NCBI GenBank assembly: GCA_033065855.1
Contig: JAVXUO010001186.1
Location: 186,001 to 250,000, forward strand
Direction: 5' to 3'
DNA from: Escallonia rubra
Taxonomy: Eukaryota; Streptophyta; Magnoliopsida; Escalloniales; Escalloniaceae
Length of the DNA stretch: 64,000 bases
The translations under genes were made by a program, and so were the position numbers. The notes under the pieces are model-generated. The model was not told the origin of the DNA. It ran no database searches and worked only from the letters and a program-made list of their open reading frames with translations. Of this stretch, positions 1 through 64,000 are shown in pieces. Each line of letters opens with the position of its first letter. The stretch's first letter is position 1.

Positions 1-2
1 TT

Positions 3-329
3 CTGAAAGGACTGCAGCTTCTCGACACAAAAAATTTCAAGGATGCTGTTCTTGAAACGGATTCCCTCCAAGCTAGAAACCTCATCATGGATAATTCTAA
101 TCCCTGGCACCCACTGTCCAATATCATTATGGACTGCCGATACCTTATGAAAGCTTCCAAGACCACCTTATCTCACATCCTTAAGGAAGGAAATAGAAGC
201 GCTGATCGTCTAGCCAACCTGGGAGCACAGCAAGATTGCCTCTTTGTTAGTTTAGCAGAACCTCCTGCAGATCTTTATGATGTTATTCAGCAAGATGCTG
301 CCAGATTAGCGCATTTGCGCATGTACTAG
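3..329 (+). pseudogene. LINE-type RNase H-like domain, C-terminal fragment
   Basis: The open frame already runs at the window edge, so the 5' part lies outside. The residues fit the plant RVT_3/RNase H-like domain that ends non-LTR retrotransposon polyproteins: an acidic strand ending E-T-D-S (codons around 57-68), then a late helix with the family motif H-I-L-K-E-G-N-R-S-A-D-R-L-A-N-L-G around position 180-230. The RNase H role is removal of RNA from the RNA:DNA hybrid. The frame ends with TAG after R-M-Y. It is either the tail of a LINE or a domesticated RVT_3 protein. No intact reverse transcriptase is visible in the window to go with it. Confidence 0.6.
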
Positions 330-1365
330 ACTTTGCTTATTTATATCTATTTCCTTTGCACCAAAAACAAATAGAAGGGTACTTTTTTGGCTTGGGTGTC
401 CCTTTGCTAGAACTATTATGCCTTTGTGTTGGAGACCATATACTGTTGTCCTAAGTAAGCACTATATCATCTCTCATGTCTCGTTGTTTCACCCAAGTAG
501 CCCCAACTTTTGATTGCAATCTTTCTTGCCAATGAATTTGCCATAGAAGCTTCATTTTTATCATTCCACTGTTCTCATTTATGTTTACTTGGTAGTTAAG
601 TTGATAAATACTAGCATCATTGTAGTCTATCATACTGGTGTTCTTGCTTTCCTTGTGCACATTCCATAGTCACCATATGATTTTGCTGAATGGACCGACG
701 GGGAATCATCAATGCGATAAATAAGATCATGTTACATCTTCTGCCTCCTGGCTTGGTTTATTTCCATAAATTATGTATCTTTATTGAATGAGTAGTGGAA
801 AGCTCTTTTATCATGGGGTGTATAGCTCTTATGCAATAAGGTGTGTGTTGCCGATAGTGTTATGGGATCCATAACTCAGAGAAGTGCAAACTCCAAAAAG
901 ATGGTTAAGAATTCACGAAAGATTATTGAATTGCATCACATACAATACTTGAGGTGAGGATAGTAGTTAAAGAAGTTTAATATGTAAGTGCCAAAGGAAA
1001 TGGGATTTAGCTCGTAGATAAGGATCGAGAGTGAGAAGATTGTTCGTATAACCATAAAGCGATCCAAGTTACCCTCAGCTCAAAAGATCATTTAGATCAG
1101 CTTGGAAGATAAACAAATGAAACTTGGACACATTTAAAAGTTTAATGAGCTAAATTGTTAATAAAATAGCTCATCTCACTCCTTTGACTCGAGAGATTAA
1201 CAAGCTAAGCTTGGTCACAAACTTAAAACTTAATAAGTAAAAGGCTAAATTGTAAATAAACTGGAAAAAAGTGATTAGTCGCTTAAAAATTACCCTCCAT
1301 TTTATGTATTTAAAGAAAAGCTCACGTCACAACTCTTTTCGTTTTTTTTTCTTGAACAAGGAAAC
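330..1365. other. AT-rich stretch without recognisable gene
   Basis: No coding frame with family resemblance was found. The short open frame on the minus strand at 451-660 has no recognisable domain. This is where the 5' terminus of the CACTA element should lie, but no CACTACAAG-like end or subterminal repeat is visible, so that end is missing, too diverged, or further left. Confidence 0.5.
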
Positions 1366-4300
1366 ATGGATAAAGAGTGGATGCGTCACTCAAGGGAATC
1401 TGAGACCTATGTTGTTGGCGTAGTTATGTTTCTGAATTTTTATTTAGGAATGTTGTTACAAGGTGGGGGGGGGGGGAGATTTTATGTCCATGTAGGGACT
1501 CTGTGAATGGCATGTTTCAATCCCGTATTGCATGCAGAGATCACCTGATTATTAGGGAATTTATGCCCAACTATGCAGTTTGGAGGGTTCATGGGGAAGC
1601 TTTGGCCTCATCTTCTGTTCAAAGTGAGAATGATAACGAACCTGGTGTGGCTGGTGCCAGTATGCATGGAATGGTCAATGACATCTTTGTGAGCTGTCCG
1701 GGAGACCCCAGTTATCAAGTTGCAAATTTCTATAAGTACATGAACGATGCAGAACGACCATTGTATTCGGAGTGCAAGACCGAGACCAAACTATAATTTA
1801 TTGTTTGGCTATTCAATTTGAAGTGTACAAGCAAGTGGACTGACAAGTCTTTTAATTAATTTGTTACTCGGGAAGTTAAAGCAGATCCTTCCTGATGGTC
1901 AGACACTGCTTGCTAACTTGTATGAAACTAAAAAAAATGATTGGAGGTTTGGTGTTTAGTTGTGAGAAGATCGATGCATGTCCAAATGATTGCATGCTGT
2001 ATTGGAAAGAGGATAACAAATTAGATTCGTGTAAAGTATGTAACAAGTCAAGGTGGAAGACTTTCCGCGGTGATGCGCGGACTGAAGATATGCAATTGTC
2101 TACTAGGGGAAACAAAGTTGCTGTGAAGCAGTTGCATTATTTTCCCATAATACCAAGGTTGCATTCATGTCACCATAGACGGCTGAGTCGATGACATGGT
2201 TTCATGATAAGCACCGCAAAAACGAGGTGTTATGTCATCCGGCTGATTCGAAAGCTTGGAAGAACTTTGAAAATTTACACCTCGCATTTGCTTTGGATCC
2301 TCACAATGTTAGACTTGGGTTGTCAACTGACGGTATGGATCCGTACAACCATGGATCAAGTCATAGTATATGGCCAGTTACCCTGGTTGTTTATAACCTA
2401 CCTCCATGGATGTGCTTGCAACAACGTTATTTCATGATGCCTTTGTTGATACCTGGACCAACTTTGCCAGTTAATGACATTGACGTGTACCAAAGACCAT
2501 TAGTTGAAGAGCTATTGGTGTTGTTTGACGGGGTTGAAACTTATGATGCCTCAAGCAAGACTAATTTCACAATGCATGCGGCACTCTTATGGACAATCAG
2601 TGACTTCCCTACTTATGCAATTTTAGCTAGATATAGCACCAAAGGTAAAATTGGCATGTCTTGTTTGTCAAGGAGACACTCGTTCTTGTAGTTTACGTAC
2701 GTGGCAAGGAATGTCATATGGCACATGGGTCTTTCCTAGATCCAGATCACAAATACAAGTCCGAAAAACAAAAAATTAATGGTGACTGTGAGTATAGACC
2801 ACCTCCTGTGTTGCGCTTTGGGTTTGATGTGCTTGAAGAGATAGATAACATCACTGTTACATTTGGAAAAACAAGTAAAAGTACAGTGCCTTGAGAAACC
2901 AATTCGAGGTAGAAGAGCATCTTTTTCGAATTGTCTTATTAGAGGATCCATCTTCATCGTCACAATCTAGATGTAATGCACATTGAAAAAAATGTTTGTG
3001 TCAATCTGATTGGAACGTTGTTGGACGTTAAAGGAAAGTCGAAAGATACTCTTAAAGCTCGTCTTGACATGAAAGATATGAATATAAGACGAGAATTGCA
3101 TTCGATAGAAGTTGGTGATGGCAAGTATAAATTGTCAGCTGCATCTTTTACAATGTCTAAGAATGAGAAAAAAGATTTTCTCAATGTCTTAAAGACTGTA
3201 AAAGTTTCGGATGGGTATTCTTCAAATATTTCCCGATGTGTCCATGTAAAAGAAGGCAAGATTTTAGGACTTAATTAAGAGTCATAACTGCCATATCCTA
3301 ATGCACCAGCTACTTCATATAGCTTTAAGGGGGGCACTGCCCCCACAAGTATGCTCTGCCGTAATTGACTTGTGCCTTAGATTATGGTTGATGGGGCAAA
3401 ATTACACTGTACAAGACTTCGAATGACTAAATAAGAAAATAGCATTGATACTTTGTCGTCTCGAGATGATCTTCCCTCCATCCTTTTTTCATATAATGGT
3501 GTATTTGCCGATTCATTTGGCCCAAGAGGCAATGATCTCTGGACCCTTACAATACCGCCAGATGTATCCATTTGAAAGGTTAGAATTTTTACGTTTGTAT
3601 TCATTACAACTTATTGTATAAAAGATTCATGTAGCATAAGTTATGGTTTCCTTAGCTACATGTTCAAGATTAAAGGGTATATACGATGTAAAAGTCGTCC
3701 AGAAGGATCGATTCCTGAAGGGTTACTTGTGGAAGAGTGCTTGACATTTTGCTCAATGTACTTGGAAGGTAATCACCCTGTTTGGAACCAAAATCGGAGA
3801 AATGAGGATGGGTATACTGATGGAATTGGTTGGGAGCATACCAATGCTTCAGCAAAATGGTTGATTTCTAGGTGCCCCTTTGGCTATTACTCTTGATGCC
3901 AAAGATACGGAGATGGCACATCGATATGTATTGTTCAATTACGATGAATTAAAAGTCTATCGCAAGTAAGTGGACTCTATAATTCTATTGGATTCAGTTT
4001 TGTATTAGTTAGGGTATAATATATTGTGTGTACGATGTAAATCTAGCACATTCAAGAAGAGTTGTGAAATGAAGCTGGGAAGACGTAAAAAGAAATCAAC
4101 ACCATGGGAAGTTGATAACGCTTTGAAAAAAGAGTTCCTAAAGTGGTTTACATCCCATGTAAGTCTGTAAATGTATATTTCTTAGGATAAAGTTAAATAA
4201 TATATATATATGTGCTCATAAGTCAATGCTTAATACTCTGTTTACAAATGCATAGGTTAATAATTTGTGGGACGAGGTTTCAGAGGAAATACAAGCCCTT

Positions 4301-5056
4301 GGACGTGGTCCAACTGGTATAGGGAGGAGAGGTAGTGGCTACTTAATAAATGGGTATTGTTTTCATACAGAAAGTCTTGAGCTGAAGTGAAAAACACTAA
4401 ATAGTGGAATCTATGTCTTAGCAGCGACACGCGGCTATTCCTCGTCTAGAGATGCAAATCCAGCTGAAGACTTCGTGGAGTATTTTGGTGTTTTAGAAGA
4501 CATAATTCAACTGGATTACTTTGGACTAGGAAAGGTGGTACTGTTTAAATGTAAATGGTACGACAGTGTTAACCAAAGCACAGGGATTACTACTAATGCC
4601 TATGGGTTTACACTTGTCAATTCAAAGAAGTTTGCTTATAAGGATAAGCCATTTGAGTTGGCCTCTCAAGTAGAACAATTGTTCTATGTTGACGATCCAA
4701 GAGATCATGGTTGGCGTGTTGTAGTAAGAACACGGCCAAGGAATTTTTGTGAGAATGCTGAAGCAAAAGCTGATACAGAGGAGGAGATATTGTTCCCAAG
4801 CTAGCCTCACAGTGGACAAGATGTAGAACATCATATAGATAATATGACTTGGGTGAGAAATGATGTTGAAGCAGAAATAATTCATGATCAAGTTATTATA
4901 AGCTCAACAAAGAAGCAGATAAAAGGCAAATCCGTTAACCGTGAGACTAAAAGATGGAGATTGCATACTTTCATTGATGATGAGGACGTGCAAGACAAAG
5001 AGGAACAGGAAGAGGAAGATATGGAGATTGATGATAACTCAACAAGCAGTGATTGA
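1366..5056 (+). pseudogene. CACTA (En/Spm) TNP2/TNPD-like transposase, broken
   Basis: Cut-and-paste transposase of a CACTA element. The order of parts matches the family. A transposase-associated domain starts at ATG 1366 (M-D-K-E-W-M) and resumes with the zinc motif C-P-C-R-D near 1490-1505. The TNP2 core runs about 1870-3000, with K-I-D-A-C-P-N-D-C near 1971, H-P-A-D-S-K-A-W near 2236 and L-S-T-D-G-M-D-P-Y near 2322. A DUF4218-like segment spans about 3290-3960 (P-E-G-S-I-P-E-G near 3700), and a DUF4216-like segment about 4475-4760 (L-D-Y-F-G-L-G-K-V-V, then A-S-Q-V-E-Q-L-F-Y-V). An acidic tail ends at TGA 5056. A G-run near 1466-1478 shifts the frame, and further stops and frame changes break every domain. 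Some gaps (about 3965-4255) look like introns. It cannot encode a working transposase. Confidence 0.85.
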
Positions 5057-6540
5057 TTTTGCTTTATGAAAATGTTTGGAACATTGTCTATGTGTCGATT
5101 TTTTAGTTTCATACTTGTTTTTCGTTGTTTGGTTTAAATTTAAATTCAGGCTTAAATTGTTTAATCCAACTTGGTAACTTATCCTGTCTTTTGCATGCAT
5201 GCTATTTAAATGATGCAAATAATTTGATCTATATCGTTAGAAATGTTTTCTTGTAACAATTGGATGTACAGAATCCCTATGGTTTGTCGACGCCGGAACC
5301 AACGACGCGAGGTGGCTGCGTGCAGCAATAGGGGAGGCCACACTTAGAGACTTCACTTGGTGATGCCGATGATAGGCGTGATATCGAGATGAATACTGAG
5401 GCCTTGCAGGATGTTGAGGAGGCTAATCCTGAGACTGTTGTAGCAACTGAAGGATTAACCAACCAATAGGGGTCCACTTCCGGTTAGTACTTTATTATGC
5501 TGTTTACTTGCCAAGGGCATCTTCTATGTGAAAAATTCGTTGAATGACAACTTAATTTTTATTTGTATTATATTGTCGAAGTCGATTTCTTGCAACTAAA
5601 CGAGTATCGACATTTATTGTACATTCTTTATTTGAGTTCTAAAGATGACAAGCTGAGTTGGTGATGAGTTCTGCTTAACTAGCCTCAAAAAGAAGTTTTT
5701 AGGCTTGGACAAATTGTACAAATTAAACAGCACCCCCACCACATCACAACCCCTACCACCACCTACACAGCCAACCCACATACCGCATAACACCCACGCC
5801 ACCACAAACATCCGGTAAAGTTTGAAGGAGCATATCTCAGGCTTTAAGGTATATTCAATGAACGAATTGCAGAATCAAGAAGATAAAAACTGTTAAGAGA
5901 CTTAGGAATGCCGTAACACAATACATCTGATTATCAGAATTTGAGAGTGTATCTATTTAATCTTGGTGTTAATTAATTATTAATAATGCATAATTTTTTT
6001 TTTGTCATGCTAAAGCCAATTAACTAAACAGTAGCTGCATTTAAGCCAAATACATTAATAATAGCTACAGATTTTAAATCTAAAGCTTCTGCCTTCAAAT
6101 TTCTCAATGGCAACATTAGCAACCATTTTTAACAACTCAGCTCGTTGTTGACCATTAGTCCATAAGGAATTTGCACCCAAGTCTAGGATTGACTACATGA
6201 TTCATTAAATTTGGTTTTCATGCATAGACTGTTGGCATAGACATGCCAAAGAAGCATATCCAAAAGCAAAATACAGTAAACATATCTCAGACCCAAACTA
6301 ATACAAAGATTTTCACATGGATGTATGTTATGACAACCCAAAAATTTCAGTAGCTTTAATCTCATAACAGTTACACGTGAAAGTTATCTTCTTAGCAAGA
6401 AAAGAACTGCAAAGTAACAGAGAAGTACTTGCTATTGGCCAAAAAGCCAAAAAACAAAACATTGAAAAAGAAAAGTTTACTGATTAATGTAGGAGCAGGG
6501 GTGTTAGTCCTTCATGTAGTGGCATTTTCTCACCCATGGA
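5057..6540. other. Non-coding stretch between CACTA remnants
   Basis: No gene is recognised. A short C/A-rich patch at about 5731-5815, poor in G, resembles the larger blocks at 6541-6905 and 43316-44255. The remainder is AT-rich without visible repeats. Confidence 0.4.
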
Positions 6541-6905
6541 AAGAGCACCCCCGCCACCACACAACCCCACCTCTACCACCTCGTATTTAGCTACATAACA
6601 CCTACGGGGCAGACGCTCACACAATCAATGAGAAAATTGAAGTTCAAAGTTAGAGAAAATGAAGTTCACACACACACCCCGCACAACACCCAGGGACAGA
6701 TCACCCACCCCACCATAGACCACCTGCATAACTGCACCACTTACCCACAGAACGCTCGACCACCGCATCCTCCACCCCCCCCCCCCCCCCGCACTCTTCC
6801 CCCTCCCCCTAACCTGACCACCCCACCACTGCACAAACTTGCCCACTCACTGACACACCAAACCCACAAACGCGACACACACAAGTACATAGACAACCAC
6901 CTTTA
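6541..6905. repeat. C/A-rich, G-poor repeat block
   Basis: The plus strand is dominated by CCACC, ACACAC and CCCAC motifs with few G residues and a C-run at about 6777-6790. Its right part (about 6841-6890, ACACACCAAACCCACAA followed by GCGACACA) matches the right end of the block at 43316-44255 (about 44190-44220), so the two are copies of one repeat family. Open frames on both strands here reflect base composition only. Confidence 0.6.
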
Positions 6906-6908
6906 TAG

Positions 6909-7563
6909 CTTGTTTGCGAGTTTTATTTAGGAGAGAAAGGGAAGAAAAAGAAAGGAAAGTGACAAATTTCCTCCATTTTTCTAGTTTGTGAGTTTTTTTA
7001 AGGAGAGAAAAGAGGAGAAAAGGGAGGAAATTTTGGGCTTTTTTTGTATCTAAATCTTTCCTCCCAAAAATTGAGAAGAAACGGAGAGAAAGGAAAGTCT
7101 TATAAGTAATATTTTAATAATGCCCATAGTACCCTTGAGACAACGAAGACTAAATTCTTAATGACTTTGGTTTTAGGGTTTCTTATAGGAGCTTATCGCT
7201 TTATTTACAATCAAATGATTGTTTTAGCTTTTGACGTGACATTAATTAAATTTGGATGTTGGGATGCTTGTGGTCAACTCATGGCTATTTTTGCTTTTTA
7301 CATGGTAACATTAATCAGTTCTGTAAGGCTTATGATATTAGTATGATATATATTTTACATGATTTATCATAAACTAATTTGTTTTCCCAACGAAATCATG
7401 TTTTTTTTTCTTGGGATTATACATTCATAGTGTTTGTTAGAATTATCACAATGTAATATAAGGGTATATACGTAATTGGGTGGCTTTTCTTTTCTTTTCT
7501 GTTGAACTCACAAACAAGATAAAGGGATGATACTTTCTTTTATCTCTTAAACTCACAAACAAG
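6909..7563. mobile_element. Possible foldback/MITE with CTTGTTTGTGAG ends
   Basis: The left end reads CTTGTTTGCGAGTT (6909-6922) and the right end is its inverse, AACTCACAAACAAG (to 7563). A second inverted pair lies inside: CTAGTTTGTGAG (6981-6992) and CTCACAAACAAG (7507-7518). The arms continue as purine-rich GAGAGAAA against pyrimidine-rich CTTTTCTTTT. No target duplication was found. It could be one element with doubled ends or two nested elements. No coding capacity was seen. Confidence 0.45.
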
Positions 7564-7716
7564 AGGAAGCATAATGACAGGTTTCATATAACTGAGTGAA
7601 TCTTCTTTGTTTTTGCCGAGCTCTGTCTCTTGTTTTTGGTTTTTTGGCTTTGTTGTAGTCCCCAATTTTACAAAAGATGATCAAGTGGAAGTTGTAGAAA
7701 ATGGGGGCATTTAGAG

Positions 7717-8844
7717 TGTGTTTGGAACCATGTAATTGATGGGACTTCATTTCAAATCCTCAAATTTTATTGTTTGGAACATTAAAAAAAGGAATTGGAA
7801 TTGGATTTCATGGGATTTGACTGGATTTGTTTCTATAGTGTGAAATCCGATGAAAAATTGTCAGATTTCATGGGATTTCGATTTACTTGAATTAAAAGTA
7901 ATTATTTATCAAATTTACCCTTTTTTCTTAATCTCTCCAACAATGAACCCACCATCACCATCTTCATTGCCGCTACCGCCACACCACTTTTACTACCGCC
8001 ACTACTGCCACCACCACCACCGACACCATTACTACCACCACTACTGCCACCACTACTGTTGAAGCTCCATGCCTTGGAGCACCACTTCCGTCATCGTCAC
8101 CACCACTACCACCACTATCACTATTGTTGCCGCCAGAACCACCGCTAACACTACCGCCACCACCACCACCACCACCACAGCCACCACTACAACCACCACC
8201 ACCCCCACTGCCAACACTGCCAGTACTGCCACTACTAGCACTGTCGCCGCCACTATGCCGCCACCACCACCACACTGCCACCACTATTGCCATCACTACT
8301 GTCATCACCACCGCCATTACTGTCACCACTACTGCCATCACCATCGCCACTGCATCCCCCACCACTACCGCCACCGTCGCCAGTACTGCCACAACTACTA
8401 CCGTTGCCACCACCACTGTCGCCGCCACCATAGCCACCAATAATGTCACCACCACCAATATCGCCACCACTACTACAACCAACATTACCACTGCTACCAC
8501 TATTTCCACCACCGCCGCCACCACCACTATTGCCATCACTTGACCACCTCACCACTTTCACCGTCGATGTTGCTACCCTGTGCAGTGCCGCCACCACCAC
8601 CATGTGGTGGCACTAGTACTAAAATACTTGAAACCACTTACCGTAATTTATTTTTCATCGTAAGTTAAAGATATAATTGTCTAAAAATTTATTACCTTTT
8701 AATTTCCTCTATTCTCCAAACACAAAATTGGAATTCCGTGATTTGAATTCCCTTTCGTTCCAAACAAAAAAAAGTGAATTGAATTCTAAATCCAATTCCA
8801 AATCTAAAATTCAAATCCTAAAAGAATTGGTTCCAAACGGACCG
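7717..8844. mobile_element. Non-autonomous TIR element carrying a minisatellite
   Basis: The ends are inverted copies: GTTTGGAACC at 7720-7729 and GGTTCCAAAC at 8829-8838, followed inward on both sides by long AATTGGAATT-type subterminal repeats. TTAGAG flanks both sides (7711-7716 and 8845-8850), a possible target duplication. The superfamily is not certain; hAT-like or PIF-like are options. The middle holds the trinucleotide-like array listed separately. The right-arm motif (CTCCAAACACAAAA then CGTGATTTGAAT) recurs at 13780-13815 and 46335-46375, so related copies sit beside both F-box segments. Confidence 0.65.
7940..8603. repeat. CCACTACTGCCACC-type minisatellite
   Basis: A run of degenerate ACC/ACT/GCC triplets some 650 bases long, inside the 7717-8844 element. 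All six frames stay open because stop codons are rare in the motif, giving spurious Thr/Pro/His-rich plus-strand and Val/Ala/Gly-rich minus-strand proteins. A shorter block of the same kind lies at about 45985-46200, left of F-box copy B. Confidence 0.8.
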
Positions 8845-8850
8845 TTAGAG

Positions 8851-9521
8851 ATAATGGGTAGCATGGTTAGAGGTTACGGAATAGGGTGGTTATGGTTCAT
8901 GTCCAATTATCGATTGTCAACTTTAATTGTATTTGAAAAATATGAGAAGTAGTTTTGTACATCTATACTACTTATTATGCCAAAACTTGGTTTGGTGTAA
9001 CACCTCTTTGGTGTTATATAACTACCAACCTATAATAATGACAAGTGGCATTTCAAGAGAATTTTTAAAAAGTGGCCATAGTAAAACCTTAATTGGTTTA
9101 TAAATAAAAACATGTTTAGTTTTCACAAATTAAAACTCATAAAAAAGATAGTTAAAATAAAATTTAAAGGTTAAGTTTGGTACCATAATAATATTTTGCT
9201 AACTTATGTTTGAACGCATATCACTAAATTATTTTTCTGTAATTTAGGATTTACTTTATTGAATGTGACAATAAATACTTACACGTTATTTTTTTATAAC
9301 AAATTTGTACTATTAATTTTATTTTTACGGTGACTTGTACCAGGTAAAAGCATTGCGCTGCATGTACTTCTAGTGTATAATCATGTTAATAGGATTCATG
9401 GTTTGGCAGACCAAGTTTACAATAATCTTTAAAGAGCAGTTAAAGAGGTATGGTATATGCTTTATGTTTGCTACTAGTTTCATAATTACAAGGTTCATTT
9501 TGTCTAGTATGTTTTGTTTCA
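8851..9521. other. AT-rich spacer
   Basis: No gene, repeat or element end was recognised. The sequence just before 9522 ends in a pyrimidine-rich tract and TTTCAG, which reads as the splice acceptor of the next feature. Confidence 0.4.
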
Positions 9522-12466
9522 GGTACTAGGTCCTTGAAGAAACGGGGGCCACAATGGGAAAAAGGACATGAGCAAGGGAAACGCGTGTCCATGTTGGGTA
9601 TGATGATGATGGATGTTGGATTACAGGAGCAAACGATGAGCTCGGTTCTTTTGTTGGGTGTGTCGCACGCGTCTCCAATCTTTTACCAATCAATTACCAT
9701 GACTGGAATTCACTACCACAGAACTATAAGGATTCAGCTTGGTCAGAAATTGAGGTATAAATTTTTTTATTAAGCATACTATAAGATTCTTAGCAGTTCA
9801 ACACTTCAACATGTGCGCATTCTGTGACATGCAAGGTTAAATATACTGGCCTTTGCCTAAAATATACCCTTTTTTCTTTTCTTTCAAGTCTTGTACATTC
9901 CCCTGTGTAAAGTTCAATTGAGTATGTACACTCAAAGGTGATTAAAAAGTCTTAAGTTTTCTTTCTGCACAATTCACCAAGAGCCTATCGAGCATGTCTT
10001 CATTGCTTGTCAATTTCCCAGAGAAATTTGGACCACAGTTCTAGCCAGACTCAAAACTAGAACTCAGTTAATGGATGGTCCTCCTTTCTTAGGTTCAATA
10101 CATGAATTTAAAGACAAAAGCTTCATGGCTAGACTCAGCAAATTGGTGGAAACAAATAGAGCAGATTTAAGATGTTTTCATATTGATATAAGCTGAACAA
10201 GTGAACATTCATAGGCTGTAATGTTCTATTTTAAGCTGAAATGTTTAGCTTAAGCTGAAGAAATTATGTTTTAGGTCTAGATTTTGCAACTTTCATAGGC
10301 TGTTTGACTACTGAAGAGATGGTAAGGGTCCACTGAAGCAACTGGTTGCCTATTTTATTGTGATGCTACTCGTGACAAAGCTGAATCTTTTTTGTTCTCA
10401 GTATCTTAAATACTGTCAAGTGAGGTTGGGCATTACATATCAATTGAATCTTGTGCTAAATCAGTGGCTAATCTCTAGGCTTAGGTCTTACTTTAATCAT
10501 GCCAACTCTTTCTTCATACGCTAATTGGTGGACACCTTTGTTCTTGGTTGCAGAAAAGATTCACCACAGATCATCTGATTTCAAAGGAGGCTATCATGAC
10601 TAGCCTTAACAAGAAATGGAGGGATTGGAAATGTAAAGTGAAGAAGCAATATTTCAATCCAAATGACATTCCAGGATCTCAGAGGAAAATTGCAAAAGAG
10701 CCTAGGGTTGATAGGACCAGTGGAACACCTTCGTTACTTATTGGCACGATGATGACGTGCATGTATATTCTTGATATTCATACCTTATTATCAACTACAC
10801 ACGTTGTTACTTATTAGTGTACATACTAAACTATTATCAACAATAAGGATGCTAAGGTCTCTGAGATTATTTTGGAGCGTCATTCAAATCCTACTATTGC
10901 TTAATCCCCTTCACTTCTCAATCTTAAGGACCACCTACTGTCAATTCACTTGCTAACCCTGCTGTCCCAGACAAGGTCCAGTGGATTCTTAATCCTACTG
11001 GTGAGTATACTATCATTATCCATGGAATGCCTCAAGAGTAACCGAACCAAAGATAGCCAGGTGGAAACTGGTTTACTAGAATGTCCTAGGTACATTGTGT
11101 TTATTGTTTGATTCTTCTGTAGGATGCTTTTGTTGTTACACTTTAAGGAAGCCACATAGACGATATGTTTGTAATTTTTTGTTAACTAACTCCTCCAAAA
11201 GTGATAGAGGCCCTTAACAGGGATGTGCTAAAGGTTACAGTGAGTAAACCATGGATGTGCTAAAGGTTTCAGTACCAGTGAAATTTTACTTGTTATTGGA
11301 TGTAACATCGTTCAACACTTACTCCCTGGGTTCTGAAATATCAATCTTGTAGAATTGTTCTTATTACTTTGCCATAAATTCTAGCAAGCACGTATCAATA
11401 GATGTTGATTATTTGTGCATATGCTTCACTAATATATGTACTCATTGTGATACTTATATTCCAGAAAGAGGCAGAAGATAACCGCTTGCATGCATTGAAT
11501 CAGAAGTATCCGCATACCTTAGGCCGCAAATCCACTGCAAAGAAGAGGCGGGAACATGTAACATACTTCCATTCTCGTTTGGCATATTTAATATCAACAA
11601 CTACATTGACAAATTTGTTTCGTTTATACCTTATATATATTTTGTAAGTTTGAGAAGTATAAGGTCCCACCAACTAAACCTACCATGTGGATAGAGTCTT
11701 GAAAACAAAATGAGAAAAATAGAGGAGGCTTCATTCCTCTTGTCGTAGTAAAATTGTAAGTAATGCTTTGTTGGTAATTTTGCATAGGTGTGAATGCTTT
11801 GGCTTAAGTTTTTTGTTGGTCATTTTTTTCACCTTGTTCTAGGTTAGGATGCATAATGTGGGTACTAAATCAATACTTTTCCTGATTAGATTTGCATCTT
11901 GGAACCTGAGATTGACTTGCATTTGAGCTCATTTGTTGCTCCTCTAAGATAGAACTTCTAGCCATCCTTGGATAAGCATATTAATCAGGGATAAGCATAG
12001 AAATCTGCTTATTTTAAGAAACACACAGTCTGTCTCTCTTCTACTTTGTGTCTCTGATTCAATGAGTTATTGGGTAAAGATTTGTAGGATTCTTGAGGCC
12101 TCAACTGAGTGGAAAAAGGACTGTGATGGTCAGTTATGAGGACATGCTTGTGTTATATATGTTTACACAACTGATTTAATATGAGCTTGTAGGCTGAAAT
12201 CCAAAGACTCCAACAAGCCTCACCATCTGAAGATGGCACTAGTGAAGTTGATATCCTTTCTGAAGTTTTGGGCAAAGAGCGACACGGTAGAGTTAGGGCG
12301 ACGGGGTGGATGGCGACTCGTGGAAACATTGAACAAGTGCAACAAGCCGAGGAAATCACTTCTCTTAGAACATAAGTGCAAGAGATGGAACAAGTCAAGG
12401 CAAAAATGGCTAAACTAGAAGAAGTTGTTAATCAACTCATTTGTCAGAATCAAGGACAATCCTAGT
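9522..12466 (+). pseudogene. Transposase_24 (Ptta/En/Spm) family gene, spliced and broken
   Basis: Second protein of CACTA elements (TNPA-like, DNA binding) or a related plant transposase. Four exon-like blocks follow acceptor AGs. Block 1 (about 9522-9753) contains G-S-F-V-G-C-V-A-R then P-I-N-Y-H-D-W-N-S-L-P. Block 2 (from 10553) has K-K-W-R-D-W-K-C-K-V-K. Block 3 (from 11466) includes N-Q-K-Y-P-H-T-L-G-R-K-S. Block 4 (12190-12466) has G-K-E-R-H-G-R-V-R-A-T-G-W and a Gln/Glu-rich coiled-coil tail. A frame change inside block 1 and a TAG in the tail near 12373 break it. The order TNP2, then this gene, then CACTA end at 13664 suggests all belonged to one element. Confidence 0.65.
9975..10196 (+). 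pseudogene. LINE zf-RVT fragment inside intron 1
   Basis: An open 73-codon stretch lacking a start. It resembles the zinc-binding domain that follows the reverse transcriptase in plant LINEs: E-P-I-E-H-V-F-I-A-C-Q-F-P-R-E-I-W near its beginning, with H and C in the expected spacing. TGA at 10194. It lies between exon-like blocks 1 and 2 of the Transposase_24 gene, so it is most simply an insertion into that intron. No LINE tail or target duplication was identified. Confidence 0.6.
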
Positions 12467-13085
12467 TCTCTAGCTTTCTGGTAATTTTTCTGCAAAATCT
12501 AACCTTTAACTTCTTTTTAACTTGCTGATCAATTGGTAGCTTTCTCAAGATTTCATTATGGAAAGTGACAGCTATGCAAGTGTAACAACATACACTAAAA
12601 GCTTTTGCCTAACAACTCAAAAATAACAAGCACAAAATGAGGTTCAAAGATGGCTATTTCTGTTTAATATGTGAACATATTCTTTGTTAAACATATCTAA
12701 AGTGCAAAGAGACTAGCAGATGTAATATTCCTTTCTTATTCTATATGTTTAACATGTGTTACCTCTGTATGAGGTTGGTGCCGGAGTGAATGCAAATGTA
12801 TTAATCTCGGTCTTGGTGGTTAATGTTGATCATGTTCATGGGTGGCTACCAGGTGGATTTGAAAATATGCATGAGGATTTATTACATCTTGTACAAACTC
12901 GTAAAAAGTCTATAACTTCGCTTGTTATTTCTAGACAAACATGTGTTACTATTCTAGTTTTGTTTTGATTGTGGTTCTTTTGTGACTGTTCTAGCCTTAT
13001 TTTAGGTTTAACTTGCGTTTGATTTTTACTAGCTATATGATATGAGAAAAGCATGCAAGAAACAAAACAGATCTATATACAGAAG
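12467..13085. other. Spacer inside the CACTA element
   Basis: AT-rich. An open frame at 12756-12968 has no recognised domain. It lies between the last Transposase_24 block and the CACTA subterminal repeats. Confidence 0.4.
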
Positions 13086-13089
13086 GTTG

Positions 13090-13664
13090 GCAATGTCGGC
13101 ATTGTCGGCATTGTCTAGCATTTTGCTATCCCTTTCTTTTGGGTGATAACTTATGGAGGCGGTCAGTATCGCCGACATAATTGAATTATTTTTTAAAAAA
13201 TTCTAAAATAAGCCTATGTCGGCGGTCGTACGTGCCGGCATAAGTCCATACATTCGAAGAAAAAAAATGCAAAAAGAAACCTATAACGGCGCATGGGACC
13301 GTTGGCATAGATTCAATTATTCAGCAATTTAATAAAATAAAAATAATACCTACAGCGACGGTTTTTAGTGCTGCCTTTGCTATTTAACCCAAATATATAA
13401 GAATTTAGAAATTTACCTATGCCAGCACCTTTTACCGTCGGCATAGGTTCAGACCGCTACTATTGGCAACATTAGAAGATGGATGGGGAAAGACTTTTAG
13501 GGGTGGTCGACCGCTTTTATAGACCACTTCAAACCCCGGCATAGGTCTACCGAAACGCGAGTAAAGGTGGCGGTCCCATAGCGCAGTGTAAACCTACGGC
13601 AGCGGTTTTTTCACTTTTCGCAGCGCTATACTAGCCGCCGGCGTAAACCTTTTTCCTTGTAGTG
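13090..13664. mobile_element. 3' terminal region of a CACTA element
   Basis: Repeated, degenerate GCCGGCATAGGT / CGGCATTGTCGGC motifs in both orientations over about 13090-13650 are typical CACTA subterminal repeats that transposase binds. They end at CCTTGTAGTG (13655-13664), the inverse of a CACTACAAGG terminus. The matching 5' terminus was not found upstream. The next base begins sequence shared with the F-box copy B upstream region, so this is the junction with the duplicated segment. Confidence 0.65.
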
Positions 13665-13947
13665 GATCATACTCCACCGCCAGCGTACACTGCCTCCATC
13701 GTACTAGCAATAGTTTCTTCTCAATATAAGCTAAGTTGAGGATATAAATCTCCAAAAATCTATCATCTTCCAATTTTATTCTCCAAACACAAAAGACGAT
13801 TTTCGTGATTTGAATATTCTTTTAAATAAATTGCAATCTATTTTCTGAAAGAACTGGTAATAGACCGTGCGTTCGCATGTAGCTTATTTAACGGGTCAAT
13901 GTTGACCAACAATATTGTAAAGCATTTATAACCATTTCAAGTTGAAT
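13665..13947. other. Duplicated F-box segment, copy A, left part
   Basis: Matches 46220-46517 (copy B) almost throughout, for example GAGGATATAAATCTCCAAAA and TTTCTGAAAGAA. Part of it is the right arm of the TIR element family seen at 7717-8844. It ends in AAT (13945-13947), the target site of the CACTA element. Confidence 0.75.
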
Positions 13948-14329
13948 CACTACAAGAAAACAGGTTTTTAGTGACGAAATTTGGCTCCGTCACTAAAATT
14001 CCGTCACCTAAACTAACAAATGTTAAGAAAACAGGTTTTTAGTGACGGAATTTGGCTCTGTTCCGTCACCTGAAAGGTTTTTAGTGACGGAATTTGCTTC
14101 GTCACTAAAATTCCGTCACCTAAAACTAACCAATGTTAAGATGTAAAAACTAATATAAATTTAGTGACCAAATAATTCGTTGCTAGAAGTTTTAGCGACT
14201 AAAAACTTCCAAATGTATAATTTAGTGACCAAATAATTCTAATTTTAATTTTTTTTGGTTTTTTTTGGGCTTTGGAGAAAGTCCCCAAATTATAGTATAA
14301 TTTAGGGCATTTTTTTCTTTTCATTTCCC

Positions 14330-14656
14330 TCTCCCTCTCTTTGAGCTCCCGCCCCCTCCCTTTCTCCCCATTCCGTCATCGCCGGCCGAGTTCCCTCGGC
14401 ATTTCCTTTCGAGCCGCGCAGCGCCTGTGCGCTCCTGCCCCACACGCCCCCGCACGCCTGTGCGCTCTTGCCCCGCAAGCCCCCGCACGCCGCACCTGCT
14501 CCTGCCGCGACTGTGCAAGCACAGTTTCTGTTCCTGCTTGTTTTCACTGGAAATGGCTCTCTCACCGAAAATTGCTGCTCCGTGGCTGCTCTCTCACTGG
14601 AAATTGCTACCGTCCATTTTGCTGTCGCTGTTTCCCCCTCTGATTTGCTGCCGCAG
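14330..14656 (+). other. GC-rich leader exon with splice donor
   Basis: A GC-rich island inside the outer CACTA, beginning with CT-rich TCCCTCTCCCTCTC and ending CCGCAG|GTAAGG (donor at 14656/14657). Overlapping open frames are Arg/Ala/Pro-rich and of uncertain reality. Part of it (about 14600-14690) is repeated at about 20355-20440, again ending in CAG|GTAAGG, so the element carries two versions of its leader exon. It may be the 5' exon of a transcript that ends with the acidic exon at 20613-20708. Confidence 0.45.
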
Positions 14657-16016
14657 GTAAGGTCACGGTCCTGTTTTCTCTCTTTACATTTGATTTGCTT
14701 TACGCTTCTTGCATGATTGTTCATTCTATGTAATGTGCAAGGATCTGCTAAATGGGTGATTAGATATTGGGGGTTTTTCTATCCGTGGGTACTTTGTATC
14801 AATTGAGGGTTTGAAGAGGTAATAACCTTTTGCATGTTTGTTTTTTCATTAAAATAATAACGTCATAAAAGGAAGAAACTAGGTAATGGTTATGTCAATT
14901 TCATTTGTGCCATCCTATTTACAGATCCCCTTTAATTTTCTCCCTCTCCTACTTTGCTATCTTGTAATTTGGTTTTTAACTATAATGAATTTTGTTTGTT
15001 TGTTTGGGGTTCCTAATCCAGTGCAAATTTGGGGCGTTTCCCACGTAATAGAACTATCAAAAGGGCCATTTTACGGGGATCCTCAATTTCTTTTGTTTTC
15101 TTGAAAGGGTTTTCAAGAATTCCATGTGTAGTACTTGGCAAATCCTTACTCTGTGCGTGAGTGTCTCAATTTGGGTCTGTGGTTGTATCTTTGCATCAAA
15201 CGGCTAATTCACTGGGCCTTTATCAATTTCTATTCTCTTATTGAAAGGGTTTTCAAGAAGTCCATGTGTGGTACATAATGAATCCTTATTCTCTGTGTGT
15301 GTGTGTTCGTTGCATTAAAGGGTCATTTTACTGAATCTTTTTTAACTTATGTTCTTCTCTTGAAACGGATGTTCAAGAAGTACATGTACATGTTTAGTGC
15401 TTCAATGGGCAAAACTACTTTGTAGATGAAATCCACTTCTTTGAACATTTTATCTGAGAAATGAGGACAAGTTTATGCCTTAATAAAGAAGTTTCTACAA
15501 TCTCAAGGACCATTTCTCTTTATGTGCTAATTTTCTTAATCTTTCATATGTTTAGGAATTGTTAAGGGATTTCTTTAATCGATTGTTCTGAAATTGTTGC
15601 AAGGACTTGTTTTTTTGCATTATTATGTGTTACATTTACATATGAGAAGTATGTATATGTTATTGAGCTTCTGATGGAATCATATGAACCTAATACAGTT
15701 CCTATGTATTCTCTATGCTTTTATCACATTATGGTTTCTTAGATATTAAAGTATGATCCATTGCATTGAGCTTTAGTTCAGCCTTTTTGCTTCATTTTGC
15801 TTTTTTTCTTTGATATTCCTGTTTTGAGGCTTTCAAAATTTTAATCATACTTGCTTGCTATGCTTTAAATCAGTTGAAGTGGAAATGATGGAGGCGTGAT
15901 GACGAGGTCTAGCATTTTCCAGAGAGATACCCTTGTATCGTAGCATGGTTGGTAATTAATCCATTATCCTCGTACCTTTTTGTGATAACTGTATTTCATA
16001 CCTAAAAATAAGATAT

Positions 16017-16200
16017 AAGGGCCAATGCTTGGTACAGTGGTAGAACCAAGAATGCATGGGCTGCCAAGCATGAAGACATGGGTTTGAATATGAGACCTTC
16101 AAGTTTAAGCTTGCCAGAGCTTTAAAAAAATTCGGAAAGTTTATTTGAATGGAATTAAGAAGGGGTGATGATAGTACTGCTTTGCTTCTACACCATCAGG
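16017..16200 (+). repeat. tRNA-derived SINE-like sequence
   Basis: Resembles a degenerate pol III promoter: A-box-like TACAGTGGTAGAA (16033-16045) and B-box-like GGGTTTGAATATGAGACC (16080-16097), spaced as in tRNA-derived SINEs. The flanks and the 3' end are not clear and no cloverleaf was folded. It is not a functional tRNA gene. Confidence 0.35.
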
Positions 16201-17247
16201 TATATATTAATCTATCGCATTAAATCGTCAGTTTCTGTAGTTGCTTATTCTGATCCTTATTAGCAGTTATAGCCTTTACCTTATGCTTTTACGAGAATAC
16301 ATTTGGATGGCAAATTGCAATCTGGGACCATGTGTTACTGAGTTTGGAGGTAGCATTTATCATCTGCAAATCTAGTTGCCTGTTGAATAACTCTTCAAGC
16401 ATCCTTTCTTTATTGGTTGTTGGTAATTTTCTCACTGGTAAACTATCTTCCTTGAAATGAGAGTTCTAGTGTTTTTTGTGAATGTGCCTAATTTTGCATT
16501 TTGCTTGTAGTTTGCTTGAATGGATCTCAATTGTTCAACAGTCGTGTAACATGACTGCTGTATAGTGAAATCTAATGTGAAGCTGTGGTGGACAGCCTAA
16601 CGAAATGCTAGAGGTAAGTTGATGCAAGTACGTTGATGCATCACTACAAGGAATAAGGCTTTTAGCGACGGGAAAATCCCTTCGCTAAAAGCCTATATTC
16701 CGTCGCTAAAACTTTTAGCGACGGAATACCCGTCGCTAAAAATCCCTTCTATAAAAGGTCGTTACTAAAAGTATTGCGACGGAATTATAAAATCCCTCGC
16801 CTAATATAGAACGTTTGGCGACGGATTTATTTCTAAATTAGCGACGGAATATCCGTCGCTAATTATGTTTACGTATTTTAATTTATTTTCTTTTTTAAGG
16901 AAATTAGCGACGGATAAAAATTTTAGCGACGGAATTAATCCGTCGCTAAAAGTCATTTTTTTAAACTTTTTTAAAATTTTTTTAATTCCTAAACCTGTAA
17001 TAAAAAACTCAAACCAATTGGGTGTCATCCTCCGTCAACAATCTCAATATCTCAAACGCACGATTAACAATCTAAAATCATCAATTAACAACCTAAAATC
17101 ATCGATCAATAATCACAATTATCAAATGCACAATTAACAACCTAAAATTATCAAACAAATAGTCAATGTTCAAATAACACAAAATTGTTCAAAATTTACA
17201 TATTCGATGCGATTAATTTAAAATATTGTCTAATTACTGCTCAGAGT

Positions 17248-17690
17248 TCAACATTGGGGGAAAGCTTTTTCACAAGTGCTATGATCAAACACCAGCACTT
17301 GAAAACGCATTTGTCCCATGTGTTCAAAGATTACAAAGTCTCCTAGATGGAGGTCATGCTGCTGCACGAATTCGTTCCAACCCTCTTCGAAGCAAAGTTC
17401 ATCTTGGCCAACCTTCTTCTTCAATTTAACAGGCCATGACCCCTTGCGGCTGGTTAAAGTTGCTTCAAATCTCAATGTGGTAAGCAATCTGCAAAATGCT
17501 ACCGGTATGGCCTAACATATTCATAATACAATAAGACAGGTAAGTTTTTAACCAACGATAAAACTTTTAACACGCACGAAAACACAGAGAAAGCGGGATG
17601 GCATACAAGTTCTGCATGAAAACCAGGCATCATGACCTTGAAGAAGTGCCTGCCGACTGAAACATCCCTGTTCACCGAAGCAGAAGCCAT
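17248..17690 (-). CDS. B3-domain (REM-like) gene captured by the inner CACTA
   Basis: A single plant B3 DNA-binding domain in two exons on the minus strand. Exon 1 starts at ATG 17690 and has G-R-H-F-F-K-V-M-M-P-G-F-H, the first strand of a REM-type B3 domain. Exon 2 (17488-17248) has F-E-A-T-L-T-S-R-K-G-S-W, C-F-E-E-G-W-N-E-F and H-D-L-H-L-G-D-F-V-I-F-E-H, ending F-P-Q-C-stop. An acceptor GCAG precedes exon 2. The donor is unclear: joining at the first GT (17606) breaks the frame by one base, while a later GT keeps it. So it may be a small working protein or a slightly damaged one. B3 proteins bind DNA in the nucleus. It lies wholly inside the CACTA element, close to its left subterminal repeats. 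Confidence 0.65.
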
Positions 17691-17699
17691 TTAACCTAC

Positions 17700-19660
17700 T
17701 TTAACATGAAAAACCAATCGGGCATTATTTAATTGATGAACATCAATTTTATAGCTGAATTAAATCTATTACTGCAAAGTCTCCTAGATAGCTATTGCAT
17801 TACTGCAAAATGGGAAATGTAATCTAAGAGAATGCATAGTTCAAATTCTACTCTTTCCCTTTCTGTAGCTTACATGGTAGCTTACATGGTGGGGGACTAC
17901 ATGAGCATTGACTCTAAAACCAGGAGATGACCATCTATCTAATAAAACCACCAACAAATCTAATAACTATATCCAGATCACTATTGACAAATGAACGCTC
18001 AAATATTCAGATCTTGTATCTTTACTACTACCTACACAAAGGCATACAAAAGTCTATACCAGCACCAGAGATTTGTTTTGAGAGAGGAACAATGGCGAAC
18101 GAAAACGCATCCGCAATGCAAGCAAAACAAAGATCAGTAACTCAATCCAACAACCAATGAACTAAACCTAGCAACTACAAATCAAACAATGATGAGCGTG
18201 AGAAGGCATGAAGTTACACCATAGCTAAAAATAGAGCCTTAGTTCCTACTTTAGTTTCGCGCACTTGCACAATCAAATATCAAATACGTGCTAATTTTAC
18301 CGCTTTTATATTCTTGTTTTCGCTTCCGCTCGGCAAATGCACCGCCAACATTAAACCGTAAAGTGGCCAGCTATCTCCAATTCGGCATTGAACGGCAATA
18401 AATGATGATGTTGGACCTTCCAACTCTGTTATTAAATCGCTGATGCATGGCAGTGGGTGGCACGTTTAAACATGTCCATTTTCCAAACCAGACTTCAGTT
18501 ACTTCGCAGGGTCGGCTTGGGATGGCGACGTTTTCTTCTCCCAAGTCCTTTAACCGTCCAAAAGTAATAAGTTCACAAATTGTAGGTGGAGTAAATTTTG
18601 GATGCAGAATAGTTACTTAAGCACGTAAACATTAACTTTACTCGTTATTTGACTAATCCAAAAAGTTTAGACTGTTTTGACCGAACTTGTAAAAGAATTT
18701 TTGTTTGATTTGTAGTTGCTATTTGAGTTCACCAGAGTGTATAGTGACGAGTATTCTTGGAGTTTTTCGAAATGGAATTCTCTGGCTTCCATGGTCTTTG
18801 GTTTTGCTTCATTAAGAACAACACGTAAAACAAGGGCCTAACCATGAAGGTAAGGAATGTAACCATGTGCTTATGATAAGTACATTATTTAGTATTCCAT
18901 ACAGATCTTCACCTACAATATATGTCCTAACGAGCAGACTCTGTCATGGCATTACGTTGGATTGAGGTACCCCTAACATGTGGAAGCCAAAGGTATAGAG
19001 ACACGCTTAATCTCGAATTCCGAGTAATCACAAAGGATATAAAAGAAATAACTCTATGTAACTTTGACCCAGTTGTGTACGTGATGATTTTGTGATACTC
19101 TTTCAACAATTCACAGTTATTCTATATGATTCTTTTCGTCTCAAAAAATTTGCTTTTTAGAAAATCTAAAGTATATAGCTAATATGACTAACACAAGCGA
19201 ATGACAGACAAATAGGGGACTCTTTCACACTGCTAATAGGCTAATAGCTAGTGTATGACCGAAATGAATTCCTGATTCTATTAGGGCTAGCTTCAGCGCT
19301 TGACTAATATCACAGGGACTTGAAAACGTAATTAGCTGATGCTCTAGACTCCTTTGATATTAGTCAAGAGCCAGCGCCCCTATAGAGTCAAGATGTTCTG
19401 CTATCATTAGCCGATATCCCACTGCCTAACGGTGCATTCAATATCCAAATGCCAAACTACTCAAAGCACAATAGTGTAGGAATCAAAGGGCATTTTCTTG
19501 AAGGTACCTAGTAAAAAGGGTTCAGTTGGGCTAAAGAACATCCAGATCAATGAAGCAAACGGAAAGTAAGAGAATCTCATAATGTTGCACAAGAATTGTT
19601 ATGCGGATAATGTTGCACAAGAATTGAATAAATAAGACTAAACGGAACTTACCTTAAGGC
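17700..19660. other. Interior of the inner CACTA, no gene recognised
   Basis: AT-rich sequence upstream of the B3 gene in its own orientation. It would include the promoter and any 5' non-coding exon. Open frames at 17927-18160 and 18927-19109 have no recognisable domain. Confidence 0.4.
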
Positions 19661-19669
19661 ACAATAGCC

Positions 19670-19862
19670 GGCGGCAGTGGAGGGCGGCGGCGTCGGTGGC
19701 GCGACGACGGTGGTAGTCTTTTCACGCGGCGGCAGTGGAGGGAGGGGTCACCGTGGAGCGGGATTGCCGGAGGTGGGTCACCGTGGAGGGGGATCGCCGG
19801 AAGTGGGTCACCGTGGAGGTTGGTCACCGGAGCAAAACAGCGGTGGGAGATTTTTCAGATAG
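19670..19862. repeat. GC-rich minisatellite, GGGTCACCGTGGAGG unit
   Basis: Three to four imperfect tandem units of roughly 25-30 bases containing GGGTCACCGTGGAG and CGCCGGA (about 19745-19835), preceded by GGCGGCAGTGGAGG twice. On the minus strand it is followed by a CT-rich tract (TTTCTCTTCCCCCATTTC), which looks like a leader region for a minus-strand transcript such as the B3 gene. Confidence 0.55.
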
Positions 19863-20612
19863 AGAAATGGGGGAAGAGAAAGAAAGGCAGATCTGGTTGT
19901 TTTAATCAAGGACTTTTAGCGACGGATTGGGCCCGTCGCTAAAAGTTCGTCGGTAAATCACGATATCTATCGACGGTAGTTTTGGCAACGGATTCCTTCC
20001 GTCCCTAAAACAATTTTATAAAACCCTCGAAAAAATTAATTTTATAAAAAAGTTTTAGCGACGGTAATTCCGTCGCAAAAAGACTGCCGCAAATAAATTG
20101 TCGGCAACAACTTTCGCCGACGGTAACTTTGTCGGTAATAAGTTTTTAACGACGGAATTTTACCGACGGTGGTATCCGTCGGTTAAACTCGTTTTTACCG
20201 ACGGATTGTTATCCGTCGGTAAAACTCCGTTGCTAAAAACGTGTTTTCTTATAGTGCATACTCCTTGAAGTACTTATTACCCACATCGTTTTACATACCT
20301 TTAATTGCTTTGTTATAGGTCGAAGTTACCGCGACTGATGCTATGGGCCCATAACTCTCACCGGAAATTGCTGCTGTCTGTTATGTTGTCGCCGTTTCCC
20401 CCTCTGATTTGCTGCCACAGGTAAGGTCACGGTTCTGTTTTCTCATGATTTTCTCTCTTTATATTTTCTCTTTCCTTTTCATGTATGTGTGTGTATGTGT
20501 GCGTGGAAGGGATTTTGGGTGGCATACATGATTCATGATTCTTCACCATATCATTTATGATGTGAATTTTTAGTAATTGTTAGTTAAATTTATCTTTTAT
20601 ATGATTGTGCAG

Positions 20613-20708
20613 CCATCCAGAAATGCTGACGATGATGATAGCAATGATGGTTTGGATGCCAATGAGGAGTATGACCTTGATGAGGATGATGATGACAATG
20701 ATGTTTGA
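20613..20708 (+). CDS. Acidic C-terminal exon of the outer CACTA
   Basis: Follows an intron-like end (TTGTGCAG) and encodes 31 residues to TGA: P-S-R-N-A then a tail of Asp/Glu/Asn with D-E-D-D-D-D-N-D-V at the end. Highly acidic tails close many plant transposon proteins. The upstream exons of this protein are not recognisable, so it is either an exon left after internal deletion or part of a mini-gene joined to the leader exons at 14656 or 20420. Function unknown. Confidence 0.45.
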   Translation, partial: PSRNADDDDSNDGLDANEEYDLDEDDDDNDV

Positions 20709-21465
20709 AAAGTTCAAACATCAACTTACTTTCATGTTTAAGGGATGATCGCTACTATACGATAGTTTAGAATTTGTGTTGGACTTGGTATTTTATGTGT
20801 TTATGTTAATGGTTTTGTGGAGTTTGTGTTGATGAAAATTGTGGAGGTTGATTTGGTAATGGATATTGTGTTAATGGATTTTGTGGAGATTGATGTAGTA
20901 ATGAATTTTGTGGAGATTGATGTAGTAATGGATTTTGTGTGCTTGATGAGTTGATGGATTTGTTGTATACAGGTTTGAGAAAAAAATGGGATTTGAAAAA
21001 AATAGGCGGAACTATACTTCTTTTGTTTTATAATTTTAGCGACGATTATGATTTGTCGCTAAAAGCATAAAACATTGATAAAATACATTTAGTGACGGAA
21101 TTTTTCCGACACCATTTATTTTAGTGACGTATTTCCTGTGACGGAATTTTACAACACCAATTATTTTTAGTTACTTATTTATGTGACTGAATTTTCCGTC
21201 ACCAATTGTTTTATACAAAATTTAAAAAAAAAATTTGAAATATAAAATACATTTAGTGACGGAAATTTTCAGTCACTAGATGTCTCCATTACGTCACTGA
21301 AGTTAGTGACGGAATTAACGATTCCGTCACTAACTTTTTAGTGACAAGGTTGTACGCGACGGAATCGTGTGACGGAATTTCCCGTCACTAAAACTTTTAG
21401 TGACGGAAACTGCCTTTTTGGTGACGGAAATTCCGTCACTAAAAACATGTTTTCTTGTAGTGAAT

Positions 21466-21796
21466 TGACAAAAATATCCCCTAAGACGTCCGGACTACCG
21501 AGTTCAGCGTTGCAGTTTACTTTTCTTGCAGTTTACTTTTCATTAACCATCCAGTCACCCTCCAAAACAGATCAACGACCATCACCATCATTACCTCTGT
21601 CCTTAACCCAACACATAATGGACATCAAAATCTATATGGTACCATGAATTGCCGCGATATAGTCTTTGTAGAACATCGATGAAAGTGTTCAAGGCCTTTC
21701 CGGCTCCTTCATTCCTCTGGCGATCACTCCAAAATTTTCAATCATTAATGCGAAGTTGTCTCAATTTCTCCACCAACGATTCTCTTGGAGGGCCAT
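21466..21796. other. Duplicated F-box segment, copy A, middle part
   Basis: Continues the match to copy B (46518-46736), beginning TGACAAAAATATCCCC right after the CACTA target site. Copy A carries about 100 extra bases here (about 21485-21575). It ends at GCCAT (21792-21796), the target of the solo LTR. Confidence 0.7.
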
Positions 21797-24027
21797 TGTA
21801 ACACCCCGATTTTTCCGGAGCGTTAACAGATCAATCGATCAACCCCTCAATCATTCAATCAATTCAATTCCTCTAAAGGTAATCCAATAATGTCCAAATT
21901 AGAGCACTACCATAATTCAAATATCTTGGTAACCCTTCTAAACACAAGACAATTTTTAAAGTACTGATTTATTTTAATTACATACTAGTTCCCTCGCAGG
22001 GGCTTAAATAAAAAACAATGAAAATGCTAATCTAATCCATAATCAAGCTCATTGGCTCGAGATTCTTACTAACGATTATTTCCTGCAGAAGAGAACAGAA
22101 AAAGAGAGTGAGTTTTTGAGAGCTCAATAAAGTCGCTCAAATGAAGAAATTACGAAACAATTTACAGATGCAATTCAATGATAATCTTTTTAAGAGTTTC
22201 AAAAGAATCATACTAGTTCAATCAGTTATCAATAAAATTTTCAGATACGATGCAAACAATCACAGATACTATTTAAAATGAGCATTTGCAAAGCCGTGGC
22301 ACAGGCAGTGCAGGGTAATCACTTAGCAAAGCCACAAAGGCGATACTCACTAACACTTTAGACCGACTAGTCCATCAAGGTACTAGCCCGCACCAATACA
22401 CCGGCTAGTCCGTCAAAGTACTAGAAAATTCGATAACAATACAGAAAAATTTTATGAGGACAAATAGTTGAAGCTGAGTTTCGGATAGAAATCCCTTACC
22501 TCGATCCAAGTGAACTGAAGCTAAAACACTCTCGATCAAATCCTCATAATTAACCTAGGTTGACAGATCACTTATCAGAACATTATCCATACTAATATAT
22601 TATAAACCTAATATAACTATCCACATCGTACCAATTTCTCTACTCGGAACGACGAAATTCGAAGCGGGTTCCATACCCGGCCAACCTATCCCGAAACTGG
22701 TCACACTCCTCGAGCCTCAAAAATACCCCAAAGATATTTTTAATTTTCATTAAGCATCCTTTATAGCTTAATGCTTCATATGGAATAAAAATATAATTTT
22801 TGTATATTTTCGAATTAAAATAATTTCTTTAAATACAATAAAAACCCATAAATTTCCATAATTTCTTCTTGTGGGAAATAAAGACTCATAATTTTTTAAA
22901 AGCCTTAATACATGTATAAAAATTATTGAAATAGAAATCGGAATTTAAAAGGCACAAACTATTTCTTTATTTTTCGTTTTGCTAAATTTAATACGATACG
23001 GAAAATGATAATAAATCAACTCCAAAAATCACCAAATTTATACTGAGTCTTTCTTGTACTATTAAAACATTACTCTAATGTTTCCAAAACATTTTCATGA
23101 GTTTAAAGGCTCCAAAAGATTTTTATATGTCTGAATTTGCAAAAAATATAACAAACACATACGTTATCAGAAACATATGAAAATTTAACAGAAACTCTAA
23201 TATTACCCTACGACTCTTCCTGTAAAGTTTCAATATTTAAAGATAATTGCACGATGCCCAAAATCCACGTGGTATAACTGTGCATAAACCATTTTTCCGT
23301 TAGCCCACTCCTTGCATTTTCCACTTCCTTTCACTGCAGTTTCAGTTCCACATTCTTCCCTTCATTTTCCAATACTCACTTCACATGAAAGCATATATAT
23401 ATATATACACCCCTCACTATACTGCACACACTACACACTCATGCACCCTTGGACACCCCACTCACATACACCTATTCAAACCTGTTACACGCAGACCCCA
23501 AAACCCATCCCAAGTATGAATTCAGCCATGCTTTGCCCAAGATCCTTTATTTGATATTAGTATGTCCCTGGTTCCAGAAACTAGTATGGCCCCTGTCCCA
23601 ACCGCATACAAGCTATTTCAGGGGCATTTATATGCTACAGAAAATCCGTAAAGTCTTACACAGATTCATGTAAACACAGCAAACCCACGACACACTCTTA
23701 CCCCTTTCACATAGCCCTGTGCACCCACACCCATTCTTGGCTCACGCAGCAACACATGCGCACACACTAAACACACACATATTTAGCTTTGACATATATG
23801 TCTCCCACGTACACACAGACCCAATAAATTTAAGTCCTAATGAATTTATTTGAGAAGAAGTGGAAGTCTTACCGGTACTAGAAATTGAACCTCTTCGCCG
23901 GATTCGAAATTCGCCGAAGTCCTTGACGGCCTTCTCTTCCTCTTCCTCTTTATCTTCTCTCTGTACCACTCGCTTTCTCTCTAGGTCACGCACCAGATAG
24001 AAGAATGGAGGAGACGGCTGCCTACAT

Positions 24028-24126
24028 ATAATGGTGTGTATATATATATAAACACACACACATATATATATACATATATATATATGTATACATACATATA
24101 TATATATATGTATACATATATATATG

Positions 24127-24190
<64 letters not shown>
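24028..24190. repeat. TA/TG/CA microsatellite
   Basis: Long alternating TATATA, ACACAC and GTGTGT tracts. The frames through it give Tyr/Ile- or Val/Cys-rich nonsense. It provides the target of the MITE on its right. Confidence 0.9.
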
Positions 24191-24194
<4 letters not shown>

Positions 24195-24452
24195 CGTGAT
24201 CCATTACTCGTGCGGGCAACTTTTGTCGGGCCGTCAACGCATGAGATGTGGACGGCCAGATCGCGAGCATGGACGACCATTTTTTTGGATGGTATTTCGT
24301 CGTCCACTACATTATGTAACAGAGGGTAAAATTACCGTCCGCTATATTATGTAACGGACAACGAAATCTGGTACCCTATCGGGCCAGATGGATGCCCAGA
24401 TCGCGCGGGCAACTGCATGAAAGTTGCCCGCGCGAGCAATGAATCATGACCC
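24191..24452. mobile_element. MITE, GGGTC(A/G)TGAT ends, 9-bp TSD
   Basis: The terminal inverted repeats are about 33 bases: GGGTCGTGATCCATTACTCG at the left, and the inverse of GGGTCATGATTCATTGCTCG at the right. Both continue into GCGGGCAACTTT. ATATATATA lies on both sides (24182-24190 and 24453-24461), which fits a 9-bp Mutator-type duplication, though the target is itself TA repeat. It is 262 bp with no coding capacity. Confidence 0.75.
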
Positions 24453-24810
24453 ATATATATAATAACCCTAGATTGAAAAAATTACAAAAACCCCTAACTC
24501 CTTCATTTTGTCGCTAAATTTTCTTACGCGAACTTCATTATAGCGAATTGGCCCAAAAAAATAAACATTTATGACAATTTATACTTTACGAAAATTGTTA
24601 ACGGATTATTATGGTAACTCGATTTACAAATCGTCGCTAATAAGCGCACCGATACTAAAAATAATTTTGTCGCTAAAATATATCGATGTTAAGAAAATTA
24701 ATTCGTCGCTAGAATACACGTCGACGTTAAGCATAAAAAAATATATATTGTCACCAAAATGTAAATTTAATTTGTTATAAGTATTTTTGGGTTCGGGGTA
24801 TTACGGCCAT

Positions 24811-25457
24811 CTCCGACTAAAGGGTAGCTTTGTCAATTTAGATTGAGGATTTTGTGCAGGTCCACGAAATCATGAGTGGCTTACAAGATATTTGAACTCT
24901 CTCTTCACCACCCTATTTATTCTCTCATTTCTCTCGCTTAAATTGCAACCCGAGAAACCATCAAGCTGGTTTCTGATCCCCAATTCACCATCCGTTTCAA
25001 TTGGTCTTGCACGGCTGTCCACGAATTTGATCTTGACAGGTCCATCCAAGGTTCATGTATTCAAGCGTTAATCTAGTCCTGAAAGAATCCCTTGCATGAT
25101 AAATGGTACTCTGTTCCTAAAAGATCCCTTGCACTACTTGCATATAATCTCCCTATGTAGACATACTTTGATAGTTTGCACGGTTGTAACGCTGTATTTT
25201 CAATTTATTATGCTTATAATGTAAACTCATTCATTTGTGTGTCAAGCCTGGGTTTTCTATATCGTATACTATAGTGATAAATTACATTGGGTGACAAATG
25301 GTATTGGTTGGTTCCATACAAGATGGTCTCGTGCATCATTTGCATTAGTTGCCTTAGTTTCTATCTGATTTTCAACAATTGTCGATGTTGCACTTTTGTC
25401 CTTATTCCCTCGTTTTGCAATTCTTGACACTGTACACAGACAATTTGCAGAGATCAA
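24811..25457 (+). promoter_or_regulatory. Upstream region of F-box copy A
   Basis: Matches copy B 46737-47323. The putative TATA element is TATTTAT (24914-24920), where copy B has TATATAT. A pyrimidine tract and TTTGCAG just before the ATG, and a conserved GTATTC downstream of the TATA element (about 25060), suggest a 5' UTR intron. The solo LTR now sits directly upstream of this region. Confidence 0.5.
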
Positions 25458-26573
25458 ATGGCCGGTGGGAATTTGCCGGAAGACGTGGTTAGAGAAATTC
25501 TCCTGATGCTTCCTGTTAAATCCTTGTTGAGATGCAAGTCTTTGTGTAAGAGTTGGTATACTTTGATCAAAAAGCCTAATTTCATATCTGCACACTTTAA
25601 TTGTAATCATGCTCTTAAAAGAAGCCATTGTATCCTCGTCAAGCGGTGCCTACCGGAACATGTCCCACCAACAGAAAGTGTCATGTCCTTCCTTAGTGAC
25701 AAAATTAGCGGTGGTGATCATGTCCCACCAACAGAAATCACTATACCGCATTTCAATCACTTTTTACAGATGGTGGGTCCTTGCAATGGCATAGTCTGTC
25801 TTACGGATCACCGTGATATTATCCTATGTAACCCTTCAATCAAGGACTTCAGGGTCCTTCCTCCTCCATCATTTAACTATCCCCAAGGTTTGTTTTCTAG
25901 TACATTGGGTGTGGGATTTGGCTATGATCCACACTCTAGCGAATACAAGGTTATCAGAATTGCAGAACTCTACAAAGATGATGAAAGCGGGGGCTACGGG
26001 TTTCATTATGTTAAAGTTGAAATTTATGACCTGAGTATCGACTCTTGGAGAGAAATAGACGCAATTGTGCCCTACGTTTGGTACTTTCCTTGTTCAGAGC
26101 TTCTATTTAATGGACATTTTCATTGGTGGGCAGATGATAAAGATCATGGTGGCGAGTCAATGCTTTCTTTCCACATCGGCACGGAGGCTTTTCAGCAGAT
26201 ACGATTGCCTTATGTTTGTGCATTTCCTGATGGAAACGAAAGGGCTTTTCTAGTTTTAAATTAATCCATTGCATTACTTCTTTTCAATCCCTCAGAGCAG
26301 ACGTGCTTTGACATATGGTTGATGACTGAGTATGGTATTACTGAGTCGTGGACAAAGAAATTTACTATCGGACCACTCGTGCAAATCAAGCATCCTTTAT
26401 TGTTTTGGAAGCATGAGTTGCTTCTGGAAAAATCCAATGGCCAGTTGGTATCGTATGACCTCAAATCCCAAAGATTAAAGGAATTTCAAGTATATGGAGC
26501 TCAAGAAAGTTTGGGGGCCGTTGCTTATAATGAGAGCTTAGTTTCGATCAAATAAGGAAGTGATATCAACTGA
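25458..26573 (+). pseudogene. F-box/FBA (SLF-like) gene, copy A, two nonsense codons
   Basis: Sister of the intact gene at 47324-48430. The F-box lies at residues 4-40 (N-L-P-E-D-V-V-R-E-I-L, then P-V-K-S-L-L-R-C-K), followed by an F-box-associated domain with G-P-C-N-G-I-V-C-L-T-D, N-P-S-I-K-D-F, P-C-S-E-L-L-F-N-G-H-F-H-W-W-A and E-S-W-T-K-K-F. The frame stops at TAA 26262-26264, where copy B has GAA, and again at TAA 26553-26555, where copy B has CGA. Between and after these stops the frame stays open to TGA 26573. It also has an extra stretch of about a dozen residues near residue 70 that repeats H-V-P-P-T-E. A 268-residue product missing the end of the FBA domain is possible. F-box proteins join SCF ubiquitin ligases and choose the substrate. 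Confidence 0.88.
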
Positions 26574-26923
26574 CATGATGATAGTTTGAATGCTTTAATA
26601 CCCACCCTTCTTTTCCTCAATGTTCTAGACATAGAATTTCGGTCCATATCTCGAGCTAAACTTTTTTTATGTTTCATAATAATTGTGTAATTTTAGAATG
26701 TATGTTGATTTTTCTTTTGAGTTTGTTGGCAGTGCCTATCTCTGTACCCCAAGGGAACAGCACCCCAACCCTGTTATTGTACATGAGGCATACCCGAGGC
26801 CCCCTTAATAAAGTTCTTATTTGGGCATCACCAATGAACATTTGGGTCATTTTGGGGGAGTCCATGGATATAGAGGCCCAGAATACGTACACTATAATGT
26901 TTGTTGGCTTAGATTTTTCAGGA
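26574..26923 (+). other. 3' flank of F-box copy A
   Basis: Matches copy B 48431-48778. AATAAA at 26807-26812, with the same AATAAAGTTCTTATTTGGGC context in copy B, is a likely polyadenylation signal. Confidence 0.55.
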
Positions 26924-27676
26924 GTAAAATACATTGACCTCCCCTGAAGTTTTGGTTTGTTACACGTGGATCTCTTCTAGTTTTGAAAATTGCACCGTAC
27001 TATCTTGCTTTAAATTTTCACTAACAAAGACTCCACTAACGTTACTTTGCCATAACATTGATGATGCCAGCAAAATTCTCTTCCAATATACCATGCACGC
27101 CCTTAAGACAAAAAATTATCAACGCGCCAATAACATATAGTGAAGTACAGCCTCCTAGAAATGTGCAAGCCTTGCAAATATTTCAAGGAATATTGCCAGG
27201 TGTTTTTCAATGCCTTCAAGGCTTCAATAACCTAATAGGATGCACCTCAACTCCATACTTTTCCAACAATTCAGCTCTCATACCTTCTAACTTCATATTA
27301 GGATTGGCCCTAAGATAAGAACCAAGTCTATTGGCTATCAACCTAGGATTATCATATTTGTCAATTAGGTTGTTAAAGTCTTGAAGGCATTAAAAAACGC
27401 CTGGCAATATTCTTTGAGATATTTGCAGGGCATGCGCATTTCTAATAACAAGTACTTTACGATATGTTATTGACGTGTTGATAGTCTTTTTGTCTTTAGG
27501 GCGTGCAAGGTATATTAAAATAATATTTTGTTGTTTCGTCACTGTTTTAACGGCAAAGGAACTTTAAGGGGGTCTTTGGTAGGAAAAAAATTAAAATACG
27601 GAAGCACAGTGTAATTTTTAAAACTAGAAGGGATCCAAGTGTAACAAAGCAAAACCTCAGGGGAGGTCAACCTTTA
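26924..27676. mobile_element. Foldback element, copy A
   Basis: About 750 bases that read nearly the same inwards from both ends: TTGACCTCCCCTGAAGTTTT at the left, and the inverse of TTGACCTCCCCTGAGGTTTT at the right. The arms (over 300 bases) include TGTTACACGTGGATC / TGTTACACTTGGATC and AACGCGCCAATAACATA / TATGTTATTGACGTGTT. The same element sits at the equivalent place in copy B (48779-49243) with a shorter centre, so it was present before the segment duplicated. No gene inside. Confidence 0.75.
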
Positions 27677-27679
27677 TTC

Positions 27680-28620
27680 ATATTTCAATTGCCTTAAGTA
27701 AGCAAAGTAACTTACTGGCAAGAAGAAGGCCTGTACCCCAAAAGAGTTTCCATTATTTGTTACCTTGCATTTGTATCAAAGACAATTATATATTCAATGA
27801 ACGTGTAACCTACCGCATTACATCAAACTTGTCAAATTAGGTTCACTAACACAAAAGCATCTAATCCGACATCAACTCAACTTCCTCAAAATACAAGATT
27901 ACGAAACTGCTCAAACGTAAACAAACTAAAACCTAGGTTCTTTACAAACTCGAACTTCCATAGTACGAGTTGACAGTACCGACCGACGCAGGGGTCTTAC
28001 TACACAGTAGTAATGGGCTCACCGAAATCTCACACAGACTCTAACCCATTCCCTAGCTTGCCATAGCTGAACATTACCTGCAGAAGGGAGTCAAACGAAG
28101 GGGGCTTTTGAGAGCTCAGTAAGGTCGTACAAGGACAACCGAAAGAATTACAAAACGATTCAAAAGAATCCAACTGACGATTTTTTTTTCAAAAATATTT
28201 CAAACGATCCAATTAGTTCGATGGTTTCCAAAATGGTCAAACTTCATTAGAAATAGATACGAAAATAAACATTAACAATCACGACAGGTTCGAAAACGAT
28301 CGTTAAAAGATTAGGGGAAGCAGAGATTGGTTTACTATGGTATGAGGATATATTTTGCTAAACAAGATCATGTGGACTAGGTGATGCCGAGGAAAGTGGG
28401 TTCTTATTTACGTGGAGGTGCCACAAAGGCTGTAGTCCGTGTCAGCTTCCAAGTATGCAAAGTGGGAGACAATAAAAACGAAGTAAGGGCTGAGGGCCAG
28501 GCTTCCCAGACAGGCCGTGAGGAATGGCAGTGCTGCGAAGGCAAAGCTAAGACGAACAGGGCCGACAGTCGATAGTCCAAGTCAGGGTCCGAGTCGAGGT
28601 CCAAGTCAGGGTCCGATGTT
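27680..28620. other. LTR-like fragment, no gene
   Basis: About 27680-27800 still matches copy B. About 28075-28170 (CCTGCAGAAGGGAG, then GGCTTTTGAGAGCTCAGTAAG) resembles 22083-22135 in the solo LTR, so this is probably a diverged LTR piece. About 28340-28380 (TTTTGCTAAACAAGATCATG) also occurs at 39584-39603 near the S-RNase. Confidence 0.45.
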
Positions 28621-29196
28621 ACGATCTTAAGTTATGTCCAATTTTATGTTTCTCTCTCTAGAATCCAAGAGCTCTCTAATTTTAGAGTGAGAAAGTGATT
28701 TTTGTGAGAATGGTGAAGAAGTCCCTTTTTGAGTTGTAAAGTTCACTATTTATAGGAAACAGTGTGCTTATATCATAAAGTGCCACATGTCGTCCCCTGG
28801 GAGTGACACGTCACCAGGGAGTCCCAAAATACCGGTTCTCCGTTGGACTGCTGATTCCTAAATTTGCGTTGCCTGCCTCGCACAGCGTCGCTCTACCTGT
28901 CTGAGAAGACTGACCATACCATGACGGCATGATCAGAGTAAGCCCGTTGCCCCAGCCACATATCCAAGCCCTTACTGAATCCCACAAGGTGCGTCAAGAG
29001 ACGCGCAGAGAACCTGACCGTTGTGAGGGTTGCCCCTTAGCCAACAGCTAGGCAGATTAGGCGCGATGCCCTCCATGGACATGTTCCCGTTCCGGAGTGA
29101 CCCGTGGGTCATTGTCCTGGTGGTGTCGACGATCAACGGTAACATGAGCGGACATGGTCGCAGCTCAGTGCTCCGAGTCCGTGGCGATGGCTATGA
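28621..29196. other. GC-richer lead-in to tandem arrays
   Basis: Base composition rises from about 28780 onwards. No gene is recognised; the open frame at 29030-29269 runs into the tandem array and is not credible. Confidence 0.4.
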
Positions 29197-30225
29197 GGTT
29201 GTGAGCCCATCCCGGTACGAGGGTCGAAGCCCCTTTGTGATTGAGACGGCAATGGCTATAAGGTTGTGAGCCCATCCCGGTACGAGGCCGAAGCCCCCGT
29301 TGTGATTGAGACGGCGATGGCTATCAGGTTGTGAGGCCATGCGGGTACGAGTCCGAAGCCCCCCTTGTGATTGAGACGGCGATGGCTATAAGGTTGTGAG
29401 CCCATCCCGGTACGAGGCCGAAGCCCCCGTTGTGATTGAGACGGCGATGGCTATAAGGTTGTGAGCCCATCCCGGTACGAGGCCGAGGCCCCCCTTGTGA
29501 TTGAGACAGCGATGGCTAAGGTTGTGAGCCCATCCCGGTATGAGGGTCGAAGCCCCCGTTGTGATTGAGACGGCGATGGCTATAAGGTTGTGAGCCCATC
29601 CCGGTACGAGGCCGAGGCCCCCCTTGTGATTGAGACGGCGATGGCTATAAGGTTGTGAGCCCATCCCGGTACGAGGCCGAAGCCCCCCTTGTGATTGAGA
29701 CGGCGATGGCTATAAGGTTGGTGAGCCCATCCCGGTACGAGGCCGAAGCCCCCCCTGTGATTGAGACGGCGATGGCTATAAGGTAGTGAGCCCATCCCGG
29801 TACGAGGCCGCAGCCCCCCATGTGATTGAGACGGCGATGGCTATAAGGTTGTGAGCCCATCCCGGTAAGAGGCCGAAGCCCCTGTTGTGATTGAGACAGC
29901 GATGGCTATAAGGTTGTGAGCCCATCCCGGTACGAGGCCGAAGCCCCCCTGTGATTGAGACGGCGATGGCCACAAGGTTGGGAGCCCATCCCGGCCCGGG
30001 GCCGAAGCCCCCCTGTGATTGAGACGGCGATGGCTATAAGGTTGTGAACCCATCCTGGTGCAAGGGCCGAAGCCCCCCTGTGATTGAGACGGCGATGGCT
30101 ATAAGGCCCTGTGATTGAGACAGCGATGGCTATAAGGTTGTGAGCCCATCCCGGTACGAGGGCCGAAGCCCCCCCTGTGATTGAGACGGCGATGGCTATA
30201 AGGTTGTGAGCCCATCCCGGTAGCA
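29197..30225. repeat. 65-bp tandem array, about 15-16 copies
   Basis: Unit GGTTGTGAGCCCATCCCGGT, then ACGAGGCCGAAGCCCCC, then TTGTGATTGAGACGGCGATG, then GCTATAA, counted as 65 bases. The copies are very similar, with single-base changes and a few one-base indels. One truncated unit lies near 30100-30125. Because 65 is not a multiple of three, it gives the same peptide pieces in rotating frames (71-286 residue minus-strand open frames) that are not genes. Confidence 0.92.
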
Positions 30226-30264
30226 TGCAACATGATTGTGGCGCATGGGCGCGGTGCCTATAGC

Positions 30265-30650
30265 ACGAGACAATTAATACCTGGTGCCGCGGGCACATGT
30301 TATGAAAATAGCGCGGCGACAAACGTCGCGAAGCAATACTTGGTACCGGGGCACGTATCAGGACGATGGAGCACGGGCGCGGCGACGAACGTCGTAGAGC
30401 AATACTTGGTGCCGGGGCACGTATCACGAGAATGGCACAAAGGGGCGGCGAGGAACGTTGCGGAGTAATATTTGGTACCGGGTCACGTATCATGAGAATG
30501 GCGCAAGTGCGCGGCGAGGAACGTGGCGGAGCAATATTTGGTGTCGGGGCACGTATCATGAGAATGGCGCAAGGGCGCGGTGACGAACGTCGCGGAGCAA
30601 TATTTGGTGCCGGGGCACGTATCATGAGAATGGCGTGCGGGCGCGCGTCG
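30265..30650. repeat. About 66-bp tandem array, about 6 copies
   Basis: Unit AGCAATATTTGGTGCCGGGG, CACGTATCATGAGAATGGCG, then GGCGACGAACGTCGCGG. Different from the neighbouring 65-bp array, and less uniform. Confidence 0.85.
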
Positions 30651-30894
30651 GGTGTCCCGAAGATAGGATGTGAGCTAAGTGTACCGTCATAACAAGATAA
30701 TGAATGCAACATGTAGTAGTGACAAAGTTGGGGAATGATGGTACGTGGTTGCCAACGACGGGTCATTCGGTGGTAGCATGCGACTTTGGGTGACGGGCAT
30801 CACGAGAGCGGTGCGGTCATGGGCGTCGGATGAAAGACGTCACGGAGTTGATGTACGAACGTCTGTAAACATCACGGAGGTGCAAAGACTCGAG

Positions 30895-31800
30895 AAAATA
30901 AGTGCGCGCGATGGGAGAGGCCATAGGCCAAAAATGGGGGGAAGGCCAAGGCCAAATGGCCAACTCTCATGAAGGAGCCCAAGGCCACTCCCCCCTCTTG
31001 GTGAACTTCGGGCGCGCCGACGGTAGGTGTTTTGTTGGGCAAATAAAAATCCAAAAGTTGTATCATGACGAGCGTGACGATGTGAATTGTACCTATATGA
31101 CGAACGAGATGTCAAAGTCACGTGCAAAGCGTACGAAGCGAAAAAAGTGCGAAAATGGGTTTGCGCGGAGGGGTGAACCACCGGGGGAAAATGGCCGAGG
31201 CCAACCCCTCCAGGAGGCCGAGGCCGACACCCATGGCATGGGGAGGCCGAGGCCGACCCCCTGGGGTTGGCCAAGGCCAAATGGCCAACTTCCATTTTCA
31301 GAGCCCAAGGCCACTTCTTCTTTTGCGAACTTCGGGTGCGCCATCGGTAGGTGTTTTGATAAGCAATGACGATTCCGAAAGTTGTGTTATGACGAGCGTG
31401 TTGCCAAGAATCGTACCCATGTAGTGATCAAGGTGCCAAGCATACGTACGAAGCATACGAGGGGAAATAAGTACGAAAAAGGGTATGCGGGAAAGGGGTG
31501 AACCACCGGGAGAAAGTGGCCAAGGCCAACCCCCATGGCATAGGGAAGGCTGAGGCCGACCCCCATGGCATGGGGAAGGCCGAGGCCGATCTCCATGGCA
31601 TGGGGAAGGCCGAGGCCGACCCCCATGGCATGGGGAACGCCGAGGCTGACCCCCTGGGGTTGGCCAAGGCCATTTGCCCCTTGACCCTGTTTCTCCAAAT
31701 GTGCCGTCGGCCGATCTTTCTGATGAAAAGGTGTTCGGATGGTCTTGGCGTTACGACGGTGCTAGCAGTAGTGACATCGACGCGAAAATAAAATGTCTAA
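30895..31800. repeat. Higher-order repeat with 31-bp GGCCGAGGCC units
   Basis: Two to three copies of a unit of roughly 300-400 bases, each with an ACTTCGGG-(C/T)-GCGCC lead, GTAGGTGTTTTG, a middle with CGTACGAAGC, and GGGTGAACCACCGGG. Inside are tandem 31-base units (GAAGGCCGAGGCCGACCCCC then ATGGCATGGGG), four in a row at about 31540-31650. A version of the short unit (GGCCGAGGCCGAGGCCCCTG then GCATGGCATGG) also occurs inside the next gene at 32655-32690, linking the arrays to that element. Confidence 0.8.
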
Positions 31801-32428
31801 GTCGCGCACGAAGCGCCTGAAGCGAGAAAAACACGTGTCTTGGGCGCCCGGGCGCTGACCGGTTTGATGCGTTGAAAAATTGACCGTTTACAAAGTCGAC
31901 GTGTTCGCGTGAAATGGTCCCCCTATTGGGCCCTTGAGTATGACCAGAATAGGTTGGGAACATAAGCCCCCTGCGTGTGGTGTGCGCGGAGGGGCAACCC
32001 GAGTGGGCGCCGCACGCATAAGCGTTAGGCTTTGAAAAAAAGGTGCTGGGCTCGAATTTTGAAGAACGGGCGTTATAGTATAGTAAAACGTGAGGGGGCG
32101 GAAATTTCCTTGGAATTTGGAAATTTTCGATATTTTTTTTTTATTCGGAAGTTGGGTTGCGCGAAGATTTTGATAGCGATGTTAAATTATGAACGTGAAA
32201 TAATTTTGTTGTTTCGCCAAAATAAAAAACGCGTTAGAAAAAGTCGGCGTTAAGAAGTGGAACGCTAAAAGAGTTGTTGGGAATTTTTTAGGGGAAACTT
32301 GGAATTTGAATTGATTTGATGGATTTGGGGGGGAAAGTTAGGGGAGAGTCTTAACTTTCAAGACTTTTGAGAGGGAAGGAAAGACTTAACCAAAAAAAGA
32401 GAAAAGAGAGGAAGAAGAAGAAGAAGGC
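31801..32428. other. Probable promoter/leader of the PMD element
   Basis: After the arrays, the sequence becomes AT-richer (32030-32400) and ends in a purine-rich leader (GAAGAAGAAGAAGAAGG) before the first ATG at 32439. No separate gene is seen. Confidence 0.4.
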
Positions 32429-35400
32429 TTGGAGACCCACATGGTGATGTTGAGGACTTCACAAGAGGCTAGGAGGATGCAACAAGGGAGAGGAGGTGGA
32501 GCACAAGGTGGGAGAGGTCATGACCGAACCTCGGCGGCGACTGAGGCCGACCATGGCTCGGTGGGAGGGGCATGGATGGGGTCGACCGAAGTGAGGGCTT
32601 GGAGAGTGGGGATGGGAAGGAAAAGGGAGGGGGTGATGGGGGGAGTGCCAAGGTCGGCCGAGGCCGAGGCCCCTGGCATGGCATGGGTTGGCAGCGGCGA
32701 GGGGGAAGGGGGAAGGGGGGAGGGGGAAATGGAGAAGGGAGGGGAAGAGAGGGATGAGAGAAGTAGAAGAAAGGGAGAGGAAAAGGGAGGAAGAAAGGGA
32801 AGAAAGGAGAAAGAGGAGGGAAGAAAAGGAGACAAGAGGAAAATGCAAAGGGAAAGGGAAGGCGGTCGATGCCGGGCAGACCATGCACGACTTGGATGCT
32901 CTTGGCGTGATTGGTGATGATGGAGGAGCCCGAAAGAAGTCGAGGAAAAAACAAAGTGTGCGGTGCCGAGGCGGGGCGAGTGGGCATTCACAGTTGCCGC
33001 GGGACGTCATGACTGATGACGATGAGGACGCACCGGTGCCGACTGACGCATCGGGTGTGCCCTTGGGTTTTGTTGATGGTGGGGTGATGAGCTTTGATCA
33101 GACTCCAAGTCAGAGCGACGTGTTACTGACCGTGAAGGGGGCGGTGCCCGGGTGCCCACCCGAGGGGTTGTTGAGGGAGTTGGCGCGATGAGTGCCTGCT
33201 GAGGTGTTTGCGGTATCTTGGAGCTTTGCATCGATGGGTGATGGTCATATGATCCCTTCACCGTATGTCCGTGCGCCGAGCTTCGATGTTGCTCCCGTGA
33301 TGTCGTCGCGGTATGTACCGGGTTTGTTGACTGAGCGAGAGGACATTCCGTGGTCACCTGTCATGTTCAAGGGCCACATTGTCATGCCGGCCGGTTGGGG
33401 CTTCTGGTGCGCGTACATGTTGGGGTGCGAGGTTTGGAGAGAGAGGTTGGAGGCGCTTGGGCTAGTAGCGGCAGTGGAGGCGACGTACAAGAGTGTTGAT
33501 CCTGTGAGGGACATTAGTGGCCTCACACTTTTACTTTCGAGGTGGAGCTCACAGACGCACACCTTTATTACGGAGTTCGGGGAGATTGGTCCGACACTTC
33601 TGGATGTCGTGATATTGACCGGCCTACCGATGCACGGGACATAGGATGTCCGCGTATCGAAGCTGACAGCGGAAGAGCGTTTGACTGTCAAGGCGTTGAT
33701 TGGTTTTTTTGTCAGATACGAAGCTCAACCGTAAAGGCACGTATAGTCGGTGGATTCAGCACTTCTATGGCATAGTGGTCATGCTGCCCGGGCAGAGGGT
33801 GATGTCGGACGATGACTTCCATATGGGTCCTTTTTACAGTGATGAGAGATACGAGCTAGCTGCCTTCCTTGCCATGTGTCTTTCAAGGTACACCGTTGTG
33901 TTATCCTTATCATTGCATTACTTGTATGCTACATATCTATTACTTTGTACGTGTAGTGTGCAGATTGTTATGCTTGGTGAACATAATTCCTTCTTAAGAA
34001 CAAAGAGAAGTAATGTAGTGTGCTGCCATGTGTTGTACCGCATATTTTGCTAGGGGGGGGTGGTCATGATGGGCATCTCATTTTCTGTACGTATAGGTTT
34101 GTGTTTAAGGGGACACCCGAGGATGGTGTTTCTCAGAAGGTCTTCCCGTTGGCGGTGCGGATGGCCGCAGGCAACCGCATTGGTTTGGCACCGATATACT
34201 TAGGCACTTTGTATTCACGTCTAGACCAGTTTTTGAATGACATGTAGAGATCGTATGGGCGGTATCAGGTGTCGACCTACGTCGATTGGATGTTCTTGCA
34301 GAGGTATCTGTTCGAGTGCTACATAGACTACAGGCCTTCGGGATGCCCGAAAGTACATCCCTCACCGAGGAAGGGAACAGTGACGCGTCCGGGGAAATCC
34401 ATGGTAGTATCGAAGTGGTACGCGGGAGGACGAGTTTATGCTTGGGTTGGCGTCAAGAGGCCTTCATGTGAGTTATCACAGGTGTTCGATGTGCGAGACG
34501 CGTGCCTTAGTCGTCTGTACGTCAACATGGATTCTTCATACGGGACTCCTCCCTGGATGTATTTACGGGATATCAGTTCACGGTTACAAAACAGAGCAGA
34601 CTTGACAGAGCTTGAGATATCCTTGCTAGTGGCCTTCTTACCCGAGTGGCTTCCGGTGTTGACCGATGATGGCGGGAAGTCGGCCGTCGACCGGTGTTAT
34701 GTTGCACGCTATAGCTTAGACCGCTTAGCCTTGTCCTTTGGTTATGATCTGGAGCCCCCTTGTGGTTATGCTCGACCTTGGAGCGTTGACACGGCCTTTC
34801 GGTATACCATGCTAGGGAAGGCGCGTTCGTGGCCAGCACCGACGGACGAATGGAGGAGACCTGGTTTTTTGTCCACCGGAGTGGTCACAGTTGGGTATGC
34901 TCGTTGGTGGGAGAGAGTGCGGACTACGTGGTCTGAGTGGTTAGCGCAGGGGCCATCCGATAGGCCGCGGGTTGATGTCTTCATTGGTGACAGTGGTTTG
35001 GTACTGGTGTCACTGCATGTGGCGAAGCAGTCCGTCATGATTGCATTGTTCACCATTGTTTTAAAGTATGGTGCGGGGAGAGACCGTCATGGAGACACGA
35101 GACCCCGAGGTGGTGGTGGGAGAGGTGTTGCCGTGCGCGAGCCAGCGCCAGCCCACGTGCCGAGGGTACTGGGTGCCGGCAAGGGTCCCCTTTCGTCAGT
35201 GAGAGTGGGGATGATGGAGAGCGCGCAGCGTGGTGGCGGGGGTCCTTCAGCAGGCGGCGGCCATAGGCCGAGGAGGCCGCGTGTGGCATTGGATTATTCT
35301 GATTCTGAGGTTAGTGTTACCATTTTTTTTCATAGTTTCCGATCATTGTGTTACTCATGTGCTAAGTCTCTCTAATTTTTTTTTTTTGGTCAGGAGCTCG

Positions 35401-36686
35401 GAGATGACATAGATGCAGAGTCGTCTGAGATAACGGAGGATGCCGAGGTTGCCTTTGATGATGGGGAGGATATGGATGCCGAGGTTGGCTTTGATGGTGG
35501 TGAGGACATGGATGCCGAGGCTGGCTTTGATGCTGGCGAAGACGACGCCGGCGAGGGCATGGAGGCTGCCGATGTGCCTAGGGAGACAGATGCGGAACCA
35601 TTGGGGATGCTGGGGCTGTGGATACCAAGGTTGTCGCTGAGGTAGAGGAGGTAGTGGTCGAGGTAGTCGATGAGGTAGATCAGATGGATGCCGAGATTGC
35701 CAGCGAGGTTGGTTCCATGGATAGGGGGTAGTTGAAGAGGTAGGGGCAGCAGAGAAGGTGGCGGCCTACCTCGTGAAACCGATCGGTCATTCTAATCCGT
35801 CGCCTATCCCGGTCGAAGCGGTTGAGTCTCCATTCGGTGGTCAGATTGGTAGCTCTCACTTGTTCGAGGGGTCGGACTGGTGGGCGGTGAGGGAGCCTGA
35901 CGCTCCGTCCGGCATTCATCATGGTTTTGCTGCTACACATATGCCTACTGCAGATCCATCCCCGCAGCCTAAGGCACCTGTTCCATGGACAGCGGAGCCT
36001 GTTCCGGAGGCGTTGTCAGGTTCGGTAGCGGATGCTGGTGATACTTTGTTAGCGATGCATTCTGGTGCAGTGGATGCACAGTCGACAGGCGGCGGCGTCG
36101 CTGGGGCTGGTGAGGACCATGGTAGATTCCTGGTTGTACAGGCAGACATGATCTCGTCGGACGGTGTGGAGTTGGCGGATGCAGTAGCGTGTCGTCTGGA
36201 GATGGTTAGAGAGCGGCACCCGCAGACATTCGTTGACTCTGCCCTGATTCGTGGTGCAGCATTCTCGAGGGCGATGTATACGGCCTTTGTAGAGTGGTTG
36301 GTCACCCTTGGTACAATATCGGTCCCGAGTTGGACTCCGACGATGATAGCACAGTACCTGTCGGAGCTTACGCCCTACGCGGCCCTTGGCTTTCAGTTGG
36401 ACTGGCTGGCGGACTACATCAGATCGAGAGGCCAGAGTGCTGAGGCAGTAGCGGGATTACTCTGATCGGAGCTCAGGAGGTTGCCTTGCAGGGTCAGAGA
36501 CGTGTGCTTGATGCCGAGGTGACAGCGATGACCCAGGAACTTAGGGAGGCAGAGAGGCGGCTGGCCGAGACGGAGGGTCGACGAGCTGATTGGGGTGGCA
36601 GGTGGCCTGATCTTCAGGCACAGCGGTTGACATTGGAGACGTATACCTCCGATCCTATCGGTTCATTATTTGCTCATTTACATTAG
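32429..36686 (+). pseudogene. Plant mobile domain (PMD) transposon protein, broken
   Basis: PMD proteins are transposon-borne (also found as host 'phosphatase 7 long-form homologue' genes). The Gly/Arg/Glu-rich N-terminus (32429-32870) leads to the PMD: S-R-W-S-S-Q-T-H-T-F, then F-G-E-I-G-P-T-L-L-D-V-V-I-L-T-G-L-P around 33535-33635. After a GT-AG intron (33888-34096) comes F-P-L-A-V-R-M-A-A-G-N-R-I-G-L-A-P-I-Y-L. Then a long open stretch (34269-35309, ending with A-L-S-F-G-Y-D-L near 34730) and a second intron (35310-35393). An acidic repeat (D-M-D-A-E-V-G-F-D) and a coiled-coil C-terminus ending at 36686 close it. In-frame stops at 33189, 33642 and 34245, and frame shifts near 33718, 35640-35760 and 36465, make it a pseudogene. 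Confidence 0.72.
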
Positions 36687-37313
36687 ATGTGATGTAGTTT
36701 TCATTTTGCTAGTAGTCATTGGTCCGTAGTGGCTTGCAAACCTGTGACATGTATGCATTTTGTTGATATTGATATAGCAGTCATATGGTTATTTTGTACT
36801 TGCATTTTTTGTGAGGTGATGCTTAGCTTTTGATGTGCTTGTATATCTTGCATGTGGTGTCTTCCCCTTGTGGTTCCCCCTTCCCCGCCCATAGCAAGCG
36901 ACTTAGTGAACGATGCGTAAATGAAAGAGTGCGTTACATACAGTAGTGGAGGCGAGTGAATGATCTTTGCATTGATAGTATTTGGGCCAAAATGCCATTA
37001 CATGAATAAAGCAAGAACTTGTAATAAATAACAAAAGTTACAAGTCATGAACATGTGTGCATATACAAAAAAATGTTGTGTAAATGTTCTAAGCTGTGGG
37101 CGGGTAGGGCTGGGGGAACACTCCGGTGCTGGTCATGCATAATACTTCATCAAATAGCGGCCGTTGATAGGTGCCGTGATTTTTCCATCTTCTGTGTTGA
37201 GCAGGAGGTAGGAGCCACTGTCTTTGGCTTCACTCATAGACATATATAGTAATTTTTCATCAGAAATTATGTCTTTTAAGGATGAACAAATTTTGGTTGC
37301 TATCAGGATTGTA
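36687..37313. other. Spacer, possible 3' part of the PMD element
   Basis: No gene recognised. Composition returns to AT-rich here. No terminal inverted repeat could be paired with the left side of the GC-rich island. Confidence 0.35.
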
Positions 37314-37496
37314 GGAATCTTCCTCCAACCCCGTATATGGTGATAATTAATAGTCGCTAAATGATTATAGTGGCTTTTCTGCTAACACTTTTCCTGACAG
37401 TTTTTAGCATAATTTTTTTAGCGTTACTAAATAAAAGCCACTAAAAACATATAGCAACCATTAATTGTCGCTATATGGGAGTAGGAGGAAGATTCC
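37314..37496. mobile_element. Hairpin MITE, GGAATCTTCCTCC ends
   Basis: The left arm GGAATCTTCCTCC (37314-37326) and right arm GGAGGAAGATTCC (37484-37496) are exact inverses. The similarity continues inwards through TATAT, AATTAAT(A/G)GT(C/T)GCTA and AGTGGCTTTT, so the 183 bp can fold nearly completely. Target duplication not evident. Confidence 0.75.
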
Positions 37497-39240
37497 TTTA
37501 ACCGTGGTAGCAGCCAAAAAAATTTCTTTTGAGAATGACTAGGTATTTCATGCAAATTTTGAGTAGGAGTCCATATTCCATTTGTAGCCTGCCCATTGTT
37601 GATGGAGAACTAGGCCTTTTCTTATGCGGCAAACTTCTGGTTCCTTTTCTGGACCAGCGTTATTTTCTTTATATGTAACATGTTTGTTCAACTTTTTTCT
37701 GTGATTTACGATTTATGGTGGGAATATTAATGCTTTTCTGCTTTAGCACGATCATCATGATCTCGTCATGAAGTGTATTGTTCAATACTTTGTTACCAAG
37801 CTTCAACTGATAGTGATAATCCTGGATCGAACTCAGGCCATTCTTCCTCCCCATCCTGAAGAGTACCAAAGGCTATGGGTTGCTTTTCATGCCCTACGGT
37901 TCCGGCAAGAAGTCCACGAACTTTCCACAAGAACTTAGAATCGGTGAATCACTGACTCGAAATCTGCCAACCATAAATTCGAATATCTTGGTACTTTTGT
38001 TTATTGAAAATATTCTACAGTTTGAGATCCTGGGATGACCAGAGACGCTTTAGCATATTATTTCAAATATTCCAGGTACCATCTTGAGATTCTGCAGGCA
38101 AAACACGTAATGTATTTAATTCTCATATAAGCTTATCTAGCATATTATGGCTGTGCTGAACTATTCCATATAAGCTTATCTAGCATCTTATTTATGTTGT
38201 GGCCCTGAATTCTTCCCAAGGATGTACATACTGAACTCACTCAGCACCAGGAATCATGGACCATAAAACATGAAATTGTCAAGGGGAATCTGACATTGGA
38301 TTTAGCTGAGCAATGTCGAAATGGTTCATGTCCACTAATGCCAGAAGAGGTAAGGAGTTGTGCATCACAGCGTTTATGACAAAGCTAAAATCCAACCGTT
38401 ACTGCTGGCACTTCATAGAAAGGGTTCTGTAGCTTCCACATCCAGCGGACTTCCTAATCCAAATGATAGGACCACCACCATGTTGTGTTGGAGTTTGCAA
38501 TATGTTGCCTGAAATGTTAAGGAGTGAGTTTCAATGTGCTTAGTAGTAAGTACCGGTGACCAAATTCTAGTTGGATCGAAGTCTATCAAAAAAATAAAAA
38601 AATGTATATATAGTGTCTCACAGTTTACAAAATTCTAGCTGCAATTGGGAATAAACATTTATCCACTAAACTACTTGCAACAAATGACTGGTTAATTAAC
38701 TGTATTCAGCCGTCCCATACATGTAGAGATAAATAGCTAAGCCGAAAAAACATGACATTATTTTTGACATATCGACAATAACAAATATAGTCAACATACT
38801 AGCCCATTGACAGGGCCCACTCACTTACACGCCCTTTCCTTGTAGAGCCCACTAAAGATTCCTGAACCATGTGTGCGATCATTGCTCATACCATTCATAG
38901 AGTCGATTGACCACTTCATTGTCAAACCAAAAATTGCATGAAACGGTCGATAACACTTTCAAGAGGAAGTACATTGTTCCTGAAAAACATTTCAAATCCA
39001 ATTTCATATAGCTCAGTTTCTAACAAAAAATATTACTTACATGCTGGTCCAATTTTAACAAAAAGCAATTGTCTCTAAAAGTAGTTCATTTCTAATAAAC
39101 AAATGTAAAAGAACACTAGATGGATCAAAAGTCACTCATCTCAGAAGTTATGAAAGCCAACAACCATCTAAGAAATTATGTTCCTCGACTCATTCAAATA
39201 TCATAATCCAATGCATGTGACCAGAATAGTAATCAACCTT
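37497..39240. other. AT-rich stretch without recognised gene
   Basis: Short frames such as 37669-37869 (minus) have no recognised domain. There may be old retrotransposon scraps but no motif is strong enough to name. Confidence 0.4.
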
Positions 39241-39339
39241 TCCCACCAACAATGCCTCTCTTCTTCTTTTTATTTATTTTTTCACTAACTTCTCACAATG
39301 AATCCTCACAAATGTCAACATTCACTTGGCAATTCAGCG

Positions 39340-39925
39340 AAAAGAGCCACCACCCTTTCACATTCTTTCTTTCCTTTCCTGTTCTATTCTCTGTCTCTAT
39401 GTGCCTCTTCTTCTTCTTTTTCTTCACTAACTTCCCAGATGGATCCTCACTAAAGTCAACATTAACTTGGCAAATAAAAAATGCCGTGGCAATCCCTCTT
39501 AGCTTTTGCTTATAAAACTGATTTATACTCGCTTTTGTTCTTGGAGTTTTGGTCCCATATGGGAGGAGGCTACGACCAGGATAGATTTTGCTAAACAAGA
39601 TCATGTAAACTAGGATAGTCAGACGGTTACCAGAACATTAAAGCAATTTGACAGCCCCGGCTGAGATTGGTTACAAGAACTTTCCCTGTGGAGGTGTGGA
39701 GGTAGTGAATATAATTCCGTAAACCTTACCGAAAAAAAGTGCCGAGGAAAAAATATCAAGTTCCCAAGTCGTACTTATGCTTCATTGATAATTTTTGTGG
39801 CCATCAACCAGACCAATTTCCCTATAAATAGAGCCACGTTGTTGTGCTTTTCATGCAAGCAATCTAGAAAGATGGCTAACAATACTACCTCACTTTTTTT
39901 TTCTTCTGATAAGACTTGCTTTACC
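39340..39925 (+). repeat. Duplicated S-RNase 5' flank, copy 1, with truncated first exon
   Basis: Carries the same ordered blocks as 40340-41430: a CT-rich CTCTTCTTCTTCTTTTTCTT tract, AACTTCCCAGATGGATCCTC, GCTTATAAAACTGATTTATA, then CTATAAATAGAGCC (TATAAATA 39823-39830) and the ATG at 39872 (M-A-N-N-T-T-S-L-F-F). It then departs from the S-RNase and enters a CG-rich repeat near 39930. So the promoter and the start of the signal peptide were duplicated, and this copy has no RNase domain. Confidence 0.78.
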
Positions 39926-39929
39926 CACC

Positions 39930-40080
39930 ATACATTGTTATCAAAGGCACGCTATGGCGCAAGGCACAGAGAGTGCGCCTCGCCTAGGCTAGGTGCAGCT
40001 CCTTCGAAAAGGCGAGCGTCTCGCGCACGTAGGCACCCAGCCGCAAGGCTTTAAGCCAGTGGTGGAGGCGGCGCAAAAAA
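39930..40080. repeat. GCGC-rich dispersed-repeat-like insertion
   Basis: Contains CAAAGGCACGCTATGGCGCAAGGC-like and GTGCGCCTCGCC motifs, a pattern seen in dispersed plant repeats. It follows directly after the truncated S-RNase start, whose coding sequence does not resume on its right. Class not determined. Confidence 0.4.
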
Positions 40081-40329
40081 AAGTCCAAAAATCCTAGTCT
40101 TTGAATTTTGCATCGTGGCATCATCTCGACTGTTCATTGTCTTTGATTCTTTGTTTGACAACATAATAAGTTAATATCTAAACCACCAAAAAAAAAAAAC
40201 CTAAAACCTAAATCCCCAATCAAGCGATTCTTTGTTGTTGTTCATTGTGTCAGTGCCTCGCACCAATTGTTGCTTATCTTTTCCCATGCTTATCATTTCC
40301 TTTCCTACTGTTTCGTCTCATGCACTGCC

Positions 40330-41349
40330 AAAAGAATCACCACCAATGCACCCTTTCACATTCTTTCTTTCCTTTCCTCTTCTATTCTCTGTCTCTCTCT
40401 GCCTCTTCTTCTTCTTTTTCTTCACTAACTTCCCAGATGGATCCTCACTAAAGTCAACATTAACTTGGCAACTACAAAGGTCATGGCAACTCTTCTTATT
40501 TCTGTTAGGCACTTAACTTTACCATCTCCAATATTAGTCGCTTATTTCATCTCCTTCATTCATTTTCTTACAACATCCTTTTTCTTTTTTCAACCGATAA
40601 GTCTTTTAACTTGACTCCGCACCCTACTCCATACTTGTGTAATCATTTATACAAAGCTCGAGTCCACCACGAATCCGTGAAATATATCTCCAAAATATGT
40701 CACTTACAACAATCTTCGGTAAAAATCACAAGTAGTATCACTTACTATAATCATCGCTGAAGTAATAATTAAAATCAGCAGAATTTACCATTAACCCTAC
40801 TTTAGGTGAAGTGCGTGGTATTAAAATAACAATTTGAGTGTTACCGGTGGCCCGCGTGGGAGGAATTCCATAATAGTAAACTATATACTAGTTATTTCAC
40901 GACAAGGACCAATTAAAATGGTCCTATATTTCCCCTACAAAGTGATATTGTTAACTGTGAAATGCCATGATGGTTAGATATGTACATTAGCAATCTCAAA
41001 AAACATTTTCATGCTCATAGTCTTTCACCACATAGCTTCCGCTTATAAAACTGATTTATACTCGCTTTTCTTCTTGGAGTTTTGGTCCCAGATGGGAGGA
41101 GGATACGATGAGGATAGATTTGACAGCCCCGGCTGTAGGCCTCACCTTATTGTCATCTAATCAACTCGAGCATTAGAGCAATTTGACAACCCCGGCTGAG
41201 ATTGGTTACCAGAAATTTCCATGTGGAGGTGGTGAGTATAATTCCACAAACCTTACCAGAGAAAATGTGCTAAGAGATAAATATCAACTTGCAAGTTTTG
41301 GCAATGTATGATTGACAATTTTTTTGGTCATCAACCAGACCAATTCTCC
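40330..41349 (+). repeat. Duplicated S-RNase 5' flank, copy 2, split by about 520 bases
   Basis: 40340-40505 matches 39345-39500 (CCTTTCACATTCTTTCTTTC, then the CT-rich tract and GATGGATCCTC), and 41030-41349 matches 39505-39820 (GCTTATAAAACTGATTTATA, GGAGTTTTGGTCCCA). Between them, about 40510-41030 has no counterpart in copy 1, so it is an insertion in copy 2 or a deletion in copy 1. No gene lies in that insert. Confidence 0.7.
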
Positions 41350-41357
41350 TATAAATA
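41350..41357 (+). promoter_or_regulatory. TATA box of the S-RNase-like gene
   Basis: TATAAATA in the context CTATAAATAGAGCC, 42 bases before the ATG at 41399. The identical box and spacing occur in the truncated copy (39823-39830, ATG 39872). Confidence 0.65.
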
Positions 41358-41398
41358 GAGCCACGTTGTTGTGCTTTTCATGCAAGCAATCTAGAAAG

Positions 41399-42167
41399 AT
41401 GGCTAACAATACTACCTCGCTCTTCTTTCTTCTACTAACACTTGATTTTCTCCATACCGTGAATCTGCCTTCGACTTCTTTAAGCTTGTACAGCAGTGGC
41501 CAAGCACCTACTGCCAATTGAATACTTGTGCAGTACAACCCATAATTAAAACCTTTACTCTTCATGGACTTTGGCCTGACAATTATTCAACTACTCTCGG
41601 TCATGCCCTGGGAAAACCTTTCAGATGTTTCAAGTAGCGGTAGCTTGCTTTAACGTACTAGTGATACTGTTATATGGAAATACAAATCCTTTTGAGTTAG
41701 AATTCTTAATTATCATTGTTTTTGCAGGATCCTGCCTATGTCCAAAATCTTACTATTCGTTGGCTCGATCTCAAGAATCCCGGCAAAAGTCAGGGATTTT
41801 GGTCGCATGAATGGAAAAAGCATGGGACTTGTTCTGCAAATCTGTATCCTCAGCATGCATACTTTAACCTAGCAATGCAGCTGCACACGCTAAACCTTCT
41901 CCAAGCATTCGCAAAAAGAAATATTAGCCCTGGTGCCAGTGGTAATCAACTGTTGTCCCGGCTGAACAACTATCTCGTGACTTCCACTGGCAAAGTCCCT
42001 GATTTAAGTGTCAGCTGGACCGAACCATAACTAGTCCCAGAAGAAACCTACTCAAAGAGGTGGTCTCTTGTTACAATCCGTCCGACACTGCTATCGACTG
42101 CCCAATCTCTCAGCGCTCCAACTCCTGCAGTACACGCTCAAATGCAATTCTCGTATTCCCTGACTGA
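41399..42167 (+). pseudogene. S-RNase-like (T2 ribonuclease) pseudogene
   Basis: Secreted T2 RNase of the S-RNase type, which cleaves RNA and, in S-RNase self-incompatibility, acts in the style against self pollen tubes. A signal peptide starts at 41399 (M-A-N-N-T-T-S-L-F-F). A one-base loss near 41468 shifts the frame. From 41470 come F-D-F-F-K-L-V-Q-Q-W-P and active site I F-T-L-H-G-L-W-P-D-N (41554-41583). A short intron (about 41625-41727) sits where S-RNases usually have one, but its donor is not a clean GT. Exon 2 has active site II F-W-S-H-E-W-K-K-H-G-T-C-S (41797-41835), so both catalytic His are kept. TAA at 42028 ends that frame; the family C-terminus (L-L-K-E-V-V-S-C-Y-N, then I-D-C-P) follows in another frame to TGA 42165-42167. 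The two frame breaks indicate a pseudogene, unless the assembly is at fault. Confidence 0.85.
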
Positions 42168-43315
42168 TGATCTAATCTATACCACTGTCCTCCTCCTGAT
42201 GCATAGCTATATCTTAGTAGCATAACAATGTTGTCTTGTCAGTCATCTCTAGTTTATGACTTCGCAATCGTCAATATATCACTAGTTTTGTGTACTTCGT
42301 AGCAGTTTTCTTATTTTTGCTGCTTTCCTTCTCTCCTCTTCTTCTTGTTCCTCTTCTCTTCTCCTCTGTTTCTATTCTTCTTTTCTGTTACTGTTCCTTC
42401 ATTTTTCATTCGAATTTCTTTTTGTTTTCCTTTTGTTTTATTTTATTTGCTTCCTCTAATTTCCTTAAGGATCTTTACCTCATACTTTATATTATAAATG
42501 GATTAGTCATAGTAAACCAAGGAGGAGGTGGCACCATATTGTGAACCATTCTCCCAAATTGACACACAATGTCCAACTTCCTAAAATTACAATTTAGCCC
42601 CCAAAGTGACCACCCCAATGACTGGGGGTTGCCATGGCACCCCCCTACCCAATTTTTTGTGAAGGTTCTTTTTTAATTGTTTAGATATTAGATAAATATT
42701 TCTAAAATACTTACGAAACTATCACCATAATGTAAATTATCAAATGAGGATCTTATTTTGTTGTGTTTTTTACATTTTGTGTCATCGACATCATATATTT
42801 GTCTTTCTCATTAACTTGCTTCATCTTAATCTTTCCAAATTTTATGATTTAAAACTTCAGATTAAAAAAACATGATTAGATAAAAATTATTTTTTTAGAT
42901 TCTTATACGTTACTACTTACTATTGTACTGATCATACAATAGTCACATTGGTATTACATCTATATATTAAGAGTTAACATTTTTCCATGCAAAATTAGTA
43001 ATTTATTGTTGACTAATCTTATCAAGTTAATTAATCTATATGAATAGTAAATTTATATGATTTGCAGTGAAATTGATCAATCTATTTTACATTTAACATA
43101 TTTAATAGTGACGCGTTTTATGTAAACTTGAACTTTTTTTTTTATTTTTTAATGTTAGCCATCAATTTTTTTAAGACGTTTTGGCCCTTCCGATTAGACT
43201 TCTGGATCTGCCCCTGACTCTATTAATATCCGAGCATTGCTCAAAATTACACCCGTTTATTTTTCGGATCACAGATAATTATTTTAGACAGCTAGAAAAG
43301 TACGGGATATTACAC
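42168..43315. other. AT-rich spacer with a possible hAT end
   Basis: No gene recognised. TCTGGATCTGCCCCTG (43200-43215) looks like the inverse of a CAGGGGC-type hAT terminus as at 57557. No partner end or target duplication was identified; GGGGGTTGCCATGGCACCCC near 42625 may be part of the same element. Confidence 0.35.
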
Positions 43316-44255
43316 CTTTCACCACCGCCCAACCACCCACACACATGGACGGCACCCCCACAGACGGGGCACACACACAAACACCCACGGACAGACCAGA
43401 CAACGCTTCAACCCCACACTGCCTACGTACTTTATCACCGAACAACCACCCCACCCCCACGGACGACACCCACACAGAAACAAACCGCCCCCCACTTTTG
43501 TTCTACCTAAACACTTCAAACACAACAGAATCCCACCCAGGCCCACACACCCCCCACCAACATAGACACGCACGATACGGACATACACACACATATAACC
43601 TCACGTCCTACAACCACAAACATATTATTTGGTAACCATTTTCTACCACCCCCGCTCCCACCTTCCACCCCTTTCATCACTGGACACCCACCCACACCCA
43701 CATGCCACACTGTACAGACGTAGACAAACACAAACAGCCCCTCATCCTCACCCTCACCCTCACCCTCACCCCCGCCCCATTCCCCCACCTTGCCCAGTCT
43801 AAACCCTTCCATCACCGCACAACGGAACCCGCACCCACACTCACCTAGCCCCATCCCCCACACTTACACAAACACAGACACGCAACATAGACATATAACG
43901 CAGACAACCCCCACCTCCTACAACCCCTAACACATCCCTCATGATGCCCCGACACCTTATCACCCCTTGCACCACCAGACAACCCTCAACCCACAGAACA
44001 CTGTCGCATGCAACAGCCCCCACATTCTACCACCGACCTAGGAATCCACACCCCATAAAATGTAATCCAACCCCCCTCCCCCACCTCATTCTGCCTAAAC
44101 ACTTTAACCACCATATAACCCCAGTCTCTAACCACCACTTACCCACCCATAGACGGGTCTCCCTCCCACCCTTCACCTTTACCAACCCACTTACACACCA
44201 AACCCACAATTGTGACACATACCCCACTTACACACAAACACAAAAACAGTCATGA
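43316..44255. repeat. Large C/A-rich, G-poor block
   Basis: About 940 bases in which the plus strand is almost free of G: CCACCCACACAC, CCCCACGGAC and six-base CCCTCA runs (43745-43775). Degenerate internal repeats are visible, for example TCTACCTAAACACTT (43503-43517) and TCTGCCTAAACACTTT (44090-44105). Its right part matches the block at 6841-6890. The minus strand is G-rich and may form G-quadruplexes. Frames across it give Trp/Val/Gly- or Thr/Pro/His-rich nonsense. Confidence 0.8.
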
Positions 44256-45940
44256 AATGCACATTTAATGTTTTATTTATAAAGAAAGGTTTCAGGCACT
44301 TACTTGCAGTGGAAGTTCTCTATTTTTTTCCGCTTTGTTTCACATTTACTGGTTGTGTCGAAACTACTATAATCAAGGTAAGACACTAGGTGATAGTTGT
44401 TAAAAGAGGGGGGATGGGAGGTAATAACGTAGGATGATTATACTTTATGGCCAATTATACTTTGCCTGTAATGCAACGGAACTTTTAGGTGTCTATAAAA
44501 TTTTAATTTTACCCTAATCAAATTAAATTGGGGTCTTTTCGTAATGTTAAATGTTGTGAGTGAAATTAGGAAGAAGCAACTAATGTGCAAGGGGTTTTTA
44601 AGCAAATTTCATTCTTTTTATGGTTAGTATAAAAGCCCTAGTATAGTAGCTGGCCGTCAAAGACAATTCAGTGAGCCTCCTTGTATGTGAAAGCCAGAGA
44701 GGTAAAGAGAGATTGAGGAAGCTTCTAGAGCAAGAATTTTTCAACGTAAATCCCTAGTCTCTTCTGTCTAATTTTGGCTATTCGTTCAGGTGTTTTAATG
44801 TTTGGTCTAGGGTGTGTTTTATAAGGGTATTAATGTGTGAGTGCTAGGGTTCGTGTGTGTTTCAGAGGGTGAGATATGGGTGTGTTTGAGAGAAGGCTGC
44901 TGTAGAGCAGCATAAAAGCGGGTTAGGGTTTTGTCAATATTTCTTTCATTACTAACCCGTTGATGCATTTTTATACTTTCTAAAGACCTTTTTGTGTCCA
45001 ATCTAACTTTTCAATTTTAAGTTTTCTAAGAATCTCACGTTTTTGCATATCGAAAAATGACCATAAATTCAATTCACCATAGAAGTCCAGAATTGTTCTG
45101 TTTCTGGCAGCCAATTCGATTTGCTATAGATAATTCATTACTCATTGGTTTTTTGTGATCCTTATATTTATAGAATTCTAAGAATCTCTAATTTAACTTT
45201 GTAGTTTTGAGTTTTTTGAGATTCGTAGTATTTTTGCTTTTAAATAACCATTGAACAAAATTGGTCCAGCAGAGATGTGTTGTTTCTATCAACCATTTCG
45301 ATTTGCTATAGAAATTCATCACTCATTGGTTTTTTTGTGATCCTTATGTTTCTAGAAACCTCATAAAGTCTATCTTAATTTTGAGTTTTTTAATATTCTT
45401 CATGTTTGTGCTTCAAAATGGTCAATACACAAAACTGTGTTTTGCTGAAAATGTTGTTTCTAGGATTACAGATCAGTCAATTGTCAAAAAATTTAAAGCT
45501 ATGTCTATGTGTACTTAGGCAAATTGAGAAACTAAAACTCCCTTATTTTTATGAAACCTACGCTGTGAAATTGTTTGAGATTTTTCTGGGCATGCAGAAG
45601 ACTTGAAATGGTTTTATTTTGAAAACATGTTTTTGAATTATTTGACGTAGTAACGAACTTCTTTTTAGCCGAAAATTTACAGTAACTTCATTTTACTGAG
45701 ACACTTAAGTGTCCGAAATTTCGCGGCATCCTAGTGTTGATTGTTTTGTTTTTGAAATATGGTCCCTAGCGCTAAAATCAATGAGCGTTTAGGATTTTTA
45801 ACGAAAAATCCCCAGAGATACTCTTTTTGTACCAAGAACCCACTTAGTTGTTTAAAAAGATGTTTAGCGTTACTTTTGGATGTGTAATGATACGTTAGGC
45901 AATGGGGATAATTTAGAACTTTACACAAGTCCGGGAGTAT
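44256..45940. other. AT-rich spacer with a short tandem duplication
   Basis: Two imperfect copies of a roughly 180-base sequence at about 45105-45290 and 45285-45420 share TTCGATTTGCTATAGA, CTCATTGGTTTTT and GTGATCCTTAT. TATAAAAG at 44629-44636 followed by a purine-rich leader looks promoter-like, but no gene follows; the open frame at 45406-45606 is not recognised. Confidence 0.45.
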
Positions 45941-45984
45941 TTTGGTAGTTTCATTGACATTGCCACTAGTGTCACTGTATCACC

Positions 45985-46205
45985 ATTGTCGCGATCAACA
46001 TGGATGTGATTGCCACCACTATCACCAGCACCATCATCGCTCCTTATGCTCCAACCAAAAAATACCACTCGTGACACCTTAATGCCACCACGACCAGCAC
46101 CATCGCTAACATCACTAGACCACTCCATACCCTGTCATCTATGCCATGCCACTGCCTCCACCCTCACCACTTCCACCATTAGTGCTACTGTGCCACTACT
46201 TATAA
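45985..46205. repeat. ACC/ATC triplet-rich block
   Basis: CACCACTATCACCAGCACC-type sequence like the minisatellite at 7940-8603, followed at 46270-46440 by the matching element arm. So a copy of that TIR element family lies upstream of F-box copy B. Confidence 0.6.
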
Positions 46206-46219
46206 TGCAACAATAACTC

Positions 46220-47323
46220 GCACACCACTGCCATCGTAGGCTTCCTCCTTCACATGAGAAGTTATTAACCATAGTTTGTTCTCAATTTAATCTAATTTGA
46301 GGATATAAATCTCCAAAAGTCTATTATCTCCCAAATTTCTCCTCCAAACACGAAAGAAGATTTCCGTGATTTGAATATTATTTTAAATAATTTGCAATCT
46401 AATTTCTGAAAGAATCGGTCATAGATCGTGCGTTAGTATGTAGGTAATTTAACGCGTCACTGTTGACACAACGGTATGGGCTTTTACTAAAGCAGTTATA
46501 ACCGTTTCGAGCTGAATTGACAAAAATATCCCCTTAATTCCATCACCACCATTACCTTTGTCCTTACTCCCAACATTTAATGGATATCAGAATCTCCATG
46601 AGAATCTATAACTCCTTTGATGAGAGGGTTCAAGGCCTTTCTAGCTCTTTCATTCCTCCAGTGATCATTCCAAATTTTCTGATCATCAACCCAAAGTTGT
46701 CTCAATTTCTCAACCACTATTCTCTTCAGGGGCCATCTCTGACTAAAAGCTAGTTTTGTCAGTTCACAATTAGGATTTTGCGCAGGTCCACAAACTCTTA
46801 AGTGGCTTACCCGATATTTGAATTCTCTCTACACCACCCTATATATTCTCTCATTTCTCTTGCTCAAATTGCAAACCTTAGAAACTATCAAGCTGGTTTC
46901 TGATGCCCAATTCACCACCCATTTCAATTGGTCTTGCAGCTGCCGGCGAATTTGATCTTGACATATCCGTCCAAGGTTCAAGTATTCAAGTGTTTAATTT
47001 CAAGAATCAGCCGCCTGTCCACTAGGTCTCTCTCTCTCTCTCTCGTCTTTATGGTACATGATAAGTGGTACTCTTGTTCTGAAAGAATAAACTCTGACAG
47101 TTTGCACGTTGTAATTATGTATTTCAGTTTCTTACTGTATACTATAGCGATAACAGCTGTGTTTATATTGAGATTATTGGGCAAAGGATAGTCTCCAGCA
47201 TCAATTGCATTAGTTGCCTTAGTTTCTATCTGATTTTCAACAATTGTCAATGTCCCACTTTTGTCCTTATTCCCTCGTTCTGCAATTCTTAACATTTGTA
47301 CATGGACAATTTGCAGAGATGAA
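46220..47323 (+). promoter_or_regulatory. Upstream region of F-box copy B with empty target sites
   Basis: Aligns with copy A in three pieces. AAT at 46515-46517 is the unoccupied site of the outer CACTA, and GCCAT at 46732-46736 the unoccupied site of the solo LTR. TATATAT (46840-46846) is a candidate TATA element about 480 bases before the ATG. A conserved GTATTC (about 46981) and TTTGCAG just before the ATG suggest a 5' UTR intron. A CT repeat (CTCTCTCTCTCTC, about 47030-47045) is not in copy A. Confidence 0.6.
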
Positions 47324-48430
47324 ATGGCCAGTGGGAATTTGCCAGAAGACGTGGTTACAGAAATTCTTCTAATGCTTCCTGTTAAATCCTTGTTGAGATG
47401 CAAATCTATTTGTAAGAGTTGGTATACGTTGATAACAAAGCCTAGTTTTACAACTGCACACCTAAATTGCAATGCTGCTCTTCAAGGAAACCATTTTATC
47501 CTACTTAAGCGTTTTCTGCAAGAAAGTAACAAAAGTGTCATGTCCTTCCTTAGTGACGAAATTAGCAGTGATGTTCATGTCCCACAAACAGAGATCACCA
47601 TACCGCACTCCAATGAATTTCTACAGATGCTAGGTCCTTGCAATGGCATAGTATGTCTTACGGATCACCGTGATATTATCTTATGTAACCCTTCAATCAG
47701 GGAGTTCAAGGTCCTTCCTGCTCCTTCATTTAACTATCCCCAGGGTTTGTTTTCTAGGACGATGGGTGTGGGATTTGGCTTTGATCCACACTCCGGTGAG
47801 TACAAGGTTATTAGAATTGCAGAACTCCATGAAGATGATGAAGACTGGGGCTACAAGTTTCATTATGTTAATGTTGAAATTTACAACCTGAGCACCAACT
47901 CTTGGAGAGAAATAGATGCAGTTGTGCCTTGCGTTTGGTTCTTTCCTTGTTCTGAGCTTTTATTTAATGGACATTTTCATTGGTGGGCAGATGACGAAGA
48001 TCATGGTGGCGAGTCGATGCTTTCTTTCCACATAAGCAATGAGGTTTTTCAGCAGATACGGTTGCCTAATGTTTGTGCATTCCCTGATGGGAATGAGAGG
48101 GCTTTTCTAGTTTTAAATGAATCCATTGCATTACTTCTTTTCAATCCCTCAGAGCAGACGTCCTTTGACATATGGACGATGACTGAATATGGTATTGCTG
48201 AATCATGGACCAAGCAATTCACTACTGGACCACTTGTACAAGTCGAGCGGCCTGTATTGTTTTGGAAGCATGAGCTGCTTATGGAAAAAGCCAATGGTCA
48301 GTTGGTATTGTATGACCTTAGATCCCAAAGATTAAAGGAATTTCAATTGTATGGAGCTCAAAAAAGTTTAAGGGCTGTTGCTTATAGTGAGAGCTTAGTT
48401 TCGATCAAGCGAGGAAGCGATATCAATTAA
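47324..48430 (+). CDS. F-box/FBA protein, S-locus F-box (SLF)-like, copy B
   Basis: Intact 368-residue protein. The start is ATG 47324, matching the start of copy A; the frame is open 21 codons further up but that part falls in the probable 5' UTR intron. The F-box spans residues 4-40 (L-P-E-D-V-V-T-E-I-L, then P-V-K-S-L-L-R-C-K-S-I-C-K-S-W), binding Skp1 in an SCF ubiquitin ligase. The F-box-associated domain follows: G-P-C-N-G-I-V-C-L-T-D, N-P-S-I-R-E-F-K-V-L-P, S-W-R-E-I-D, P-C-S-E-L-L-F-N-G-H-F-H-W-W-A, E-Y-G-I-A-E-S-W-T-K and E-S-L-V-S-I-K-R-G. This pattern and the length (SLFs are about 370-400 residues) resemble pollen SLF proteins, which recognise non-self S-RNases. It could instead be a general CPR1-type FBA protein. 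It lies 5 kb downstream of the S-RNase pseudogene, same strand. Confidence 0.9.
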   Translation: MASGNLPEDVVTEILLMLPVKSLLRCKSICKSWYTLITKPSFTTAHLNCNAALQGNHFILLKRFLQESNKSVMSFLSDEISSDVHVPQTEITIPHSNEFLQMLGPCNGIVCLTDHRDIILCNPSIREFKVLPAPSFNYPQGLFSRTMGVGFGFDPHSGEYKVIRIAELHEDDEDWGYKFHYVNVEIYNLSTNSWREIDAVVPCVWFFPCSELLFNGHFHWWADDEDHGGESMLSFHISNEVFQQIRLPNVCAFPDGNERAFLVLNESIALLLFNPSEQTSFDIWTMTEYGIAESWTKQFTTGPLVQVERPVLFWKHELLMEKANGQLVLYDLRSQRLKEFQLYGAQKSLRAVAYSESLVSIKRGSDIN

Positions 48431-48778
48431 CATGATGGTAGTATGATAGCTTTAACACACGCCTTCTTTTCTTTACTGTTCTAGACATGGAATTTCGGTC
48501 TATATCGCAAGCTGAGAAATGCTTTTATGTTTCATAATACTTGTCCTACTTTTAGAATCTATTTGTTAATTTTTCTTTTGAATTTGTTGACAAAGTCTAT
48601 CTCTGTACCCTATTATTGTATCTAAGGCATACTCAAGAACCCTTTAATAAAGTTCTTATTTGGGCATCACCGATGAACATTTGGTCATTTTTGGGTTTGG
48701 GTCATTTTTGGGGTGCCCATGGATGTAGATGGCTAGAGTACGTAAACTATAATGTACGGTGGCTTAGATTTTTCAAGA
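48431..48778 (+). other. 3' flank of F-box copy B
   Basis: Matches copy A 26574-26923. AATAAA at 48646-48651 in the same context as copy A is the likely polyadenylation signal. Confidence 0.55.
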
Positions 48779-49243
48779 GTAAAATACGTTGACCTCCCCT
48801 GATGTTTTGGTATGTTACACGTGGATCCCTTCTAGTTTTTAAAATTACACCGTACTCCCCTATTTTAAATTTTCACTAACAAAAACCCCCCAAACGTTAC
48901 TTTGCCATTAAAAAAGCAATGATATCAGTAAAATGCTCTTTCAATATACCATGTATGCCTTTAAGACAAAAAATTATCAACGCGTCAATAACAGATGGTG
49001 GAGTACTGCCTTCTAGTACTTTACGATATGTTATTGACGTGTTGATAGTCTTTTTGTCTTTAGGGCGTACAAGGTATATTGGAATAATATTTTGCTGACA
49101 TCATCACTGTTTTAACGGCAAATTAACTTTAAGGGGGTCTTTGTTAGTAAAAATTTAAAATAGGGAAGTATTGTGCAATTTTTAAACAAGAAGGAATCCA
49201 CGTATAATAAACCAAAACCTCTGGGGAGGTCAACGTACTTTAC
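48779..49243. mobile_element. Foldback element, copy B (shorter)
   Basis: Ends GTAAAATACGTTGACC (48779) and the inverse of GTAAAGTACGTTGACC (to 49243). Same element and same place as 26924-27676, but the inner arms and loop are missing (centre near 49010), shortening it by about 290 bases. Confidence 0.75.
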
Positions 49244-50065
49244 TTATTTTTCAATTGCCTTAGGTAAGCAGGGTAACTTACTGGCAAGAAGATGGGTGTA
49301 CCCCATAAGTGTTTCCATTATTTGTTACCTTACTTTGTCACAAAGACTATTATTCAATGAACTTTAGTTATACAAAGACTAATTATTCAATGAACCTTAG
49401 TTAAACAACCCTTTCTCTTGACTACAACTATGCAATCACAATCCAGGCTAAATTAACATTTTTACTGATGAAAAGATGTAAATTTTAACCCAAAAAAGGT
49501 GTAAATTTAGCCTAGTCTTAATATCAAAGGATATATGAGTTTGTCACAGCGTACATTGACAAATGTCAAATGTTATGCTTACGGCTAATATTTACATTAC
49601 CCTCTCAAAATTTTTCATCTTTCGCCTTGAAATAAAGATAATTGCCTCCACTTAGGTTCCAAAGCTAATTTTTGAATTAACATGCTAGTGACACCTTATA
49701 GAAAAAACTAAGCGGTAATATATGTCAAAATTGCTCCGAAATATTTTTAGTGACAGTTTCTTGTAGAAAGCGGTTGAAGCAAAAAGAAATTTCTCCTCCA
49801 TATTTAGGAGGTGTCTGCTTACATACATTAGTCCACCTTTATACTTTTTATTAATGTACAGATGCCACTTTCTGGATAGGTTGAAGTGCAGTTTAAGCAT
49901 ATATAAGCGTACATTAGAAAGACTGCAGAAGGGGGTTCATTCGCAATCACAATTGCAATGTTCATTATGGTTTAAAACTCCAAAGCAAAAATAGACACCA
50001 TGTTGTAGCAGTTCCAATTCTGCATGTGATAATGTGTCTTGGATAAAAAAACCCAGAAAGGTGTC
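49244..50065. other. AT-rich spacer
   Basis: The match to copy A fades at about 49350. No gene recognised; the short minus-strand frame at 49685-49900 has no known domain. Confidence 0.4.
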
Positions 50066-50480
50066 CCACATCGGTTGTTCAAAGAAGATTATGACTTGGA
50101 CTTAAGTATATAAGTCTTGTCCCAAATTGGTTATTTAGAGAAAGTCACTACTTATCTCTAAGTATATATATGTTGTCTTGTATTGTGTTTTAAGCACAAG
50201 AGAGAAGAGTCCTTCTTTGAGTATGAAGAGTCTTTCTTTGAAGAGACAAGAGAGAATAGAAGTAGGAAAAGTCTTTCTTGAAAAGAGAGGAGCTTTGAGA
50301 GGGTTTGTTGAGAGAGACAAATGTCTGTAATCTCCAGTGAAAAACATAGTGAAATCACTGCTAACACCGTGGAGTAGGCTTTCGCCGAACCACATAACTC
50401 TTGTGTCCCTATTTTCTGTTATTGTTTTCAATTCTCTTCTTTATTACTTGGTGCAAAATCTAGTATATTACACTGCAAAC
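50066..50480 (+). mobile_element. Copia-type LTR remnant
   Basis: Starts TGTCCCACATCGGTTG. Near its right end it has ACCGTGGAGTAGGC, then CGCCGAACCACATAACTC (about 50366-50402), a motif common near the 3' end of Tork-type Copia LTRs. No reverse transcriptase follows, so it is a solo or broken LTR. Exact ends and target duplication were not determined. Confidence 0.5.
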
Positions 50481-51004
50481 AACTGGCTTTATTTTTGTCA
50501 TGATACTAGGAGGGTTTCATGAGATTAGAAACTCGGTGAGGATACCACATTCTAATACCAACTGTCCTAATTTTTTGTAATTGCTAGGCTTCTCAATGCT
50601 AACCTGGTCAGTCCGGATATCCAGTCAACCAGAAGCAGCAATGGAACCAGGTTTGGTTTTGAAGTGTAATTTGATCAAAACAGGGTTTAAATTGTTTACC
50701 AGGCAATTCTAGGCCACGGTCTAGGTTGATAATGAGGACCAATTTATGGCAGGACTAGCAAAAGATGACAGAGTATGATTAAGACCCTCCCAAAGAATCT
50801 TAGAAGAACAAGGAGAAAGGAAGAAATCCCTTCGTTCAAAGTGCCCAACTCAGCTTCACCATCTTTTTATCGATCTGCGTCACGTGCTCCCAGTTATAAA
50901 CAAGCACTCAGTGGCTGCCGTGTAGCTAAATGTTTTTCCCATCAAGAACCTGTGTTTTTCCCATTAAGTGTAAAAGCCCTTTTTATGCTAATAAGGCTCA
51001 TAAT
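50481..51004. other. Spacer
   Basis: No recognised gene; the frame at 50775-51017 has no known domain. Confidence 0.35.
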
Positions 51005-51049
51005 TGTTGGAAAATAGATTAAGAGATAAATCATTAGAGGGAATTGGTC

Positions 51050-51420
51050 CTTAAACCATCTCTGATGGATTCAGTCGGATGAATCCTGATTCATTCGAAT
51101 GAATCTTCATATAGCCGAGTTAGCTTAGAGTTACTGAAAGATTCATTCGAATAGAAACTTTTGTTTCGAATGAAAGTGTTTGTTTCGAATGAAAAGTATT
51201 TAAATAGAGAAAAGAAGAGACTGAAGGATTCAGTCGAATAGAAATGCTTTCCGTCGAATGAAAATCAAGTGTGAGGAAGAAATTTTGCGACTGAATGATT
51301 CAGTCGAATGGAACCCCTTTCAGTCGAATGGAAAAGAAGGAGTGCGAAGGAGACTATTTCGCGACTGAAGGATTCAGCCGAAGGAATAGTTTTTCCTTCA
51401 AATGAAAGAGTAAGATTCCC
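51050..51420. repeat. Imperfect tandem repeat, GATTCAGTCGAATG motif
   Basis: Four to five units of about 80-90 bases, each with GATTCA(G/T)TCGAATG or a close variant, then a second TCGAATGAAA-type half and GCGACTGAA. It lies in the probable U3 part of the gypsy LTR. Confidence 0.6.
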
Positions 51421-51738
51421 TTTTCGTAAATATTTGAAAGTTTTGGGTACATTTTGAATAAGTATCAAAAGTTGGGGGAGAGTTAGTATAATTTGCGAAC
51501 TTATGACTTTTCCTTTAAATAGTTTCCCTTTCCTTTCAAGCCCTTTTCTTTTATTTCTCTTGCTTCTGTTTCTTAAAGGCTGAGGGAGAAAGAGAGGGAG
51601 AGGGAGAGGGAGAAGGCTTAGGAGACTCTTTAATTTCTAAGGCGACGCTTTAAGGGTTTTGTACCAAAAGCTTGATTAATGTAAGGGATTTCGTATTTCT
51701 TACTGTGGTAAGGAATTTTACATAGTATCGCTTGCTAG

Positions 51739-52265
51739 TGAAGAATTAAGATGCTGATGAGAACTCTTTGCATCTTGATTAAATGATAATGATATCTGCA
51801 AAACTCAAGAGATAAGATATGTATAATTATGAACAAGAGAATATGACTGTAGTTGAGGTGGGTTTTCTCCAGGAATTGGATTTTCTGGGTATACAGAAGT
51901 GATTGTACGATGTGTAGATGGTGACTCTTTATAGAGAGAGAAATCTTATCTCTGAAAAAATAATCGTTAAAACATAGGAACATGTCTCCATGTTTTTAGA
52001 ACCCACTATTTGATAATCACTTAAACCTCAACTCACTACCGTTAATAAAGGCTAACAACACCCTGAGAGATTTTTCCGTAACCAGTCAACTACTTGACTA
52101 TGTCTTTTACTTCCCATTAGACGATTCTAGTTAAGTTACCAAAAACTAACTAGACATGAAAAAATAAATTAGCACATGAGAATTCTTTTATCCTATGGTT
52201 TGAGGCTAGTTTATCCTTCAAACCATGACTTTATTTTATATGGCTTATAGCCACACAATCCAACA
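51739..52265 (-). repeat. Copia 3' LTR
   Basis: 527 bases. Shares GGGTTTTCTCC, TCTTTATAGAGAGAGAAATC, ACATGTCTCCATGTTTTTAG and ATGGCTTATAGCCACACAAT with the partner LTR. It retains the end (TGAAGAATTAAGATGC on the plus strand) that the other LTR has lost. Confidence 0.85.
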
Positions 52266-52289
52266 TCTCCCACTTGGCTATAAGCTAAT

Positions 52290-55200
52290 ACAGTTATTTA
52301 ATTTTCAAGATATAAACCCATAGAGGCGACATGCCGTTTAAAATTCTCCGTCGCAATGGCTTTTGTCAACGGATCTGCAATCATCTCATTAGTAGAGATA
52401 CTTTCAAACACTACTTATCATTTATATAATGATATTGTAATTTAATGTGTTTACCTTTTGGGCCGGTTTCCTCATCCTTAATGGTTTCTACTGCGGCATT
52501 ATCATAATCGTAAATCAATATAGCTTCGTCAACTGTAAAACTAAGATTTAAGTCTTTAAGAAATTTTTAATTCATACCACTTCAGCTGCTGCTGTTGTAT
52601 TATACGCGACAAATTCAGATTTTATGGTATATTTCGCAACACAACCTTGTTTCTTACTTAACCATGATGTAGCCACACCACCAAGTAAAAACACGTAACC
52701 AATGGTCGACTTTCTATCATTAGGATCTCCTGCAAAATCTGCATCACAAAATCCTATAACTTACAAGTCACTAGATTGATAGGTTAAAGCAAGATCAAGT
52801 GTGTGTTGAATATATCTAAGTACCTGTTTTATGACAATCCAATGTGCGATACCTGGATTACTTTGAAATCTGCTAATTAAACCACAACAAAACTTAGATT
52901 GGGTCTCGTGCGTAACATTCCCTATGTCAAGCTACCTACCACTTGCGCGCATGACTTAGATTTCATTGCTCCCTTATCCTTTTTAGCTTTAGGAGCCATT
53001 TACCTGGTCAGTTTTGTACCCTTGTAGATAGGTGAATCAAGGGAGTTGCAACAATCCATCTTAAACCTTTTAAGAACATTTTTCAAATATGGTTTCTAAG
53101 AAAGACTTAGCTTATTTGAACTTTCTATCTCGTGTTATTTTAATACCCAAAACATAAGAAGCCTCACCCATATCTTTCATCTTAAATTGAGATCTCAACC
53201 AATCTTTGGCTTCGATGATTTTGTCTAAATTATTGCCGGGCAACAGAATATCATCAACATAATGGGAAAGCATAACAAAAGAGCTCCCACTAACTAACCA
53301 GAGTATATATGTAACAGTCAAAATTATTAGTTGAAAACCCATATTGGAATATTGCATTATGAAAAGTATAATACCATTGACGAGAGGACTGTTTTAGACC
53401 GTACAATGATCTATTCAATTTATAGACTTTGTCGTCTTTTTCCTTCCTTTCATAACCCTTGGATTGAGTCACATGGATCTCTTTCCGTAACTCACCATTA
53501 AGCAAAGCCATCTTCACATCCATTTGGTGTAATTCAAGATCCAAGTCGGCAACAATAGACATTAATATTCTAATAGAAGTAAATTTTGCAACCAGAGAAT
53601 ATGTGTAACGACCCGGTCCACGGCCCCACCACAGGGCATTGCCTCCCTCAAAAGGGCTAGCCAAGTAGGTACTTATGAGTTCATAGGCAGGGTCTTATAA
53701 GGCCAATCGCAAACTCTCTCACAACCGATGTGGGATATTACAATCTCCCCACCTTATTCCTTAGCGTCCTCGCTAAGGCTCGATCACACATAGCCCAGAT
53801 CTTCCTCTCTAGCCAATGTGGGATATACCCGGCTCACCCTTCGTTGCCCCAACCATCCTCTTGATGTGGGATATACCCGGGCTTGCCTTCGTTTCCCCCA
53901 ACCATCGGCAACCCGACTGGATGGCCCAGCCCGAGCTTTCGAGAGTCGGCTCTGATACCATCTGTAACGACCCGGTCCACGGCCCCACCACAGGGCATTG
54001 CCTCCCTCAAAAGGGCTAGCCAAGTAGGTACTTATGAGTTCATAGGCAGGGTCTTATAAGGCCAATCGCAAACTCTCTCACAACCGATGTGGGATATTAG
54101 AGAGTTTGCGATTGGCCTTATAAGACCCTGCCTATGAACTCATAAGCACCTACTTGGCTAGCCCTTTTGAGGGAGGCAATGCCCTGTGGTGGGGCCGTGG
54201 ACCGGGTCGTTACAGATGGTATCAGAGCCGACTCTCGAAAGCTCGGGCTGGGCTGTCCAGTCGGGTTGCCAATGGTTGGGGGAAACGAAGGCAAGCCCCG
54301 GTATATCCCACATCAAGAGGATGGTTGGGGTAACGAAGGGTGAGCCAGGTATATCCCACATTGGCTAAAGAGGAAGATTCTGGGCTATGTGTGATCGAGC
54401 CTTAGCGAGGACGCTAAGGAATAAGGTGGGGAGATTGTAATATCCCACATCGGTTGTGAGAGAGTTTGCGATTGGCCTTATAAGACCCTGCCTATGAACT
54501 CATAAGCACCTACTTGGCTAGCCCTTTTGAGGGAGGCAATGCCCTGTGGTGGGGCCGTGGACCGGGTCGTTACAATATGTCTCTACATAATCTATTCCTT
54601 GTTGTTAAGTGAACCCTTTAGCTACAAGTCGAGCTTTATATCTATCAATTGTTCCATCAGACTTGAGCGTCTTTTTAAAAATCCATTTACAACCGATAGC
54701 TTTTCTATTCTTGGGTAGATCAACTAGTTGCCACACATCATTCTTTTCTATGAATTCTAATTCTTCATTTATTGCAGCCCTCCAAGAAGAAGCATCCTTT
54801 GATCTCATTGCATAATCAAAATCTACTGGATCATCAGGAATATCCTCATTTAATAGTGCAAAATAATCTTTCAAATAACTAGGTGGCCTTCTTTCTCTTT
54901 GTATTCTAGACAGAGTATCATAAGGTTGTTCTTTTTAAATAATCTTCTCCATTTCTTGCACTATATCCTTCTCCTTTTCTATTTCAAAAAGTTCAACCAT
55001 TTTCTCTGGTTTCTCCCTTCCAATATCGTCTTCTAAGAAAAATGCATCCCTACTTTCAATTATTCTGAAAGACCCATTTGGATGAAAAATAGCAAACTTT
55101 TAACCAAACGAATGCTCACAATAACCAATAAAGGTGCATTTTTTGGTTTTGGGTTCTAATTTTCTTATGTTGGGCCTTGATCTCTTTACATGAGCGGAAC

Positions 55201-57108
55201 TACCCCAAATTTTCATGTGCGAGAGGTTGGGTTTTCTTCCTCAGCAAACTTCTTGTGGTGTTAAGCGTATACTACAATTGAATGTATATATGCCTGCAGC
55301 TAAGGCTTCACCCCAAAAAGTATTATACAGTTTTGCTTGACTTAGCATCGAGCGAATCGTATATATAAGTGTTCTAGTGCGTCTCTCAGCCATGCCATTT
55401 TGCTGTGGTGTATTGGACATAGTAAAAAGGTGTATGATACCATTACCTTTGCAAAACTCATCAAATAAACTAGCTATGTATTCTACACCTCTATCAGTCT
55501 TAAATGCCTTGATTTTTCTACCTAACTGATTTCAACCTCCTTCTTGTATTGCTTAAATATTTCTGAAGCATCAGAATTATGCTTAAGCAAATAAACATAC
55601 CCATATCTAGAGAAATCATCAGTAAACGTAATAAAATACTCCATTCCGTTGTAAGTTTTAACATTTAAAGGGCCAGAAATATCAGAGTGTATTAATTCTA
55701 ACAGTTCTCTGGACCTATCCATTTTTCCAAAAGGCTTTCTAGCCATCTTACCACTTAAACAAGATTCACATGGTTTTAGATCTAACTTCAAGCTAGGTAT
55801 TAACCCTATTTGGGCCATCATTTTCATTTTATTGTAATTTAAGTGACCCAATCTCATATGCCATAAAACGGAATCAACATCCATATTGTAACAAGTATCA
55901 ATGTAAGCAGGACAACTAGCAACTTTTTCATTACCATCAAAAGTGTTCAAACGATAAAGACCATCAACCTTAACCCCCCATACAAGAATACACCCATGCT
56001 TCCCAATAGAAACTTTGGAAGACCTAAAACGCAGCTCAAAACCCTTTTCATCCATGCGTGGCACATAGAGCAGATTGCGCCTCATATTAGGCACGTAGAG
56101 GACATCTGTCAAGATGAGATTATTCTGTCCAGGCAACAGAATTTTCACTGTGCCAACACCAAGCACATCACAGTACATGTTATTGCCCATAGAAAGCTTG
56201 TGGTCACTGGCTTTCACATCTCTCATCTCTACAAAATTCTTTCTAGTCTTTGCCACATGGCGAGAAGAGACAGAATCCACCCACCAGGATTGAGAATCAC
56301 AATCAGCCAGCAGTGATTCAGAAACCACGCAAACAATGTCTCCAGGGCCCTTTTTAAACTGCTTAATGTTTCCATCTTTATTTTGAGGACAATTGTTCCT
56401 ATGGTGACCAGGTTTTCCACAAGTATAGCAATTACCTAATAGTTTCTTATTAAAACAACCATTTCCTCTTTGAAACTTTCTTCCCCTATTTTTGAAATTC
56501 TGATCTCTAGGTTTAAGAGCATTAAGTGTATTGGAAAAAGAGTTTGGTTTAAAAACATCAGGGGCATTAGAAGACGTGGAACCAGTATTGAAAGTAGACG
56601 TAGGAGTAACAAAATGAGACTCATTCTTTTTCTTTTTAACTCTCCTTTCAGCTTCTAATTCTAGCAACATAGGCAAAATTTTCATTGTCAAATCTTGGCT
56701 AGACACATTTATGGATATGACAACAGGGTCCCATGAATCTAGCAGGCTAGACAAGACAGTAGAGACTTGTATTTTATCAGGAATAGGGTTACCTAAAGCT
56801 GCTAATTCTTTTGCTATCACCACTAACTTATTGACATGATCCACAACATTTTAACCCTATTTCATAACAGTACCATTGTACTTTTCAATCAGGAGTTGAA
56901 TGTAAGTGTTGGAAGTAGTGCCATAAGCTTCAGTGACCGCATCAAACATATATGTAGTAGTTTTATATTCCTCATAAATTACTTCTAAGTCTGGTTCCAT
57001 AAAGGTCAACAAGGTCGATCTAGTCAATTTATCATTTTTAACAAAATGATCAAAAGTCTCTATAGCCGCCTCCACAGCTCTAAGAGGTGGCTCTTTAGGG
57101 TAAAACAT
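52290..57108 (-). pseudogene. Copia gag-pol, broken
   Basis: Order on the minus strand is gag, protease, integrase, RT, RNase H, as in Copia. Gag starts at 57108, has in-frame stops near 56857, and contains a zinc knuckle C-Y-T-C-G-K-P-G-H-H-R-N-N-C (about 56430). The protease reads V-D-S-V-S-S-R-H-V where D-S-G-A is expected. The pre-integrase region has L-W-H-M-R-L-G-H-L, and the integrase begins I-H-S-D-I-S-G-P-L. RT is cut in two by the TRIM dimer: W-R-A-A-I-N-E-E-L and C-K-W-I-F-K-K lie right of it (54605-54874), while L-D-L-E-L-H-Q-M-D-V-K and the Y-V-D-D motif lie left (about 53570-53240). RNase H follows (D-A-D-F-A-G-D, about 52740). Multiple stops and frame shifts occur. Confidence 0.85.
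53604..54574. mobile_element. Head-to-head TRIM dimer, TSD ATATG
   Basis: Two copies of one terminal-repeat retrotransposon in miniature, in opposite orientation, joined at their 5' LTRs. Minus copy: 3' LTR 53604-53742, 5' LTR 53963-54099, primer-binding site GGCTCTGATACCA (53948-53960). Plus copy: 5' LTR 54100-54214 lacking its first 24 bases, primer-binding site TGGTATCAGAGCC (54217-54229), polypurine AAGGTGGGGAGAT, 3' LTR 54436-54574 (139 bp). LTR ends are TGTAATATCCC and GGGTCGTTACA. ATATG lies once on each outer side (53599-53603 and 54575-54579), so the whole palindrome behaves as one insertion into the Copia RT. No coding capacity. Confidence 0.9.
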
Positions 57109-57769
57109 ATTTAGAACATATTCAACTTTGTCTTAGAACAATACGTTTCCAAGTTGAAAAATCGTTCCCATTTAGCTTTTCACTTTTACTAAGTTCAACA
57201 CTAGCATTCTTAGTTAGAACCCATATGCAATTTCACCAAACTAAGACAGGACTGAAAATTAGGGTGCGTAAGTAACTGACCAGAATTCGTTCGAATAGTA
57301 TTACCAATTTGAGTGGTTTCTGATCAAGGGCTTCAATATGATTCCCGCAATTCATGATTTGGTTGAAGATTGCAATTGAAAAGCAAACTGCCACTGCAAC
57401 AATCTTGCCCAATCAAAGAATTTCTCTGAAGACCCAGCAATTTTTGAATGACAAATTGAATTTGATATTTTCTGAGACAAAACCTCTTCAATCTATCCGT
57501 ATCGCACCACGCCAACCGCCAAAAGATGAAGAGAATGTAACTTTCACCGCTCCAAGCAGGGGCGGAGCCAGGATTTCATCCCAGGGGGTGCTAAATATAT
57601 ATATCGAAATTAATATTTTTTTTATTAGTAAAATAACAACAAATTTTTTTTATTATTCTTTTACTTTTTCAGTCATGTTTCATTATTGCGTTAACCTAAT
57701 TCCAACCCACCATTCAATTAAATCACACATTCGATATCTCAATCCAATTGGGTCCCATCCTCCATCAAT

Positions 57770-58125
57770 CTCAATATCTCAATGCTAAACATTAACCATA
57801 ATCAATATCTCAGGATTATCCTTAACCAATATTAAACATTAATCATAATCAATATCTCAAGATTATCCATAATCAATGCTAAACATTAACCATAATCAAT
57901 ATCTCAAGATTATTCATAATCAATGCTAAACATTAACCATAATCAATGCGCAAGATTATCCATAATCAATGCTAAACATTAACCATAATCAATGCTCAAC
58001 ATTATCCATAATCAATTGATTCAATTCTCAAGATTATCCATAATCAATGCTAAACATTAACCATAATCAATGCTCAACATTATCCATAATCAATTGATTC
58101 AATTCAATGCTCAAGATTATCCATA
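57770..58125. repeat. AT-rich tandem repeat, CATAATCAATGCTAAACATT unit
   Basis: About eight degenerate copies built from ATTAACCATAATCAAT, (G/C)TCAAGATTATCCATAATC and AATTGATTCAATTC blocks of 35-45 bases, inside the hAT element. Confidence 0.8.
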
Positions 58126-58244
58126 ATCCATTCCTAATTTCAGCTATGATACTAAAAAGATAACAAACAAATTTTATAGAGATGGCAACTAGATCAAGTC
58201 AATGAAAGGTGAAATTAAAGTTTGGAAGTTGGAACATACTTGTC

Positions 58245-58700
58245 ACCGAGTCGCCGCCCGCCGCTCGCCGGAGTTTTGGCCGCCGGTGGACTGTTGGAGT
58301 GAAGACTGAAGACCGAAGTCGCCGACTCGCCGTCGGTGTAGATCCGAGGTCACTGGGTCCTTGCCGCCGGCGGTGGACTGTTGGAGTGAAGACTGAAGAC
58401 CGAAGTCGCCGACTCGCCGTCGACGTAGATCCGGGGTCACTGGGTCCTTGCCGACTCGCCGTCGCCCGTCGGCGTAGATCTAGAAAACGAGAGAGAGCCC
58501 GTGAGGCGCCGAAGTGGGTTCGTCGTGGGTGTCGCCGTGCCGGAGGAGTGAGCCGAAGTGGGTTCATGGCTGCCGGAGTGAGGCGCCGATCGGTGTCTCG
58601 GTCGGTGAGAAGAGAGAGTCTCAGATCAGAGAGAGAGCTGAAGAGCCGAAGAGAGAGAGAGAGAGAGAGCCGAAGAGAGAGAGAGAGCCGAAAAAGTGTG
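58245..58700. repeat. GC-rich piece with about 78-bp duplication inside the hAT element
   Basis: The unit GTGGACTGTTGGAGTGAAGA, GACCGAAGTCGCCGACTCGC, GTAGATCCG, then GGTCACTGGGTCCTTGCCG occurs twice in tandem (about 58280-58455). It is followed by (GA)n runs near 58625-58690. Read on the minus strand, a CT-rich leader precedes an open frame (58199-58567) resembling a captured 5' exon, but no family is recognised. Confidence 0.5.
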
Positions 58701-59009
58701 AAAAATATGGAAAAATACTATATATATTTTTTTATTTTTTTCAAAATCTGAGGGGGGGCTATAGCCCCCTCTCGTACAACTGTAGCTCCGCCCATGGCTC
58801 CAATTAAAGAAGACAAAACAAATATGTAAGTGGTATTACTTGAGGCAAGATTTGGATTGCAAAATGGTGGCTTTGATTTGTTCTCAGCTGATTACATGAA
58901 TCTGTGAGGTGTTTGGAAAAGAGACTGGTGGGGATGATATGGTGTATGTTAGATGCACCAAACACGTGAAAAATACCAAGGCCCAAAATTAATTCGGGCT
59001 CTGATACAC

Positions 59010-59517
59010 TGATGACGAAAACTCCTTGCATCTTGATTGGATGATAACGATCTCTACAAAACTCAGGTGGCAAGATATGTACAATTATGAAAAAGAGAAT
59101 ATGATTGTAGTTGAGATGGGTTTTCTCCGGGAACTGGTATACAGAAGTGATTTTATGATGTGTAGATGGTGGCTCTTTATAGAGAGAGAAATCTTATCTC
59201 TGAAAAAGTAACTTTTGAGTCATGGGAACATGTCTCCATGTTTTTAGAGCTCACTATCTGATAATCACTTCAACCTCACTCCCTACGGTCAATAAAGGCT
59301 AAAAACACTCTGAGAGTTTTATACATAACCGACCAACTAGTTGACTGTGTCTTTTACTTTTCATAAGACCATTCTAGTTAAGTTACCCAAAGACTAACTA
59401 GTCATGACCAAAAAAATAAATTAGCACATGAGAATTCTTTTATCCTATGGTTTGAGGCTAGTTTATCCTTCAAACCATGACTTTATTTTATATGGCTTAT
59501 AGCCACACAATCCAACC
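59010..59517 (-). repeat. Copia 5' LTR
   Basis: Partner of 51739-52265; it ends at the GCTAG duplication. Relative to the partner it lacks about 16 bases next to the primer-binding site. Confidence 0.85.
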
Positions 59518-59522
59518 GCTAG

Positions 59523-60377
59523 TTGTTGTACTACTTTGGAGTTTTGTTCAAATTGCTTCGTAATTACCTTTGTTGCTATTTGAGTTCGTAATTCGTAATT
59601 TGCATATGATCATTAAGATGAACAACCTTTTGTTAAAAAGGGAGTCTTTTAAGACTTTTGTAGTCACTTCGGTGACTCTTGCAGTCACTTAGTGACTTTT
59701 GTAGTTACTCTATAGTCATCTCATGACTTAGTAACTTTTGTAGTCACTTTAAGTGGCTTTTGGATAGTCCTCGTGATGACGGCTGTTACGCTACTGATAT
59801 GTGTTTCATACCTTCGGGTTTTGTGTTCGATTTGGGTTCTTTGGACCACTTAATGATCATTTCGTATATTTGTTTCGCCTCATTTGCATTATTGTCAATT
59901 GCTATCGCTTATTCATCACAGTTTTGGCTTCGTTTCGGAATATGAATAAATGTATTTGCTTTCCATTTGATTTCTTACTGGGCTATTTCAGCTCATCCCC
60001 TATTTGTTTGATTTGTCCCTTACCACAAGTGATAGACATGATTAGAAGCTTGGCACACTTGGGGAAAATTAGAGCTTCTATTTTGTTAGCATATTAGAAC
60101 AATGTATTTCTTTTTGAGAACTTCACCCAAAAATTTGGGTAATTTGATTTGGAAATAGAACTTTTGTAATAGCCTTTGGAGATGGATTATCATTTTGTAT
60201 CAGTTGGATTTGTAAGAGGCTAGGTTGTAATTAAGCCTCTATCTTTTGGAGATATTTTGTCGCTTCAGGATTAGATGCTCTGCTTATACCTTGGTGTAAT
60301 TAAGTATTTATTAGAATGCATATGATATAGGACTTGGAAAATTTTTGGTAACGGCTCCTAGGGTCGGGGGCGTTACA
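59523..60377 (+). repeat. Gypsy 5' LTR, right part
   Basis: Sequence between the Copia target duplication and the primer-binding site, ending GTCGGGGGCGTTACA. It would be continuous with sequence left of 51734 before the Copia insertion. Short frames inside (59760-60097) are not genes. Confidence 0.65.
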
Positions 60378-60380
60378 GTT

Positions 60381-60393
60381 TGGTATCAGAGCC
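60381..60393 (+). other. Gypsy primer-binding site (initiator Met tRNA)
   Basis: TGGTATCAGAGCC, complementary to the 3' end of plant initiator tRNA-Met, three bases after the LTR end. It starts minus-strand DNA synthesis. Confidence 0.85.
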
Positions 60394-60503
60394 TAGGTTA
60401 AAGATTCTGTAGACTCTTAGAACTGGTTTAAGACATGTTAGTTTAAAGCTTCCACGCTTGTTAGGATTAGTGCATGATTAGTGTGTAAGCATTAGGCTTA
60501 TTT

Positions 60504-63500
60504 ATGCTTATGGTGCTAATCAGGATGAGTAACCGCGGTGTAATTCGTGGTTGCAGAGGAGGCCGGGGAGGCCGAGGTGGAAGAGGAGATGAAGAACCCA
60601 ACGCTACACAGGTTGCAGCTAATGCTGCGATATTGAAACAGTTCATGAGTTTGCGGCCAAATAATTTCGATAAGGCTGTGGGTCCTGTGGCTGTGGAGAC
60701 TTGGGGTTTAATGAGTTGGATAATGTATTCGAGGTGATTGGGTGATCAGACAAACAGAAGGTAAAGTTAGCAATTTTTCAGTTGACAGGCGAGACAGACC
60801 AATGGCGGAAGATGACCTCAAGGATGATGACGGTAGAAGATAAAGGAGATATCACATGGAAAGCATTTCAAGACTGCTTCTTCACAAAGTATGAGGAGCA
60901 GTTTGCTCGACTTTTAAGATTTGCTTCGCATGTTGTTCAAGACGAGAGTCATCATGTAAGCAAGTTTCGAGATGGACTGCGTTTTGAGATAAGGCGACAT
61001 ATGTCTATTCTGGATAACCCTACATGTGCACAAGTGGTGGATGGGGCGCAACGTCTGGAGCGAATTCATGAGGAAGAACTACGCATCTGGGAAGACAAGA
61101 GAAAGAAGAGGGACCATAATAAAGCGAACTCGGGAAGTGGAAGGAAACCACCACAAGATGCAAAGAGAAGATAGTTAGGGGGATTGGGGCAAAAGCAGCA
61201 GACTCAAAGCAGTACTAGGAATTGCACTACTTGTGGGAATTATCATGGGAACTCGCCCTGCTATAAAGACACGGAAGCGTGTTATAATTGCGGAGCAGTG
61301 ACACACATAGCCAGAAACTGCACAAGGCCCTATCGTGATCCAAAGTGGAATAAGAAAGAAGATGATAAACCAAAAGCACAAGAAGGGTCTGTCCGAGTCT
61401 GTCATGACGACTCGTGAGGCGGGAGCGTCAAATGCTGTAGTAACATCTACCTTTAAAGTCTGGACTAAGAAGGCATTTATGCTACTAGATCTCGGTGCCA
61501 CACACTCATTTGTTTTGGCATCTTTTTGTGAGCATTTGACTGTTAGACCTAGAAGCTTGGAAATCGAACTCTATGTAGATACCCCCATTGGAAAATCCGT
61601 GGTTGCCTCTAGAGTGTATAATTCTTGCTCCATCATTGTCGATGATAGGATGTTGACGGTGGACTTAATTCCGCTAGATATGAAGGACTTCGATGTGATT
61701 TTGGACATGGATTGGTTATCTTACAATCATGCCAGGGTAGACTGCTTTAGTAAGGAAGTTCTATTTTCGATTCCAAACTAGCCTGAATTTTAGATCCAGG
61801 GGGCTAGAGTCAGTACCCTACCTAATTTAATTTCCTCTATGCGCGCAAAACGTCTTCTGAGGAAGGGTTATAGAGGTTATTTGGCTCACATCCATGACAC
61901 TCACATAACCGAAGTCAGGCTAGAAAACATCCATGTGGTTCGTGACTTTTCGAAAGTGTTTCCAAAAGACTTGTCTGGTCTTCCACCTTATAGGGAGATC
62001 GAGTTCACTATTGACTTGATTCATGTTGCAGCACCTATCTTTAAAGCACCATACAGATGACTTCTACTGAACTCAAGGAACTAAAGGAGCAGTTACAAGA
62101 ACTTTTAGACAAGGGTATGATTCGTCCTAGTGTGTCTCAATGGTGTTCAGCGGTACTATTTGTTAAGAAAAGGGATGGGAGCATGCGTTTGTGTATCGAC
62201 TATAGGGAGCTTAATCACCTGATAGTCCGAAATAAATATCCTCTGCCTAGAATCGACGACCTATTCGATAAACTTCAAGGTGCAAAGTATTTCTCAAATA
62301 TAGACCTTCGATCGGGGTACCATAAACTTAAGGTGAAGAAGGAAGATGTACCAAATACTACCTTTAGGACGCGGTATGCATGGCCATTATAAATTTTAAG
62401 TAATGCCTTTTGGTCTAATGAATGCTTCGGCTGCATTTATGGACCTTATGAACAGGGTGTTTAAAAAGTACCTGGATCAATTTGTGATTGTCTTTATAGA
62501 TGATATCTTGGTTTATTCCAAGAGCAGGGAGGAGCATGAAAGACATTTGACTTTAGTTTTGCAGATTTTGAAGGAAGCTAAACTCTATGCCAAGTCCAAG
62601 AAGTCTGAATTTTCATTAAAACATGTTTCCTTCTTGGGTCATGTAGTGACTAAAGATGGAATATCTGTGGATCCTACTAAGATTGAAGCAATTGTGAATT
62701 AGGAGCGACCGACTTCAACGATAGAGATTAAAAGCTTTTTGGGACTGGCTGGTTATTATAGGAGGTTTGTTGAAGGTTTTTCTAGCATCTCTACTCCTTT
62801 GACCAAGTTGACAAGAAAAGTACGCCAAATTTTTATGGACAGAAGAATGTGAAAAGAGTTTTCAAGATTTAAAGAAGCGTTTAGTTTCAGCACCAGTCCT
62901 TACATTGCCATCTGGATCTGTGGGGTTCGTTATCTATAGTGATGCATCACGAACAAGGACTCGGTTGTGTGCTTTTGCAATAGGGTAAGGTAATTTCTTA
63001 TGCCTCTAGACAACTTAAACAGTATGAGCTAAATTATCCTACCCATGACTTAGAGCTAGCAGCTTTGATTTTTGCACTAAGGATTTGGCGTCATTATTTG
63101 TACGGTGAACCGTGTGAGATTTATATGGATCATAAGAGTTTGAAATACATCTTCACACAAAAAGAGTTAAACATGAGACAGATACGGTGGTTGGAATTGT
63201 TGAAGGACTATGATTGCACCGTTTTGTACCATCCAGGTAAAGCCAATGTTGTGGCAGATGCACTAAGTAGAAAGAGTACATGAAGACTTTCTGTTATGCT
63301 TACTACACAACCTCATTTGTTGGAAGAATTGGAGAAGTTAGAAGTCGATGTAAGATTTCCTAATTTCGGTGGATATTTAGCACATTTGGAAGTTTAACAA
63401 TCATTGATAGAGAGAGTTAAGGTGGCTCAAGCGTCAGACCCTGAATTGGTTAAGATTAGTGACAGAGTTAAAGAATGTGGTTACACGGACTTCAGATTGG

Positions 63501-64000
63501 ATAATGAGGGTATTCTTCGTATGGGTTCTCGACTGTGTTCCCTTGAATCCAGAATTGTAGAAAGAGATTCTCTCAGACGGTTATAGTTCACCTTTTGCAG
63601 TTCACCTAGGTAGTACCAAGATATACCAGAACTTAGGGGATGTTTATTGGTGGAATAACACGAAAAGAGAGGTAGCGGACTTTATGGCTAAACGTTTGGT
63701 GTGTCAGCGGATTAGAGTAGAGCACTAGAGACCCATTGGGATGTTGCAACCACTTTCTATCCCTGAGTGGAAGTGGGATCATATAATGATGGTTTTTATG
63801 GTCGGACTACTGCCAACTACAAAGCGACACGATGCAATATGGTCGGTAGTTGACCGTTTAACCAAATCAGTTCACTTTTTGGCCATAAAGAACAAAGATT
63901 CGATCGAGGTACTTGCTAACCTGTACATTCGAGAAATACTTAGTTTGCACGGAGTGCTTTTATCTATTGTGTTGGACAGAGACCCAAGATTTACTTCACA
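60504..64000 (+). pseudogene. Ty3/gypsy gag-pol, broken and cut by the window edge
   Basis: Gag has an Arg/Gly-rich start, then R-P-N-N-F-D and L-T-G-E-T-D-Q-W, and a zinc knuckle C-Y-N-C-G-A-V-T-H-I-A-R-N-C (about 61280). Protease reads L-L-D-L-G-A-T-H-S-F (usual D-S-G). RT has [18 protein letters not shown] and F-I-D-D-I-L-V-Y-S (about 62495). RNase H ends near 63283 with V-A-D-A-L-S-R-K-S. The integrase has the L-G-S-T-K-I-Y region and V-V-D-R-L-T-K-S, but the catalytic M-D-F site reads M-V-F (about 63793), so the first Asp is lost. Stops and frame shifts occur near 60735, 61172, 61781, 62390, 62700 and 63587. The gag-protease-RT-RNase H-integrase order is that of Ty3/gypsy. The 3' end and LTR lie outside. 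Confidence 0.88.

Follow-up and report, generated by a model that had tools for sequence, protein, structure and literature searches.

In canonical type-1 S-loci, of which Petunia, Antirrhinum, Malus/Pyrus and Rosa provide examples, a haplotype normally carries a single S-RNase. The locus of Escallonia rubra described here resembles them in the linkage of a class III-like RNase with numerous FBA F-box genes that lack introns, but it differs in having at least 8 and at least 10 RNase places, mostly broken or fragments, on two sets of contigs. The same sets carry at least 23 and at least 28 F-box loci, broken ones included, compared with the 9-37 SLFs per canonical type-1 locus given in the cited passage of PMC12403065. 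In a search of open-access full texts, which implies no novelty, the nearest published case of several S-RNase copies and pseudogenes within one locus was the 'Mal S-locus' of Gillenia trifoliata (Rosaceae), for which the excerpt cited gives three F-box genes and four S-RNases, two of them full-length and two partial (PMC12033343). As far as that excerpt goes, both loci contain duplicated segments in which an F-box gene accompanies an S-RNase that is full-length, partial or a remnant, and both have transposons in the region. The numbers differ, with at least 52 F-box loci and at least 18 RNase places, on two contig sets, here. Putative S-haplotypes or relics with 2-3 RNases and 6-15 F-boxes are described for Citrus clementina, Theobroma, Gossypium and Phaseolus in the cited portion of PMC5598434; compared with these, the present locus has more RNases and F-boxes, and 26 of its 30 examined F-box loci are open.

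The RNase relic and F-box sequences of the window

The window, that is, the whole stretch of 64,000 nucleotides that was analysed, had been described in an earlier note as carrying a T2 RNase between two same-strand FBA F-box genes, one 15 kb upstream and the other 5 kb downstream. The RNase, the strands and both distances held, but the upstream F-box copy (25458..26555, + strand) proved to be a pseudogene, because an in-frame premature TAA interrupts it at codon 269 (26262-26264). It is SLF-like and has 80% protein identity to the intact window copy, and its later SIK* end is the usual end within its F-box family. The downstream copy (47324..48430, + strand) is an intact SLF-like gene, an intronless open frame of 368 aa with matches to F-box (E 2e-10), FBA_1 (E 4e-9) and F_box_assoc_1 (E 8e-30). 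Sequence comparison showed that pieces of its upstream flank (45951..47323, + strand) recur upstream of the pseudogene, where the flank (13710..25454, + strand) is split, apparently by inserted DNA, into four pieces (13710-13910, 21579-21796, 24805-25072 and 25322-25454). Neither Rfam families nor tRNA genes were detected in the window when it was scanned for them.

Between the two F-box copies, Pfam Ribonuclease_T2 matched at 41467-41634 (E 6e-10) and 41728-42027 (E 2e-18), and reading by eye gave a + strand gene structure of exon 1 (41399-41633), a single GT...AG intron (41634-41727) whose location matches that of the intron in the intact copy, and exon 2 (41728-42167). The active-site motifs FTLHGLWPDN and FWSHEWKKHGTC are both present, in broken frames, with HGLWPDN in exon 1 and KHGTC in exon 2, whose S-RNase-like C-terminus lies in another frame. 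Compared with the intact RNase at 95 kb of contig C2249, exon 1 has suffered a 10-nt and a 1-nt deletion and exon 2 further frameshifts; because of these lesions the window copy, which lacks the intact coding frame required of an S-RNase, was not classed as one. Pieces of its upstream region (40504..41398, + strand) are common with the intact RNase at 76-81% identity, and a partial second copy, comprising RNase upstream region and the first 40 nt of exon 1, lies at 39636..39912 (+ strand).

The window RNase has deletions in common with the copies at 138-142 kb of C2249 and at 150 kb of C1455, the contig that carries the window, and it was therefore probably dead before it was copied; alternatively, gene conversion might have spread a deletion. 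The broken RNase had been thought to suit either a self-compatible haplotype or a non-determinant paralogue. The former is unsupported, because the window RNase is one of many decayed copies, has deletions in common with two others, and is less well preserved than the RNase at 95 kb of C2249, which is intact, and that at 460 kb of C1455, which has open exons. The latter fits best. The window RNase seems to be an old passenger relic, not a self/non-self recognition gene.

Linkage of the F-box and RNase families in the assembly

We scanned the plant's own 566 Mb assembly for close members of both families; since the searches score the best candidates only, the counts of F-box and RNase loci are lower bounds. 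A search for further F-box genes beyond the window, as the earlier note had proposed, was successful: the scan found at least 52 merged loci across 9 contigs, with at least 18 places of the close RNase family on 4 of these. Of the 52 F-box loci, 35 lie on the RNase-bearing contigs (11 on C1455, 11 on C2249, 9 on C437 and 4 on C350), and the F-box contigs without listed RNase copies are C3104, C716, C323, C2921 and C2893. The assembly has the several linked FBA F-box genes of a type-1 S-locus; close copies of both families lie together, and their association exceeds chance. The proposal that the window is a fragment of an S-haplotype gains support because the F-box family is linked genome-wide to a single-intron basic RNase family.

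Of 30 F-box loci whose sequences were fetched, 26 kept an open frame of at least 345 aa and 4 were broken; several loci outside these 30 are fragments or stop-bearing. Comparison of the 26 open copies (325 pairs) gave a median dN/dS of 0.38, and these copies are under purifying constraint; the median dS of 0.25 in the same comparison marks the family as young. Flanks are common to F-box copies, and copies on the same contig often share as much as cross-contig pairs. A fixed unit of an RNase and a downstream F-box gene was also considered, but the evidence is suggestive only: a same-strand F-box lies within 12 kb downstream of 6 of 18 RNase places, compared with a random mean of 2.1 (P 0.017), the 12-kb limit having been picked with the distances in mind. 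Among these six pairs, one RNase is a 127-nt fragment and one F-box partner is fragmented; no same-strand F-box lies within that distance downstream of the intact RNase.

The intact RNase and its closest relative

The RNase at 95 kb of C2249 is the sole fully intact one among the at least 18 places. It encodes 227 aa with a pI of 8.76, matches the T2 RNase domain (E 9e-40), and contains FTIHGLWPDN, KHGTC and WPNL, the residue preceding EW being Y, not H. Its single intron, of phase 0 and 138 nt, lies between the HGLWP and KHG motifs and was assigned to position 5 by its place, without alignment to the published map. In the passages cited, S-RNases are recognized by one or two introns, a basic pI and the absence of pattern 4 (PMC4451870, PMC5598434), and their intron phase is 0 (PMC5598434). 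The intact RNase has this gene structure (one intron at position 5, or two, in phase 0), falls within the S-RNase pI range of 8.1-9.7, keeps both catalytic motifs and lacks pattern 4; a CPSSNG-like form of the latter was sought in it by eye and was absent, and the C1149 gene has CPSSNG. PDB scores (RNase MC1 115 bits, NW 112, LE 105, SF11 S-RNase 99, Pyrus S3-RNase 70) do not separate the RNase classes and do not set the intact RNase, whose best match is RNase MC1, with the S-RNases.

Its closest relative, at 460 kb of C1455, lies on the window's own contig. The two are identical at 186 of 227 aa (82%; dN 0.10, dS 0.18), and 8 of 18 residues are alike, by eye, at positions 64-81, which we take to be the place of the S-RNase hypervariable region (HVa). 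The mean identity of Rosa S-RNase alleles is 64.8% in the cited part of PMC9527601. The relative has two open exons; however, since it lacks the donor GT of exon 1 and carries a repeated portion of that exon inside the intron, it was not counted as intact and was rejected as a second working S-RNase, though it may be spliced in an unusual manner. All the remaining RNase copies read are broken.

Haplotypes, duplicated loci or a relic

The contigs were split into two sets, C2249/C2921/C2893 and C1455/C437/C350/C323/C716, after the closest pairs had been seen. Sister F-box pairs join the two sets in 9 of 12 cases, as diverged haplotypes would predict; a strict split was not retained, as the other 3 pairs break it and shared flanks give no clean pair separation. 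The window block is inverted relative to its C2249 counterpart, with pieces 74-94% alike, and the C2249 stretch matches the region of the F-box pseudogene at 86.9% and that of the intact copy at 87.5%. Bet v 1 and Kunitz-family genes of the assembly were also compared with the PDB: a segment of Kirola, a kiwifruit protein, found its best genomic match at 76% over 88 aa, which makes kiwifruit an improbable source, and the miraculin-like chain 5yh4, of grape, scored 316 bits over 175 aa.

Judging from the sequence, we consider it likely that the window belongs to a self-incompatibility supergene of type 1 (S-RNase/SLF), probably present in the assembly as two diverged haplotypes. The linkage of the two families, the features of the intact RNase, the open F-box loci and their dN/dS, the cross-set sister pairs and the shared deletions all argue for this reading. 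Against it stand the PDB scores, the 82% identity of the best RNase pair compared with the Rosa mean, the off-split pairs, the same-contig flank sharing and near-equal C2249 matches, the youth of the F-box family, and the single fully intact RNase where a heterozygous self-incompatible plant is expected to have two. The intact RNase would be the putative pistil determinant of one haplotype and its closest relative the present or former putative determinant of the other, while the F-box proteins would act as putative pollen-side SCF adaptors jointly removing non-self RNases.

It is possible, though doubtful, that S-RNase incompatibility is no longer used, the RNases decaying and the F-box genes persisting temporarily or for other reasons; the rarity of intact RNases, the lost splice donor and the broken, fragmented or stop-bearing F-box loci agree with such a relic, but most fetched F-box loci are open and constrained, every feature tested is retained by the intact RNase, and the shared deletions suggest that side copies decayed long ago and not that the locus was lost recently. 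We think it unlikely that, instead of being haplotypes, the two contig sets represent duplicated or homoeologous loci, or come from hybrid parents: a Bet v 1-family gene region also has a second contig copy (93% over 3 kb), and both the 3 sister pairs inside one set and the inverted, unevenly similar window block would suit this, but a 3-kb region with a class I-type RNase occurs in a single copy, and several Bet v 1-family genes have equal scores on paired contigs, as is expected of alleles. That the cluster of class III-type RNases and F-box genes never served self-incompatibility, being for example an S-like locus or a stress/defence RNase cluster, is quite improbable, since dozens of one-family F-box copies lie beside one single-intron basic RNase family, even though F-box genes are also common near other T2 RNase classes in the cited part of PMC5598434, RNase MC1 is the best PDB match, and the RNases were assigned by domain and gene structure and the F-box genes by their F-box and FBA / F_box_assoc_1 domains.

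Under the preferred reading of two S-haplotypes, the locus would have grown through segmental duplication of pieces carrying F-box genes and RNases, because F-box copies share flanks and RNase copies share deletions, and the RNases would have died before being copied. More tentatively, the deletions that copies have in common would mark out at least two lineages of dead RNases occurring on both contig sets, which may represent S-RNase specificities now extinct or a second RNase of the past. The scan yields two S-RNase candidates, the intact RNase and its closest relative, and 26 open F-box candidates. The locus bears on the way in which pollen F-box genes are added to non-self-recognition S-loci: where a dead RNase lies beside living F-box copies, shared lesions would reveal the order of RNase death, segment copying and haplotype split. 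We tentatively suggest that this S-locus may be a fossil record of added pollen specificities, in which segments with an RNase and an F-box gene were copied repeatedly after the death of the RNase, and F-boxes were gained without a second active cytotoxic RNase.

F-box genes and RNases in the window and across the assembly

The T2 RNase that the earlier note placed at 41399-42167 was recovered as two stretches matching the T2 RNase family (E 6e-10 and 2e-18), and the F-box gene at 47324-48430 as an intronless open frame of 368 aa with an F-box and an FBA-type C-terminus. The RNase keeps both active-site motifs, its frame is disrupted several times, and in its present form it cannot take part in S-RNase function. 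The second F-box gene of the proposed S-locus, at 25458-26555 (L018), does belong to the same family (80% protein identity to the intact copy) but is not an intact gene, as its frame stops early at a TAA in codon 269 that had gone unreported; its upstream flank is divided into four separated pieces. At the thresholds used, the window held no more RNase or F-box copies, barring a partial copy at 39636-39912 made up of sequence from upstream of the RNase and the opening 40 nt of exon 1.

Two other features of the window were observed. A GC-rich block at 28900-37000 (52-56% in 2-kb bins versus 35-42% elsewhere in most bins) contains 65-bp (29071-30268) and 66-bp (30311-30634) tandem repeats. Both of its strands have long open frames, and five frames of the block had no Pfam match at E 0.01. 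A Copia-type LTR element at 51888-59516 is bounded by two ends, 51888-52264 and 59136-59516, whose pieces are 83-100% alike, and between which lie a minus-strand gag-pol frame (55525-56850) and a tandem repeat of about 360-base period with copies 98-99% alike (53601-54574).

We searched the whole assembly (566 Mb, 3222 contigs), in which the window corresponds to 186001-250000 of the 720-kb contig C1455; all counts from these searches are lower bounds. With the intact window F-box protein as query we obtained at least 121 matches (111 of 368 candidates scored). Close matches, taken as at least 50% identity with a 40-aa match at 53% on C3033 excluded, merged to at least 52 loci on nine contigs: 11 on C1455, 11 on C2249, nine on C437, seven on C2921, five on C2893, four on C350, three on C323 and one each on C3104 and C716. 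Other matches, among those listed, had 26-38% identity. The four contigs that also carry RNase copies hold 35 of the 52 loci. Searching for the T2 RNase family returned at least 27 matches. Of these, 15 are on C1455, C2249, C437 and C350 together and the remainder on C1149 (8), C3097 (2), C1901 (1) and C2597 (1). A DNA query cut from the intact RNase ran from the last 90 nt of exon 1 through the intron and exon 2 to 350 nt beyond, and with 40 of 62 candidates scored it gave at least 48 matches. C1455, C2249, C437 and C350 account for 25 of these; the other 23 fall in a dispersed repeat that lies downstream of the RNase gene. Grouping both searches yielded at least 18 RNase places.

The C1901 match is a separate T2 RNase (35389-35991, minus strand, in L060, C1901:26001-36000) with the motifs HGFYP and KHGSC. 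An F-box gene lies 7 kb from it and is about 31% identical to the cluster family; together they may form an S-like locus at another place in the genome.

One intact RNase among relics

Gene calls were based on open frames and on alignment to L031, the sole fully intact RNase copy found (C2249:95009-95680, minus strand, 227 aa), in which exon 1 of 81 codons and exon 2 of 146 codons are separated by a 138-nt phase-0 intron with GT/AG ends. Its pI is 8.76, and it agrees with the published triage for the S-RNase lineage (PMC5598434, PMC4451870). A simple reading as an S-RNase would be opposed by the PDB ranking, where RNase MC1 (115 bits), NW (112) and LE (105) score above the S-RNases SF11 (99) and S3 (70), although fast S-RNase evolution could explain their lower place. 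The closest relative, L032 (C1455:460 kb), is identical at 186 of 227 aa (dN 0.10, dS 0.18); dN peaks in that part of exon 1 which encodes mature protein and is about the same as dS close to the C-terminus. At positions 64-81, 8 of 18 residues agree by eye. Both exons of L032 are open, its exon-1 donor GT is lost, and its intron contains a duplicated exon 1 piece (HGLWTDN; L032/L059, C1455:459676-462289), such as could result if two RNase copies had recombined unequally. L031 and L032 share a stretch of about 2.4 kb, beyond which no other match was found at E 1e-10 in the 10 kb compared.

All other readable copies are broken; four further places, at C2249:117 kb, 251 kb and 304 kb and C350:148 kb, gave no more than partial DNA matches. 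When exon 2 of 11 copies was placed in a tree, the L031/L032 pair split from the nine relics with support 100. In exon 1, a 1-nt deletion unites the window copy with C1455:150 kb and C2249:138 kb. These first two also have a 10-nt deletion in the signal peptide, which recurs in the C2249 copy's 5' part (142 kb), and C350:143 kb lacks 11 nt at that position. Another 1-nt deletion, directly before HGLWP, is found in C437:236 kb, C1455:523 kb, C2249:394 kb, C350:143 kb and C350:22 kb. These common deletions suggest that RNases of at least two lineages were already dead when they were copied; gene conversion could possibly have spread them instead.

Segment copying and paired contigs

Thirty of the 52 F-box loci were fetched, and in 26 of them the frame stays open over 345 aa or more, the exceptions being L004, L005, L018 and L029. 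Across 325 pairs the medians were dN 0.099, dS 0.253 and dN/dS 0.38 (range 0.20-2.17). Collinear flank matches in the 435 pairs from the 30 loci had a median of 1080 of about 3000 bases, which argues for segment copying rather than retroposition as the source of the F-box copies.

Nine of 12 terminal pairs in the F-box tree link C2249, C2921 or C2893 with C1455, C437, C350, C323 or C716, two sets defined post hoc, once the closest F-box pairs were known; L009/L007, L015/L014 (support 65) and the tandem pair L023/L026 depart from this. C2249:143478-130031 is collinear, in inverted orientation, with window 40330-48984, the matching pieces being 74-94% identical, a pairing that is not exclusive because the pseudogene region 24806-27128 matches the same stretch at 86-87%. 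The C2249 counterpart of the window RNase is interrupted in exon 1 by an insertion of about 3.75 kb (L062-L063, C2249:138575-142330) with copia-like coding pieces, recognised by eye, and a 5-bp junction repeat; a 235-bp repeat pair (83%) also lies inside it. Several Bet v 1-family genes have identical scores on different contigs, and the region of one of them recurs on another contig at 93% over 3 kb; the region of a class I-type RNase occurs once. This pattern fits an assembly retaining both haplotypes where they diverge; alternatively, the paired regions may be homoeologues, duplicates or of hybrid origin.

Relation to described S-loci

By analogy with known type-1 loci (PMC12403065, PMC8774079), the intact RNase would be a cytotoxin taken up by pollen tubes, and non-self RNases would be marked for degradation by the F-box proteins acting jointly. 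The nearest described case is the 'Mal S-locus' of Gillenia (PMC12033343), whose three duplicated blocks of 18-22 kb each hold an F-box gene and a full, partial or remnant S-RNase; growth by duplicated blocks is common to both, on a larger scale in Escallonia rubra. For Citrus, Theobroma, Gossypium and Phaseolus, PMC5598434 reports putative relic S-loci that hold two or three class III RNases. The Escallonia rubra cluster would probably belong with these described S-loci; what sets it apart is how many RNase relics it carries.
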